A DNA stretch of 54,579 nucleotides from an uncultured Bacteroidota bacterium. GTDB lineage: Bacteria > Bacteroidota > Bacteroidia > B-17B0 > Aurantibacillaceae. The first letter of the stretch is position 1. Every line of letters starts with the position of its first letter. Below, piece by piece: positions 1-54,579 of the stretch. The translations under genes were made by a program, and so were the position numbers. The stretch lies in assembly GCA_903834765.1 (NCBI GenBank), contig CAILKE010000054.1, positions 1 to 54,579 on the forward strand. Reading direction: 5' to 3'. The notes beneath the pieces were generated by a model, which was not told the origin of the DNA, made no database searches, and worked only from the letters and a program-made list of their open reading frames with translations.

Positions 1-473
1 TAGTTGAAAATAGCAAGGATGGTAATAACTTTACGGTGTTAAGTAAAATCAAAAGTAGGGCAGTAAAGGGCAGTGTTGCTAAGCTAGAATATAATTTTAC
101 GGATGATAATGCAACTGATGGCGTAAATTATTACCGCATTAAACAAGTTAACGCTGATAAAACAAATGTTATTTCAAAAATTGTTTCATTTGATTATATC
201 AAAGCTAAAAACATCACTTTTACGGTTTATCCAAACCCAAATAGCGGGCAGTTTACAGTTGATTTTTCTGGTATTGAAAATAACCACGAAGTACAAATTG
301 TTTTAAATGATATGAATGATGGACATGAAATTTACTCAACTACTTTTTCGTCAAATTCAATTGATTCAAATAAAATAGACGTAAATCCTCCAACAAAAAT
401 AGCTCCAGGCAGATACGTATGTTCTCTTATATTTGAAGGCATCAGAAGCAGTGTAATTGTAATGATAAATTAA
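1..473 (+). CDS. T9SS-exported protein, C-terminal part (5' partial)
   Basis: The reading frame is open to the left edge of the window (first complete codon at base 3), so only the last ~156 residues are seen. The sequence begins with the VENSKDGNNF-type stretch and continues with the FTDDNATDGVNYYRIKQV segment, which is typical of the domain just before T9SS type A sorting signals. The last ~80 residues carry the sorting domain, with the YPNPNSGQFTVDFSG start and a final beta-rich segment. Such proteins cross the outer membrane by type IX secretion and are then released or anchored. The catalytic or adhesive part lies outside the window, so the function is unknown. A strong hairpin terminator follows. 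Confidence 0.85.
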   Translation, partial: VENSKDGNNFTVLSKIKSRAVKGSVAKLEYNFTDDNATDGVNYYRIKQVNADKTNVISKIVSFDYIKAKNITFTVYPNPNSGQFTVDFSGIENNHEVQIVLNDMNDGHEIYSTTFSSNSIDSNKIDVNPPTKIAPGRYVCSLIFEGIRSSVIVMIN

Positions 474-493
474 TATTATTAATTTAAATTTTT

Positions 494-524
494 TAAAAAA
501 AGAGCCAATTGGCTCTTTTTTTTT
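494..524 (+). terminator. Rho-independent terminator
   Basis: A perfect hairpin, stem AAAAAAAGAGCC / GGCTCTTTTTTT around an AATT centre, is followed by a T run. It lies 20 bp after the T9SS protein stop codon. The stem is flanked by A and T tracts, so it could also act on the opposite strand. Confidence 0.85.
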
Positions 525-729
525 GCCCAAACCTCGCTTTTTTTTATTAGTTGAATAAAAATAGTTTATTAAATCATTAATTTGTTTAAACAACAAATAT
601 TTTCAATATCTTTATTTCAGTTTTGAGAACTCATATTTATTATATTTAGTCACTCAAAATTCATAAAAAAATTAGTTTCATAAAATTATGTTAATCCCTT
701 AAAACATATAATATAATAAAAACAAATCT

Positions 730-1152
730 ATGAACACGTTTACTAAAACATCAATTACCACAGAACTAGCAAAACAAATGCTTGATGCAGCAACCACAAA
801 AGCGGAAGAAATTGGATTTGCAATTGCAATAACCATCATTGATGAAAGCGGGAACTTAAAAGCATTTTCTAGAATGGACAATGCTCCTTTAATTGCCATT
901 GATGCCTCGCGTAAAAAAGCAGTAACTGCAGTTGGTTTTGGTTTCCCTACAGGCGATGCTTGGTATAATTTTATTAAAGATGATCCTATTTTAAATGATG
1001 GTGCTCATAACTTAAAAGATTTTATTTTATTGGGTGGTGGTTCTCCTATCACTATTGATGGAACCATTGTTGGCGCTGTTGGTGTAAGTGGTGGTCATTA
1101 TAAGCAAGATGAGCAATGCATGAATGCTGCTTTAAGCTTATTAGCAAAATAA
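730..1152 (+). CDS. GlcG/HbpS family (PF03928-like) protein
   Basis: This 140-aa protein has the GlcG/HbpS fold signature: an N-terminal helix, then IDESGNLKAFSRMDNAP, a conserved DASRKKAVTAV helix, and a glycine-rich end (LLGGGSPITIDGTIVGAVGVSGG). The length is usual for the family. Members bind haem or small molecules; Streptomyces HbpS is a redox/haem accessory sensor that controls the kinase SenS. No signal peptide is visible, so it should act in the cytoplasm, unlike secreted HbpS. The stop codon is 12 bp before the start of a large sensor kinase on the same strand, so the two are probably co-transcribed. A role as sensory partner of that kinase is inferred from this context and is not shown by the sequence. 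Confidence 0.85.
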   Translation: MNTFTKTSITTELAKQMLDAATTKAEEIGFAIAITIIDESGNLKAFSRMDNAPLIAIDASRKKAVTAVGFGFPTGDAWYNFIKDDPILNDGAHNLKDFILLGGGSPITIDGTIVGAVGVSGGHYKQDEQCMNAALSLLAK

Positions 1153-1164
1153 TAAGGTTAATAT

Positions 1165-4100
1165 ATGGATAATGAGTTAATAAGTACCTTGTCAAGTATT
1201 GAGAAATTGGTAATTAGTTTTACCAATTTAGATAGTTATGAAATGCTCATTAATACTATTAAAGTTCAAATTGATTTAGTTGCAGAGCATGATACAACAG
1301 GGTTATACTTATTTGATGAAAAGGTAAATAAATTAAAATTATTTTACGCAAAAGGTTTTTCGCTCGAAGAAAAAATTCTTGCTGAGTCAACTGCTTTGGA
1401 AAGGCATCCAGGGCATGTATATAGAACCGGTGAAATTTTATGGGTAGATGATCAAGATGCTGAACATAATCCTGTTTCAATTGACTCTATTAAAAAATCG
1501 CATACACGTTCTCGTATTTACGTTCCGGTAAAATCTAATGATGTGATTATTGGTGCCTTTGGTATACAAAGCGAAAAGCCATATGCATTTACCGAAAAAC
1601 ATTTGGCTGTTTTAAAAGTATTTGCCTCTTTAGCTGGAGATGCCTACTCAACAATAAAAAAGAACAACATCCTTAAACAACAAAACGAAGAAAATAAAAA
1701 ACTGTCATATCTTGCTAGAAATACACCAAACAATGTTATTTACGCAGATAAAGATGGTAAAATAACTTGGGTAAACACGTTTTTTGAAGAATTTACAGGC
1801 TATCATTTAAATGAAATAATAGGGAAAACTCCGGGTAGTTTTTTAACTGGACCTGAAACTGAACCCGAAAAAACAAACGAATTAAGAATAGCCGTTCAAA
1901 ACCAAACTTCATGTGAACTAACCATTACAAATTATAAAAAAAATGGTCAATTGTATAAAATTGCTATACAAATGAACCCGGTTTTTAATGAAAATGGCGA
2001 GTTTGTTTATTTTATTTCTATACAACAAGATGTAACTGAATTAGACAATAAAAATAAAAAAATTGCTGACAATCAAATTCAGTTGCAAGCTAATCTTAAA
2101 AAGTTAACTGAGTCCCAAAAACGCTATAGTAATTTATTGCAAATTACAAATGATTTAATTACCTCTTATGATGGAAACGGCAACATCATATTTGCAAATA
2201 CTTCGTGGCTCAATAACATGAATTATACATTAAGAGAAGTTTTGGGTACAAATATATTTGGCTACATCCATCCTGATTCTCAGCAACATTGTATGGCTTT
2301 TTTTGGCGAGATAAGCAATGGCCAGTATAATAGACTGGATGTTGCGTATAGCTTAATTAATAAAGCTGGTGAGAAAATTGACATTGAAGGAAATGTAATT
2401 TGTAGTTATGAAAATAATAAACTGGTTGAGATAAACTCTTTCTTAAAAGATGTCACAGAAATTAATCGCGCTAAAAAAGAAGAACAAAGGAAAACATTCG
2501 AATTAAATCAAAATAAAGAAAAATTAGAAAGTGTGATGGGCTCTTTAAACGAAACTGTTTGGGGAGTGAGTTTACCAGATTATAAATTAGAGTACATTAG
2601 TGAATCAGCCGTTTCGTTATATGAAACGCCTTTAGATGTTTGGCATACAAATACTAATTTTTGGTCAGATGTAATTTTTGCTGATGACAAAGAAAGAGTA
2701 TTAAAAGAAACGGAAGCTTTATTTACTGTTGGACATACTAATTTAGAATATAGAATTGTTACTCCTGATAATAAAATAAAATGGATTTATAGCAATACGA
2801 GAGTGCTTAAAAATGAAAATGGCGTTCCTTATTTAATGACAGGGATTTCGGGAGATATTACTTCCAGAAAATTAGCAGAAAATGAATTATTTAATAAAAA
2901 TATAGAATTAAAGAAAAATAAAGATAAATTAGAAAGTGTGATGGGCACTTTAACCGAAAGTGTTTGGGGAATAAGTTTGCCTGATTATAAACTTGTTTAC
3001 ATGAGTGAATCTACTGTTGCGTTATATGAAATTCCAATAGAAAATTTTCATGCAAATGTTAATTTATGGGCAGAAGTAATACATCCTGATGACAAAGAAA
3101 GAATATCAAAAGAATCGGAAGCTGTTTTTTCTTTTGGAACAAATAGTATGGAATATAGAATTATTACTCCTTCAAATAAGGTAAAATGGGTTTATAGCAA
3201 TACAAAAATTCTTAAAAACGAACAAGGTGTTCCTTATTTACTTGCAGGTATTACGGGAGATATTACTGCCAAAAAATTAGCAGAACAGCAATTACTTCAC
3301 TACAAAACTGCTATTGATGAATCAGCCATTGTTAGTATTACCGATGTAAATGGAATTATTACTTATGCTAACGATAAATTTTGCGAAATTTCTAAATATT
3401 CAAAACAAGAATTAATTGGAGCTTCTCATAATTTAATTAATTCGAATTATCATTCAAAAGAATTTTTTAATGACATGTGGCAAACAATTTCAACAGGTCA
3501 TATTTGGAAAGGTGAAATTAAAAACAGAGCAAAAGATGGATCAGAATATTATGTAGAATCTACCATCGTTCCTTTTATGGAAAATGGTAAGCCATTTCAA
3601 TATATTGCTATTCGCTATGAATCTACCAACCTTAAGTTAAAGGAAGAAGCTATTTCAAAACAAAAATTATTTTACGAAAATATATTAAATAATACACCTG
3701 TGGATATTGTAGTATTTGATAAAAATTACAAATATGTTTTTGTAAATAAAGAAGCGATTAAAGATGATGAAACCAGAAAATGGATTATTGGTAAAGATGA
3801 TTTTGATTATGCTGAATATAAAAATTTACCAAAATCATTTGGGATAAGAAGAAGAGAAATTTATACTAAAATAAATGAAATTAATAATTTATCAATTTGG
3901 CTTGATGAACATGAAAAAAATGGAAATATAGTTTACAAAGAAAGAAGACTATATGGTTTTAAAGATCAAGATATAGTAATTGGCATTGGTTTAGATGTTA
4001 CTGATTTAAAAAAGCACGAATTTTTATTAGCAGAATCTTTAGTCGAAAAAGAAACCTTATTAGGAGAAGTTCATCATCGTGTTAAAAATAATTTAGCAAT

Positions 4101-4683
4101 TATTGATGGCATGGTGGAGTTAAAAAAGATTAGAGAAACTAATCCGCAATTGAGAGATGTACTTTCAGATATTCAATCTCGAATAAAAACGGTAGCCTTG
4201 GTGCATCAAAAGCTGTATCAAAGCGCCATGTTTTCGAGCATCAAAATGGGAGATTATATTTTAGAACTTATAGGATACCATAAAAAAATATTAAGTAAAA
4301 CGGCTTTAGATAAGTTTATATCTAATGTAACTGTAGTGGATATTTATACTGATATCTCTAAGGCTGTAACGTTTGGACTCATATTTAATGAATTATTATC
4401 TAATAGTTTTAAATATGGCATTACAAATGACTATTTGGAAATTACTATAACGATGAAAGTAATTGATGACAAGGTGTTTTTTACGTATAAAGATTCAGGG
4501 AAAGGTTTGTTTTCTGAAACACCTAATAATTCTGGTTTTGGTTTAAGTCTTATTAATACCTTGTCTAAACAATTAAAGGGAATAATTAATTATCCAAAAG
4601 CGAATCATTTTTTAGTTGAAATAGAATTTCCTATAAAAAACATAAAGCAAAATATAGATACAGAAGCGAATGTTATAAATTAA
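1165..4683 (+). CDS. Multi-PAS/GAF HisKA_2 sensor histidine kinase
   Basis: This is a 1172-aa soluble kinase with no membrane segment. Order of parts: a GAF-like domain (~20-165), PAS (~180-295), a short coiled coil, PAS (~322-435), two nearly duplicated PAS_3-like domains (~452-575 and ~587-710), PAS (~712-830), PAS (~845-960), then HisKA_2 with GEVHHRVKNNL (H970/H971; the His next to Arg is the likely phosphoacceptor) and an HATPase domain with NELLSNSFKYG and DSGKGL. The last PAS starts with NNTPVDIVVFDKNYKYVF, a module also found in the kinase at 15118. No receiver gene follows; the next gene converges from the other strand. The adjacent GlcG/HbpS-like gene suggests haem, redox or small-molecule input. 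The partner regulator is unknown, possibly one of the receivers in the island. Confidence 0.93.
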   Translation: MDNELISTLSSIEKLVISFTNLDSYEMLINTIKVQIDLVAEHDTTGLYLFDEKVNKLKLFYAKGFSLEEKILAESTALERHPGHVYRTGEILWVDDQDAEHNPVSIDSIKKSHTRSRIYVPVKSNDVIIGAFGIQSEKPYAFTEKHLAVLKVFASLAGDAYSTIKKNNILKQQNEENKKLSYLARNTPNNVIYADKDGKITWVNTFFEEFTGYHLNEIIGKTPGSFLTGPETEPEKTNELRIAVQNQTSCELTITNYKKNGQLYKIAIQMNPVFNENGEFVYFISIQQDVTELDNKNKKIADNQIQLQANLKKLTESQKRYSNLLQITNDLITSYDGNGNIIFANTSWLNNMNYTLREVLGTNIFGYIHPDSQQHCMAFFGEISNGQYNRLDVAYSLINKAGEKIDIEGNVICSYENNKLVEINSFLKDVTEINRAKKEEQRKTFELNQNKEKLESVMGSLNETVWGVSLPDYKLEYISESAVSLYETPLDVWHTNTNFWSDVIFADDKERVLKETEALFTVGHTNLEYRIVTPDNKIKWIYSNTRVLKNENGVPYLMTGISGDITSRKLAENELFNKNIELKKNKDKLESVMGTLTESVWGISLPDYKLVYMSESTVALYEIPIENFHANVNLWAEVIHPDDKERISKESEAVFSFGTNSMEYRIITPSNKVKWVYSNTKILKNEQGVPYLLAGITGDITAKKLAEQQLLHYKTAIDESAIVSITDVNGIITYANDKFCEISKYSKQELIGASHNLINSNYHSKEFFNDMWQTISTGHIWKGEIKNRAKDGSEYYVESTIVPFMENGKPFQYIAIRYESTNLKLKEEAISKQKLFYENILNNTPVDIVVFDKNYKYVFVNKEAIKDDETRKWIIGKDDFDYAEYKNLPKSFGIRRREIYTKINEINNLSIWLDEHEKNGNIVYKERRLYGFKDQDIVIGIGLDVTDLKKHEFLLAESLVEKETLLGEVHHRVKNNLAIIDGMVELKKIRETNPQLRDVLSDIQSRIKTVALVHQKLYQSAMFSSIKMGDYILELIGYHKKILSKTALDKFISNVTVVDIYTDISKAVTFGLIFNELLSNSFKYGITNDYLEITITMKVIDDKVFFTYKDSGKGLFSETPNNSGFGLSLINTLSKQLKGIINYPKANHFLVEIEFPIKNIKQNIDTEANVIN

Positions 4684-4697
4684 ATTTCAAATAAAAT

Positions 4698-6431
4698 TTA
4701 TTTTGTTGTAGAGGAGTATTTTTTTTGTATATCTATTATTTTAACTTCAACTCTCATATTTTGCTCTCTTTCCGCTTTATTTTTCGGATGTTTTATAATT
4801 GGTTTTCTTCCAGCATAACCTTTTATTAATAATCGATCTTCAGCAATACCTTTTTCAATAAGGTAGTTATAAACCTTTTCTGCTCTTTTTTTAGAAAGTT
4901 TAGCTGCAGAACCTTTAAATTTAAATTGTTCTTCTACTGAATTACCAATATTATCAATTCGGTTGTTGCCCATCGTATGCCCATTAATACTAATTTTAGC
5001 AGGATTAGCATTTAAGTAATCTACTAATTTATCTAATTCAGCGTATGAGTTTTGTTTTAAAACAGTAGAATTAGGAAAAAAAAACACATTTGGCAAAGCC
5101 AATTTATCGCCTTTTTTAAGAGGTGATATTAAAATGAGATAATATAATAGACTATCAACTTTAATGCAACGGTCATAATTAAAATTTTCTTTATAGGGTA
5201 GGTATCCGAAAGTATCACATTTTAAAATCCATTTGTTAGATATTAGAAATTCGGCAGAGTAGGAGCAAATAGTGTCGTGATAAATGAGAATATCATTTTT
5301 AGAATTCGATTTTTTACTGAGTTTTAATTTGGGATTAGGAATTATTTTTTTTGTATTGGCATCAATAATCGAAAAATATACTTCTTTTGGTTTTTTAGGT
5401 GGCTTTATTTTTTTTGGTGAATTATTTTTCGAATTATCATTAGGTAAATCTTGTTTAGAGATGATATCAAAGATGGAATCTTTTAATTGAAAAACATTTT
5501 TTATCGAGTCATTTTTCGAACCATCTAATTTTATAAAAATATCGGGGTATGTTTTTTCCTTATTGTAGGCTATTTTAGCGGGTATAGTATTTATAGGTAA
5601 GTTATTTAAATCTGTATTTTTTGGAGCCGATTGACCTGCTATTGAGTCGTATTTTTTAATTAAACTTTGATGAATTTTACTGGCAGAATCGAGCGAACTA
5701 CTATTGTAATTTTTTGTAGTCATTTGTTTATCTAAAAAATTAGAATACCCTAATTTAGAATCTTTAGAAGTATTGCATATTTTATTGGCAATAGAAAATA
5801 ATCTTAACGAAGGCGTTTCTAGTTCATTTCTTTTTTCAGTTGCTTCATCTTCAATTTTTTCTTTATTTACCTTTAATACATAGGAATAATCGCAGCTTTG
5901 AAGATCAATAACATGGCCCATATCAGGCCCACTAATATTATGAACAAGGATGTATATAGCTTCGTTATATGTTACAGGTATTTGTTTTGTATCAAATAAA
6001 CTACCTCTAAAAGAATTTGATTGAAAATTATCGTTGTATGTTACTTTTTTACTTATACTATCAATTTTAGTAAAAATTTGTTTTGCATTTGTATCACAAA
6101 TATTTACATTTTCCTTTACTCTATAAATTTCAAGTTCATATCTATCAGTTTCATTATTTGGAATTATGGTAAAACTTATAAAACAGGGTTGATGAAAAAC
6201 TAATTTGTACCAGATAAGAGTTCTATTAATTTCTGATTTTTGAATAGTAGATTCGTAAAATAAATTAAAATTATTTCTAATTAGGCATTTATGAGACATG
6301 ATAACCTCTGATAATGCGCCCATACCACTATATGTTTGGGCAAAATCCTCATATTTTTTTTGCCCGTATATTTTTTCAAATAAAAATAAATTTAGTATTA
6401 AAATGATGCTAATTAAGTATTTATTAAGCAT
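4698..6431 (-). CDS. OmpA-family outer-membrane/peptidoglycan-linked protein
   Basis: This 577-aa protein has an N-terminal signal peptide (ISIILILNLFLFEKIYG, then Q), so it is exported. Residues ~455-570 form an OmpA C-terminal domain with FFFPNSTVLKQNSYAELDKL, INGHTMG, LSKKRAEKVYNYL and a final EQNMRVEVKI; this domain normally binds peptidoglycan. The first ~200 residues are a beta-rich region of unknown type with several cysteines. The middle is low-complexity and rich in Lys, Asn and Ser (KKIKPPKKPKE), followed by a short carboxypeptidase-regulatory-like beta segment. It lies 61 bp downstream of the last receiver gene of the minus-strand signalling operon and could be read through from it. 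Which structure it supports is unknown. Confidence 0.85.
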   Translation of the reverse strand: MLNKYLISIILILNLFLFEKIYGQKKYEDFAQTYSGMGALSEVIMSHKCLIRNNFNLFYESTIQKSEINRTLIWYKLVFHQPCFISFTIIPNNETDRYELEIYRVKENVNICDTNAKQIFTKIDSISKKVTYNDNFQSNSFRGSLFDTKQIPVTYNEAIYILVHNISGPDMGHVIDLQSCDYSYVLKVNKEKIEDEATEKRNELETPSLRLFSIANKICNTSKDSKLGYSNFLDKQMTTKNYNSSSLDSASKIHQSLIKKYDSIAGQSAPKNTDLNNLPINTIPAKIAYNKEKTYPDIFIKLDGSKNDSIKNVFQLKDSIFDIISKQDLPNDNSKNNSPKKIKPPKKPKEVYFSIIDANTKKIIPNPKLKLSKKSNSKNDILIYHDTICSYSAEFLISNKWILKCDTFGYLPYKENFNYDRCIKVDSLLYYLILISPLKKGDKLALPNVFFFPNSTVLKQNSYAELDKLVDYLNANPAKISINGHTMGNNRIDNIGNSVEEQFKFKGSAAKLSKKRAEKVYNYLIEKGIAEDRLLIKGYAGRKPIIKHPKNKAEREQNMRVEVKIIDIQKKYSSTTK

Positions 6432-6492
6432 ATTTATTTTTATAAATATTGAATTATATTTTTAATTAAGCACGCTGAGGTTTTTTCTTTAT

Positions 6493-6888
6493 TTAGTTTT
6501 CAAGAGAAGATAAAACATGATTTTTTAGTTCTTCAAAGTCCCATGGTTTAGTTATGTATCCTTTTATTGCGATATCATGTTCGACTTCTTTTATTTTATG
6601 TTCAGATTCTCCTGTTAAAATAAATTTTTCAGAGTTAGGAAATATATCATGTAAATGTTTAATAATATCTAATCCTGTTATATCATCTAAATGATAGTCG
6701 GTAATAATTAAATCTATATTTGCTTTATTAGTATGATATTCATTAATAATTGAAAAAGCCTCATTTCCTGTTGAAGCGCATTCAATAATATAATTATCCT
6801 CATTTAAAAAAAGAGATAATTGCATTTTTAATGATTCTAAAATAATAAATTCATCATCTATTATTAAGATAACTTTATTAGTTTTCAT
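6493..6888 (-). CDS. Stand-alone receiver-domain response regulator
   Basis: A single REC domain of 131 aa with no output domain. Acidic-pocket residues D11/D12, phosphoacceptor D64 in IITDYHLDD, T92 in ILTGES and K114 in YITKPW are all present, so it should be phosphorylatable. The TKPW ending resembles receivers of the RpfG/HupR type. Its start overlaps the end of the preceding receiver gene by 11 bp, so translation is probably coupled. It is the last of six clustered signalling genes and is likely a target of the GAF/PAS kinase two genes upstream. With no output domain it must act through protein contact or phosphotransfer. Confidence 0.93.
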   Translation of the reverse strand: MKTNKVILIIDDEFIILESLKMQLSLFLNEDNYIIECASTGNEAFSIINEYHTNKANIDLIITDYHLDDITGLDIIKHLHDIFPNSEKFILTGESEHKIKEVEHDIAIKGYITKPWDFEELKNHVLSSLEN

Positions 6889-7276
6889 ATATAGAAAGCG
6901 AGTTTACTACATTTATTAAATCATTTTCCTGCCAAGGCTTTGAAATGAGTTTCAAAATAATATTTTTATCAATTAAATTAGTCGATACATCTGAAGTTAT
7001 TTGCCCAGTAAGCATAACAATATTAATATTCGGAAATTTATTTTTCAATATGTTTGCAAATTCATCCCCTTTCATACCTGGCATCAAATAATCTGATATT
7101 ACTAAAAGAATTTTTACACCGCCACTTGTCAAGGAATCAACTATTTCTAAGGCTTCGTCTGCGCTTTCAGCAAATTCTAGCAAGTATTTACTTTCAAAGT
7201 TTTTTTCTAATTGATTTCTAATTGAATCTAAAATGATTCGCTCATCGTCAACAGCTAGTATAGCTATATTATTCAT
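6878..7276 (-). CDS. Stand-alone receiver-domain response regulator
   Basis: A REC-only protein of 132 aa. D10/D11 form the acidic pocket, D62 in VISDYLMPG is the phosphoacceptor, T90 lies in MLTGQ and K113 in LISKPW. It overlaps the kinase gene upstream by 4 bp (ATGA), a classic sign of a cognate kinase-regulator pair. The second receiver follows with an 11-bp overlap. The two receivers are clearly different in sequence, so they are not a recent duplication; they may split one kinase signal to two targets. Confidence 0.94.
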   Translation of the reverse strand: MNNIAILAVDDERIILDSIRNQLEKNFESKYLLEFAESADEALEIVDSLTSGGVKILLVISDYLMPGMKGDEFANILKNKFPNINIVMLTGQITSDVSTNLIDKNIILKLISKPWQENDLINVVNSLSIYEN

Positions 7277-10194
7277 ATTTTTTGATTGTTTGGTATGTTA
7301 ATAATAAATTTAGTTTCATTGGCATTACTTATACAGGATATTAAACCGTTATGCTTTTCGATTATTTTTTTTACAATGTTTAATCCCAGTCCTGTTCCTT
7401 CTCCTCTTTTTTTAGTTGAATAAAATGCATCAAATATTTTTGGTATTACTTCATCTGGAATTTGTGGACCATTATTTGAAAATGTTATTTCATGATTATT
7501 ATTATGAAAGTTGTAGTATATTTTAATTACGCATTTGTTTCCACTGGCTTGTAATGCATTATTAATAATGTTTGTCCACACTTGTGAAAGTTCCTCTTGA
7601 TTACCATCTATATATATAGATTCATTAATTTCAATAATTACACTTGAATCGTATTTTATTTTATTCCATAATATGGTTATTACGGAGTCAATATTTTCGC
7701 GGAGGTTAAAGTTTGTAATTTCATTATTTATATTTCCATGCGAAAAATTATTAAGAGCTTTTACAACTTTACTTGCTTTTTCAACTGCAATATTTATAGT
7801 ATTTATTGATTGAAGCACTTTTATTAAATGAGATGAAAAAGAAAATAGTTGAATGTTTTTTGGATGATTTATAAAATCAATAAGCACATCATCAATTGCA
7901 TCAAAGCCTAATTCATATATTTTTCGGGCAAATAATAAGGTGTTACTTATTTGGTAGTTGCCTTTAATTAAATCAGATTCAATAGATTTAATTATTTCGC
8001 GTTCTTCTCTGGTACTTAATATTTTTGTAGGTTTTTTATAACATAAAAATAATTCGATTGATTTTTTAATGTCTTCGGCATTAATAATTGAAAGGGATTT
8101 AATTAAATCATTATTTATAGTATGACTTATATTATCATTTGAAGCTTTAATAGCACCTAATGGAGTATTTACTTCGTGGGCAATACCGGCAATTAATAAA
8201 CCTAAAGTGGCTAATTTTTCTTGATTAATTAAATCGGTTTGTAAATTTACGAGTTCATTATAGGCATGTTCTAAATTTTCATTTTTTTCTTTTAGCTCTA
8301 ACTTTGATAATTTAAGCTGTTCTGTTTCGTAAGCTAAACTTATTACATCTGAAATAGATTGAGCAAAGGCGATATCATTTTCATTGAACTCATGTTTTGT
8401 TTCAGTATATTCATTACAAATAACTCCAATAGATGCATTTGACTTGATAATTGGAATATCTAGCATGGAAACAATATTTAAAGGCCTTAAGTATGGAACT
8501 GCAAATTCAGCAGTAGCATCATGAGTTTCAGCTTCGTTTGCTGCAATAACTTCGTCTTTAGTTAGTGCTAAAAAATAGTTTGGAAAATCTTTGGCATATA
8601 AACTCATACCATCTATAATTTCATCAGTTTGCTTTACATAAATGGATTTGGTATGTATGGCATTCTTTTCTTTGTTAAATAACCATACCGAGCAACGGTC
8701 GCAATTTAGAACGGCGCTCGTTTTACGATATATAATTTCTAGCTTTTTATCAAAGGTTAAATCTTGAGAGATATTTCTTAGCTGAAGTAATATTTGTTGC
8801 TGCTGAATAAATGTTTCTTGCTTTAATTTTTCTAATGTTTCTTTTAATCTTATCTCCGTAATATCGTGCAAATACAACCTCACTGTAGTAACATTTTCTA
8901 AAAAATAGATACTGGTGTCAAAAAATTTATCGTTAAATCTAAATTCATATTTACTATTTTGCTTTCTTTTTATTACTTCATCCGTTAATTTAAAGTTAGT
9001 GCAAATATCTGAAAAGCTTGATAAATGATATTTTTCAATTTTTTCTTTGGCAACGGGATTAAGATAAACTATTTCTTTTTTCTCGTAATCTAACTCAAGC
9101 ACCGGATTTGGATTTTGCTCTGGAAATAATGCTAAATTTTTTATTTTTTTAGTTCGCTCGTTAACTTGCTGCTCTAATATAGAATTCGAATTAATTAACG
9201 CATTTTTTGATATTTCAAGTTCTTTATTTTTTTCAACTAGTGATTTATTTAAATTTTTAGAATCTTCTAAGCCTGAGGTAGCTGCTTGTTGCAAAAATAA
9301 AAATTCAGCAATATAATCTTGTTTAGGAAAATCAGTAATTTTTAAATGATAGTTTGAAATCAAATAGTTACTATTAATTAACGCATTCGCAAAAATAAAA
9401 TAGGAAGTGTTGTTATTTTTTTTTACTGAGCATTTATATTTTTGTTTTCCATCAATTGAATTAAAAAATAATAGTTTATTGTAAGTTTGTTTTTCAGATA
9501 GTAATTCGCTTGCATTAAAATGCGTATCCCAAATGAAAAAATCAGAAAAAGATTTGTTTTTAGTTATACCTTTTATTGATTTAGAATAATTATCGCCTAA
9601 TTCTATAATTTCATTTTTATCATTTATTAATAAAAAATAGGGGCAATTAAAATTAATAGATTCAAGGATGCGTTTTTCAGATTCAATTAAGGCAACGTTT
9701 TTCTTTCTTAAAATAAGTAAATCAGTCACATTTTTTGCAAGTATTTTTAAAACTCTTAATTGTTGCTCATTTAGCTTATTTGGTTTGGTATCAATAGCGC
9801 AAAGTGTACCTAGTGCAAAACCATCATCATCTACTAATGGCACACCTGCATAAAACACTATGTTTGGATTACCTGTTACTAATGGATTTTCACGAAAACG
9901 TTCGTCATCTCTTGCATCTGGCACTATTAATACCTCATCTGCTTTATTAATTGCATGAGCGCAAAAGGCAACATCCCTGCTTGTTTCTTTGGCTTCTAGG
10001 CCAACTTTTGCTTTAAACCACTGACGGTTTTCATCAATAATACTAATAACGGAAATAGGAGTTTGGCATATTTCGGATGCAATCAACGTAATATCATTGT
10101 ATGCCTGATCGTCGTCTAAGGTATCAAGTATTTGATAGCTTTTAACAGCTTGTAAGCGCTGATTTTCGTTAGTTGGTATTTCAGGCTTTTGCAT
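7273..10194 (-). CDS. GAF/PAS soluble sensor histidine kinase next to H-NOX
   Basis: This 973-aa kinase has no membrane segment. Residues ~20-165 are a GAF domain of the type seen in diguanylate cyclases and kinases (ICQTPISVISIIDENRQW, RDVAFCAHAI). A divergent PAS-like part (~170-300), a coiled coil (~310-350), a PAS (~355-460) and a second GAF (~470-625) follow. The phosphoacceptor is H673 in AGIAHEVNTPLGAI. About 110 residues of helical insert separate it from the next dimerisation helices, which is longer than usual. The HATPase domain (~830-965) has NNALQAS, SNNGPQIPDEV and the GEGTGLGLNI lid. Its ATG overlaps the stop of the H-NOX gene (TAATG), and the first receiver starts inside its last codons. 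In H-NOX operons the kinase is usually inhibited by the ferrous-NO form of H-NOX; that this applies here is inferred from the gene order. Confidence 0.93.
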   Translation of the reverse strand: MQKPEIPTNENQRLQAVKSYQILDTLDDDQAYNDITLIASEICQTPISVISIIDENRQWFKAKVGLEAKETSRDVAFCAHAINKADEVLIVPDARDDERFRENPLVTGNPNIVFYAGVPLVDDDGFALGTLCAIDTKPNKLNEQQLRVLKILAKNVTDLLILRKKNVALIESEKRILESINFNCPYFLLINDKNEIIELGDNYSKSIKGITKNKSFSDFFIWDTHFNASELLSEKQTYNKLLFFNSIDGKQKYKCSVKKNNNTSYFIFANALINSNYLISNYHLKITDFPKQDYIAEFLFLQQAATSGLEDSKNLNKSLVEKNKELEISKNALINSNSILEQQVNERTKKIKNLALFPEQNPNPVLELDYEKKEIVYLNPVAKEKIEKYHLSSFSDICTNFKLTDEVIKRKQNSKYEFRFNDKFFDTSIYFLENVTTVRLYLHDITEIRLKETLEKLKQETFIQQQQILLQLRNISQDLTFDKKLEIIYRKTSAVLNCDRCSVWLFNKEKNAIHTKSIYVKQTDEIIDGMSLYAKDFPNYFLALTKDEVIAANEAETHDATAEFAVPYLRPLNIVSMLDIPIIKSNASIGVICNEYTETKHEFNENDIAFAQSISDVISLAYETEQLKLSKLELKEKNENLEHAYNELVNLQTDLINQEKLATLGLLIAGIAHEVNTPLGAIKASNDNISHTINNDLIKSLSIINAEDIKKSIELFLCYKKPTKILSTREEREIIKSIESDLIKGNYQISNTLLFARKIYELGFDAIDDVLIDFINHPKNIQLFSFSSHLIKVLQSINTINIAVEKASKVVKALNNFSHGNINNEITNFNLRENIDSVITILWNKIKYDSSVIIEINESIYIDGNQEELSQVWTNIINNALQASGNKCVIKIYYNFHNNNHEITFSNNGPQIPDEVIPKIFDAFYSTKKRGEGTGLGLNIVKKIIEKHNGLISCISNANETKFIINIPNNQKI

Positions 10195-10745
10195 TAATTA
10201 CTCCATTCAATTTTAAAAGCATGACAATCATTAATTTCATTTTTTTCTTGAATATGAGTAATTACAACATTTTCTTTATTAAATCTTTTTCCAAGGCCTC
10301 TTAGCAAGCCAATAACCATTGGTACCATTCCTTCTCGTTTTGAGCGGTATTCTAATTCAATTGACTGTTCAGTTTCATTTCTTGTGCTAAACTGCGGTGC
10401 AACTAATTCGGGCATTATATTACTTACCCTATTGTGTAACATATCTAAATTATTTAAAAATTCAGGTAAATTATCTCCGCCTAAATCTAGCATTTCGCCA
10501 TAACCTTGTTTTGCAGTATATAAAATCCAATACTCGCCAAATGTTTCCATTACCACCGATGCTTCTGCCCCTAATACCTTAGATGCATTTTTTACTAAAG
10601 TATAAGTTAGGGCATCAGGATAGGCTTGAAGTCCAATAAAAAAATCATCTTCAAAATTAGATAATTTTTTTATTTCTGCCCATTTGTCATCGCCAAATTT
10701 ATCGCATACTAAATCTTGTATAGCTTTGTTAACTAGTCCGTACAT
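10194..10745 (-). CDS. H-NOX haem nitric-oxide-binding protein
   Basis: This 183-aa protein matches the HNOB/H-NOX family in length and motifs. It begins MYGLVNKAIQDLV. H104 in LDMLHNRV is the expected proximal haem ligand. Y133, S135 and R137 form the YxSxR motif (YRSKR) that holds the haem propionates. The residue that aligns with the distal tyrosine of oxygen-binding H-NOX (Tyr140 of the Thermoanaerobacter protein) is proline (P142), and no other distal-pocket tyrosine is evident, so it is predicted to bind NO and exclude O2. The last codon overlaps the kinase start by one base. The 63-bp gap upstream is the largest inside this cluster and could hold an internal promoter. Confidence 0.95.
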   Translation of the reverse strand: MYGLVNKAIQDLVCDKFGDDKWAEIKKLSNFEDDFFIGLQAYPDALTYTLVKNASKVLGAEASVVMETFGEYWILYTAKQGYGEMLDLGGDNLPEFLNNLDMLHNRVSNIMPELVAPQFSTRNETEQSIELEYRSKREGMVPMVIGLLRGLGKRFNKENVVITHIQEKNEINDCHAFKIEWSN

Positions 10746-10808
10746 ATTATTTTCTGATTAAGGTTTATATTTTTAATGGTTGTAAGCTATAAATTTACCA
10801 ATAAAATT

Positions 10809-11963
10809 TTAGTTTGCAGATTCCATATTATATTTAAAATTTACATTTGAAGGTGAAATCCCCATAAAAATCATATCATCTGTTTGCTCAGTATTATTCT
10901 GCCATTTTCTTAAAAACACATCTAATTCAATTTGTCTTTGCATTGGGGGCAACTCTTTAATACTGTCTAAGCAATCTAATAAGCCTTTTTTCATTAGTTT
11001 TTTAGCATGTGGTCCGCCAAATTGGTCGGTAATGCCATCAGAAAAGAAATAAAAATAATCGTCTTTTGAATAGGTCATCGACTGAAATGGAATATCTTCG
11101 ATATTATTAATAGGCAAGCCAATACTTTGCCCTTTTAAATTATGATAATGATGCTTTTTGGTAACAGAGTCAAAATGAATAAATGGACGTTTAATACCTG
11201 ATATTTCAATAATAGACTCAGTTGGTTTAACTCTAAATAAAATAATATCCAAACTATCAAATATGGTATTTTCTTTATGAACACTCGTAAAATTCCTCAT
11301 AATACTTTGATTCAACTGATTAATAATTAATCTCAGCTCTTTATGTTTTCGAGTATTACTTGTTAAAATTTCGTGACTTAAAACAGATAGAAGTGCAGCA
11401 GGTATGCCATGACCGGTGCAATCTCCAATTCCACCAACTATATCTGCATTTTTTCTGCGTGGTGCTAAAAAACAAAAATCACCACTCAATATATTTTTAG
11501 GTCTATTAATGTAAATGCTATTTTTAAATACATTTTGTATTTCTTTTCGTTGAGGAAAAATGGCTTGTTGTATTCTTTCTGCATAAATAATTGATGCAGT
11601 TAAATCATTAATGGATTCAATAATGTTTTCAAGTTCATCTGGTGAAACTGGTTTTGATAAAAACCCCTTCATATTTGTGCTAATAGCTCTTTTGTAATTT
11701 GTATCTTCGGTATTGCCCGAAATATAAATCACCGGAATAGTTCTAATTTCCTGGATTTTCTTCATCGTCTCAATGCCATCTAACGAGTCCTCCAATCTAA
11801 TATCCATTAATATTAAATCTGCAGTGTTTGTTTTAAAGAACTCAATAGCATCCCAACCATTTTCAAAGCAGCCAACAACCTCATGTCCTAAATTTGATAC
11901 GTGCAATTTATGCAATTCTTGTATAATATAGTCGTCTTCGACAATAACAATTCTTTTTTTCAT
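10809..11963 (-). CDS. Receiver-PP2C (SpoIIE/RsbU-type) serine phosphatase
   Basis: This 384-aa protein is a response regulator whose output is a phosphatase. The REC domain (1-120) has E9/D10/D11, phosphoacceptor D54 in ILMDIRLED and K104 in LSKPVS. After a linker helix, the PP2C domain (~150-375) carries the metal-site motifs GDFCFL, GDCTGHGIPAALL, FFSDGITDQFG and QTDDMIF. RsbU/SpoIIE phosphatases dephosphorylate anti-anti-sigma (STAS) proteins in partner switching, or similar phosphoproteins. No STAS or RsbW-like gene is visible in the window, so the substrate is unknown. It starts 2 bp after the upstream PAS kinase gene, its likely phosphodonor. The REC domain is closely similar to the receiver at 16742. 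Confidence 0.93.
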   Translation of the reverse strand: MKKRIVIVEDDYIIQELHKLHVSNLGHEVVGCFENGWDAIEFFKTNTADLILMDIRLEDSLDGIETMKKIQEIRTIPVIYISGNTEDTNYKRAISTNMKGFLSKPVSPDELENIIESINDLTASIIYAERIQQAIFPQRKEIQNVFKNSIYINRPKNILSGDFCFLAPRRKNADIVGGIGDCTGHGIPAALLSVLSHEILTSNTRKHKELRLIINQLNQSIMRNFTSVHKENTIFDSLDIILFRVKPTESIIEISGIKRPFIHFDSVTKKHHYHNLKGQSIGLPINNIEDIPFQSMTYSKDDYFYFFSDGITDQFGGPHAKKLMKKGLLDCLDSIKELPPMQRQIELDVFLRKWQNNTEQTDDMIFMGISPSNVNFKYNMESAN

Positions 11964-11965
11964 TT

Positions 11966-13333
11966 TTATGTGTTAAATTCTAGTTCAAATTCAAAGTTTT
12001 TGGATACAGGTAGTTTGTAAGAGGCATTTAATTGTTTTATTAAACTTTCAATTAATTTAAATCCAAAACTTCCAGACTTTAAATCCATCACATTAATTGG
12101 TAATCCTTTACCCGAATCGGTATATTTCATTCTAAATTTATTATCAACAAGTGATATAGTCATTTCAATAATTAAGTTTGATTTATTATTATCATATTTA
12201 TAACTGTTATAAATGAGTTCACTTATTATTAATCCAAAATGTATTGACTTTACTGAGCTTAACATAACTTCGTCATTTATGTTTAACTTAAAATCAATTG
12301 TTTTTACATTTTCATTATAAAATTTTCTTCTAAAATAATGTGCTATTTCAGTTATGTAATTTTTAACGTCTATTGAATTAATATTTTCATTTTGATTATT
12401 TTTTTGATATACTAATGCAATGCTTTTAATTTTTAATTGTATGCCCGAAAGCTTGTCTAATGTTAACTCATCGCTTAATTTTATTTTATTTATTTCAATA
12501 ATGCTATCTATTACATTAAGGTTATTATTTATAAGATGATTATAATTGTGAATATATGAAGTTTTTTCTTGTAACTTAAACTCTGTATCACATAATTTTA
12601 AATGTTGTTTCGTATTATCAATTATATTGACCGAAATAAGAGGCTTATCTTTATTAATTAGTAAAAAGTTAATAGTTAAGTTTGAAATACTATTTGAATT
12701 TGTATTTAATAATTCCCAATCATAGGTAGTATTATCAGTTGCGTTTATTTCTTTTATAATTTTTACATCAATAAAATCAAATACTTCTTCAATATTTTTT
12801 TTATTAAGGTTTTTACTTAAATAAAATTTAGAAATATCATTAAAACACTTTATTTCAAATTTTTCATTTAACGCATTATATTCAAATAATAGCAATCCGA
12901 TATTATTTGAATCTATAATTGTATTTAATAATTTTTCGTTTATTTCAATTTGCTTTAACTGTTCAAAAAAAGGAAGTTTATCCTCACAATAATTAATAAT
13001 ATAATCGTTGCCTTTACTATCCTTTGTTTTAAATGAATTTAATGTTAATGAAATAATTGTACCTTCTTTTTTTATGAAATCAAGGTTAAAATTTGTGATA
13101 CTATTTTTTGTATCAAAATGGGAGATGTATGATTCTTTAATATTATTATAATAAAGTTCATTTATTGGTAATATCAATAATTCTTCTTTGTTTGAATACC
13201 CCAATTTTTTAGAAAAATCATCGTTACAGTTTAACACATTCCCCTTCATGTCACACAAAAAAAAGCCACTATTTAGGTTGCTAAATTTGAAATTTGATAT
13301 TGTGTCAGGAATTAACTGCATGATTAAGTTCAA
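11966..13333 (-). CDS. PAS sensor kinase with atypical HisKA_2 motif
   Basis: This 455-aa soluble protein has a PAS domain (~14-118; FFLCDMKGNVLNCNDDFSKK), a second PAS-like region (~130-245) and a HisKA_2/HATPase core (~252-452). The HATPase part is intact: ISELIYNSYKY, DSGKGLP and SFGFKLIESL. The phosphoacceptor box is unusual. Where relatives have HHRVKNNL, this protein has NHLINNNL: H266 is kept, but the neighbouring Arg and Lys are lost. It could be a working kinase with relaxed sequence, or a binding partner with weak activity. It is the first gene of the minus-strand operon, 2 bp before the REC-PP2C gene. A second possible start lies 4 codons in, at 13321; I kept the longer form. Confidence 0.85.
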   Translation of the reverse strand: MNLIMQLIPDTISNFKFSNLNSGFFLCDMKGNVLNCNDDFSKKLGYSNKEELLILPINELYYNNIKESYISHFDTKNSITNFNLDFIKKEGTIISLTLNSFKTKDSKGNDYIINYCEDKLPFFEQLKQIEINEKLLNTIIDSNNIGLLLFEYNALNEKFEIKCFNDISKFYLSKNLNKKNIEEVFDFIDVKIIKEINATDNTTYDWELLNTNSNSISNLTINFLLINKDKPLISVNIIDNTKQHLKLCDTEFKLQEKTSYIHNYNHLINNNLNVIDSIIEINKIKLSDELTLDKLSGIQLKIKSIALVYQKNNQNENINSIDVKNYITEIAHYFRRKFYNENVKTIDFKLNINDEVMLSSVKSIHFGLIISELIYNSYKYDNNKSNLIIEMTISLVDNKFRMKYTDSGKGLPINVMDLKSGSFGFKLIESLIKQLNASYKLPVSKNFEFELEFNT

Positions 13334-13377
13334 ATGTAGAGATTATAAAACGGCATTATTTTAATATAACCTTGTTT

Positions 13378-13458
13378 TTCCATTTTATGGAATAATGAAG
13401 ATTGTCTTTTAAATAAGATGTATAATTTTTTTTCATTAAGGATTCCATATTGTGGAAT
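13378..13458. promoter_or_regulatory. Paired palindromes TTCCA-N5-TGGAA in divergent spacer
   Basis: Two inverted repeats lie in the 193-bp spacer between divergent genes: TTCCATTTTATGGAA at 13378-13392 and ATTCCATATTGTGGAAT at 13442-13458. Arm sequence and 5-bp spacing are the same in both, and the centres are 65 bp apart, about six helical turns. This is the arrangement expected for a dimeric regulator that binds two operators. The nearest genes are the PAS kinase operon on the minus strand and the small lipoprotein-like ORF on the plus strand. The regulator is unknown. Confidence 0.5.
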
Positions 13459-13526
13459 TTTTTTGTATTCAGGGATTTATTAATTATTAAATAGATATTT
13501 TTATCGACATAAATAATGTTTTCAAT

Positions 13527-13778
13527 TTGAACTGGATGTATTTAATAAAATTAATAGTATGTTTTTTGTCCCTATTTTTCATTTGGAGTTGTAAAAATAG
13601 TAAAAAATTCAATAATAGCCTATCACTTAATAAATTATCCAATTACAATTTTTTTGATAAATATCTATATATAAAGGGGGGAGATAGTATTTTTATTAAA
13701 AAATTTCAAGGCGTAGGAATAGATAATACCGTTTATTTAAATTTCTTTAAATACTCCATTACTAATTTCTACCAATGA
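13527..13778 (+). CDS. Small putative lipoprotein, unrecognised
   Basis: An 83-aa reading frame with a hydrophobic N-terminus (MYLIKLIVCFLSLFFIWSC) that ends in a cysteine followed by KNSKK, like a lipobox with Trp-Ser before the Cys. The remainder is rich in Asn, Phe, Tyr and Lys and has no known motif. AT content is very high, so chance cannot be excluded. Its stop codon overlaps the start of a second short frame with a membrane helix (ATGA), which supports real translation. I do not recognise it. Confidence 0.45.
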   Translation: MNWMYLIKLIVCFLSLFFIWSCKNSKKFNNSLSLNKLSNYNFFDKYLYIKGGDSIFIKKFQGVGIDNTVYLNFFKYSITNFYQ

Positions 13779-13879
13779 ATTTGAAAAAAGCCTTTAAATA
13801 TGAATTAAATAGCCTAGGTTGGATTGGCTTTTTTGTATTCTTAGCTATTATAATAGTACGTTGTAAAATTCAACATTAA
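13775..13879 (+). CDS. 34-aa single-helix membrane peptide
   Basis: A short frame that encodes MNLKKAFKYELNS, a hydrophobic helix (LGWIGFFVFLAIIIV) and a basic tail (RCKIQH). A positively charged start followed by one helix is the layout of small bacterial membrane proteins. The ATG overlaps the TGA of the preceding lipoprotein-like frame, so the two may be translated together. No family is recognised and the function is unknown. It is too short to be certain. Confidence 0.4.
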   Translation: MNLKKAFKYELNSLGWIGFFVFLAIIIVRCKIQH

Positions 13880-13985
13880 TAATTTAGACAAATGAAATAG
13901 CCATGTTTGCCGAAACACAAACACCAATTATTAAACTGGCTATACCATATGGTAAATAAAAAACAATAATTTAGACATATGAAAA
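13878..13985 (+). repeat. Direct repeat of the FIST gene start region
   Basis: AATAATTTAGACAAATGAAAT at 13878-13898 recurs at 13965-13985 with two differences; the second copy contains the real start codon of the FIST gene. The first copy also has ATG-AAA, but a stop codon follows at once. Between the copies lie an inverted pair (ATAGCC/GGCTAT), the palindrome CCATATGG, and an 18-codon frame (13903-13959; MFAETQTPIIKLAIPYGK). This looks like a duplicated leader; whether it regulates translation is unknown. Confidence 0.5.
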
Positions 13986-15121
13986 TTAAGCAGTTGGTAT
14001 TTAATAATGAAGAAGATTTTATAAAAGCAATTTCTGATGGAGAATTGTCACATTTCGATTTTCATTTTCTTTTTGCCGATAATGTTTTTTTAGGTAATAA
14101 ACAATTGCAATTAACTATTAAAAATGTGTTTAAAAATACAATTTTAATGGGTTGTTCAACTGCAGGAGAAATTGGATTAAAGAAATTGTGCGAAGGAACT
14201 ATCGTTTTAACATCTGTTAAATTTGAGAAAACAATTCTAAAAAAAGTTTCATGTTTAATTAATGATTCTTTGGATTCATTTTCTGCTGGTGAAAATCTTG
14301 CTAATCAATTACTTAATGATAATTTAAAACATGTTTTTATATTATCAGATGGTATTAATGTTAATGGAAGTAAATTAATTGATGGGTTTAATTCCGTTTA
14401 TTCGGCATATAATATAAATATTTCTGGCGGTTTAGCTGCTGATAATACTAGTTTTAGTAAAACATTTGTCGCCGATTCAAATAATAATTTCGTTACAAAT
14501 TGTATTACTGCTTTAGGTTTTTATGGTGATGATATTCAGATCAATACAGGTTCGTTTGGAGGTTGGGATAGTTTTGGTATTGATAGAATCGTAACTAAAA
14601 GTCACGAAAATATAATCTATGAAATTGATGGTATTTCTGCATTAGAATTATACAAAAATTACCTAGGTGATTTATCGAGAGATTTACCAGCATCTGCATT
14701 ATTATTCCCAATTGAAATGCAGGAAAACCTTTTATCAGAAAAACTAGTTCGGACAATATTGGGCGTTAATGAAAGTAATGGTAGTATAACGTTTGCCGGA
14801 AGTATTCCTGAAGGTTCTATTATTAGATTAATGAGAACTAACATCGAAAATGTTATTAATGGTGCTAAAACAGCTGCTAAAATTACAAAAAACGATATTA
14901 TTGAAGATGCGAAGTTAGTCATACTAGTTAGTTGTGTTGGAAGGAAGTTAGTTCTAACACAATTAACTCAAGAGGAAATTGATGCAGTTACTTCAGAATT
15001 TGAAGAAGATGTTGTGTTTACTGGTTTTTATTCCTATGGGGAGCTTTCTAAATTAAAAAACGAAAATTTATGCAGCTTGCATAATCAAACAATGACAATA
15101 ACTGCCATTTCTGAATCATGA
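13979..15121 (+). CDS. FIST N/C domain sensory protein
   Basis: This 380-aa protein spans a complete FIST_N (~30-215) and FIST_C (~220-360). Diagnostic segments are ILMGCSTAGEIG, LSDGINVNGSKLIDGF, NISGGLAADNTSF, ALGFYGDDIQINTGSFGGWD, LYKNYLGD and VVFTGFYSYGELS. FIST is a sensory input domain thought to bind small ligands, perhaps amino acids, and it is usually encoded near kinases or cyclases. No signal peptide is present, so it should be cytoplasmic. The stop codon overlaps the ATG of the next kinase gene (ATGA), which strongly suggests that it supplies the signal to that kinase. The ligand is unknown. Confidence 0.93.
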   Translation: MKIKQLVFNNEEDFIKAISDGELSHFDFHFLFADNVFLGNKQLQLTIKNVFKNTILMGCSTAGEIGLKKLCEGTIVLTSVKFEKTILKKVSCLINDSLDSFSAGENLANQLLNDNLKHVFILSDGINVNGSKLIDGFNSVYSAYNINISGGLAADNTSFSKTFVADSNNNFVTNCITALGFYGDDIQINTGSFGGWDSFGIDRIVTKSHENIIYEIDGISALELYKNYLGDLSRDLPASALLFPIEMQENLLSEKLVRTILGVNESNGSITFAGSIPEGSIIRLMRTNIENVINGAKTAAKITKNDIIEDAKLVILVSCVGRKLVLTQLTQEEIDAVTSEFEEDVVFTGFYSYGELSKLKNENLCSLHNQTMTITAISES

Positions 15122-16749
15122 TACAAACGAATTTTCATAGACTATTAAATAGGCAAATTAAGGAATTTAAGATTTTGGAAGATTTTACGCCTGATAATTT
15201 TTCCAATTTTTTGGTTTCCATTGATAAGTCTTATAAAGATTATGATAGAGATTTTTCGATTTCAGAAAGGTCTTTAATTGAAAGTTCAAAGGAGTTAGTT
15301 TCATCAAATAATAAATTAAATAATTTATTGTCTTCTAAAGATTTATTAATTTTAAAAAAGGCCTCATCTTTAAAAAAACTAGCTTCTAATTTAGAGAATG
15401 CTGAAAGAATTGCTGGTTTAGGTAATTTCAATATAAATTTACCCGATAATTCAATAGAATTATCATCACAATTATGTGATTTATTGAAATTATCAAAACA
15501 ACATATTATTGATAACATTGATGATTTTTTAGAAATATTTCAAAATGCGGCTGAGATAAAATCTATAATTTATAATTCAATACAAAATAAAGCTAGGTTT
15601 AGAATCGAAAAAGTTTGCTTAATAAATGATTCGAGATATTTTACTATTGAGGGAGTATTTTCAAAAGATACCGAAAGTGAAATTTCATTTTTAACTTGTG
15701 TCATTCAAGATATTACAAGTTATGTGCTTTCTGAAGAAAATAATAATAGAATTAAAGAATTTTATGAATCTATTTTAAATAACATTCCAGTTGATATTGC
15801 GGTTTTTAACAAAGAACATAAATATTTATTTCTTAATCCTATTGCAGTTCAAAATAAAGATGTACGAGAGTTTTTAATAGGTAAGGATGATTTTGATTAC
15901 TGCAAACATTATAATAAAGATATTTCAATTGCCCAAAAACGTCGGGATTTTTTTTTAGATGTTTTAACTAAAAATAAAAATGTTGAATTTGTTGATCAGT
16001 CAATAACTGCAGATGGAAAAGTTGTGTATCGTTTAAGGCGATTTTCTCCTATTTATAAAGAGAATAATGAGTTTTTGTTTATGATTGGTTTTGGTATAGA
16101 TATTACCGAAAAAATGGAACAAGAATTAAGATTACAAGAATCCTTAGAAGAAAAGAAAAGTTTATTAGGTGAAATTCATCATCGTGTAAAAAATAATTTA
16201 GCATTAGTATCAGGCCTTGTTGAATTACAGGGTTCTAAAATTACTGATGAAAAAATGAAAATTCACCTTACCGATATTCAGCATAGGATTTCTGCAATGT
16301 CATTAATTCATGAAAAATTATATAAATCTTCAAATTTCTCAAAAATTGATTTAAAAGATTATTTACATGATTTAATTTCATCACTTAGTTTATTTTTTAA
16401 TAAAGGTGGTAAAGTAGAAGTTAACTTTGAGTTAGAGCAAATTTTTGTTACAAATAAAAAAGCAATACCTATTGCTTTAATAGTAAACGAATTAATTACT
16501 AATGCATATAAATATGCCTTTGCTGAAAATACAACAGGTATTATTGATGTTAAATTAAATTCAGTTGATAACGACATTGAGTTGTCTATTAGTGATAATG
16601 GAAATGGAATTGAAAAAGATTTTGATATTTCGACATCCGATAGTCTTGGATTTAAATTAATAAATATTTTCACAAAGCAACTTAAAGGATCGATGGAGTA
16701 TTTTAGTAATAAAGGATTAACGATTAATATAAAATTTAAAAATGGGTAA
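15118..16749 (+). CDS. PAS HisKA_2 histidine kinase, partner of FIST protein
   Basis: This 543-aa soluble kinase starts with a helical region (~30-110) that could contact the FIST protein. PAS-like segments follow (~105-205 and ~215-335). The second starts NNIPVDIAVFNKEHKYLF and is closely related to the last PAS of the kinase at 1165, including the KDDFDY motif. The HisKA_2 box is GEIHHRVKNNL (H354/H355) and the HATPase domain has NELITNAYKYAF, DNGNGI and GFKLINIF. The next gene, a receiver, starts 8 bp before its stop codon, so it is the likely cognate regulator. The chain FIST, kinase, receiver, LytTR reads as one operon. Confidence 0.93.
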   Translation: MIQTNFHRLLNRQIKEFKILEDFTPDNFSNFLVSIDKSYKDYDRDFSISERSLIESSKELVSSNNKLNNLLSSKDLLILKKASSLKKLASNLENAERIAGLGNFNINLPDNSIELSSQLCDLLKLSKQHIIDNIDDFLEIFQNAAEIKSIIYNSIQNKARFRIEKVCLINDSRYFTIEGVFSKDTESEISFLTCVIQDITSYVLSEENNNRIKEFYESILNNIPVDIAVFNKEHKYLFLNPIAVQNKDVREFLIGKDDFDYCKHYNKDISIAQKRRDFFLDVLTKNKNVEFVDQSITADGKVVYRLRRFSPIYKENNEFLFMIGFGIDITEKMEQELRLQESLEEKKSLLGEIHHRVKNNLALVSGLVELQGSKITDEKMKIHLTDIQHRISAMSLIHEKLYKSSNFSKIDLKDYLHDLISSLSLFFNKGGKVEVNFELEQIFVTNKKAIPIALIVNELITNAYKYAFAENTTGIIDVKLNSVDNDIELSISDNGNGIEKDFDISTSDSLGFKLINIFTKQLKGSMEYFSNKGLTINIKFKNG

Positions 16750-17098
16750 GAGAGTATTAATAGTAGAGGATGATCAGCTTTTGGCTCATTTAATTGAACT
16801 GTATGCTGTTAATTGTGGCTGTGAAGTTATTGGCAATGTTGATAATGGTAATGATGCAATTGCATTAGCTATTGCTGAATGTCCTGATTATATTTTGATG
16901 GATATAAGAATTGAAGGATCTATTGATGGAATTGAGACAGCCGTTTTAATAAATGAAATAAAAGATATAAAGATAATTTATATATCAGGTAATAGTGATG
17001 AGAATACATATTCTCGCGCTCAAAAAACAAACATATTGGCTTTCTTAATCAAACCAGTTAAACAAAAAGATTTAATGAAATATTTAAGTATAAACTAG
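16742..17098 (+). CDS. Stand-alone receiver protein (REC only)
   Basis: A 118-aa REC domain without output domain: E8/D9/D10 in the acidic pocket, D54 in ILMDIRIEG, S82 in YISGNSDE and K104 in LIKPVK. It overlaps the kinase gene by 8 bp and is followed after 19 bp by a separate LytTR DNA-binding protein. In most Bacteroidota REC and LytTR are fused in one protein (LytR/AlgR type); here they are two genes. The receiver closely resembles the REC part of the REC-PP2C protein at 10809, so the two branches may have arisen from one source. Confidence 0.93.
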   Translation: MGKRVLIVEDDQLLAHLIELYAVNCGCEVIGNVDNGNDAIALAIAECPDYILMDIRIEGSIDGIETAVLINEIKDIKIIYISGNSDENTYSRAQKTNILAFLIKPVKQKDLMKYLSIN

Positions 17099-17117
17099 CA
17101 TTTAAAAAATAAAAATT

Positions 17118-17474
17118 ATGAATGAATCTTCAATCTTTAAAAGTGTATCCGTATTAGGTAATTCTGTTTTTGTGAGGCAAAAAGACGGAATAGTTAAAAT
17201 TAATGTTGATGATTTAATTTACATTAAATCAAATCAGAATATGGTAATCTTACAATCTAATAATAACAGATTTATTATTAATTCTTCTTTAAGACAAGTT
17301 GAAGCTATGTTTTCAAAAAAAGGTTTTTATCGTATTAATAGATCTCATTTAGTAAAAATAAATAAAATAGATATTATTGGCAATACATTTATTATGATTA
17401 CAGGATTAAAAATAGCTATTGGTGCTGGTTATAAACGTCCGTTTTTAAATATTTTATCAATTTATAAATCATAA
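17118..17474 (+). CDS. Stand-alone LytTR DNA-binding protein
   Basis: A 118-aa protein that is almost wholly a LytTR domain: VFVRQKDGIVKINVDDLIYI near the start, then a typical FYRINRSHLVKINKI core and a basic C-terminus (GAGYKRPFL). LytTR domains bind DNA, usually at pairs of short direct repeats. It lacks a receiver domain, so the phosphorylated receiver encoded 19 bp upstream probably controls it by contact. Another possibility is constitutive binding with control by other partners. It is the last gene of the FIST operon and the only obvious transcription factor in the signalling island. Confidence 0.92.
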   Translation: MNESSIFKSVSVLGNSVFVRQKDGIVKINVDDLIYIKSNQNMVILQSNNNRFIINSSLRQVEAMFSKKGFYRINRSHLVKINKIDIIGNTFIMITGLKIAIGAGYKRPFLNILSIYKS

Positions 17475-18054
17475 TTTAATTGTTCCTTTTTATAATTTAA
17501 ATTACGATTGATTTTTCTTAAAATAAATATTTAAAATTCTATATTAATTCACAATTCTGAAAATTATTGTTGAACTCAAAAAATAGGAATATCTTTAATT
17601 ATATGAGTAAATTTTTTTCTTCCATTTTTTGTTATTATTCAAAATGAAATAGTTAGTTAAAATAAATTATATTTTATGATACCCATTATTTATTTTTATT
17701 TTAAATGTGAAATTTTTATTGATAATTAATTAGTTCTTGCGTTGTTAAAAATGATATTTTTTAATGCTTTGAAAAAAACAGCTAGTATCTGTTTATAATC
17801 GATTTTGTTAATATAAATTAATGTAATTTAATTCTGAATTCATTACATCTTCTATTGTTTATTGTAAATCAGCATAAAAAAGGAATAATTAATACTGCTT
17901 AGCGCTAAAACTTTTTAACTATCTTAAAAGAATAATGAATTTCTTGCTTTTGGAATTGATTATGATTAAAAGATGAACTAATTGATTTTACTGGCCTATT
18001 CATATGCGATAAATCATTGTATTATATATAAATAGTGATTATCTTTAAATAGAA
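17475..18054. other. AT-rich intergenic stretch without a gene
   Basis: 580 bp of very AT-rich DNA between the LytTR gene and the next conserved gene. No convincing reading frame, tRNA-like fold or strong hairpin terminator is seen. Just before the next start, TATCTTTA (18040-18047) resembles the Bacteroidetes -7 box and would give a very short leader. LytTR target repeats could lie here, but I cannot point to any with confidence. Confidence 0.5.
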
Positions 18055-18411
18055 ATGATTCAAACAGAAGAAAAAACAGAAGTTAAAATTGACGTAAAAA
18101 TATTAGAGGCAGAAGAACGCCAAACAATTGTGCATTGCACATGCGGAGAAGAATATGCATTTCGTATTTGGCCATCTACCTTTTTAGTTGAACACGATAC
18201 AGGCAAGCGCGCTAAATTAGTTACAGCTTTTAATATTTCCTTTGCGCCTCAATGGACCTTAAATGACGGTCGAGGCTTTACCTTAATTTTTGAAGGTCTT
18301 AGTAAGGACTGCGTTTCTTTCGATTTAAAAGAGATTATCCCTCAGGATGGTGGCTTTGAAGTGAAAGGTATTCATCGTAATCACACCGATGTGTATCAAG
18401 TGAGTTTTTAA
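18055..18411 (+). CDS. Conserved hypothetical protein, 118 aa
   Basis: A soluble 118-aa protein with a CTCGEEYAFRIWPSTFL segment, a beta-rich middle (FAPQWTLNDGRGFTLIFEGL) and a C-terminal beta strand. Codon use is like that of housekeeping neighbours and GC is higher than in the flanking spacer, so it is surely coding. The CxC pair could bind a metal, but no other ligands are obvious. I do not recognise the family. It lies 71 bp upstream of lnt in the same direction. Confidence 0.7.
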   Translation: MIQTEEKTEVKIDVKILEAEERQTIVHCTCGEEYAFRIWPSTFLVEHDTGKRAKLVTAFNISFAPQWTLNDGRGFTLIFEGLSKDCVSFDLKEIIPQDGGFEVKGIHRNHTDVYQVSF

Positions 18412-18444
18412 ATAATTTTTTTCGGAGTAGCTTAAAAATTAAGT

Positions 18445-18452
18445 TATTTTTG
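18445..18452 (+). promoter_or_regulatory. Candidate -7 promoter box for lnt
   Basis: TATTTTTG matches the Bacteroidetes TAnnTTTG consensus and lies 30 bp before the GTG start of lnt. No clear TTTG box is found ~19 bp upstream, so this call is weak. Confidence 0.35.
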
Positions 18453-18482
18453 TGTTGATTTTATTATACACACATTTTCATC

Positions 18483-20087
18483 GTGATTAAAAAAACACCT
18501 AATATTTTATTATCTCTTATTAGCGCTTTATTATTAAGTGCCAGTTGGTTTGAGCCCTTTACCATTTTAGCATTTGTAGCTTGGATCCCTTTATTAATGG
18601 TAGAGGATAATATTTCTTTGTTAGAAACGCCTAAACGTAAAAAATTAAAATTAATAGGCTTGGTATATTTCACTTTTTTTGTCTGGAATGTATGCGTCAC
18701 TTGGTGGATATATTTTGCATCCTTAGAAGGCGCTTGTTTGGCCATATTTTGTAATGCTATCCTTATGACGATGGTATTTATGATTTGGTATAATTTAAAA
18801 AACAGACTTCATAAATCTTGGGCTATTTGGTTACTCATACCAATATGGTTAGGCTTTGAATACGGACACACCTTATGGGATTTAACTTGGACCTGGTTAA
18901 CGTTAGGTAACGTATTTGCAAATACTCACCACTGGGTGCAATGGTACGAATTTACAGGCACTTCGGGAGGAAGTCTTTGGATATTGATAGTTAATATTAT
19001 AGTATTTAAGCTTATCAAAGAAAACAATTATGCGATCAAATCAATAGCTAAACCTATTGCTGTGGTTATTGTTCCTATTATTTTTTCATATCTTATTTAT
19101 TCGTATCGTCAATCAAACAACCAGAAACAAATTTCAAAAAACTTAACTTATAAAACCCTTCTCATTCAGCCAAATGTTGATCCTTACAATGATAAATTTA
19201 ATACTGAACCACAAGTACAATTACAAAATTTAGTAAAGCAAATGGGATCAAGGCTTGATTCTACAGTAGATTACCTTGTATTACCTGAAACCTATTTAAC
19301 CGAAAACATTTATGAAGGCGAGGAAAATCAGTCATTTTCCCTTCGTTTTTTAAGAGATAGTATTTTGAGTAAATATCCTCATTTAACGATTATCACAGGC
19401 GCCAGTACTATATATGCCTATAAACCAAATGAAATTCCCAGCGCCACAGCTAATAAATTTTACCAATCTGATAAATATTATGATGCCTACAATACGGGTA
19501 TTCAGATTGATCAGAATAGCATAACTTCATATCACAAATCCAAATTAGTGCCTGGTGTCGAAAAAATGCCTTTTCCTGCCTTGTTTAAACCACTCGAAAA
19601 ATTAGCAATTAATTTAGGTGGAACAATGGGAAGTCTTGGAACACAAGAGGAACGCACCGTTTTTTTTAGTCATAATAAAACTGTTGGCATTGCTCCTGTT
19701 ATTTGTTACGAAAGCGTCTATCCCGATTATGTGGGGCAATATGTGCGTAATGGCGCTAATTTAATTTTTATCATTACCAATGACGGTTGGTGGGAAAATA
19801 CTCCTGGACATATACAACACCTTGCTTATGCCAAATTAAGAGCTATTGAAAATCGACGAGAAATTGCCCGTTGTGCTAATACTGGCATATCCTGTTTTAT
19901 CACACCATTAGGCGATATTGAGCAAGCCACCAACTACTGGGAGCAGGCTATGATCGAAAAAAACATGATGCCTAATAATGATCTCACTTTTTTTAGTCGT
20001 TTTGGCGATTTGATTTCATATACGTCTGGAATTCTAGCCTTATTATTACTTTGTTGGAGCCAATATTTACGTTTCAAAAAGTCTTAA
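18483..20087 (+). CDS. lnt: Apolipoprotein N-acyltransferase
   Basis: Lnt adds the third acyl chain to the N-terminal cysteine of lipoproteins in the inner membrane. The protein has 534 aa and starts with GTG; no in-frame ATG lies close upstream. The N-terminal ~200 residues form several membrane helices (SLISALLLSASWFEPFTILAF onward). The nitrilase-like domain (~225-500) carries the catalytic triad: E269 in LPETYL, K352 or K354 in YHKSKLVPGVE and C408 in VICYES. A final hydrophobic segment (ILALLLLCWSQYL) closes the protein, as in other Lnt proteins. Several lipoproteins in the window would be its substrates. Confidence 0.95.
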   Translation: MIKKTPNILLSLISALLLSASWFEPFTILAFVAWIPLLMVEDNISLLETPKRKKLKLIGLVYFTFFVWNVCVTWWIYFASLEGACLAIFCNAILMTMVFMIWYNLKNRLHKSWAIWLLIPIWLGFEYGHTLWDLTWTWLTLGNVFANTHHWVQWYEFTGTSGGSLWILIVNIIVFKLIKENNYAIKSIAKPIAVVIVPIIFSYLIYSYRQSNNQKQISKNLTYKTLLIQPNVDPYNDKFNTEPQVQLQNLVKQMGSRLDSTVDYLVLPETYLTENIYEGEENQSFSLRFLRDSILSKYPHLTIITGASTIYAYKPNEIPSATANKFYQSDKYYDAYNTGIQIDQNSITSYHKSKLVPGVEKMPFPALFKPLEKLAINLGGTMGSLGTQEERTVFFSHNKTVGIAPVICYESVYPDYVGQYVRNGANLIFIITNDGWWENTPGHIQHLAYAKLRAIENRREIARCANTGISCFITPLGDIEQATNYWEQAMIEKNMMPNNDLTFFSRFGDLISYTSGILALLLLCWSQYLRFKKS

Positions 20088-20139
20088 AAAGTAGTAAATT
20101 CGTGCATTCATTTTAAAAACTTAATAATTATAGATAGAT

Positions 20140-21546
20140 ATGGAAAAATTTGATGTTACAATAATCGGTGCTGGTCCTGGTGGATATGTGGCAGCTATTC
20201 GTTGCGCACAATTAGGAATGAAAACAGCCTTGATTGAAAAATATCCCACTCTTGGAGGAACTTGTTTAAATGTAGGATGTATTCCGTCAAAAGCCTTATT
20301 AGATTCATCAGAACATTTTTATAATGCCGTGCATCATTTCGAAGAGCATGGTATTGAAGTAAAAGCGCCAAAAGTTAATTTGAAACAAATGATTGAGCGT
20401 AAGCGTGGCGTTGTAAAAATGACCTGCGATGGCATCAATTTTTTAATGAAAAAAAATAAAATCACAGTATATACAGGTGTTGGAAGTTTCGAATCTAAAA
20501 CGGTAATTAACATTACTAAAGCGGATGGAACAAAAGAACAAATAGAATCAACCAAAGCTATTATTGCTACTGGATCTAAGCCAGCATCATTACCAAGTAT
20601 AGCAATTGATAAGAAACGAATTATTACTTCTACTGAAGCTTTAGAAATGACTGAAATCCCTAAACACTTAATCGTAATAGGTGGTGGAGTTATTGGGTTA
20701 GAATTAGGTAGTGTTTATGCACGTTTAGGCTCTAAAGTATCAGTTGTTGAATTTATGGATCGATTAATTCCGGGCATGGATGCTGGTTTAGGGAAAGAAT
20801 TACAACGTGTGATGAAGAAAAACTTAAGTGTTGATTTTTACATGAAACATAAAGTAATGGGTGCTGTTGTAAAAGGTAAGGAAGTAACCGTTAGTGCTGA
20901 AAATGATAAAGGCGAAAAAATAGAATTAAAAGGAGATTATGTATTAATGGCAGTTGGTCGTAAACCATATACTGAAGGATTAGGATTAGAAAAAGTAGGT
21001 ATAAAATTAGATGCTCGTGGACGAGTAGAAGTTGATGCACATTTAAAAACAAGCGCTGATAATATTTATGCAATTGGTGATGTAGTAGTTGGAGCAATGT
21101 TAGCGCATAAAGCGGAAGAAGAAGGTGTTTTTGTAGCTGAACAAATTGCTGGACAAAAACCACACATTGATTATAATTTAATACCGGGTGTGGTTTATAC
21201 TTGGCCTGAAGTTGCTGCTGTTGGTCAAACAGAAGAGCAATTGAAAGAAAAAGGCATTAAATACAAAGTAGGTTCTTTCCCTTTCAAAGCAAGTGGAAGA
21301 GCGCGTGCTAGTATGGATACGGATGGTTTTGTAAAAGTATTATCTGACGAAACGACTGATGAAATATTAGGTGTTCACATGATTGGTCCTCGCACAGCAG
21401 ATATGATTGCAGAAGCTGTTGTAGCTATGGAATACAGAGCAAGCGCCGAAGATATTAGTCGTATGAGTCATGCACATCCAACTTATACAGAGAGTTTAAA
21501 AGAAGCGGCATTAGATGCTACTGGAAAACGTGCCTTACATATTTAA
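20140..21546 (+). CDS. lpdA: Dihydrolipoyl dehydrogenase (E3)
   Basis: The 468-aa flavoenzyme reoxidises dihydrolipoamide in pyruvate, 2-oxoglutarate and branched-chain dehydrogenase complexes. An FAD-binding GAGPGGYVAAIRCAQLG lies at the start. The redox disulfide is in GGTCLNVGCIPSKAL, an NAD-binding GGGVIGLELGSVYARLG sits near residue 180, and the C-terminal catalytic pair is HAHPTYTE. Length and motifs are standard. It could serve the fused E1 enzyme encoded at 43994. A strong terminator follows it. Confidence 0.97.
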   Translation: MEKFDVTIIGAGPGGYVAAIRCAQLGMKTALIEKYPTLGGTCLNVGCIPSKALLDSSEHFYNAVHHFEEHGIEVKAPKVNLKQMIERKRGVVKMTCDGINFLMKKNKITVYTGVGSFESKTVINITKADGTKEQIESTKAIIATGSKPASLPSIAIDKKRIITSTEALEMTEIPKHLIVIGGGVIGLELGSVYARLGSKVSVVEFMDRLIPGMDAGLGKELQRVMKKNLSVDFYMKHKVMGAVVKGKEVTVSAENDKGEKIELKGDYVLMAVGRKPYTEGLGLEKVGIKLDARGRVEVDAHLKTSADNIYAIGDVVVGAMLAHKAEEEGVFVAEQIAGQKPHIDYNLIPGVVYTWPEVAAVGQTEEQLKEKGIKYKVGSFPFKASGRARASMDTDGFVKVLSDETTDEILGVHMIGPRTADMIAEAVVAMEYRASAEDISRMSHAHPTYTESLKEAALDATGKRALHI

Positions 21547-21564
21547 TTACTAATTTAGTTTATC

Positions 21565-21600
21565 AAACCTGTCAGATTGTATCTGATGGGTTTATTTTTT
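21565..21600 (+). terminator. Rho-independent terminator after lpdA
   Basis: A 13-bp stem (arms from 21565-21577 and 21581-21593, two G-U wobbles, loop TGT) is followed by a T-rich run. It ends 4 bp before the next start codon, so that gene probably has its own promoter or gets read-through. Confidence 0.8.
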
Positions 21601-21604
21601 AAAG

Positions 21605-22129
21605 ATGACAGAAGAATTAAATCCGAAAATATATCCGATGGGTAAGGCAGTCATTACTGAGTTTACCAAGGAAGTGCTTTACAATTCCATCATCAAATTA
21701 GAAATTGCTCCGATGCGATTACGTAAAATTTTAGAGTCAATTTCTGAAAAAGATTTAGAATTAACCTATCGAGATGGCGGTTGGACCATTCGTCAAATCG
21801 TTCATCATGTAGCAGATTCTCATATCAACATGTTTATACGGTTTAAGTTAGCATTAACCGAAACCAATCCTACGATTAAAGCTTATGACGAAAATTTATG
21901 GGCAGCAATGGACGATTATAAAACAGCATCATTAGAAAGTTCATTGATGATGTTTGAAGGCGTTCAACAACGTTTTTTAGCATTACTAAAAACCATGAGT
22001 GAGACTGATTTCAAGAAGACATATTTTCATCCAGGATATAATAAAGAGTTTGTATTAGCGGAAGCTACGCAATTATACGCTTGGCATGGCTTGCATCATG
22101 TTGCACAAATTGAAGGTATCTTTAAATAA
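21605..22129 (+). CDS. DinB/YfiT-like (BstA-type) thiol S-transferase
   Basis: A 174-aa four-helix DinB-superfamily protein of the YfiT/BstA branch. It starts with the typical LNPKIYPMGK segment. The metal-binding histidines are in QIVHHVADSH and in the last helix, WHGLHHVAQI. In Firmicutes this family transfers bacillithiol to electrophiles. Bacteroidota also make bacillithiol, and a BrxA/B bacilliredoxin lies at 50345, so a bacillithiol role is plausible here. The substrate is unknown. The gene is 12 bp upstream of the glutaminyl cyclase gene. Confidence 0.85.
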   Translation: MTEELNPKIYPMGKAVITEFTKEVLYNSIIKLEIAPMRLRKILESISEKDLELTYRDGGWTIRQIVHHVADSHINMFIRFKLALTETNPTIKAYDENLWAAMDDYKTASLESSLMMFEGVQQRFLALLKTMSETDFKKTYFHPGYNKEFVLAEATQLYAWHGLHHVAQIEGIFK

Positions 22130-22141
22130 TAATAACTACAC

Positions 22142-23002
22142 ATGAACAAAAGTAAACACTTTATTTTTTCAAGAAACATCCAAACTGTTTTTTCAATATT
22201 GTCCATCATCTTGGTTTTTAATAGTTGTGATGAAACGCCTAAAACAACCATTAAAACAGAAACAGTAACGCCTCCTGAAAGCACAGTGGCCGAAATTCCT
22301 TATTCTGTGTTAACTACATCACCGCATGATGTATCATCATTCACCGAAGGCTTTTTGTTTCATAATGGACAGTTGTTTGAAAGTACTGGCGCAACTGCAG
22401 AATTTCCTCAAACAAAATCGTTGTTCGGTATTGTTGATGTAAAAACAGGTAAAATAGATATGAAAGCAGAGTTAGATAAAAGCGTTTATTTCGGAGAAGG
22501 AATTGTTGTTTTAAAAAATAAAATTTACCAAGTCACTTATAAAAATCAAGTGGGTTTTATTTATGATGCTGCTACTTACAAAAAAATAGGACAGTTTAAT
22601 TACGCTAACAAAGAAGGTTGGGGCTTAACAACAGATGGTACCTCAATTATCATGAGTGATGGAAGCAATGTGCTAACATATTTTAATCCGGAAGGAATGA
22701 CAGTTACAAGAACCTTAAGCGTGAGCAATAATGGTTATGCCGAAAATTATTTAAATGAGTTAGAATTTATCAATGGATTTATTTATGCGAATGTGTGGTT
22801 AAAAAATTACTTAGTTAAAATAAATCCGACTGATGGTAAAATTATTGGTATCATTGATTTATCCGCTATTGAAGGGAAAGAAAAAATGTCAAATGTTTCT
22901 GCTAAAGAAATGAATGGAATCGCTTTCGACTCTGCAACCAATAAAATATTAGTAACAGGAAAAATGTGGGCTAATATCTATCAAATAGATTTTGCTCACT
23001 AA
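22142..23002 (+). CDS. Glutaminyl-peptide cyclotransferase, lipoprotein
   Basis: A 286-aa protein of the glutamine cyclotransferase family (PF05096, the plant-type beta-propeller QC). It has a lipoprotein signal peptide ending ILVFNSC. Characteristic stretches are FTEGFLFHNGQLFESTG, YFGEGIVVLKNKIYQVTYK, EGWGLTTDG, LNELEFINGFIYANVW and NGIAFDSATNKILVTGK. It converts N-terminal glutamine of exported proteins to pyroglutamate in the periplasm. Several secreted proteins in this window appear to have Gln at position 1 after signal cleavage, which fits. Confidence 0.94.
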   Translation: MNKSKHFIFSRNIQTVFSILSIILVFNSCDETPKTTIKTETVTPPESTVAEIPYSVLTTSPHDVSSFTEGFLFHNGQLFESTGATAEFPQTKSLFGIVDVKTGKIDMKAELDKSVYFGEGIVVLKNKIYQVTYKNQVGFIYDAATYKKIGQFNYANKEGWGLTTDGTSIIMSDGSNVLTYFNPEGMTVTRTLSVSNNGYAENYLNELEFINGFIYANVWLKNYLVKINPTDGKIIGIIDLSAIEGKEKMSNVSAKEMNGIAFDSATNKILVTGKMWANIYQIDFAH

Positions 23003-23349
23003 GGACTTAGTGTAAATTAATTGCTTAGACGAAAAGGAGAGGTATACAAATTTTTCTGTTGGTATTTCGAAGGTTTTTGTGAGAAGAAAAGATGGATGCG
23101 GCTTTTCGACTTGTCACGCCAAGTTGTGATTGTTACTTTTTTTCGTGAAGGAAAAAATGTAAAAGAGGCTAAATTTTTTAACGAAATCTAATTAACTCAA
23201 TAAAACATTATTCTGTTGTTAATTAACTCTAATTCAAAGACTTTTCAGGGCTAAAAACCGTCATTCAGCTACCAAAAAAATGTATATTTGCTAAAATGAT
23301 AACAACGTAACTCGTGATGGTTATTAGGAGAAAATTATAAATTATTAAA
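23003..23349. other. Spacer before tgt with possible relict frame
   Basis: 347 bp between the glutaminyl cyclase gene and tgt. A frame without ATG runs from a TTG at 23021 to a stop at 23191 (56 residues, including EGFCEKKRWMRLFDLSRQVV); it could be a relict or an interspersed repeat. It contains the short inverted pair TTTTTTC/GAAAAAA around 23138-23157. TATATTTG at 23283-23290 fits the -7 promoter box and probably serves tgt. Confidence 0.45.
23283..23290 (+). promoter_or_regulatory. Candidate -7 promoter box for tgt
   Basis: TATATTTG matches TAnnTTTG, 60 bp before the tgt start codon. No good TTTG box is present 19 bp upstream, so the assignment rests on one element. Confidence 0.45.
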
Positions 23350-24480
23350 GTGAAATTTACCTTACAACACAAAGATACTCAATCAAAAGCCAGAGTAGGT
23401 CTTATTGAAACCGATCACGGTACCATACAAACACCTATTTTTATGCCTGTTGGTACAGCGGCGACAGTGAAGGCAGTTCATCAGCATGAATTAAGAGATG
23501 ATATCAAAGCTCAAATAATATTAGGAAATACTTATCATTTATACCTTCGTCCAGGTTTGCAAGTGCTTGAAAACGCCGGAGGATTGCATAAATTTAATGG
23601 TTGGGAAAAGCCAATCTTAACAGATAGTGGAGGCTACCAAGTGTTTTCATTAGCTAATTCTCGTAAGTTAACTGAAGAAGGTGCAACCTTTAAATCGCAC
23701 ATTGATGGAAGTAAACATTTGTTTACACCGGAAAGTGTAATGGATACGGAACGTACTATTGGTGCAGATATCATGATGGCTTTTGATGAATGTACACCTT
23801 ATCCTTGCGAGTATAATTATGCTAAAAATTCATTGGGATTAACGCATCGTTGGTTAGATAGATGCATCAAGCGTTTTAACGAAACAGAACCTAAGTATGG
23901 TTATTCGCAAGCATTATTCCCCATTGTTCAAGGATCAGTTTTTAAAGATTTGCGGATCAAATCGGCTGAATTTATTGCGTCTAAAGGCGCAGAAGGAAAT
24001 GCTATTGGAGGATTATCTGTTGGCGAACCAGCAGAAGATATGTATGCCATGACCGAAGTCGTGTGTGATATTTTACCGGTTGATAAACCTCGTTATTTAA
24101 TGGGAGTTGGCACGCCGGTGAATATTTTAGAAAGCATTGCTTTAGGAATAGATATGTTTGATTGTGTGATGCCAACTCGAAATGCACGACATGGTTTGTT
24201 ATTCACACAAGAAGGAATTATCAATATTAAAAATGAAAAATGGAAAAATGATTTTTCTCCTTTAGATAGTAATGGAACGAGTTATGTAGATACAGCATAT
24301 ACCAAAGCATACTTAAGACATCTGTTAGTGTGTGGCGAATTTTTAGCGGCGCAAATAGCGAGCATTCATAATTTAGCGTTTTATTTATGGTTAGTAACCG
24401 AAGCTCGTAAACGCATTATTGATGGGACGTTTTACGATTGGAAAAAAATAATGGTTATTAAATTGGCACAACGCTTATAA
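23350..24480 (+). CDS. tgt: Queuine tRNA-ribosyltransferase
   Basis: This 376-aa enzyme exchanges guanine 34 of GUN tRNAs for preQ1. It starts with GTG (VKFTLQHKDTQSKARVG). Substrate-site stretches are present: LTDSGGYQVFS, IVQGSVFKDLR, GGLSVGEP and GIDMFDCVMPTRNARHG, which holds the nucleophilic aspartate. The structural zinc site of the Escherichia coli enzyme (three Cys in a DPxCxCxxC stretch plus one His) is not kept: the matching segment is SPLDSNGTSYVDTAYTKAYL with no cysteine, though the following IHN histidine remains. This is probably a lineage feature and not a defect. The LptF/G permease gene follows after 18 bp. Confidence 0.96.
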   Translation: MKFTLQHKDTQSKARVGLIETDHGTIQTPIFMPVGTAATVKAVHQHELRDDIKAQIILGNTYHLYLRPGLQVLENAGGLHKFNGWEKPILTDSGGYQVFSLANSRKLTEEGATFKSHIDGSKHLFTPESVMDTERTIGADIMMAFDECTPYPCEYNYAKNSLGLTHRWLDRCIKRFNETEPKYGYSQALFPIVQGSVFKDLRIKSAEFIASKGAEGNAIGGLSVGEPAEDMYAMTEVVCDILPVDKPRYLMGVGTPVNILESIALGIDMFDCVMPTRNARHGLLFTQEGIINIKNEKWKNDFSPLDSNGTSYVDTAYTKAYLRHLLVCGEFLAAQIASIHNLAFYLWLVTEARKRIIDGTFYDWKKIMVIKLAQRL

Positions 24481-24498
24481 TTAGTTTCAATAACTAGA

Positions 24499-25623
24499 AT
24501 GCTTAAAATACTTGACAGATATATACTAAGACGTTTTATAGGAACATTTTTCTTTTCTATAACGTTGATGCTGACGATATTTATTGTATTCGATATATCA
24601 GAAAAATTGCAAGATTTTATTGCTCTTAAAATTCCTATTAAAGAAATTGTTTTAGAGCATTATCTTAATTTTATTCCTTATTACGGAAATTTATTTAGCC
24701 CTTTATTTACCTTTATTGCAGTTATTTTATTTACTTCTAAAATGGCTTATAAGACTGAGTTTGTAGCTATCTTATCAAGTGGTACAAGTTTTAAGCGGAT
24801 ACTTCGTCCTTATATGATTGGTGCAACAATTATTACAGTCATGTCATTAATTTTAAATCATTTTGTCATTCCAAAATCTAATAAGGTCCGTATTGGATTT
24901 GAAGATAAATACCTCAATTCTGGATACGTTACGGATGAAAGAAATATACATAGGCAAATAGCTCCTGGAACGTCTTTGTATATTTCTGATTATAATAATG
25001 GATTGAATATTGCGAATCATATTACAATAGAAAAAATTGCACATAATAAGCAAACATATATGCTTAAGGCTGAAAGTATGCAGTGGGATAGCATTTCTAA
25101 GTCATGGAATTTAATTGATGTATTTGAACGAACATTAATTTATTCGAAATTAGATAGTATTAAAAAAGGGAAGTCAAAGTTTATATTTAAAGAAACTCAT
25201 CAATTTTATCCAACTAAAAATATGAAAATTGATTTTTCTCCTAAAGATATGATGCGTTTTTTAAGTAAAATTGAAGTGATGACTTATTTTGAACTCAAAG
25301 AATTTATTGTAAAAGAAAAATTAAAAGGATCAAGTCGAATCGAATTTTTTGAAGTGGAAATGTATAAGAGGACTGCATTCCCTTTTGCTACATTTATTTT
25401 AACTATCATCGGTGTTTCTATATCTACAAGAAAGATTAGAGGAGGAGTAGGGTTGCATATTGCATTAGGGCTTGTATTAAGTTGTGTTTATATTTTATTT
25501 ATGCATATTTCCACCACCTTTGCTACATCTGGTTTATCTATAAAACCTTTATTGGCAGTTTGGATACCTAATATTGTATTTTCTTTTATTGCTTTATTTC
25601 TTTACAAAAATGCTCAACAGTAA
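24499..25623 (+). CDS. LptF/LptG family LPS export permease
   Basis: A 374-aa inner-membrane protein of the YjgP/YjgQ family. The pattern is typical: an N-terminal LKILDRYILRRFIGTFFFS, three N-terminal helices, a periplasmic beta-jellyroll domain (~120-270), and three C-terminal helices starting in RTAFPFATFILTIIGVSIS. LptF/G form the transmembrane part of the LptB2FG transporter that moves LPS toward the outer membrane. Sequence alone does not settle F versus G; LptG is a little more likely. It sits between tgt and a GT-C transferase gene, 6 bp from the latter. Confidence 0.92.
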   Translation: MLKILDRYILRRFIGTFFFSITLMLTIFIVFDISEKLQDFIALKIPIKEIVLEHYLNFIPYYGNLFSPLFTFIAVILFTSKMAYKTEFVAILSSGTSFKRILRPYMIGATIITVMSLILNHFVIPKSNKVRIGFEDKYLNSGYVTDERNIHRQIAPGTSLYISDYNNGLNIANHITIEKIAHNKQTYMLKAESMQWDSISKSWNLIDVFERTLIYSKLDSIKKGKSKFIFKETHQFYPTKNMKIDFSPKDMMRFLSKIEVMTYFELKEFIVKEKLKGSSRIEFFEVEMYKRTAFPFATFILTIIGVSISTRKIRGGVGLHIALGLVLSCVYILFMHISTTFATSGLSIKPLLAVWIPNIVFSFIALFLYKNAQQ

Positions 25624-25629
25624 ATCGCT

Positions 25630-27066
25630 ATGCGTTTGAAATCTAAAATACTACCGTTTTGGTTATTTACACTATCAGCTATTTTCATTTTAATAGTTTC
25701 TCAACTTATTCAAGATGGCTCATTTATGGATGGTATGCTCTACATCTGTGTGAGCAAAAACTTAGCAATGGGTAATGGTACTTTTTGGAATTTAAATTTT
25801 AGCCAAACCTACCTCACTTCTTTTAACGAACAACCACCTCTCTATTTTGGCTTATTAGCGCTTTTTTACAAGGTCTTGGGGACAAGCATGTATGTGGAAC
25901 GCTTATTTTGTTTTGCCTGTTTTGCAGTCAATGCTTTTTTTATCCATAAATTATGGAAAAAAATATATAGCACAAATCCTTTAATAGCAAGTCATAGCTG
26001 GCTTCCTATTTTATTTTGGTTATCAATTCCAGTTTGTTTTTGGGCCTATATTAACCATGTAGAAGAAACAGTTATGTCCGTCTTTACAATTGCTTCTATT
26101 TACTTTATCTATTCTGCTTTATTTTTAAATCAAAAAATAATTCGTAATATTTTATTGGGAGGTTTGTTTATTTTCTTCGCTAGTCTCACTAAAGGTATTC
26201 AAGGGTTATTTCCTATAGTGGCCATAGGCGCTTATTGGTTAGTAGTTAGAGGCTTGTCATTTAAAAAGATGGTGCTGTATTCACTGTTGTTAATTTCTGT
26301 ACCAGCAGGGTTATATTTTATTTTAGTGTTAGCGAATCATGATGTATATGACAGCTACCAACGCTATTTTGAAACAAGATTGGTAAAAACCTTTAATAAT
26401 GTAGGTGCTACAACTGGCAATCGATTTGAATTATTGTTTATTTTATTTCAGGAATTGTTACCAATAGTAGCTATCTCATCCTTGATTTTATTTTTTACAA
26501 AAAAATATAAAGTAGTTGATAATGAAGATAGCAATCACTATAAGACTATCTTTTGGTTTTTGTTGATTGGTTTAGCAGGTGCATTGCCCTTAATGGTAAC
26601 GTTGGAGCAACGTGGGTTTTATTTAGTAACAGTAATGCCGTTTTTTGCGATGGCAATTGCGATGTGGCTTTCTCCTCAATTGACAACTCTTATTGATAAA
26701 ATACCTAATGAACATAAAGGCTTTAAAATTGCTAAAGTAACGGCACTGTTATTATTACTAATCTCCATCGTATTTAGTGTAATGCAAATCGGAAAATCTA
26801 AACGCGATGAGGGTATTTTAAAAGATATTTATACTATTGGAACTATAGTGCCTTATAATAGCATTATTAATATGCCTAAGGATATGGTTAATGATTGGAG
26901 TATTGTTTGTTATTTTCAAAGGTATTTAGATGTTAGTATAGAGTCTGAAAACAAGCATACTTATTTTATTATTCGAAAAGATTTACCAAAAGCATTGGTG
27001 CCGAATAATTATAAGCTTTATCCGATACAAACAACTGATTTAGATTTGTATAAACTTTCTGAATAA
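25630..27066 (+). CDS. ArnT-like GT-C (family 39) glycosyltransferase
   Basis: A 478-aa polytopic membrane protein with about 11 helices. The first periplasmic loop has QDGSFMDGMLYICVSKNLA; an acidic residue at this point is catalytic in GT39/GT83 enzymes that use lipid-linked sugars. The end is a short periplasmic domain. It is a clear paralog of the protein at 42445 (same start, same LFCF and KRDEGILKDI-like segments). The acceptor is unknown, perhaps lipid A or a surface glycan, given the adjacent LPS-export gene. Confidence 0.88.
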   Translation: MRLKSKILPFWLFTLSAIFILIVSQLIQDGSFMDGMLYICVSKNLAMGNGTFWNLNFSQTYLTSFNEQPPLYFGLLALFYKVLGTSMYVERLFCFACFAVNAFFIHKLWKKIYSTNPLIASHSWLPILFWLSIPVCFWAYINHVEETVMSVFTIASIYFIYSALFLNQKIIRNILLGGLFIFFASLTKGIQGLFPIVAIGAYWLVVRGLSFKKMVLYSLLLISVPAGLYFILVLANHDVYDSYQRYFETRLVKTFNNVGATTGNRFELLFILFQELLPIVAISSLILFFTKKYKVVDNEDSNHYKTIFWFLLIGLAGALPLMVTLEQRGFYLVTVMPFFAMAIAMWLSPQLTTLIDKIPNEHKGFKIAKVTALLLLLISIVFSVMQIGKSKRDEGILKDIYTIGTIVPYNSIINMPKDMVNDWSIVCYFQRYLDVSIESENKHTYFIIRKDLPKALVPNNYKLYPIQTTDLDLYKLSE

Positions 27067-27073
27067 TTAATAT

Positions 27074-29029
27074 TTATTCGTATAAAAAATAATTTTCTCG
27101 AAGTAAATAATGTGCTGATTCATAAATCATCATCATACTCTTATTCATACTATCAGCTTTTGCTTTATATTGATTGACATAGTTAGTTAGATCTAACGTT
27201 TTGTAATTTCTTAAATAGCTTTCGTTATTATTCAATGTTTTGTAAAAAAAATAACCATTAGCATCTATGCAACCAATTTTGTCATCGGCACTAAACATAA
27301 CAAATGGATGTTTTTCCTTCAATACGTTAATTCCAAAGGTTTGATTAGTGTATGGTAAATTTAGTAAACCCATAACTGTAGCAGGAATGTCAGCTTGATA
27401 ACACGGTGTTTTAATAGTATCCGCTTTTAAGAAATAAGGTTGATAAATTATACAAGGAACTTGATTGAAATTTATGGCCATTTCGTAAACATTATGGTCA
27501 TTGTTTATACCATGATCACCTAAAAAAATAAATATAGTGTTGTTGAACCAGGATTGTTTTTTTGCCTTTTTTATAAATTGTCCAATCGACCAGTCGGCAT
27601 AAAGCGTACAATTTTCTTGTTCATCTGCACCATTAGGTTTGAAAGGAATGTTAGTAGGGATTTCCCACGGTCCATGATCAGAACCTGTCATTAATACAGA
27701 TAAAAAAGGCTTAAGGTTAGCTGTTGCTGAATGCGTTTCTATTAATTTATCAAATAATTTATGGTCTGGAATTCCACAATTACTCAGTGCTTCGTCTGCA
27801 TTAAAATCATTTTCGCTGATAAAATGTTCATAGCCATTTAGTTTATAAAACCCTTCCATATTATCAAAATGAGGATCATGAGTTGTATAAAAATAAGTAT
27901 CATATCCATTATCGTGAAGCATCGTTCCTAGCCCATTAAATGGTTTTTTGATATAACTTCTTAATCCTTTTTCGTTGTTAATACTAGGGAAACCAGTTGT
28001 GGTAGAGAATAAACCATTAAAAGTATGAATGCCGGAAGAAAAAAAAGTTTCACAAAAAACAGCATCGCTGTTTAGCGCATGTAAATTAGGTGTTAGATTC
28101 TTTCCTCCGTAATAACCCATTTTATAAATAGAGGCACTTTCCATAATTACAATTATAATATTATGTTTTGTGGCAATCGTATCAGGTATTATTTGTCTAT
28201 TGATGTTTTTTTCAAAATCACCTTTGATACCTAAATAATGGCGAGTATAATTTATATATTCATTTATGTTTTTTGGTTTTTCATAGTTATTAGTGCTTTT
28301 ATTTTTTAATAAAGATTTCCAAAATGTATAATTAGGATTTAATGCAATTTGATTAATAAAAGGATCTGTTGAAATAATAGATAACCCTTCATGTAATGCT
28401 TGTTTTATTGATATTCGACCTCTTGCGCCTAAAATAGTGATGCCACCTAATACTAAAAAAAGTAGGATAGAGTAGGGTAATTTGAAACGAATTTCTGTTT
28501 TAATTTGATGCGTATAAGAATTGTAGATTTTTTTTGAAATGACATAGAACAAAAATACACTAATAATAAAAACGATTAAAAATCCCCAATAAGAAATATT
28601 ACTGAAAATCATTTCAAATATAAAGCCAGGGCTTTCACTCCACATTAAAGCCGTTTTATTGAGGTGGCTTCCAAACTGCGCGAAAAAAGGGACGTCAGTG
28701 GCACAAATAAATAAATAAATTGGAATAAAAATAACATAACTTATAAAAGCAACTTGATATAATTTGTGAAATTTATTACGAATGAAATAACTCATGGAGA
28801 GCAATAATAATGGTAAAAATGTAATATAACTGAACATCGTATTGTCAAACAAGATGCTTTTTTCAAATAGCGAAAGTGCAGTTTTTAAAGGTATTTTGGC
28901 TATTTTTATTGGTTTGTTATAGATGAAAAAGAGTAGTCGGTATAAAAAGAAAAAGCAAATTGTAAGTACGTAAAATTTTACAATTAATTTTATAAATGCA
29001 GGAATTTGAGATACAAAACGATTAAGCAT
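27074..29029 (-). CDS. LTA-synthase-family membrane sulfatase
   Basis: A 651-aa protein with about five N-terminal membrane helices (to ~residue 205) and a periplasmic sulfatase-fold domain (~280-600). Metal-site stretches are IIVIMESASIYKMGYYGG, SSGIHTFNGLF with T336 as likely nucleophile, MTGSDHGPWEIP and FLGDHGIN. The family includes lipoteichoic acid synthases and periplasmic phosphoglycerol or phosphoethanolamine transferases. Gram-negative Bacteroidota have no lipoteichoic acid, so a phosphoglycerol- or phosphoethanolamine-type transfer to envelope glycolipid is more likely. It overlaps recN by 8 bp and converges with the GT-C gene. Confidence 0.9.
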   Translation of the reverse strand: MLNRFVSQIPAFIKLIVKFYVLTICFFFLYRLLFFIYNKPIKIAKIPLKTALSLFEKSILFDNTMFSYITFLPLLLLSMSYFIRNKFHKLYQVAFISYVIFIPIYLFICATDVPFFAQFGSHLNKTALMWSESPGFIFEMIFSNISYWGFLIVFIISVFLFYVISKKIYNSYTHQIKTEIRFKLPYSILLFLVLGGITILGARGRISIKQALHEGLSIISTDPFINQIALNPNYTFWKSLLKNKSTNNYEKPKNINEYINYTRHYLGIKGDFEKNINRQIIPDTIATKHNIIIVIMESASIYKMGYYGGKNLTPNLHALNSDAVFCETFFSSGIHTFNGLFSTTTGFPSINNEKGLRSYIKKPFNGLGTMLHDNGYDTYFYTTHDPHFDNMEGFYKLNGYEHFISENDFNADEALSNCGIPDHKLFDKLIETHSATANLKPFLSVLMTGSDHGPWEIPTNIPFKPNGADEQENCTLYADWSIGQFIKKAKKQSWFNNTIFIFLGDHGINNDHNVYEMAINFNQVPCIIYQPYFLKADTIKTPCYQADIPATVMGLLNLPYTNQTFGINVLKEKHPFVMFSADDKIGCIDANGYFFYKTLNNNESYLRNYKTLDLTNYVNQYKAKADSMNKSMMMIYESAHYLLRENYFLYE

Positions 29030-30677
29030 TCAGTAATTCTTTAGCATTTTTTAAGGCTGTTTCCGTAGGATTACCAGTGCTCAGCATTTTTGCGATTTCA
29101 CTAATACGCTCTTCTTTTGTCAATAATTTAATACTGGAAGTCGTTTTATCTTTAGTGTCGGACTTAAATACAAATAAATGAGTTGATCCTTTGCTTGCCA
29201 TTTGAGGTAAATGCGTAATGGCAATAACTTGCATCGTTTTACCCATATCAAATAAAATATTACCGATTTTATCAGCTACATCTCCGCTAACGCCTGTATC
29301 TATTTCATCAAAAATAATAGTAGGTAAGGCTGTGCGCTCTGCTAATAGGGCTTTTAAACATAGCATCAAACGCGATAATTCCCCACCTGATGCTGTTTTA
29401 TGTAATTCTTTATACTCAGCACCTTTATTGGCAGTGAACAAAAATGAAATTGTATCTAAACCATTAGAGGATAATTCTTTTTGTTGTATTAATTCAATTT
29501 TAAATTGAGCATTTGCCATAGATAAAGAACCCAACATCGTTTTGATATTTTGTTCAATACCGGATAATGATTGTTGACGTTTGGTAGAAAGCTCTGATGC
29601 TATTGTTTTGCATTGCTTTTCTATAATGGTGATCTCTTTTTGTGTTTTTTCAATCTGTAATTCTAACGATGAAAATTGAAGTAACTTATTTTCAATCTCT
29701 GCTTTAATTATTAATAATTCTTCTTCGTTAGTAACACCATGTTTTTTTAGTAAACGATTAAGTTTATCTAATTGTGCATTTACTTCTTCCAAGCGTGCGT
29801 TATTATAAACTACGTCGCTTTCAGCGCCATCAAGGTCATTAGCGAGTTCTTTCAATTCAATAGTTACTGAGTTGATCCGTTCATACAATTCGGAAAATTG
29901 TTTTCCGAATTTTGAAACACTTTGTAATTGTTGTTTGATAAGAGCTAATGCAACTACTACGTTTTCGTCTCCACCATTAATTGCTAACGCCGATTTTGAT
30001 AAATTACTTTTAATAAATTCAGCATTTTCAAGTGTTTTACTTTCTTCTTCTAATGCCTGAAGTTCTCCAATTTTGAGATTGGCTTCATCTAATTCATTAA
30101 ATTGAAATTGAAAATAATCTAATTCCTTTTTTGCTTGAATCTCTTGATTAGTAAGCTCATTCAAATACTTTCGCAATTTTTGTAAACTAGAAAATTGCTT
30201 TTTATAATCCAAAAATAAAATAGTGGTTTGTGCAAATGCATCCACTAATTCAAATTGGAAATTTGTTTCTTTCAATAATAAGGTTTCATGTTGAGAATGA
30301 ATATCTATTAAATGTTCCCCCAATTCTTTTAATACAGCTAAATTTGCAGGTGTATCATTTATAAATGCTCTTGATTTTCCTTCAGGCGTTATTTCTCGTC
30401 GAATTGTGGTAATTTCCTCAAAATCCAATTCCTTCGTTTCAAAAAACGGTTGTAATTGATAAGCCTTGATGTTGAATTTAGCTTCTATTACACATTTTTT
30501 TGCCTTATCATGCAAACTGCCTATATCAGCTCTGTTTCCTAATGTTAGACCAAGTGCACCTAGTAAAATAGATTTTCCAGCACCTGTTTCGCCTGTAATA
30601 ACGGTTAATCCCTTACTAAAATCAACGTCCGTTTCTTCTATTAAGGCAAAATTTTGTATACGTAAATGTTGTAACAT
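29022..30677 (-). CDS. recN: DNA repair ATPase RecN
   Basis: RecN is an SMC-like ATPase of double-strand-break repair. The Walker A motif is TGETGAGKSILLGALGL near the start. A long coiled-coil middle follows (~160-360). The ABC signature is ASGGELSRLMLCLKALLA and Walker B is TIIFDEIDTGVSGDVA. I chose the start at 30677 (MLQHLRIQNFALIEE), which matches the usual RecN beginning and gives 551 aa; a start 21 bp upstream at 30698 is also possible. No LexA box is evident. Confidence 0.96.
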   Translation of the reverse strand: MLQHLRIQNFALIEETDVDFSKGLTVITGETGAGKSILLGALGLTLGNRADIGSLHDKAKKCVIEAKFNIKAYQLQPFFETKELDFEEITTIRREITPEGKSRAFINDTPANLAVLKELGEHLIDIHSQHETLLLKETNFQFELVDAFAQTTILFLDYKKQFSSLQKLRKYLNELTNQEIQAKKELDYFQFQFNELDEANLKIGELQALEEESKTLENAEFIKSNLSKSALAINGGDENVVVALALIKQQLQSVSKFGKQFSELYERINSVTIELKELANDLDGAESDVVYNNARLEEVNAQLDKLNRLLKKHGVTNEEELLIIKAEIENKLLQFSSLELQIEKTQKEITIIEKQCKTIASELSTKRQQSLSGIEQNIKTMLGSLSMANAQFKIELIQQKELSSNGLDTISFLFTANKGAEYKELHKTASGGELSRLMLCLKALLAERTALPTIIFDEIDTGVSGDVADKIGNILFDMGKTMQVIAITHLPQMASKGSTHLFVFKSDTKDKTTSSIKLLTKEERISEIAKMLSTGNPTETALKNAKELLNA

Positions 30678-30937
30678 ATCTAGGTTAAATATCGGCATTT
30701 TATCGACTCTTCATTTTTTAATTTTTATAAAAAAATTCTTCTTTTTTCAACAATATGATTTTCTATAAAAAACATAGCCTAAATAAAACTATTAATTCAA
30801 TCATTTAAACTATTCATTCACCCAATTCCTTGTAACGAAATATGCTTTTTAGCGTAATAATAGTGAGAAACGTCAAAACCTTGGTTTTACTGATGTTTTG
30901 TTTAATAAATTATATTATTTTATTTAAATTTTTTGCC

Positions 30938-31804
30938 ATGAGACAGCTAAAAATAATTAAACAAATTACGAATCGCGAATCTGCTTCGCTTGATATGTAT
31001 TTACAAGATATTGGAAAAGTAGAATTGATTACTGCAGAAGAGGAAGTGGTATTAGCCCAGAAAATAAAACAGGGCGATCAGTATGCGCTTGATAAATTAG
31101 TTAAGGCTAATTTACGATTTGTGGTCTCTGTTTCTAAGCAATATCAAAACCAAGGATTAAGTTTACCTGATTTAATTAATGAAGGCAATATGGGTTTGAT
31201 TAAGGCTGCTCAGCGTTTCGATGAAACTCGCGGTTTTAAGTTTATATCATATGCAGTTTGGTGGATCAGACAAAGTATTTTACAAGCTTTAGCTGAGCAA
31301 TCTCGTATAGTTCGTTTACCGTTAAATAAAATTGGTGCTATTAATAAAATTAATAAAACACACTCAAAATTAGAACAAGAATTAGAGCGTGAGCCCATTG
31401 CAGAAGAAATTGCCGAATTAATTGATATATCTCCAAAAGATATAAGAGAAATAATGAAAAGTCAGGGTCGGCATATGAGCATGGATGCGCCTCTTGGTAA
31501 TACAGAAGATGGTGGTAGTATGTATGAGTTATTGGAGGGTAATCATGAAGAAGCGCCAGATAAGGATTTAATGATGGATAGTTTGCGCTCAGAGATTGAA
31601 CGTTCCTTGAATGGTTTAACTCCAAGAGAGGCTGACGTAGTTAGACTTTATTACGGTTTAAGCGGTGGGCATTCACATTCTTTAGAAGAAATTGGCGAAA
31701 AATTTGATTTAACGCGCGAAAGAGTCCGTCAAATAAAAGAAAAAGCAGTTCGTCGTTTAAAACATACGTCAAGAAGCAAAATTTTAAAAGATTATTTAGG
31801 TTAG
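30938..31804 (+). CDS. rpoD: Primary sigma factor, Bacteroidetes type
   Basis: A 288-aa sigma-70 factor. The start at 30938 ([27 protein letters not shown]) is the classic Bacteroidetes start; a frame extends 32 codons further up but encodes an unlikely hydrophobic stretch. Region 1.1 is absent, as is normal in this phylum. Region 1.2, region 2 ([17 protein letters not shown]), region 3 and region 4 ([32 protein letters not shown]) are intact. It should recognise the TTTG-N19-TAnnTTTG promoters seen in this window. A terminator follows. Confidence 0.97.
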
Positions 31805-31824
31805 TGTTCGTTTAGTTTAGTGGG

Positions 31825-31860
31825 AACGGAGGCCTTGTGTTTAGGGTCTCCGTTTTTTTG
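31825..31860 (+). terminator. Rho-independent terminator after the sigma factor gene
   Basis: ACGGAGGCC pairs with GGGTCTCCGT over a short loop, followed by a run of seven T. Confidence 0.8.
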
Positions 31861-31866
31861 TTTTAA

Positions 31867-32029
31867 ATTGTGTCAGCAAGAAAACTCCAATTTCTTCGTT
31901 ATACTTGCCTTAAAAATGGTCATTTGCGATACTTCGACTTCGCTCAGTACAAGAAGCAAACTCCCATTATTTATACCTCTGTAGCGGTATCGCAAGCCTC
32001 GAACTTGAATTTTTCTTATCAGACACAAT
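31867..32029. repeat. MITE-like inverted-repeat element
   Basis: A 163-bp intergenic unit bounded by ATTGTGTC (31867-31874) and GACACAAT (32022-32029). The next ~10 bp inside (AGCAAGAAAA versus TGATAAGAAAA on the other strand) also match imperfectly. A second perfect inverted pair, TTGCGATAC (31924-31932) and GTATCGCAA (31987-31995), lies inside, so the whole can fold into a long hairpin. It contains ACTTCGACTTCGCTCAGTAC, a stretch I associate with interspersed repeats of Bacteroidota. A 60-codon frame within has no sign of coding. No transposase is nearby. Confidence 0.6.
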
Positions 32030-32117
32030 GTTTTTATGAAATAAGTGATTAATATTATTGATGATTAATTTTTTGTAATTTATTCAAACAAAAAGCGGTT
32101 TAACTCTGTATTTTTTA

Positions 32118-32125
32118 TAATTTTG
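32118..32125 (+). promoter_or_regulatory. Candidate -7 promoter box for rpe
   Basis: TAATTTTG fits TAnnTTTG and lies 17 bp before the rpe ATG. The -33 box is poor. Confidence 0.4.
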
Positions 32126-32142
32126 AACCTCAAATCAAATCT

Positions 32143-32793
32143 ATGTCACACTTAATTGCTCCATCTGTTTTATCTGCTGATTTCGGAAACCTTCAAAGAG
32201 ATATTGAATTGATTAATAATTCAGATGCTGATTGGTTTCATATTGATATTATGGATGGATGTTTTGTGCCTAATATTTCTTTTGGTTTTCCTGTTTTAAA
32301 AGCAATTCAAAAGCATGCAAAAAAGCCATTGGATGTGCATTTAATGATTGTCGATCCAGACCGGTACACTCAATTATTTAAAGATGCCGGAGCAGATACG
32401 TTGACGGTTCATTTAGAGGCTTGTACGCATTTACATCGCTCCATTCAAAATATTAAAAACGCAGGTATGAAAGCTGGCGTAGCGCTTAATCCGCACACAT
32501 CAGTGATGCTGCTCGAAGATGTTATTGCAGATATTGACTTAGTGTGCATCATGAGTGTAAACCCAGGATTTGGAGGACAAAAATTTATTGAAAATACTTA
32601 CGCTAAAGTTACAGCACTTAAAAAATTAATTACAGAAAAAAAATCAAAAGCATTAATCGAAATTGATGGTGGCGTTGATTTATTAAATTACAAAAAATTA
32701 GTAGCTTGCGGTGCAGATGTATTGGTTGCTGGGAATACAGTATTTGGAAGCGCTAATCCTACTCAAACAATAACACAACTCAAACAATTATAA
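32143..32793 (+). CDS. rpe: Ribulose-phosphate 3-epimerase
   Basis: A 216-aa TIM-barrel enzyme that interconverts ribulose 5-phosphate and xylulose 5-phosphate in the pentose phosphate pathway. It has [16 protein letters not shown], the metal-binding [40 protein letters not shown] and the phosphate-binding [10 protein letters not shown] with VAGNTVFG. Length is standard. The SOD gene follows after 22 bp, so both may share a transcript that ends at the terminator at 33441. Confidence 0.97.
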
Positions 32794-32815
32794 ACCCTTA
32801 AAAAAAAGTAACAAC

Positions 32816-33424
32816 ATGTCATTTGAATTACCAAAATTAGGATACGATTACAATGCGTTAGAACCGCATATTGATGCAAGAACAATGGAAATCCACCATA
32901 GCAAACATCACCAAGCTTATGTAACAAACTTAAATAATGCAATTGCTGGAACAGATGCTGAAAAAATGAGCATCGAAGATATTTGTAAAAACATTTCTAA
33001 ATTCCCAATGGCTGTTCGTAACAATGGTGGCGGACATTTCAATCACTCTTTATTTTGGCAAATAATGGCTCCAAATGCTGGTGGTGCTCCAACCGGTGAT
33101 TTAGCAAAAGCTATTGAAACAGACTTAGGTGGTTTTGATAAATTTAAAGCTGACTTTACTGCAGCAGGTGCAACTCGTTTTGGTTCGGGTTGGGCTTGGT
33201 TATGCGTTAAAGAAGGTAAATTATGTGTTTGCTCTACACCAAATCAAGATAATCCTTTAATGGATATTGCTGATTGCAAAGGAACTCCAATTTTAGGAAT
33301 GGACGTTTGGGAACATGCTTATTACTTGCATTACCAAAATCGTCGCCCTGATTATATGGCCGCCTTTTTTAATGTAATTAACTGGACTAAAGTTTCTGAA
33401 TTATACGCTGCGGCTAAAAAATAA
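32816..33424 (+). CDS. Superoxide dismutase (Fe/Mn family)
   Basis: A 202-aa cytoplasmic enzyme that dismutates superoxide. Metal ligands are visible in [21 protein letters not shown] and [18 protein letters not shown] (Asp and His). The GSGWAWL stretch and overall length fit the family. Whether iron or manganese is used cannot be read with confidence. It follows rpe closely and is followed by a strong hairpin. Confidence 0.96.
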
Positions 33425-33440
33425 TTCGATTAATTTTATA

Positions 33441-33477
33441 AAAAAACGCTCAAGCTATGATAGTTTGAGCGTTTTTT
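33441..33477. terminator. Bidirectional terminator
   Basis: AAAAAACGCTCAA pairs with TTTGAGCGTTTTTT around a short loop. It lies between the convergent SOD gene and the YD-repeat-like gene and can stop both. Confidence 0.85.
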
Positions 33478-33489
33478 ATGACCAAGATT

Positions 33490-34509
33490 TTAATACCAAT
33501 ACGAATAATATAATTTAACGATGCGCATGTTTTTGTTTGCATCATCTCTAATGATATAGGAGGTCAATTTTTTTGATGCATCAGTCACATAACTAACTTC
33601 TTTTTCTAAAACACCATTTTTATATTGTTTTTCAGTAAGCAAGCAGTCGTTACTGTCATATTCGTAAGTTCGTTTTTGTTCTAGATCTCCATTGCTGTTG
33701 CTTTTATAAATAGCGCTAGTCAATTGTCCTTTGGCATTATAAGTGTAATTACTTTCCTGTTTTATCCAAGTAACGGTGTATTGCTCATTATAATTCAGTA
33801 ATTGTTTTGCTTCATTAATATTATAAATGATTTCTTTATATGTTCTTCCCTCATTATTCAGGCATATTTTTTTGTATTGTCGGGGAGATGCTATTTTATA
33901 TAAATAACTTTCTTCGCTAATCACATATTGTGCGCCTAATTTGAATTCGGTTTTTGTACCAGAAATATTTGTTTCCTTGTATCTTTTTTCACTTTCAACT
34001 TTACCGTCAGGAAAATAATCGTAGTAATAACTCTCGTAAAAAGCCCCGTCATTATAGCGTTTCAGCTTCACTAAATGGGCATCATTGTATAAATAAGAAG
34101 TTGATATGGTATCAAACACATATTCATTTTTAGTGTAAGTGTAACCGTTACTAATTTTTTTCCTTTGGCGATATACAACTCCCGAGTGGTATTCTTTTTG
34201 AATGATCTTTGCAATGCTTGTGTAATAAAAGCGTTTGAGTAATCCTATATCATTGAACTCATAATAATTCAATAAGCCTTTATCTTCAGCAACTTGTAGA
34301 TCTTTTTTATCTAAAATATCAAAGGTGATAGATTTGATATTATGCGATTTGATATACTCCGTATTAAATGGTAATTGATTCTCAAAGGCTGATTCTGCTA
34401 ATGGAATAAGCGTTTGAGCAGTAGAAACCGATACATGATAAATTAAAAAAAGGAAAATGAATTGCAATTTATTACAATTTAAAATGCGGATGTTAATTAG
34501 TTTCTTCAA
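33490..34509 (-). CDS. Secreted YD-repeat-like protein
   Basis: A 339-aa protein with a signal peptide ([15 protein letters not shown], then QTL). The rest consists of repeated beta strands with Tyr-rich turns such as [32 protein letters not shown] and [19 protein letters not shown]. This resembles RHS/YD repeats, common in exported Bacteroidota proteins of unknown role. No toxin domain or sorting signal is seen. Its first 17 bp overlap the end of the upstream DUF255 gene. Confidence 0.7.
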
Positions 34510-36502
34510 GTTGCTTAATGGCTTCTGTTATAGATTCCGTAGGGAATAAACAGCTTTTGTTTTTGCAAACGTAAATGTTTGTTTTGTCATTAACGTATCT
34601 GTTTTTTACCAACGGTAAATCTGATGTTTTATCGCTCAAAGCAAATATCACATTTGAAGGCGTTTGTTTATAGAGCTTGTTCATTATTTCATTAACAGAT
34701 TTACCAACAATTACCACTTCGGTTTGCGGCTTGATGTTTTGTAATAATAACAAGGCCCAATTACTATAACCCTGCGCATAGCTCTCTATTTCTGATATAA
34801 CTGATTTCAATAAGCTTTCGGAGATAAGTCGATAGTGTTCGTTGTCAAAATAAACACTTAATTTTTGTAAATTAACCGCCATTTGTGAGCTGGATGCCGG
34901 TATCACATTATCGCTCCATTCAGCTTTTCGCACAATTAATTTCTCTTCGGATGCATCTGTATAAAAATAGGTGGTAGCCTGTGGATCGTAAAAAAAGCGC
35001 AAGGTATAATCCGTTAATTCTTTGGCTTTCATTAGCCATTGCTCATCTGCAGTAGTCAAATAGACGTTCATAAATGCATCAATTACAAAGGCATAATCAT
35101 CTAAAAATCCTGAAATCTGCGTTTGATTATTTTTGACACGTAATAATTTCCCGTCAGCTAAACAGTAATGTTTTATTAGATAGTTCGCATTAGCAAGCGC
35201 TAATTCCTTAAAAGTCGGTTCATCAAAAATTAAGTATGCCTCGGTCAAAGCCTTGCATAATAAGCCATTCCACGAGGCTAATATTTTATGGTCTAATCCT
35301 GGTTTTGTTCTTTTGTCTCGTTCTTGTATTAGAATTTGTTTGCAGTTGTTTATAGTTGACTCTAATTTTTCTAAAGTTATTTGATGTTTTAACGCAATAC
35401 TCGCATCGGTTGCATCGCGCATTAAAATATAATTGTCGTGTTCCCAATAGCCAATCTCATTTACGCAATAATAATCAGCAAAGACTTCGTAATCAGAGTC
35501 GAGTAATTGCTGCAACTCTTCTTTTTGCCAAACATAATATTTCCCTTCTACACCTTCGCTGTCGGCATCCAAAGCCGAATAAAAGCCATACTCTGGATTC
35601 GTTAATTCTTTTTTAATAAACTCAATAGTTTCGTAAACTACTTTTTTATAAAGGCTGTTGTTGCTTTGTTTATAGGCTTGAGCATATAAGCTGATAAGTT
35701 GTGCATTATCATACAACATTTTTTCGAAGTGAGGAACTTTCCATAACACATCCGTACTATAACGCGCAAAACCTCCACCTAAATGGTCGTATATGCCACC
35801 CCAAGCCATTTTTGTAAGCGTTAGGTCTAAATGTTTATTGAGAGAAAGATCATTTTCAAAATAGGTGTATTGTAATAAAAATAAATAATTATTAGGTAAG
35901 GGAAATTTTGGTGCACGATTAGGTCCGCCATGTTCTGAATCGATGCGTTGTTTCCAATTAACGATAGCTTTTTGTAAAGTATCTAGCTCAAAAGGAGCCT
36001 CCATAGAGCTTTTAGGAATCTCGAGTTGCGTTAATCCCTCTGTTAAATTAGTGGCATATTCATACGCTTTATCAGGATCTGTATGAAATAAATTAGCCAG
36101 ATTTTCCAAAATAGTAATCCATTGTTGTTTCGGAAAGTAAGTGCCTCCATATATGGGTTGACCATTAGGTAATGCAAAACAATTCAACGGCCAGCCGCCT
36201 TGCCCTGTCATAAGCTGCACAGCGCCCATATATACCATGTCAATATCTGGACGTTCTTCTCTATCCACTTTAATATTGATAAAATGCTTGTTCATTAATT
36301 CAGCCACTTCCTCATTTTCAAAACTTTCGTGTTCCATCACATGGCACCAATGGCAAGCGCTATAGCCAATACTTACTAATATTAATTTGTTTTCTTTTTT
36401 CGCAAGTTCTAAGGTGGTATCATTCCAAGCATACCAATTTACAGGGTTGTTGGCGTGTTGCAATAAATAAGGACTACTTTCGATAATGAGATGATTGGGC
36501 AT
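34493..36502 (-). CDS. DUF255/YyaL thioredoxin-fold protein
   Basis: A 669-aa protein of the YyaL/SSP411 (spermatogenesis-associated 20-like) family. The thioredoxin-like domain (~1-165) contains [18 protein letters not shown] and [14 protein letters not shown]. The remainder is an (alpha/alpha)6-barrel-like region with [17 protein letters not shown] and WNGLLCKAL. There is no signal peptide, so it should be cytoplasmic. The biochemical role is unsettled; a sugar-epimerase-like or redox function has been suggested from fold. Length is usual for the family. Confidence 0.93.
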
Positions 36503-36537
36503 ATTTTATTTATATTAAAAGAGGATATTTATTTGAA

Positions 36538-36948
36538 TTACAAAAACCGTTTTACTAAGTCTTTATTAGGCATCATACAGCTGTCTGATTTCCCAAACCA
36601 TTTGTAACGGTTGCGAGCTACGTAATTATAAACAGCGTTGCGAATAAATGGTGGCAATATTAAAAAAGCATATAATAAAGGATATAATCCTTTCAAATAA
36701 GGCGTTAAGCGCAATGCCGCTGATGACTTAGTATAAACGATATTGTTATGTATCAATATTAAACTATCAACTTCAATAGGATTGATATGATGTTGTTTTA
36801 ATAATTCAATTCCTTTATCAGATTGTAAAGAGCTAAAATATAAGTCAGCTTTTTTTTCGTGCTTAATTACAAATTTCACGGAGTTGTTGCATAAGTTACA
36901 ATACCCGTCAAATAATAAAATTGGTTTGGTATCTATCTCTTTACTCAT
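36538..36948 (-). CDS. DCC-family thiol-disulfide oxidoreductase-like protein
   Basis: A 136-aa protein of the DUF393 family, named after the DGxCxxC motif seen here as LLFDGYCNLCNNSVKFV. A C-terminal WFGKSDSCMMP segment is also typical. The paired cysteines suggest a redox role, but the substrate is not known. Its start codon overlaps the stop of the upstream lipoprotein gene (TAATG), so the two are probably translated together. Confidence 0.9.
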   Translation of the reverse strand: MSKEIDTKPILLFDGYCNLCNNSVKFVIKHEKKADLYFSSLQSDKGIELLKQHHINPIEVDSLILIHNNIVYTKSSAALRLTPYLKGLYPLLYAFLILPPFIRNAVYNYVARNRYKWFGKSDSCMMPNKDLVKRFL

Positions 36949-38411
36949 TAGGGTCTAACGGATACAGAGTAGGGATCTGAAGCTACTTCGGTTTGTTTAC
37001 TTAATAATTGCATGGATGTGATATTGAAATAATTCACAAACCCATTTCGTCCACAAACTCCCGTATGATGAGGAGTAGGTCCATTTGTCAATACATTTCT
37101 ACTGGCAACAATCACATAGCCGTTGGTTTCATCTAAACCAATACCATGCGGCTGAAAGCCTACAGGATAATTAGTTGCACTATAGGAATTCATATCAATA
37201 ACAGTAACACAGCCTTTTTGTGAAGGATTAGAGGTATTGGGTTCATCCTGACAAGTGACGTATAATTTTTGCTGTGCATTACTTTTTACCATTTCTAATG
37301 GGAAAGCTCCAGTATTGATTACTTGTAAGAGTGCATCGTTAGACGTATTCATCACCCTTACTTGATTGGCGGCTTCGCAAGTCACAAAGTATTTTGAGCC
37401 ATCTGCTGAAAATAATATTTCATGTGGGTCAAAAGTTCCAGGCGTATTACTAGGTATGCCACTCATATCTAAGGTGATTTGTATAGGTATCATTGTAAAT
37501 CCTGTATCTACTTTATAAATAAAATTTCCGCTCTGAGAAGTAACGTAAAGTGTGTCATTTGTTTTGTTTAAAGCGCTTCCATGAGCATTGGTTGTTCCTA
37601 AGTTGTAATGAATCAGATGCATGGTCTCTAAATCAACAGTGGCTATTTTACTACTGCCTTGCCATGATACGCAATATGCTTTTTTGCTATCGTTACTAAT
37701 GGTAATGGTATTCCAATACAAATCAGTACCTAAGGTAACCTCACCAACAAGGGCATCATCAGAGGTTCTGTATTTTTGTAAAATATTATTATTGACAAAA
37801 ACAACGTACCAATACTTTCCATCTGGCGATATTTTAATAACATGTGGAACCTCCGCTGTATTGGGTAATTTACCAACTGTTATGTATCTCATTGGTAATT
37901 GAGTAGTTGCATCAAAGACGGTTACCACATCACAACCTTGGTTAACGACATAATATTTTTTTCTATTGGCATTATCACTCCACATCACATTACCATTAAT
38001 ATCAGGCGCTCCATTATCAATCCAATTTTTGATGCTCGTTACTTCGTCTCTGCTCAATGCGTTGGCGTTGATAGGCATCGTTGGTAAATTTTTTAAGCCT
38101 AAGTCATCATAGGTATTGATGAAATAACATAAGGATGAAAAGTCGCTGCGATAAGGGATTACAGGCGAACCATTGACTGATCCTTTAAATAAATTTGCAA
38201 ACGAACTTAAATTCAAATTAGCAGCCGCTTGATAACTGGCATCGTTATGGCAACCGGAGGTAGCGCACTTATAAGTCATTATTTTTCCAATATCAGTTGG
38301 AAACTCACCAAAGGTAGGCGGCGCAGAATCTTTGGTACAAGATGAAATCAAAACAAACAGGCTGCATAAACTAAAGAGTAGATATAATATAGTATGTTTT
38401 GTGTTTTGCAA
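36948..38411 (-). CDS. Beta-propeller lipoprotein with c-type-haem-like motif
   Basis: A 487-aa lipoprotein (signal peptide ending FVLISSC). Residues ~35-140 resemble a small cytochrome-c-like domain with one haem-type motif, YKCATSGCHND (CX4CH instead of CX2CH), and a downstream LPTMPINANALSRDE that could supply a methionine ligand. Residues ~145-487 are YncE-like propeller repeats (VVTVFDATTQLPMRYITVG, YVTSQSGNFIYKVDTG, NTSNDALLQVINTGAFP). The protein should sit in the periplasm or outer membrane. Haem attachment is uncertain because of the unusual spacing. Confidence 0.82.
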   Translation of the reverse strand: MQNTKHTILYLLFSLCSLFVLISSCTKDSAPPTFGEFPTDIGKIMTYKCATSGCHNDASYQAAANLNLSSFANLFKGSVNGSPVIPYRSDFSSLCYFINTYDDLGLKNLPTMPINANALSRDEVTSIKNWIDNGAPDINGNVMWSDNANRKKYYVVNQGCDVVTVFDATTQLPMRYITVGKLPNTAEVPHVIKISPDGKYWYVVFVNNNILQKYRTSDDALVGEVTLGTDLYWNTITISNDSKKAYCVSWQGSSKIATVDLETMHLIHYNLGTTNAHGSALNKTNDTLYVTSQSGNFIYKVDTGFTMIPIQITLDMSGIPSNTPGTFDPHEILFSADGSKYFVTCEAANQVRVMNTSNDALLQVINTGAFPLEMVKSNAQQKLYVTCQDEPNTSNPSQKGCVTVIDMNSYSATNYPVGFQPHGIGLDETNGYVIVASRNVLTNGPTPHHTGVCGRNGFVNYFNITSMQLLSKQTEVASDPYSVSVRP

Positions 38412-38445
38412 AATGATTATTTTTTGTCAAATAAAGGTACAAAAC

Positions 38446-38490
38446 AGTTTTTAGTTTACCGTAAAAACTAATGATTAATATGTAATTTTG
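38446..38490 (+). promoter_or_regulatory. Inverted repeat and -7 box upstream of pdxJ
   Basis: AGTTTTTA (38446-38453) and TAAAAACT (38462-38469) form an 8-bp inverted repeat in the spacer between the divergent lipoprotein and pdxJ genes. TAATTTTG at 38483-38490 fits the -7 box, 23 bp before pdxJ. The repeat overlaps the expected -33 region and may be an operator. Confidence 0.4.
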
Positions 38491-38512
38491 TCATTTAAAT
38501 GAAATTCATCTT

Positions 38513-39229
38513 ATGACAAAATTATCAGTAAACATCAATAAAATTGCGACTATTAGAAACGCTCGTGGGGGTAATACTCCTAATTTAGTACAAGTTGCAA
38601 TTGATGCTGAACGCTTTGGTGCACAAGGTATTACAGTACATCCTCGTCCTGATGAAAGACATATCCGTTACCAAGATGTGTACGATTTAAAGCCCGTTTT
38701 AACTACTGAATTTAACATAGAAGGCAACCCTAAAATTCAAAAATTTGTAGATTTAGTATTAGATATAAAGCCTCATCAAGTAACATTAGTTCCCGATTCT
38801 GACGGGCAATTAACTTCAGATCACGGATGGGACACGATTAAACATCAAGCCTATTTAAAAGATATGATCGCTTTATTTAAAGGTAAAGGAATTCGTACTT
38901 CTATTTTTGTAGATCCTGACTTGACTATGGTAGAAGCCGCAAAATCAACAGGAACTGATCGTTTAGAATTATATACTGAATCTTATGCACATCTTTATGC
39001 CACCCAAAAAGAAACGGTAATTAAACCCTTTACAGAAGCTTCAAAATTGGCAAATAAACTCGGCTTGGGTGTAAATGCTGGACATGATTTAAGCCTTGAA
39101 AATTTGGCATATTTTAAACAACATACTGAAAATTTATTAGAAGTATCTATCGGACATGCTTTAATTAGCGATGCTTTATATTATGGATTAGAAAATACAA
39201 TCCAGCTATATTTAAGACAATTAAAATAA
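38513..39229 (+). CDS. pdxJ: Pyridoxine 5'-phosphate synthase
   Basis: A 238-aa TIM-barrel enzyme that makes pyridoxine 5'-phosphate from deoxyxylulose 5-phosphate and 3-hydroxy-1-aminoacetone phosphate. Conserved segments: [53 protein letters not shown] and [14 protein letters not shown]. Length is standard. It converges with rlmH with only 2 bp between the stops. Confidence 0.96.
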
Positions 39230-39231
39230 AT

Positions 39232-39705
39232 TTATTCGTGATGGTATTTTTCGTTTTTTAAAATAGAGAAGCCTCTATATAATTGTTCTACAAAAAACAA
39301 GCGTATCATTTGATGAGAAAAAGTCATATTGGAAAGAGACAATGTGTAATTCGACTTTTCTAAAATTGTTTTGTCTATTCCAAAAGGCCCGCCAATTAAG
39401 AATACCAAACGCTTGCATCCGGAGACCATTCGCTTATTTAAAAACTCAGCGTACTGTAAAGAGGTAAATTGTTTTCCATGTTCATCTAAACAAACTAAAA
39501 AATCAGAAGTTTCCAATAGCTTTTCAATTTCTAAAGCTTCTGCTTTTTTTTGTTCATCGAATGGCTTTTGTCTAATGGATTTAGGCATTGAGATAGTTTC
39601 GGTGCTAAATGAAATATAATTTTTTAAACGTTCTGTATAAATTTTAATACCTTCATTTAAATATAATTCGGTAGTTTTCTCTATTTGGATCAATAATATT
39701 CTCAT
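39232..39705 (-). CDS. rlmH: 23S rRNA (pseudouridine1915-N3)-methyltransferase
   Basis: A SPOUT methyltransferase. I chose the start at 39705 (MRILLIQIEKTTELYLNEG), which gives 157 aa, the family's usual length; a start 18 bp upstream adds MWKFIK, which is atypical. The SAM-binding knot is visible in LVFLIGGPFGID and the C-terminal LSLSNMTFSHQMIRLFFVEQLYRGFSI. LVCLDEHGKQFTS is also typical. Confidence 0.95.
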   Translation of the reverse strand: MRILLIQIEKTTELYLNEGIKIYTERLKNYISFSTETISMPKSIRQKPFDEQKKAEALEIEKLLETSDFLVCLDEHGKQFTSLQYAEFLNKRMVSGCKRLVFLIGGPFGIDKTILEKSNYTLSLSNMTFSHQMIRLFFVEQLYRGFSILKNEKYHHE

Positions 39706-39769
39706 TTTTATGAATTTCCACAAAGTTTGGGCACAATAATTGTTATTATTTCATAAATTTACAAAATAA

Positions 39770-40144
39770 ATGAAGTCCTTAGCTATTTTATTAATTAGTA
39801 TGTTTAGTTTATCATTTTCTGTAAATGATGTAACTGATGATATTGCCGCTTATTTAAAAGCTGGTAATTCACAATCTTTAGCGACAAAGTTTGCCGATAA
39901 AATATCTATTAAAATATTAGATGTAGAGGATTTATTGAGCAAGGCTCAAGCTCAAGCATTGATTGAAGTTTTTTTTTCAAAACATAAAGTCAAAAATTAC
40001 ACAACGCTACATTCAAGTTTTATAAATACAGGACATCAATTTATTACAGGTAATTTAGAAACCAACGACGGAAAGTACAGAGTTTCCATTTTAGTAAGAG
40101 GAAATATCATATCTCAATTCCGAATAGAGAACGATAATGACTAG
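39770..40144 (+). CDS. DUF4783 family protein
   Basis: A 124-aa protein with a signal peptide (LLISMFSLSFS) and a small NTF2-like alpha-beta domain: DDIAAYLKAGNSQSLATKF, then strands SIKILDVEDLLSKAQAQALI and YRVSILVRGN. It matches the Bacteroidota DUF4783 family, often found just before nadC, as here, with an 8-bp overlap. The function is unknown. Confidence 0.85.
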   Translation: MKSLAILLISMFSLSFSVNDVTDDIAAYLKAGNSQSLATKFADKISIKILDVEDLLSKAQAQALIEVFFSKHKVKNYTTLHSSFINTGHQFITGNLETNDGKYRVSILVRGNIISQFRIENDND

Positions 40145-41006
40145 TTATATTCTTCAGCACAAAAAACATTTTAATTTCAAACAGTTTGTTGCACAAGCAT
40201 TAAAAGAAGATGTAGGTGATGGCGATCATTCAGCGTTAGCCACTATTCCTGCTTCTAAAATAGGTAAGTGCCGTTTATTGGTCAAAGAAAATGGTATTAT
40301 TGCAGGAATTGAAGCCGCCAAAGAAATTTTTAAACTCATAGATCCAAAATTCAAATTTACATCATTGCTAAAAGATGGCGATGTAGTAAAAGTTGGGGAT
40401 GTTGCTTTTTTAATAGAAGGAAGCTCTCAAAAATTATTAACTGCCGAACGATTAGTGTTGAATGTGATGCAACGTATGAGTGCTATTGCCACTAAAACTA
40501 ATTACTTGCAATCTTTATGTAAAGGCACAAAAGCAAAGGTGATTGATACCAGAAAGACTACACCAAATTTTCGTTTTTTCGAAAAGTGGGCAGTTGTGAT
40601 TGGTGGCGGAGCAAATCATCGTTTTGGATTATACGATATGATTATGATTAAAGATAATCACATTGATTTTGCGGGAGGGATTTTAGAAGCAATAGCTGCA
40701 ACTCATCAGTATCTTAAAAAAACAAAGAAGAAATTACCGATTGAAGTGGAAACACGAACGTTGGAAGATGTTAAGTTGATTTTAAATAAAGGAGGTTTTC
40801 AGCGTATTATGCTTGATAATTATAGCATTGCTGATACTAAAAAAGCGGTGACACTAATTGGAAATAAATACGAAATTGAAAGTTCTGGCGGTATTACTGA
40901 GAAAACTATTGCTCAATATGCTAAGTGCGGGGTTGATTTTATTTCAGTAGGAGCTTTAACGCATCATGTAAAGAGCCTTGATCTAAGCCTAAAGGTAGTT
41001 AAGTAA
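40137..41006 (+). CDS. nadC: Nicotinate-nucleotide pyrophosphorylase (carboxylating)
   Basis: A 289-aa enzyme that turns quinolinate and PRPP into nicotinate mononucleotide, the third step of NAD synthesis. Key segments: EDVGDGDHSALATIP, ERLVLNVMQRMSAIAT, VIDTRKTTPNFRFFEKWAV, GGGANHRFGLYDMIMIKDNH and IEVETRTLEDV. Length is usual. The start overlaps the DUF4783 gene; nadA and nadB are not in the window. Confidence 0.97.
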   Translation: MTSYILQHKKHFNFKQFVAQALKEDVGDGDHSALATIPASKIGKCRLLVKENGIIAGIEAAKEIFKLIDPKFKFTSLLKDGDVVKVGDVAFLIEGSSQKLLTAERLVLNVMQRMSAIATKTNYLQSLCKGTKAKVIDTRKTTPNFRFFEKWAVVIGGGANHRFGLYDMIMIKDNHIDFAGGILEAIAATHQYLKKTKKKLPIEVETRTLEDVKLILNKGGFQRIMLDNYSIADTKKAVTLIGNKYEIESSGGITEKTIAQYAKCGVDFISVGALTHHVKSLDLSLKVVK

Positions 41007-41007
41007 A

Positions 41008-41124
41008 TTATTTACATCCACAATCTCCATCTCCACATTTTTTCTTTGTATAGCTTTTATATAATTCGTAAGCTATATAAGATATGGCTCCGGTTAATAA
41101 AAGTATGACTAAAACATCTTGCAT
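41008..41124 (-). CDS. FeoB-associated-type Cys-rich membrane protein, 38 aa
   Basis: A very short gene on the minus strand, one base from the nadC stop. It encodes MQDVLVILLLTGAISYIAY (one membrane helix), then ELYKSYTKKKCGDGDCGCK. One N-terminal helix, a basic linker and a cysteine-rich end with CxxxxCxC match the family of small proteins found with the ferrous-iron transporter FeoB (PF12669). The cysteines could bind a metal or an Fe-S cluster. No feoA or feoB lies in the window, so it is an orphan here. Confidence 0.75.
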   Translation of the reverse strand: MQDVLVILLLTGAISYIAYELYKSYTKKKCGDGDCGCK

Positions 41125-41195
41125 GTAAAATGGTTGTTTAATGATTTAAAATTACAATAAAATTAAATTACTTTTGAGTTTATAAATTTTTAATT

Positions 41196-42431
41196 ATGCG
41201 TAAATTATTATTTTTAATTTTTTTTGGCATTATCAGTAAATCGGCTATTTCTCAGCAGTTATGGCAAATTAATAAAGACACTGTTATTACTTGGTATTAT
41301 CAGGATGGAGATGAGTTTAATGATTCGACGTTAAATACAGATATGTGGAAATATTGGTATGGCTGGGCTCGTACAATTTTTTCTCAAAAAGAACAGCAAT
41401 ATTACACTGATGGAAAAAATTTAGAACTAAAAGATGGAAGACTTAATATGTTTGCTGTTAAAGAAAATATACAAGCCCGAGTAGTAGATTGGTTACCGGA
41501 TACTGATAGTATTAAGGATGGAAGAAAGTTTGATGGTTTTAATAAGCGTACTTTTAAATATTCATCAGGAATGATCCAAACTAAAAGAGATTATTTATAT
41601 GGATATTTTGAGATAAAATTTAAAATGCAAAAATTAAAAGGCTATTGGCCTGCATTTTGGCTCTATGGCGGTACTCCAAACGAAGAGATTGATTGGATGG
41701 AATTGAAAACAGAAAAACCGAATGCCATACATGTAGGTAGGCATAGCCAAAAATCAGAAGAAAATCGCATTCGAAATTATATTAGAAAAAAATTATGGGG
41801 CGATTGGGTATATTTTAAAGGCAACTTAACAGATGGAGATAACATTATTTCTGGTGAATGGACTCCAACGTATTTGAAGTATTATTTGAATGGAGAATGC
41901 ATTGCTTACACTAAATTAAATTTACATACCCCAAAAGTATTGTGCGCCAATTTAGCAGTACCTAGTAATCATGGTCCTTATCATCCAGGGCCTGATACTA
42001 CTATTATAAATTCAGGAAATTATGAAATTGATTATATCAGAACTTGGACATCCAATCAAGATAACGAAAAAAGAATTGATATAAGAAGTTATCATCCAAA
42101 ATCGAATTCTGATAATCCAATTTTAACTTCTAAATTAAAATCAAAAACACGATTTTATTATGGAAAAAAATCAGACCATAAAAAAGAAGGATTAATAGTT
42201 TCTGTTTTTCCAGATGAAAAAAACATCTATATCCTTCGGGTTTTAGGAAAAGATATACCGGTTGATGCTAATTTTAAAATTGCCGATATTAATGGAAATG
42301 TCCTATTATCAAGTAAGTTGAAGTATGGGTCAAATAAGATAAATTTAAATTCTTTTACAGGAAGTGTATTTATATTAAGTATCGAGTCATACCAACAAAA
42401 AGTGACTTATCCTTTAGGTAGACTTGATTAA
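41196..42431 (+). CDS. Glycoside hydrolase family 16-like secreted protein
   Basis: A 411-aa protein with a signal peptide (LLFLIFFGIISKSAIS, then QQ). Residues ~30-285 fit GH16 endoglucanases, with GDEFNDSTLNTDMWKYWYGW, SGMIQTKRDYLYGYFEIKFK and the catalytic motif E164-I-D-W-M-E169 (ExDxxE). GH16 enzymes cut beta-1,3-glucans, agar, carrageenan or similar. The last ~75 residues (VFPDEKNIYILRV to the end) look like a divergent export or binding domain. The substrate is unknown. No SusC/SusD pair is in the window. Confidence 0.85.
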   Translation: MRKLLFLIFFGIISKSAISQQLWQINKDTVITWYYQDGDEFNDSTLNTDMWKYWYGWARTIFSQKEQQYYTDGKNLELKDGRLNMFAVKENIQARVVDWLPDTDSIKDGRKFDGFNKRTFKYSSGMIQTKRDYLYGYFEIKFKMQKLKGYWPAFWLYGGTPNEEIDWMELKTEKPNAIHVGRHSQKSEENRIRNYIRKKLWGDWVYFKGNLTDGDNIISGEWTPTYLKYYLNGECIAYTKLNLHTPKVLCANLAVPSNHGPYHPGPDTTIINSGNYEIDYIRTWTSNQDNEKRIDIRSYHPKSNSDNPILTSKLKSKTRFYYGKKSDHKKEGLIVSVFPDEKNIYILRVLGKDIPVDANFKIADINGNVLLSSKLKYGSNKINLNSFTGSVFILSIESYQQKVTYPLGRLD

Positions 42432-42444
42432 TTTATATATAATT

Positions 42445-43878
42445 CTATTTCTGTTTGTATAGTTTGAATTGCGTCAAGGGTAAATCAACTTTCTGATAAT
42501 CTTTCAGTAATCTTTCTGAAGTATCAGTTTTAGCTATGATATAGGTTCTATGTCTGTTTCTGGGATCAAGATTAATCGCATATTTTCTATAAATGTAAAA
42601 TTGAAAACTCCAATCAAAATAAGCGTCGTTATCTACACTCACGATGCTTTCATTTTTAAGATATCCCCCTAAATACTTAATATCATTGAGTTTTTCGCTA
42701 TCTCTTCTTGTTTTTCCTATTTGTAAAATAGAGAAAAGTATAGATAAGGCAAGGAACGTATAAGCACTTATTTTAATTTTTTTTGACGATTTATTCGATA
42801 ATATATTGATTAATTGAGCAACATAGTTATAGCTAATGAATGCTAATGCTAATGCGAAAAATGGAAGAGAGGCTACAAAATAAAAGTTTTTTTGAACCAT
42901 CGTTGCCATCATAGGTAATGAACCGCATAAGCCTAATGATAAAAATAATAAAGCATATTGTTTGTCATTTTTTTGTATTTCATCAGCATTTGTTTTTTTT
43001 CTTGCGAATGAAACAAGGACTAATGTTAATGCGACTGGAAGTATTAATTCAGCAATCAGTTCAGCCAAAATATATAATCGGTAGTTAGTTGTAGCAGTGG
43101 TATAAACACGGTTTAGTAAGCGTTCGCTAATATAAAATTGTAGGCCTTGTTTCGCATCTTGACTTAAACAGATAATTAAAAAATAACATAAAATAGGAAT
43201 AGAAATAATCGCTATAGTATATGTTAGTGTTTGTCTGAGCGTAATGTTTTTGGTTATTATATAAAATAATGGGATAGTTGCTAAAGGAAATAAACCAGGT
43301 AATCCCTTGGTTAAAAAAGCCGCAAATATAAATAACCCAGATAATACTAGATTTGTAATAAGTTGTTTAGTTTTTAAAAGAGCTTTTAGGGCGAAAAGTA
43401 TTGATAATAGTGTAAAAACAGACAAAAGGATTTCTATCATGTTATGCTGAAATGCCCAAAAGCAAATTGGAATTATAATCCATAATAAAATAGGGAGCCA
43501 ACTTAAGTGTTTTGTTGTTTCATTTTTTTCGGTAATTAATTTCCAAATCCTATGAATAACAAAAGTATTTGCAAAAGCCATTAATAAACAAAATAGCCGT
43601 TCGCTATACATACTATTTCCAAAGACTCTAAATGCCATCGATTCTATATTATAGAATAAAGGAGGGTGCTCTAAAAAATAAGGAGAATCTTGCATGATCC
43701 AGGTATCATTAACAATTGGCAACCAAAAACTACCTTTATTATTTGCTAAATTTTTCGCAACACAGGCATACTGTTCGCCATCCATAAACATACCATCTTG
43801 TAGTAAAAATGGCGCTATCAGAATAATGATAAAGGAAAAGGTAATGATATAAAATGAAGAATATTTAGTGCTAAACAT
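42445..43878 (-). CDS. ArnT-like GT-C glycosyltransferase (paralog)
   Basis: A 477-aa membrane protein of the same type as that at 25630. The first loop, QDGMFMDGEQYACVAKNLA, carries the acidic residue expected for catalysis. Many shared segments follow: SMYSERLFCLL, LSGLFIFAAFLTKGLPGLFPL and LQIGKTRRDSEKLNDI. About 11 membrane helices are seen. It stands alone between the GH16-like gene (convergent) and the E1 dehydrogenase gene (divergent). Donor and acceptor are unknown. Confidence 0.87.
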   Translation of the reverse strand: MFSTKYSSFYIITFSFIIILIAPFLLQDGMFMDGEQYACVAKNLANNKGSFWLPIVNDTWIMQDSPYFLEHPPLFYNIESMAFRVFGNSMYSERLFCLLMAFANTFVIHRIWKLITEKNETTKHLSWLPILLWIIIPICFWAFQHNMIEILLSVFTLLSILFALKALLKTKQLITNLVLSGLFIFAAFLTKGLPGLFPLATIPLFYIITKNITLRQTLTYTIAIISIPILCYFLIICLSQDAKQGLQFYISERLLNRVYTTATTNYRLYILAELIAELILPVALTLVLVSFARKKTNADEIQKNDKQYALLFLSLGLCGSLPMMATMVQKNFYFVASLPFFALALAFISYNYVAQLINILSNKSSKKIKISAYTFLALSILFSILQIGKTRRDSEKLNDIKYLGGYLKNESIVSVDNDAYFDWSFQFYIYRKYAINLDPRNRHRTYIIAKTDTSERLLKDYQKVDLPLTQFKLYKQK

Positions 43879-43993
43879 TTTAAATGAAATGTATAAATAG
43901 GAGTTAAGAATTGTTTACTAATTTAAAATAATATTTTTTATAAATATCCCCAAAAATAACCTAAAAATGCTACTTTCGCTTCACTAAATAAAT

Positions 43994-45997
43994 ATGATGA
44001 TTACAGCAGAAACTCCGGTTAAGTTTGATAGACGTAAACAAAAAGATGATACGTTATTACAACTCTATAAAAATATATTAACGCCTCGTATGATTGAGGA
44101 AAAAATGTTATTACTTCTTCGTCAAGGCCGTATTGCTAAGTGGTTTAGTGGTATAGGACAAGAAGCCATTTCTGTTGGAGTTTCTACAGCATTAAATCAA
44201 GATGAATTTATTTTACCGATGCATCGAAATTTGGGCGTATTCACTACACGTGGAATCCCAATGAATAGGTTGTTTTCTCAGTTTCAAGGTAAACCAAGTG
44301 GTTTTACACAAGGGCGAGATAGAAGTTTTCATTTTGGGTCTCAAGAATACCATATTGTTGGTATGATTTCCCATCTAGGCCCACAATTAGGCGTTGCGGA
44401 TGGTATCGCTTTAGGGAATAAATTACGTCAAGAGAAAAAAGTAACCGTTGTTTTTAGTGGAGATGGTGGTGCCAGTGAAGGAGATTTTCATGAAAGCATT
44501 AATACGGCCGCTGTTTGGGATCTACCTGTTATTTTTATTGTAGAAAATAATGGATATGGTTTATCAACGCCAAGCAATGAACAATTTAAATGTAAATCCT
44601 TTGCTGATAAAGCAATTGGTTATGGTATAGAAGGAATTTCTATTGATGGAAATAATGTTTTAAAAGTATACGAAACTATTAAAAATTTAGCGGAGTCTAT
44701 CCGAGAAAATCCCCGCCCGGTTTTATTAGAGTGCGTAACATTTAGGATGCGTGGGCATGAAGAAGCATCAGGAACTAAATATGTACCAAAAGAATTATTT
44801 GATGTATGGGGAAGAAAAGACCCCGTTAATACGTTTGAGAAATTTTTAGTAGATGAAGGTGTTTTAACAGAAGACATTATCGAAAAATTACGTGCTGATA
44901 TTAAACATGATATTGAAGCAGGATTAGAACAAACATTTGCAGAAACATTACCACCACCCGATACTAAAAAGGAATTGGCTGAAATGTATATGCCTTGTGT
45001 TATTGCAGATACATCTAATCAATCTGGATCAAAAACCAGCAAACGTATGATTGACGCTATTTCTGATGGCATGCGCCTAGCTATGCGAAAGCATGATAAT
45101 TTGGTATTAATGGGTCAAGATATAGCAGATTATGGTGGCGTATTTAAAATTACAGATGGTTTTGTAGAAGAGTTTGGTAAAGGTCGTGTACGAAATACAC
45201 CTTTATGTGAGTCAGCTATTTTAGGAACTGGTTTTGGTTTATCTATCAATAAGCATAAGGCAATGGTAGAAATGCAGTTTGCTGATTTTGTAACCGAAGG
45301 TATGACTCAAATTATTAATAATTTAGCAAAATCTTATTATCGTTGGGGACAAAATGCGGATGTTGTAGTGCGTATGCCAACAGGAGCAGGTGTTGCCGCA
45401 GGACCATTCCATAGCCAAAGTAATGAAGCTTGGTTTTTTAAAACACCAGGATTAAAAATTGCTTATCCCGCTTTTCCAAGTGATGCAAAAGGCTTAATAT
45501 TAGCGTCTTTTGAGGATCCTAACCCTGTTATGTTTTTTGAACATAAGGGATTATACCGCAGTATTGATGAAGAAATTTTAGATGAATATTATACCATTCC
45601 ATTTGGTAAAGCTCGTTTAGTAAAAGAAGGTACCGCTGTAACTATAGTTACTTATGGCCTAGGTGTTCATTGGGCTCTTGAATTATTAAATGCTCACCCA
45701 GAAATATCAGCCGATTTAATTGATTTAAGAACATTGGCTCCTTTAGATGTTGATGCGATTTTTACATCTGTTAAAAAAACAGGTCGCGCATTTATTTTAC
45801 ACGAAGATACTTTGACAGGTGGAATAGGAGGGGAGTTGAGTGCCTTAATAACAGAACATTGTTTTTCTTATTTAGATGCACCCGTGATGCGTGAAGGAAG
45901 CCTTGATACGCCAGTTCCAATGAATGCTGATTTGGAAATTAATTTTTTGCCAAAAGAGCGATTTAAAGTAAAATTGATGAAATTAATTTCTTACTAG
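43994..45997 (+). CDS. Fused alpha/beta E1 of a 2-oxoacid dehydrogenase
   Basis: This 667-aa protein joins the alpha and beta subunits of a thiamine-diphosphate E1 enzyme. The alpha part (~1-330) has the TPP motif FSGDGGASEGDFHESINTAAVW ending in VENNGYG. The beta part (~345-667) has VLMGQDIADYGGVFKITDGF, RVRNTPLCESAILGTGFGLS and FHSQSNEAWFFKTPGLKIAYP. The fusion is common in Bacteroidota and is usually classed as branched-chain (2-oxoisovalerate) dehydrogenase E1. Pyruvate as substrate cannot be excluded. The E3 could be the lpdA product at 20140; no E2 gene is in the window. Confidence 0.94.
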   Translation: MMITAETPVKFDRRKQKDDTLLQLYKNILTPRMIEEKMLLLLRQGRIAKWFSGIGQEAISVGVSTALNQDEFILPMHRNLGVFTTRGIPMNRLFSQFQGKPSGFTQGRDRSFHFGSQEYHIVGMISHLGPQLGVADGIALGNKLRQEKKVTVVFSGDGGASEGDFHESINTAAVWDLPVIFIVENNGYGLSTPSNEQFKCKSFADKAIGYGIEGISIDGNNVLKVYETIKNLAESIRENPRPVLLECVTFRMRGHEEASGTKYVPKELFDVWGRKDPVNTFEKFLVDEGVLTEDIIEKLRADIKHDIEAGLEQTFAETLPPPDTKKELAEMYMPCVIADTSNQSGSKTSKRMIDAISDGMRLAMRKHDNLVLMGQDIADYGGVFKITDGFVEEFGKGRVRNTPLCESAILGTGFGLSINKHKAMVEMQFADFVTEGMTQIINNLAKSYYRWGQNADVVVRMPTGAGVAAGPFHSQSNEAWFFKTPGLKIAYPAFPSDAKGLILASFEDPNPVMFFEHKGLYRSIDEEILDEYYTIPFGKARLVKEGTAVTIVTYGLGVHWALELLNAHPEISADLIDLRTLAPLDVDAIFTSVKKTGRAFILHEDTLTGGIGGELSALITEHCFSYLDAPVMREGSLDTPVPMNADLEINFLPKERFKVKLMKLISY

Positions 45998-46100
45998 TAA
46001 AAGTAAAAAATATAAATCGGATTTATTTTTTTTATTATGCAAACATAGGAATTTCAAAAAAATAATATAACTTTGACTAAATCTTAAAAATAAATTAAAT

Positions 46101-46805
46101 ATGAAAAAAATTTTAGTTACAGCTACAGTAATAATTGCTGGCTTATTGCAATCAAATGCGCAATGTACTATTATGGCTTCTTGCACGCCAACTGCAGGTT
46201 ATTGTTCATCACCTTCTGCATTAACTAATTTACCTAATGGCGTTATTTCAACTCCTTATTCTACAACTATCCAAATTAGTTTAGCATCGTCTATTACAGT
46301 ATCAATGATTCCTATTCCTATTCAAAGTGCAACAATTACTGCTACTTCTGGCTTGCCAGCTGGTTTAGTTGCTACAAAAAATCCTACAAGTGGTTCAATT
46401 ACAGCACCAGGAAATGGTTGTATTTTAATTTCTGGTACACCTACCGTATCTGGTTCATTTACTTTTTCAGCAACATTCTCTGTACAAACATCACTTGGTG
46501 TTCAAGGTGGAACTGCAGATTATTACTTAACTATCGATTTAACGGCAGGAGTTAATCAATTAACACAATCAGCTCATGTTATGTTAATGTCTCCAAACCC
46601 AGCAAAATCAGAGTTAAATGTTACTACTGATTTTCATATTGCTAAATTAACTTTAATTGATGCATTAGGTAAAGTAGTATTAACTCAAGATGTAAATTAT
46701 GCTAATCAAACTTCAATTGATATTCGTGGTTTAGAAAAAGGTTTATATTTTTTACAAGCTACAGAAGGATCAAAAATGATTACTAAAAAATTCATCAAGG
46801 ATTAA
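46101..46805 (+). CDS. Small T9SS type A sorting-domain protein
   Basis: A 234-aa exported protein. The signal peptide is MKKILVTATVIIAGLLQSNA with Gln as the likely first mature residue. The middle (~25-150) is Thr/Ser-rich and contains a putative Ig-like stretch (ITATSGLPAGLVA, GCILISGTPTVSGSFTFSA). The last ~75 residues are a type A sorting domain (LMSPNPAKSELNVTTDF, GLEKGLYFLQA, KKFIKD end). It should leave the cell by type IX secretion. No enzyme domain is seen, so it may be an adhesin or surface-layer component. TAACTTTG at 46068-46075 is a possible -7 box. Confidence 0.85.
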   Translation: MKKILVTATVIIAGLLQSNAQCTIMASCTPTAGYCSSPSALTNLPNGVISTPYSTTIQISLASSITVSMIPIPIQSATITATSGLPAGLVATKNPTSGSITAPGNGCILISGTPTVSGSFTFSATFSVQTSLGVQGGTADYYLTIDLTAGVNQLTQSAHVMLMSPNPAKSELNVTTDFHIAKLTLIDALGKVVLTQDVNYANQTSIDIRGLEKGLYFLQATEGSKMITKKFIKD

Positions 46806-46820
46806 TTTTTCATCAATCAT

Positions 46821-46859
46821 AAAAAAGCCCTGTATTTGTTATAAATACAGGGCTTTTTT
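46821..46859. terminator. Bidirectional terminator
   Basis: AAAAAAGCCCTGTATTT pairs with AAATACAGGGCTTTTTT. It lies between the convergent T9SS protein and M3 peptidase genes. Confidence 0.9.
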
Positions 46860-46876
46860 CATGTCAATAAAAACGA

Positions 46877-48907
46877 TTATACTAACCCAGCTCTTCTTAA
46901 TAAGGCTTTAGGATCAGCGTCTCTGCCTCTAAATCGACGATACAAAACGGAAGGATGTTCGCTGCCTCCTGCAGATAAAATATTTTTCAGAAAAGAATCT
47001 GCTACTTCTTTATTAAATATCCCTTTTTCTTTAAAGGCTTCAAAAGCATCTGCATCAATAACTTCAGCCCATTTATAAGAATAATATCCTGAAGAATATC
47101 CTCCAGGAAAAATATGTGAAAAAGAACACGAAGTAGAACTTTCGGCAACAGTAGGCCATAGATCTGTTTTGGAAGTGACACTTGTTTCAAAAGCTTTGAT
47201 ATCAGCAATGTTTGAAGGATTACAACTATGCCACGACATATCTAAGGTAGCCAAACCTATTTGTCTAATCGTAGCTAAACCACTTTGAAAATTTGCAGAA
47301 TCAATTATTTTATGAATATAATCTTCAGGAATTGCTTCGCCAGTAATATAATGCTTAGCAAATAAATCTAAACATTCTTTTTCGTAACACCAGTTTTCTA
47401 ATATCTGAGATGGTAATTCTACGAAGTCCCAATATACGCTTGTTCCTGAAAGGCTTCCGTACTGTGTATTTGCACACATACCATGTAAGGCATGTCCGAA
47501 TTCGTGAAACAATGTGGTGACTTCATCAAAGGTCAATAAGGATGGCTTGTTTTCAGTTGGTTTTGTGAAATTACAAACAATAGAAACATGCGGACGAATA
47601 TTTTTTCCATTTTTTGTTTTTTGATTTTTGTATGAGGTCATCCAAGCTCCTTGTCTTTTTGATGCTCTTGGAAAGAAATCGGCATAAAATACTGCCATAA
47701 ATTCTCCTTGTGTATTTTTAACTTCGTAAGTAGTTACATCTTTATGATATAATGGAATATCAAAGCGTTGCACAAACGTTAAACCATATAATTTCTTAGC
47801 TGTATCAAAAACACCTTGTATGACATTTTCTAATTTGAAATATGGTTTTAATAATTCGTCGTTAATGGCAAATTTTTCTTTTTTTAATTTCTCTGCATAA
47901 TACGGTACATCCCATCTTTTTAATTCTTCAGGTCCGCCAATTGATTTGCTATAAGCCGTCAATTCTTCTTTTTCTTTTTTAGCAAAGGAGAGAGAGTTAT
48001 CCAATAAATTAGTTAAAAACGACATTACTTTTGTTGGAGACTCGGCCATACGTTCTTCTAACACAAAATCAGCGTGTGACTTATAACCCAATAAATTAGC
48101 GCGTTCATATCGAAGATTAGCCATTTTTTTTACGATGGCTTGGTTATCATTTTTGTTATTTTTAAATCCCTTAGATGCAAAGGCTTTAAAGATTTGCTCT
48201 TTTAATACACGATTATCAGAGTAAGTCATAAAGGGAATATAACTTGGATAATCTAAAGTGAAAACCCAGGCATTTTCTTTCCCTTTTTCTTTAGCGGTTA
48301 ATTTAGCAGCTTCTATGGTGTCTTCTGTAAGGCCTGATAAATCAGCTTGGTTGGTAATGACTAATTCATAAGCATTACTTTCAGCTAAGACATTTTCTTC
48401 AAAGGTTAAAGAGGCTTGTGATTTTTCTTTATCTATGATTCTTAATTTTTCTTTTTGAGCATCGTTTAATTTAGATCCATTACGAACAAAACTTTTATAT
48501 GTTTTTTCTAATAAGGTTTGTTGTTCTGCATTTAAATGAAATGTTTCTTTTGCATTAAAAACGGTTTCAACACGTTTAAATAAACCTTCATTAAGCATAA
48601 TATCATTACCATAGTCGCTTAATAATGGCGAAATATCTTTAGCTAAGGCTTGGATCGCATCGCTAGTTTCGGAAGAGTTTAAATTAAAAAACACAGTGCT
48701 TACTAAATCTACTAAATCTCCTGATTTTTCAAGAGCCTCGATAGTATTTGCAAAAGTTGCTGGTTCAGTATTCGCTACAATCGCAGCTACATCAGCAAGG
48801 CCTTGTTTAATACCTTCTTTGATGGCAGGTAAATAATGCTCAACTTCTAATTTATCAAAAGGAACAGTATCAAAAGGCGTATTGAAATCAATTAAAAATG
48901 GATTCAT
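46877..48907 (-). CDS. M3 family metallopeptidase (Dcp/oligopeptidase A type)
   Basis: A 676-aa thimet-oligopeptidase-like zinc peptidase. The zinc motif is H468-EFGH472 in LFHEFGHALHGM, and the third ligand is in the downstream helix (WDFVELPSQILENW). Residues FFPRASKRQGAWM and FSHIFPGGYSSGYYSYKWAEV are typical of the Dcp/PrlC branch. No signal peptide is visible, so it should degrade peptides in the cytoplasm. Dipeptidyl versus oligopeptidase activity cannot be decided. Confidence 0.94.
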   Translation of the reverse strand: MNPFLIDFNTPFDTVPFDKLEVEHYLPAIKEGIKQGLADVAAIVANTEPATFANTIEALEKSGDLVDLVSTVFFNLNSSETSDAIQALAKDISPLLSDYGNDIMLNEGLFKRVETVFNAKETFHLNAEQQTLLEKTYKSFVRNGSKLNDAQKEKLRIIDKEKSQASLTFEENVLAESNAYELVITNQADLSGLTEDTIEAAKLTAKEKGKENAWVFTLDYPSYIPFMTYSDNRVLKEQIFKAFASKGFKNNKNDNQAIVKKMANLRYERANLLGYKSHADFVLEERMAESPTKVMSFLTNLLDNSLSFAKKEKEELTAYSKSIGGPEELKRWDVPYYAEKLKKEKFAINDELLKPYFKLENVIQGVFDTAKKLYGLTFVQRFDIPLYHKDVTTYEVKNTQGEFMAVFYADFFPRASKRQGAWMTSYKNQKTKNGKNIRPHVSIVCNFTKPTENKPSLLTFDEVTTLFHEFGHALHGMCANTQYGSLSGTSVYWDFVELPSQILENWCYEKECLDLFAKHYITGEAIPEDYIHKIIDSANFQSGLATIRQIGLATLDMSWHSCNPSNIADIKAFETSVTSKTDLWPTVAESSTSCSFSHIFPGGYSSGYYSYKWAEVIDADAFEAFKEKGIFNKEVADSFLKNILSAGGSEHPSVLYRRFRGRDADPKALLRRAGLV

Positions 48908-48997
48908 GGTTTTGTTGTTTTATATGGGCATCTATATTAAATAGAATTTTTTAGGCAAACAAATTTTTAAAAGCGCAGTTTACATGGGTAAATGAGC

Positions 48998-49015
48998 TTC
49001 CAATAGCTATCGGAA
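48998..49015. repeat. Palindrome around ATAGCTAT
   Basis: TTCCAATAGCTATCGGAA is an 18-bp palindrome with one mismatched pair, in the 245-bp spacer between the M3 peptidase and murB genes. It resembles a degenerate copy of CCCGATAGCTATCGGG-type palindromes that I associate with Bacteroidota spacers. No gene is seen in this spacer. Confidence 0.4.
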
Positions 49016-49152
49016 TTAAAAATGAAGTTCAACGACAAAAAGGCATTTAATAAAGGTGCACATGTGATAAATATCTAGTTAAATTGTATAGAATGCAATA
49101 GTATTAGAATTAAATGCTCGTGATTTTGAAAAGGAGTATCATTTCGATTTAT

Positions 49153-50169
49153 TTAAATAATATTAACCTCTCGTTCTAAAGTCACGCCAAACTTAGCGTT
49201 TACAGTTTGCAACACATGGGTTGATAGATCATAAATTTCTTTTCCAGTTGCTTTTCCATAATTAACTAAGACTAAGGCTTGTAATTTATGTACACCACCA
49301 TCGCCAACTTTTAGGCCTTTCAGGCCGCTTTGCTCTATTAGCCATCCTGCCGCTAATTTGTAATTTGAATTTTCTAAAGGATAGGCTACTAAATTTGGAA
49401 ACTCTTGTTTTAATTTTAAATAGGTTTCTGCTGGTACTTCAGGATTTTTAAAGAAACTACCGGCATTACCAATTTCTTTTGGATTTGGTAACTTACTGCT
49501 TCTGATATTAATAACTGCTTGTGAAATGGCTTTAATGCTTAACTCAGAAATATGCATTGTCTCTAATTCTTGTTTGATAGCTCCATATTCGATATGAAAC
49601 GTTGGTTTTTTAGATAACTGAAACGTAACGGAAGTAATGATAAATTGATTTTTTAATTGCTGTTTGAATACGCTTTCTCGGTAACCAAATTCACAATCTG
49701 ATTTTGAAAATAATTGTTGTTTTCCTGTTTCTAAATGAAAGGCTTCGAGTTCATAAAAAGTATCTTTAATTTCTACACCATAAGCGCCGATGTTTTGCAT
49801 TGGACTTGCACCTGTGCAGCCAGGAATAAGAGATAAATTTTCTAAACCACCAAAGTTATGCTGTATGCACCACATGACGAATTCGTGCCAAACCTCTCCT
49901 GCAGCGCATTTTACCCACACAGCATCATCGTTTTCTTTAACAATAGAAATTCCCTTTAAGTTATTTTTAATAACTAACGCATCCACATTTTTGGTCAGTA
50001 ATAAATTACTTCCACCACCTAAAATAAGGTGAGCGTTATTTTTATATTCCTTAGTATTTAAAAGCTCTATGATGTTATCTACAGATTGTATTTCTGTAAA
50101 ATATTTCGCCTCTGCTTCTATTCCAAAGGTGTTTAAGTTTTTTAAAGATATATTGGAAGTTATTTGCAT
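49153..50169 (-). CDS. murB: UDP-N-acetylenolpyruvoylglucosamine reductase
   Basis: A 338-aa FAD enzyme that makes UDP-MurNAc for peptidoglycan. It starts with SNISLKNLNTFGIEAEAKYF, followed by HLILGGGSNLLLT and the FAD-binding GLENLSLIPGCTGASPMQNIGAYG. The catalytic serine lies in GNAGSFFKNP and the final glutamate in VTLEREV. It is the long (type I) form. Confidence 0.97.
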   Translation of the reverse strand: MQITSNISLKNLNTFGIEAEAKYFTEIQSVDNIIELLNTKEYKNNAHLILGGGSNLLLTKNVDALVIKNNLKGISIVKENDDAVWVKCAAGEVWHEFVMWCIQHNFGGLENLSLIPGCTGASPMQNIGAYGVEIKDTFYELEAFHLETGKQQLFSKSDCEFGYRESVFKQQLKNQFIITSVTFQLSKKPTFHIEYGAIKQELETMHISELSIKAISQAVINIRSSKLPNPKEIGNAGSFFKNPEVPAETYLKLKQEFPNLVAYPLENSNYKLAAGWLIEQSGLKGLKVGDGGVHKLQALVLVNYGKATGKEIYDLSTHVLQTVNAKFGVTLEREVNII

Positions 50170-50270
50170 AACATAAAGTTAGTTAAAGACAAGTTATGTT
50201 ATGAGATAAGTCATTATACTTTTTAAAACTCCATTGTTTGAAATTAAAGAAATCATAATTTTTCATCATG

Positions 50271-50304
50271 CTTGGTGGTATTCGCGAAATCATAGTTACA
50301 TTTG
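50271..50304 (+). promoter_or_regulatory. Candidate promoter for the bacilliredoxin gene
   Basis: TACATTTG at 50297-50304 fits TAnnTTTG. CTTGG at 50271-50275 is a fair upstream box with a spacing of about 21 bp. The start codon is 41 bp downstream. Confidence 0.45.
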
Positions 50305-50344
50305 TATCTCAATTTATTAATCATCATTTAAAAATTAAAATCAT

Positions 50345-50755
50345 ATGTATCCAGAAGCATTAGTAAAACCAATGAAAACAGAATTAGTTTCTGCAGGTTT
50401 CGAAGATTTAACAACACCCGAAAGCGTTGATAACGCAGTGAAACAAGAAGGAACTGTATTGATGGTAGTCAATTCAGTATGTGGTTGCGCAGCAGGTGCT
50501 TGTCGCCCGGGAGTAAAACTAAGTTTAGATCATGCTAAAAAACCAACACATTTAACGACTGTATTTGCAGGTTTTGATGGTGATGCGGTTAATCAAGCTC
50601 GTAAACATTTTGCGCCTTATCCGCCATCATCACCTTGTATTGCTTTATTCAAAAATGGAGAATTAGTCAATTTTGTAGAAAGACATAATATTGAAGGCCG
50701 CACAGCAGCGATGATTTCTGAACATTTAAAAATGGTTTACGACGAATTTTGTTAA
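50345..50755 (+). CDS. BrxA/BrxB family bacilliredoxin
   Basis: A 136-aa thioredoxin-fold protein of the YphP/YqiW family. It starts MYPEALVKPMKTELVSAGFE and contains the CGC active site in NSVCGCAAGACRPGV. In Bacillus these proteins remove bacillithiol from mixed disulfides. The PYPPSSPCIALFKNGELV end is also typical. The DinB/BstA-like protein at 21605 supports a bacillithiol system. A terminator follows. Confidence 0.94.
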   Translation: MYPEALVKPMKTELVSAGFEDLTTPESVDNAVKQEGTVLMVVNSVCGCAAGACRPGVKLSLDHAKKPTHLTTVFAGFDGDAVNQARKHFAPYPPSSPCIALFKNGELVNFVERHNIEGRTAAMISEHLKMVYDEFC

Positions 50756-50775
50756 TTGCTAATTAACTATTTTTT

Positions 50776-50808
50776 AAAGCGTTGTAATTATTTTTACAAC
50801 GCTTTTTT
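50776..50808 (+). terminator. Rho-independent terminator after bacilliredoxin gene
   Basis: AAAGCGTTGTAA pairs with TTACAACGCTTT across a 6-base loop, followed by T residues. Confidence 0.88.
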
Positions 50809-50924
50809 GTTTTTATATAATTGAATATTTCAAAAGAATAAGTGTGAAATATTTAAATCCCCTTTAAAATAAGTATATTCAAGTCGTTTTAAGGATGGTT
50901 CTCTTAACTATTTTTTGTTAATAG

Positions 50925-50954
50925 TTTGTTATTAAATAAATTTGATTATCTTTG
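50925..50954 (+). promoter_or_regulatory. Promoter of the DEAD-box helicase gene
   Basis: TTTG at 50925-50928 and TATCTTTG at 50947-50954 are 18 bp apart, close to the Bacteroidetes TTTG-N19-TAnnTTTG consensus. Transcription would begin near 50961 and leave a leader of about 125 nt before the ATG at 51088. Confidence 0.7.
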
Positions 50955-50988
50955 CACCGCAATCAGATTTTATTTGCAACTCTAATTT

Positions 50989-51027
50989 TGTAAAGTGGGC
51001 CCAACGACGGGCAATAGATGCTTTACA
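50989..51027 (+). promoter_or_regulatory. Structured 5' leader of the helicase mRNA
   Basis: TGTAAAG (50989-50995) pairs with CTTTACA (51021-51027), extended by two G-U pairs, and encloses a GC-rich hairpin GCCC/GGGC (50999-51012). The fold covers the ATG of a 14-codon upstream frame (51018-51062; MLYSYCSNRILFSS). Long structured leaders are common on cold-shock helicase mRNAs. The regulatory role is inferred. Confidence 0.45.
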
Positions 51028-51087
51028 GCTACTGCAGCAATCGAATCTTATTTAGCAGCTAGTAATAATAATTTAACAAAAAAACAA

Positions 51088-53046
51088 ATGACATTTCAAG
51101 ACTTAGGCTTGGAGCCAATGCTCCTTAAGGCCGTAACAGAGATGGGCTTCGAAAATCCTACGCCCATTCAGGAAAAAACTATTGCGCAATTGCAATCAAA
51201 ATCTACCGACATGGTAGCCCTTGCTCAGACTGGCACAGGAAAAACAGCCGCTTTCGGTTTACCTTTATTAAGTAAATTAGATTTAAGTACGCGCTTTACT
51301 CAAGCTCTAATTTTAGCACCAACTCGTGAGTTATGCGTGCAAATTAGTAAAGATATCACTAACTACTCTAAGTATTTAAATGGTTTAAAAGTAACTGCCG
51401 TTTATGGTGGTGCCCCAATCATGGCTCAAATCCGTGATATTAAATCTGGATCACAAGTAATTGTGGCAACTCCAGGTCGTTTAATTGATTTAATTGAGCG
51501 AAAAGCTATCGACTTATCTCATGTAGATGTAGTTGTTTTAGATGAAGCTGATGAGATGTTAAATATGGGCTTTAAAGATGATTTAGATCAAATTTTAGGT
51601 AATACACCTCCAACAAAAAATACTTGGTTGTTTTCTGCAACAATGCCTCGCGAAGTGGAGCGTATTGCCAGCAAATACATGGAATCTCCATTAGAGATTT
51701 CTGTAGGGAATAAAAATCAAAGTGCTGAAAATATTGAGCATATTTATTATCAAGTGCAACAACGTGATCGTTATGCCGCATTAAAGCGTATTGCCGATTT
51801 TTACCCAGATATATTTGGTATCGTATTTTGTCGCACTAAAGCAGAAACTCAAGATGTAGCTGATCAATTAATAAAAGATGGTTATAATGCAGATGCTTTA
51901 CATGGTGATTTATCTCAAGCGCAACGTGATTTAGTAATGAAACGCTTCCGTAGCCGTACATTACAAATGCTAGTTGCTACAGACGTTGCAGCCCGTGGTA
52001 TTGATGTTAATAATGTAACGCATGTTATTAATTACAATTTACCGGAAGAAGCAGAAAACTACACTCATAGAAGTGGACGTACTGGCCGTGCTGGTAAATC
52101 AGGTATTGCGATTGCAATTGTAACTCCAAAAGAGGCTTTCAAAATCAGAGAAATTGAGCGTATTATTCAAAATAAATTTACAAAAGCAGATGTACCAACA
52201 GGTGTAGATGTTTGCGAAAAACAATTATTTCACTTAGTACATAAATTACATAATGTTGAAGTAAAAGACGAAGATTTAGAAAAATACCTTCCAAAAATTT
52301 ATGACGAATTAAAAGATTTATCGAAAGAAGAATTAATCAAACGTTTTATTTCCGAAGAATTTAACCGCTTTTACACATACTATCAAAACTCTCAAGACCT
52401 TAATGGTGGCGGAGAAGGTGCTCCTAATGGAAAAACAACTCGTTTCTTCATCAATATGGGTATGTTAGATGGCTTTAACCGAAATTCTATCAAAGATTTC
52501 TTAGTTGAAATTTCAAATGTGAATCAACGTATGATATTTAATATTGACGTTAAAAACAGCTTCTCGTTTTTTGAAACAGAAAACAAACACATGGATGATT
52601 TCTTGAATCTTAACAAAGCAGGTATCGAATTTAATGCTCGTACTATATCTTTTGAGGTATCAAAAGGAAAAGGTGGTTCAGGATATGGTGAAAAACGTTC
52701 TTATGGCGGTGGTTCTCGTGAAGATGGAAATAGAGGTGGAGGAGAGCGTCGTTCATCTTATGGTGGAGGCGAACGCAAGTCTTATGGCGGCGGAGAGCGT
52801 AAATCATATGGTGGAGGATCTCGCGAGGGTGGCGAACGTAAATCTTATGGAGGCGGCGAACGCAAATCATATGGTGGCGAGCGTAAATCTTTCGGAGGAT
52901 CTCGTGAAGGTGGCGAACGTAAGCCATTTGGTGGTTCAACTGAAGGCGGAGAACGTCGTACATTTAATCGCGAAGGAAGTGGAGAAAAGCGCTCATTTGG
53001 AGGAAATAACGAAGGCGGAGAACGCAGAAATCGTTTCGCTAAATAG
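51088..53046 (+). CDS. DEAD-box RNA helicase with RGG-like tail
   Basis: An ATP-dependent RNA helicase, 652 aa from the start at 51088 (MTFQDLGLEPMLLKAV); an upstream GTG at 50995 would add 31 unlike residues that fall in the leader. Motifs: Q motif FENPTPIQEKTI, AQTGTGKTAAFGLPL, PTRELCVQI, TPGRLIDL, DEADEMLNMGF, SATMP, HGDLSQAQRD and HRSGRTGRAGKSG. A DbpA-like RNA-binding domain (~440-520) contains RFFINMGMLDGFNR. The last ~100 residues are Gly/Arg/Ser/Glu-rich repeats (GGGERKSYGGGERKSYGGG), an RNA-binding, probably disordered tail. It resembles CsdA/DeaD types that work in ribosome assembly and cold adaptation. Confidence 0.95.
   Translation: MTFQDLGLEPMLLKAVTEMGFENPTPIQEKTIAQLQSKSTDMVALAQTGTGKTAAFGLPLLSKLDLSTRFTQALILAPTRELCVQISKDITNYSKYLNGLKVTAVYGGAPIMAQIRDIKSGSQVIVATPGRLIDLIERKAIDLSHVDVVVLDEADEMLNMGFKDDLDQILGNTPPTKNTWLFSATMPREVERIASKYMESPLEISVGNKNQSAENIEHIYYQVQQRDRYAALKRIADFYPDIFGIVFCRTKAETQDVADQLIKDGYNADALHGDLSQAQRDLVMKRFRSRTLQMLVATDVAARGIDVNNVTHVINYNLPEEAENYTHRSGRTGRAGKSGIAIAIVTPKEAFKIREIERIIQNKFTKADVPTGVDVCEKQLFHLVHKLHNVEVKDEDLEKYLPKIYDELKDLSKEELIKRFISEEFNRFYTYYQNSQDLNGGGEGAPNGKTTRFFINMGMLDGFNRNSIKDFLVEISNVNQRMIFNIDVKNSFSFFETENKHMDDFLNLNKAGIEFNARTISFEVSKGKGGSGYGEKRSYGGGSREDGNRGGGERRSSYGGGERKSYGGGERKSYGGGSREGGERKSYGGGERKSYGGERKSFGGSREGGERKPFGGSTEGGERRTFNREGSGEKRSFGGNNEGGERRNRFAK
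52680..53035 (+). repeat. In-gene repeats encoding the helicase tail
   Basis: Near-repeats of about 24-45 bp encode GGGERKSYGG-like units. The copies differ mainly at third codon positions, so selection acts on the protein sequence. Copy number may vary between strains. Confidence 0.7.
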
Positions 53047-53064
53047 GAATAAGTAAATTTACTT

Positions 53065-53115
53065 AAAAGCTATCCAGATTTTAACTTAAAAGTTTGGATA
53101 GCTTTTATATTTTTA
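53065..53115 (+). terminator. Rho-independent terminator after helicase gene
   Basis: AAAAGCTATCCA (53065-53076) pairs with TGGATAGCTTTT (53095-53106), followed by a T-rich stretch. Confidence 0.85.
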
Positions 53116-53134
53116 GCAAAAAACGCATAATATT

Positions 53135-53165
53135 TTTGTAGAATAAAAAAAGAATATTATATTTG
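53135..53165 (+). promoter_or_regulatory. Promoter of rpmB-rpmG-DUF4295
   Basis: TTTG at 53135-53138 and TATATTTG at 53158-53165 are exactly 19 bp apart, a perfect match to the Bacteroidetes consensus. The rpmB ATG lies 46 bp downstream. Confidence 0.85.
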
Positions 53166-53210
53166 CACCCCTATTTGAGGGAAAACATTTTAAATTAAGA
53201 TTATAATATT

Positions 53211-53447
53211 ATGTCACGTATTTGTCAATTAACAGGAAAAAAAGCAATGAAAGGGAATAAAGTTTCTTTCTCAAATGCTAAAACACCGCGCCAATTCAAG
53301 GTAAATTTAAAAACTAAAAAGTTTTTTGTTCCTGAAACAGCTGAATGGATTACACTTCGTGTATCTACTTCTGCAATCAAAAATATTAATAAAAAAGGCA
53401 TCTACGCTTGTTTAAAAGAATCTGTTGAAAAAGGAATTTTAAACTAA
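53211..53447 (+). CDS. rpmB: 50S ribosomal protein L28
   Basis: A 78-aa protein of the large ribosomal subunit. It begins MSRICQLTGKKAMKGNKVSFS and has the KVNLKTKKFFVPE and LRVSTSAIKNINKKGI segments. Only isolated cysteines are present and no zinc-ribbon pairs, so it is a zinc-independent form. It is first in the rpmB-rpmG-DUF4295 operon, usual in Bacteroidota. Confidence 0.97.
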   Translation: MSRICQLTGKKAMKGNKVSFSNAKTPRQFKVNLKTKKFFVPETAEWITLRVSTSAIKNINKKGIYACLKESVEKGILN

Positions 53448-53469
53448 ATAACACACAACATTAGAAGCA

Positions 53470-53652
53470 ATGGCAAAAAAAGGTAATAGAATTCAAGTAA
53501 TTTTAGAGTGCACAGAGCACAAAGACAGTGGTAAACACGGAACATCTCGTTATATTACGACTAAAAACAAAAAAAATACTCCTGATCGTATTGAATTGAA
53601 AAAATACAACCCGATCTTGAAAAAAATGACAACTCATAAAGAGATTAAATAA
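53470..53652 (+). CDS. rpmG: 50S ribosomal protein L33
   Basis: A 60-aa large-subunit protein: [18 protein letters not shown], then [23 protein letters not shown]. It has a single cysteine and so is the zinc-independent form. It lies 22 bp after rpmB. Confidence 0.96.
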
Positions 53653-53672
53653 TCCATTAAAACTAAGATAAA

Positions 53673-53825
53673 ATGGCAAAGAAAGTAGTTGCAACCCTAA
53701 AAACTGGTAAAGGAAATAGCTTTACAAAAGTGATTAAAGTAATCAGATCTCCAAAAACAGGTGCTTATGCATTTCGTGAGGAAATTGTTCAAAATGAATT
53801 AGTAGGTGATTATTTGAAAAAATAA
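53673..53825 (+). CDS. DUF4295 family protein, 50 aa
   Basis: A 50-aa basic protein that begins MAKKVVATLKTGKGNSFTKV and ends QNELVGDYLKK. In Bacteroidota this family is encoded directly after rpmG, as here with a 20-bp gap. It is probably ribosome-associated, but its function is unknown. A terminator follows. Confidence 0.92.
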   Translation: MAKKVVATLKTGKGNSFTKVIKVIRSPKTGAYAFREEIVQNELVGDYLKK

Positions 53826-53844
53826 TTTTTATAAATTTTATTGA

Positions 53845-53877
53845 AAAGCTCTGCAAGAAATTGCAGGGCTTTTTTTG
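53845..53877 (+). terminator. Rho-independent terminator after DUF4295
   Basis: AAAGCTCTGCAA pairs with TTGCAGGGCTTT (one T-G wobble) around a GAAA tetraloop, followed by T residues. Confidence 0.9.
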
Positions 53878-54021
53878 TTTTTGAGTAGGTTCTAAAAATG
53901 TATTTAGCATTAAATGTAAAAAATGTAGGCTATTAGTGATTAATCTAATAGTTAATAATCGAATAACATATTAATTTTGGTTTAATGGCAAGCATAATAT
54001 TAATTTAAAAGACAATTCATT

Positions 54022-54327
54022 ATGGAACGAGAAAATCATTATTCAACAGTTTCAGAAGCAATAAACCAGCTTCAAAAAAAAGGTTATACGATTGATTTTA
54101 ATTTAGAAGAAAATAATATCGTTCATCAAGATGAAAAATTTCATACTAATTTTGAAATTGTTGATGTATATCGTTATGAAGGTGACACTGATCCTGCAGA
54201 TGAGGCAGTAGTATATGCTATTCAATCTAAAACAGGCTTGAAAGGCATTTTTGTCACTGGTTACGGTCCATCAATTGATTCAGATACAGTTGAAATATTG
54301 AGGAATTTGAAAATAAAAAAATATTAA
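54022..54327 (+). CDS. Small conserved Bacteroidota protein
   Basis: A 101-aa soluble protein: YSTVSEAINQLQKKGYTIDFN, then an acidic middle FEIVDVYRYEGDTDPADEAVVYAI and GLKGIFVTGYG. It resembles a family often labelled phosphoribosylpyrophosphate synthetase in databases, but it has none of that enzyme's PRPP or ATP motifs and is far too short. The function is unknown. Confidence 0.8.
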   Translation: MERENHYSTVSEAINQLQKKGYTIDFNLEENNIVHQDEKFHTNFEIVDVYRYEGDTDPADEAVVYAIQSKTGLKGIFVTGYGPSIDSDTVEILRNLKIKKY

Positions 54328-54345
54328 TTTATTTCTGGTATTTAT

Positions 54346-54417
54346 ATGAAAATTATTTCCGCAGCACAAATTAAGTCATTAGACAGTATCACAATTGCTA
54401 AAGAGCTGATGGATTAA
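54346..54417 (+). pseudogene. Truncated nnrE-like N-terminus
   Basis: A frame of 23 codons reads MKIISAAQIKSLDSITIAKE and then ends LMD-stop. The beginning is very like the first helix of NAD(P)H-hydrate epimerase (NnrE/YjeF-N), in which an acidic residue, a short linker and an IDLMERA segment follow. Here the linker seems deleted and a stop follows Leu-Met. No continuation of the ~200-aa domain is seen in the remaining ~160 bp. It is a probable decayed copy. Confidence 0.5.
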
Positions 54418-54579
54418 ATTCCAAATATTAATTTCTTTTTTTAAATCGACTCTTTTTATTTTTAAGATATATCTAAAAATTCAAAAAATTGTTTTTAAAA
54501 TTAAATTTAATCGTAATTTTACGATTAATATAATATGTCTTATTAATTTTTTGATTATATTTTATTTAAAAACAAAATA

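Follow-up and report, generated by a model that had tools for sequence, protein, structure and literature searches.

How a stand-alone sensor encoded beside a histidine kinase finds the right kinase is mostly open, common as such arrangements are. The question is raised by a gene block near one end of a 54,579-nucleotide contig from a freshwater Bacteroidota genome (the window, taken at its full length), in which three sensors each precede a soluble kinase. Our preferred reading, which we hold with moderate confidence, is that the block comprises three sensor-kinase pairs with shared outputs, that the sensors dock on cognate N-terminal domains, and that phosphate would pass through two channels.

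Composition and conservation of the block

The earlier note on this DNA had described four soluble kinases, three lone receivers, one REC-PP2C and one LytTR protein between 730 and 17474, and open reading frame positions and Pfam matches agree with this content (Table 1). The spacings of the three pairs are also as described (HbpS-like/HK1, gap of 12 bp; H-NOX/HKnox, overlap of 1; FIST/HK3, overlap of 4), and so are two paralogies: HK1 and HK3 share 33% identity across 427 aa, the last PAS domain included, and RECc resembles the receiver domain of REC-PP2C across 111 aa. An OmpA-family gene had passed unnoticed; it lies in the block also in loci L031 and L033, and its products in relatives are 685 and 1055 aa long. 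The listed start of HK2 is TTG, with an ATG four codons downstream.

Table 1. Coordinates of the block's genes and of two N-terminal segments within the window
Feature	Position	Strand	Basis or remark
HbpS/GlcG-like (DUF336) stand-alone sensor, 140 aa	730..1152	+	Pfam PF03928, 1.4e-34
HK1, GAF-multi-PAS-HisKA_2 kinase, pairs with HbpS-like sensor	1165..4683	+	Pfam
OmpA-family gene, 577 aa	4698..6431	-	Pfam OmpA, 8.4e-16; retained in block
RECb, stand-alone receiver	6493..6888	-	Pfam Response_reg; after RECa in several relatives
RECa, stand-alone receiver	6878..7276	-	Pfam Response_reg; after H-NOX kinase in many relatives
HKnox, GAF-[HNOBA-like]-GAF-HisKA-HATPase kinase, H-NOX partner	7273..10194	-	Pfam, HisKA under its cut-off; local HMM
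HNOBA-like domain, HKnox residues 175-348	9151..9672	-	Local HMM, 105 bits, E 3.7e-31
H-NOX	10194..10745	-	Pfam HNOB (PF07700), 5.4e-49
REC-SpoIIE PP2C phosphatase, likely output	10809..11963	-	Pfam Response_reg 1.7e-22, SpoIIE 1.8e-14
HK2, PAS-HisKA_2 kinase	11966..13333	-	Pfam
FIST_N-FIST_C protein, NosP-superfamily member, FIST class A	13979..15121	+	Pfam 2.1e-42 and 3e-34; NosP model; tree
HK3, [module A]-PAS-HisKA_2 kinase, FIST partner	15118..16749	+	Pfam, module A profile
Module A, predicted helical N terminus of HK3 (residues 1-98, of which the profile spans 86)	15118..15411	+	Proposed FIST-docking module
RECc, stand-alone receiver	16742..17098	+	49.6% identical to REC of REC-PP2C
Stand-alone LytTR DNA-binding protein	17118..17474	+	Pfam LytTR, 4e-15

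H-NOX and HbpS-like genes each occur once in the genome and FIST genes three times; if genes were placed at random, HbpS would come to lie within 10 kb of H-NOX with P ~0.006, and one or more FIST genes would do so with P ~0.016. Much of the block is retained in 2 of 19 genus mates and in those two only: G005, where the FIST unit is missing, and G015, which lacks the 11966 kinase and LytTR. The H-NOX and FIST pairs have a wider distribution than the whole block. A same-strand kinase is next downstream in 52 of the 61 Bacteroidota H-NOX copies with a downstream gene, and 31 of the 33 members of the class A FIST clade defined by our tree have a same-strand or fused partner (25 kinases, four PP2Cs and two unassigned). 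The HbpS-HK1 pair is present in L094, L095 and L097, and a spacing of 12 to 15 bp between HbpS and kinase is seen in four loci, but in three HbpS-bearing genomes outside the genus (G064, G103 and G112) the kinase models used here find no kinase after HbpS. Judged by these comparisons, pairing in relatives does not refute the earlier reading, although HbpS outside the genus speaks against it.

An alternative is that the two-component systems of the block are independent and form just a loose neighbourhood, functionally linked only inside each pair. The scarcity of the block among genus mates fits this explanation, as do the separate contigs of the FIST and H-NOX units in G011 and G028 and the presence of a FIST unit in G004, whose genome has no H-NOX. 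However, three of the 20 genomes of the genus carry HbpS, always within this block and always with a main-type H-NOX (chance P ~0.0035); L097 unites REC-PP2C, H-NOX, RECa, RECb and HbpS-HK1, L109 unites FIST-HK with H-NOX-HK, and REC-PP2C is found repeatedly with HisKA_2 kinases or H-NOX in relatives. We regard a loose neighbourhood as possible but short of probable. As to the remaining genes, an HK2 orthologue precedes REC-PP2C in L094, a HisKA_2 kinase occupies that spot in L102 and L108, and L193 has a LytTR gene behind FIST-HK3-RECc; LytTR and HK2 are absent from some relatives.

N-terminal segments of the sensor partners

HK3 opens with a segment of ~86 aa that is predicted to be helical (module A). 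Among Pfam and NCBIfam models, none matches more than 3 of 26 module A members; two of the 26 touch the NosR model of NCBIfam, at E 0.011. In a first sample of 120 genomes, our own included, 31 matches reach at least 80 bits, 30 adjoining FIST and one fused to it, with none in the 85 FIST-less genomes; 26 of these 31 are themselves rows of the module A model, and the five outside it (in G012, G020, G053:C8, G062 and G070) are all FIST-linked. In a held-out sample of the phylum, 38 of 39 matches of at least 70 bits directly follow FIST on the same strand, and none was found in 306 FIST-less genomes, in each of which up to 13 candidates were scored. The strong exception, L304, scores 75.6 bits and has no FIST within 26 kb. 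What appears to be new is a module found almost only beside one sensor family, FIST, and undescribed in the family libraries consulted; a literature search covering few subscription papers brought up no publication that describes a docking module for FIST. Two further matches in our own genome (E ~0.19) were set aside as weak and, by eye, unrelated.

Partners of class A FIST proteins carry module A in 31 of 31 cases (6 HisKA_2 kinases, 19 HisKA or hybrid kinases, four PP2Cs and two unassigned). In two Azospirillum partners the module is a weak match (35 bits) or one recognised by eye only. Class B partners have a different N terminus, module B, in 7 of 7 cases, with an independent instance beside FIST in L315 (114 bits). 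Over the genes that follow FIST, module A is present in 32 of 43 and module B in seven; at least two more N-terminal modules can be told apart by eye, and numerous FIST proteins have other partner N termini or no partner. In L209, a PP2C immediately after FIST lacks module A.

The partners of H-NOX have an N-terminal domain of another kind. The HNOBA-like domain of HKnox, also unnoticed earlier, is detected by a local HMM trained on nine H-NOX partners, and Pfam reports none there up to E 1. This domain is present in 79 of 85 distinct genes after H-NOX, none of which has module A or module B, and PF07701 itself is found in the H-NOX partners of L150 (a cyanobacterial kinase) and L036. HNOBA is also borne by SpoIIE PP2Cs directly after H-NOX (L143 and L146), and FIST-to-PP2C pairs carry module A. 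In L111, H-NOX is followed by an HK3-type HisKA_2 kinase with a GAF domain and a weak HNOBA match in place of module A, then by RECc-like and REC-PP2C genes; we count this probable sensor swap as support for partner matching.

A different account of module A is that it is a mere dimerisation or signalling helix that stays by FIST as a DNA neighbour and is co-carried when recombination swaps the C-terminal output. Its predicted helicity and the position of strong copies beside FIST agree with this, and because module A is encoded directly after FIST, the association could derive in part from positional hitch-hiking. Nonetheless, when module and remainder were aligned separately in eight FIST-less kinase homologues, the module was only 21 to 40% identical against 54 to 71% for the remainder, in pairs that are not independent and were drawn from weak module matches (8 of the 12 unlinked ones; L262, L263 and L264 lie outside the comparison, and G060:C21 (L265) yielded no local match). 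FIST-linked pairs of the same ranges have modules that are 45 to 86% identical. Moreover, two genome searches returned a single strong match away from FIST, L304, despite the 22 SpoIIE matches of our own genome, and HNOBA on H-NOX partners follows the same logic. We consider the mere helix rather unlikely. A bolder, plug-and-socket arrangement for FIST/NosP proteins, in which each subfamily would have its own helical docking module, would let one gas or metabolite sensor act directly on HisKA kinases, HisKA_2 kinases or PP2Cs and would insulate co-resident systems. H-NOX/HNOBA would be its parallel, with both NO-sensor families feeding PP2Cs, also in a genome where no GGDEF was found. This arrangement seems to us evenly poised.

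Candidate ligands and outputs

The 730-1152 product is a DUF336/HbpS-like protein that, among solved proteins, is nearest to NahX and to EfgA, a formaldehyde sensor; its first 92 residues contain no histidine. The haem ligands are bis-His in PduOC, with threonine at that place in HbpS (PMC4923194). The EfgA formaldehyde contacts K57, S114 and D121 correspond to K63, S120 and D127 here (alignment, hand-counted), a match that is not diagnostic because the pocket residues are mostly conserved among DUF336 homologues (PMC8153426). Haem as the signal of this protein, as proposed earlier, finds no support, and haem as a ligand shared by all three sensors was dropped on the same grounds.

Alr2278 is a solved relative of the H-NOX protein. 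H104, Y133, S135 and R137 are invariant across 12 homologues, and we take them to be the proximal histidine and the YxSxR motif. A distal tyrosine between residues 138 and 146 would mark an O2 binder; the region has no tyrosine. The FIST protein matches both FIST_N and FIST_C and is homologous to the NosP model NF041558 across residues 40 to 357; at 68.7 bits, under the equivalog cut-off of 450, it can be named a member of the NosP superfamily though not a NosP equivalog, a more exact name than the small-molecule sensor of the earlier note. In the search for a haem ligand of FIST, H368 proved conserved in 38 of 40 FIST sequences and C319 and R322 in all 40; a sequence search found no solved relative. 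We infer NO to be the ligand of H-NOX and of FIST, and NO may thus be the signal for two of the three sensors. The earlier scheme, with haem, NO and small-molecule inputs into a single wired network, agrees with the domain names and with the joint action of HbpS and the kinase SenS in Streptomyces (PMC4991794), but is improbable in view of the histidine-free start and nearest relatives of the HbpS-like protein and the NosP affiliation of FIST. Taken as a whole, that interpretation is partly supported.

A search of the genome for GGDEF genes came back empty, and the receivers, which form two groups by sequence comparison, LytTR and PP2C are consequently the likely outputs. The receiver-SpoIIE fusion retains the motifs SGD, GDCTGHG, SDGITD and TDD, presumably the metal-binding Asp sites. 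A same-strand PP2C lies within five genes of H-NOX in 12 of 63 Bacteroidota copies; since PP2Cs are abundant, we restricted the statistic to the gene immediately upstream, which is a PP2C in 7 of 62 (P ~1e-5 to 3e-7, depending on which of two assumed background rates is used; related loci are not independent). With a partner-switching substrate in mind, a STAS search of the genome gave one match over the cut-off (a 114-aa ORF, G000:C70) and one under it; no link to REC-PP2C was seen.

Proposed mechanism and known systems

We propose that each stand-alone sensor controls the product of the adjacent gene through a sensor-specific N-terminal domain. The HNOBA-like domain of HKnox would be the contact for H-NOX and module A that for FIST, and HK1 would be acted on by the HbpS-like protein. 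Because the contact sits in a separable N-terminal part, sensor and contact could be kept while the output is exchanged among HisKA_2, HisKA or hybrid kinases and PP2Cs. Phosphate would most likely pass from HKnox to RECa and RECb in one channel, and from the HisKA_2 kinases HK1 to HK3 to RECc and REC-PP2C in the other, with LytTR as the DNA-binding output. The sequences establish domains, gene order and conservation, the link of module A and HNOBA to their sensors, and the drift of the module in FIST-less homologues; physical docking, the phosphotransfer channels and a phosphatase target are what we infer, as is any network wired across the island. If true, a transferable sensor-specific module would explain pairing, permit partner prediction from sequence and supply interchangeable parts. 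The island also suggests that, where searches detect no GGDEF enzyme, families of NO sensors may act by way of protein phosphatases and LytTR.

H-NOX/HNOBA pairing is familiar from soluble guanylate cyclase; here too HNOBA is borne by the H-NOX partner, but it is also present on PP2Cs. Like H-NOX-HnoK-HnoB/HnoD of Shewanella and Vibrio (PMC8846402), the island has a kinase and receivers grouped with a stand-alone H-NOX, but its kinase has an HNOBA-like domain, and it has two lone receivers and REC-PP2C with no c-di-GMP output seen. The DUF336 sensor is paired with a kinase as in HbpS-SenS-SenR of Streptomyces and has formaldehyde-contact residues in common with Methylorubrum EfgA, but, in contrast to these systems, lacks an apparent signal peptide (by eye), and its kinase has no evident membrane part (domain scan). 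NosP binds and controls the adjacent kinase NosK, whose N terminus of ~130 aa has no recognised domain (PMC12570481). NosP-NahK/NosK-NosR resembles the island in having a FIST gene and a soluble kinase in one operon and an unassigned kinase N terminus; the island differs in its FIST score (68.7 against 450 bits), its HisKA_2 kinase and the genes that follow, a receiver and LytTR rather than a c-di-GMP enzyme. VpsV-VpsS of Vibrio cholerae is similar in that a FIST gene lies 5' of a cytoplasmic kinase as its proposed sensing partner (PMC4398556).

Layout of the signalling island and its retention in relatives

The genes and domains that the earlier note placed in a signalling island at 730-17474 were all recovered as ORFs with Pfam matches, including the stand-alone sensors that precede a soluble kinase, with a 12-bp gap between the HbpS-like gene and HK1, a 1-bp overlap between H-NOX and its partner kinase HKnox, and a 4-bp overlap between FIST and HK3. 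The minus-strand genes HK2, REC-PP2C, H-NOX, HKnox, RECa, RECb, and OmpA are spaced in order by 2, 63, -1, -4, -11, and 61 bp, and the plus-strand genes FIST, HK3, RECc, and LytTR by -4, -8, and 19 bp. The proposed paralogy of two receivers also holds (49.6% identity between RECc and the receiver of REC-PP2C), as does the likeness of HK1 and HK3 (33% across a 427-aa alignment). RECa and RECb are 34.8% identical; neither matches RECc at an E of 1e-3, and RECb matches the receiver of REC-PP2C at 30%. The 645-bp divergent interval between HK2 and FIST contains an 83-aa small lipoprotein-like ORF with a TTG start.

Features of the island with coordinates in the window
Feature	Start	End	Strand
HbpS-like (DUF336) sensor	730	1152	
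HK1	1165	4683	
OmpA-family gene	4698	6431	minus
HKnox	7273	10194	minus
REC-PP2C (receiver and SpoIIE phosphatase)	10809	11963	minus
HK2	11966	13333	minus
Small lipoprotein-like ORF	13527	13778	
FIST	13979	15121	plus
HK3	15118	16749	plus
RECc	16742		plus

The H-NOX protein has the proximal histidine and YxSxR, with Alr2278 as the nearest solved protein, and FIST is homologous to NosP with a score far under the NosP equivalog cut-off. The nearest solved relatives of the HbpS-like protein are NahX and EfgA, and it retains all three residues through which EfgA contacts formaldehyde; these residues are common in DUF336.

Conservation was examined in 120 genomes (the window's own and 19 others of its genus included). 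The material consists of MAG assemblies with contig ends, in which ORFs were assigned by a simple rule that takes the longest first, and both hits and compared pairs have common ancestry and are not independent. H-NOX occurs in 23/120, FIST in 35/120, and HbpS-like proteins in 6/120. Much of the block, whose conservation in relatives was the check attached to the earlier note, is retained in 2/19 genus mates, without the class A FIST unit in G005 and without HK2 and LytTR in G015. Specifically, G005 (L031/L094) retains HK2, REC-PP2C, H-NOX, HKnox, RECa, RECb, OmpA, and HK1-HbpS on a contig that stops just past HK2, its sole FIST being of class B and elsewhere; G015 (L033/L095) retains FIST-HK3-RECc, REC-PP2C through OmpA, and HK1-HbpS, with neither HK2 nor LytTR at the locus. 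The OmpA-family gene kept in the block varies in length (577 aa in the window; 685 and 1055 aa in these two relatives). In G004 (L193) a HisKA_2 kinase and REC-PP2C diverge from FIST-HK3-RECc-LytTR, without H-NOX. L097 has, consecutively, REC-PP2C, H-NOX, HKnox, RECa, RECb, REC-PP2C, HbpS, and an HK1 homologue (78% across 260 aa), and at L109 a class B FIST-kinase pair immediately precedes an H-NOX-kinase pair. HbpS is present in 3/20 genus genomes (own counted), every copy inside this block; outside the genus, three genomes have HbpS (G064, G103, and G112), and the kinase models used found no kinase after it in any of them.

A helical N-terminus in genes that follow FIST

Genes after FIST frequently share a helical start (module A), regardless of output type. 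Our model of it (A2) was aligned from 26 rows picked by eye among such genes; no Pfam or NCBIfam family matched more than 3/26 rows, the best Pfam match being Helicase_PWI (E of 5.8e-5). Searching the 120 genomes gave 31 matches of at least 80 bits, 29 of them directly after a FIST from the FIST search of these genomes; also counted are a 1667-aa protein in which FIST, module A, and a hybrid kinase are naturally fused (L187, G070:C14) and a gene directly after a FIST truncated by a contig end (L254, G053:C8). Because 26/31 are the model's own rows, picked for following FIST, this search mainly shows that no other sequence there scores that high, although the remaining five (G012, G020, G053:C8, G062, and G070) are likewise FIST-linked. 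Among 13 weaker matches (up to 57 bits), G094 adjoins FIST, G113:C5 lies ~2 kb from an opposite-strand class B FIST, and the rest have no FIST alongside.

An independent test used a phylum sample of 395 genomes, scoring at most 13 candidates per genome and excluding hits from G000 (the window's genome) and G093. Among the candidates scored, 38/39 matches of at least 70 bits lie directly after a same-strand FIST, the exception being a kinase with a well-kept module (L304, G264:C2:1126805; 75.6 bits) whose genome has its sole FIST 27 kb away; between 50 and 70 bits, G326 is FIST-linked and G251 and G367 are not, and below 40 bits 0/6 are linked. Of the 28 held-out loci viewed (L272-L299), 26 are labelled as HisKA-type kinases and one as a HisKA_2 type, one has no label, and none is a PP2C. 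A structure predicted from two-sequence input has helices at 2-19 and 25-98 (pLDDT 82, pTM 0.46), and such a model says little about FIST contact.

FIST classes, partner domains, and outputs

In a quick tree of 43 FIST rows, with some long branches, class A forms a clade of 33 (SH-aLRT 98). Partners are same-strand or fused in 31/33, and all 31 have module A (at least 25 bits); their outputs are HisKA_2 (6), HisKA or hybrid (19), PP2C (4), and unassigned (2, one cut by a contig end and the other stopping just short of one). All seven class B partners have module B, and the partners at L203, L209 (a PP2C), and L269 have neither. The tree requires minimally two changes of module and three of output. 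The module B profile gave six matches in six of the 120 genomes (own counted), each adjoining a class B FIST and all rows of its model; L315 is an independent case. Two further arrangements were seen by eye: another FIST group followed by hybrid kinases with a different common helical N-terminus (L305, L306, L307, and L322; f60/g110 genomes), and arrays of 3-5 FIST genes, some with ~110-aa genes in between, that precede kinases whose common N-terminus is again a different one (L312, L313, and L314).

Among distinct genes after FIST, 32/43 have module A, 7 module B, and 4 neither, with a lone borderline HNOBA match (13 bits); after H-NOX, 79/85 are HNOBA-like and none has module A or B. The HNOBA-like model was drawn from nine H-NOX partners (5/9 with a Pfam HNOBA match), so its counts show breadth rather than independent discovery. 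SpoIIE-type PP2Cs lie directly 3' of the sensor with no kinase between, carrying module A after FIST (L174, L177, L178, and L190) or HNOBA after H-NOX (L143 and L146). The HisKA_2 kinase that follows H-NOX at L111 is of the HK3 type, contains GAF, and matches HNOBA weakly (17 bits); RECc-like and REC-PP2C genes come next. The window's genome has 22 SpoIIE matches, one STAS match above cut-off, and no match to GGDEF, the sole c-di-GMP enzyme type sought.

Kinases without FIST and a proposed mechanism

Eight kinases with weak module matches and no adjacent FIST, compared with FIST-linked kinases in nonindependent pairs, are 21-40% identical inside the module and 54-71% outside. FIST-linked pairs with 50-60% outside identity have 45-59% in the module (8 pairs), and those with at least 60% have 48-86% (6 pairs); at 40-50% the module falls as low as 31% (11 pairs), and only at 20-30% does it drop to 22-40% (36 pairs). 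Four of the eight (L255, L257, L259, and L266) remain behind a ~450-aa receiver-containing regulator of the kind found upstream of FIST in L182, L184, L197, L199, and L201, which suggests that FIST was lost at these loci.

Receiver similarity and operon context point to two phosphotransfer channels in the island. We propose that H-NOX docks on HNOBA and FIST on module A. Once docked, the sensor would, by analogy, control kinase autophosphorylation, as reported for NosP-NosK (PMC12570481) and HnoX-HnoK (PMC8846402).
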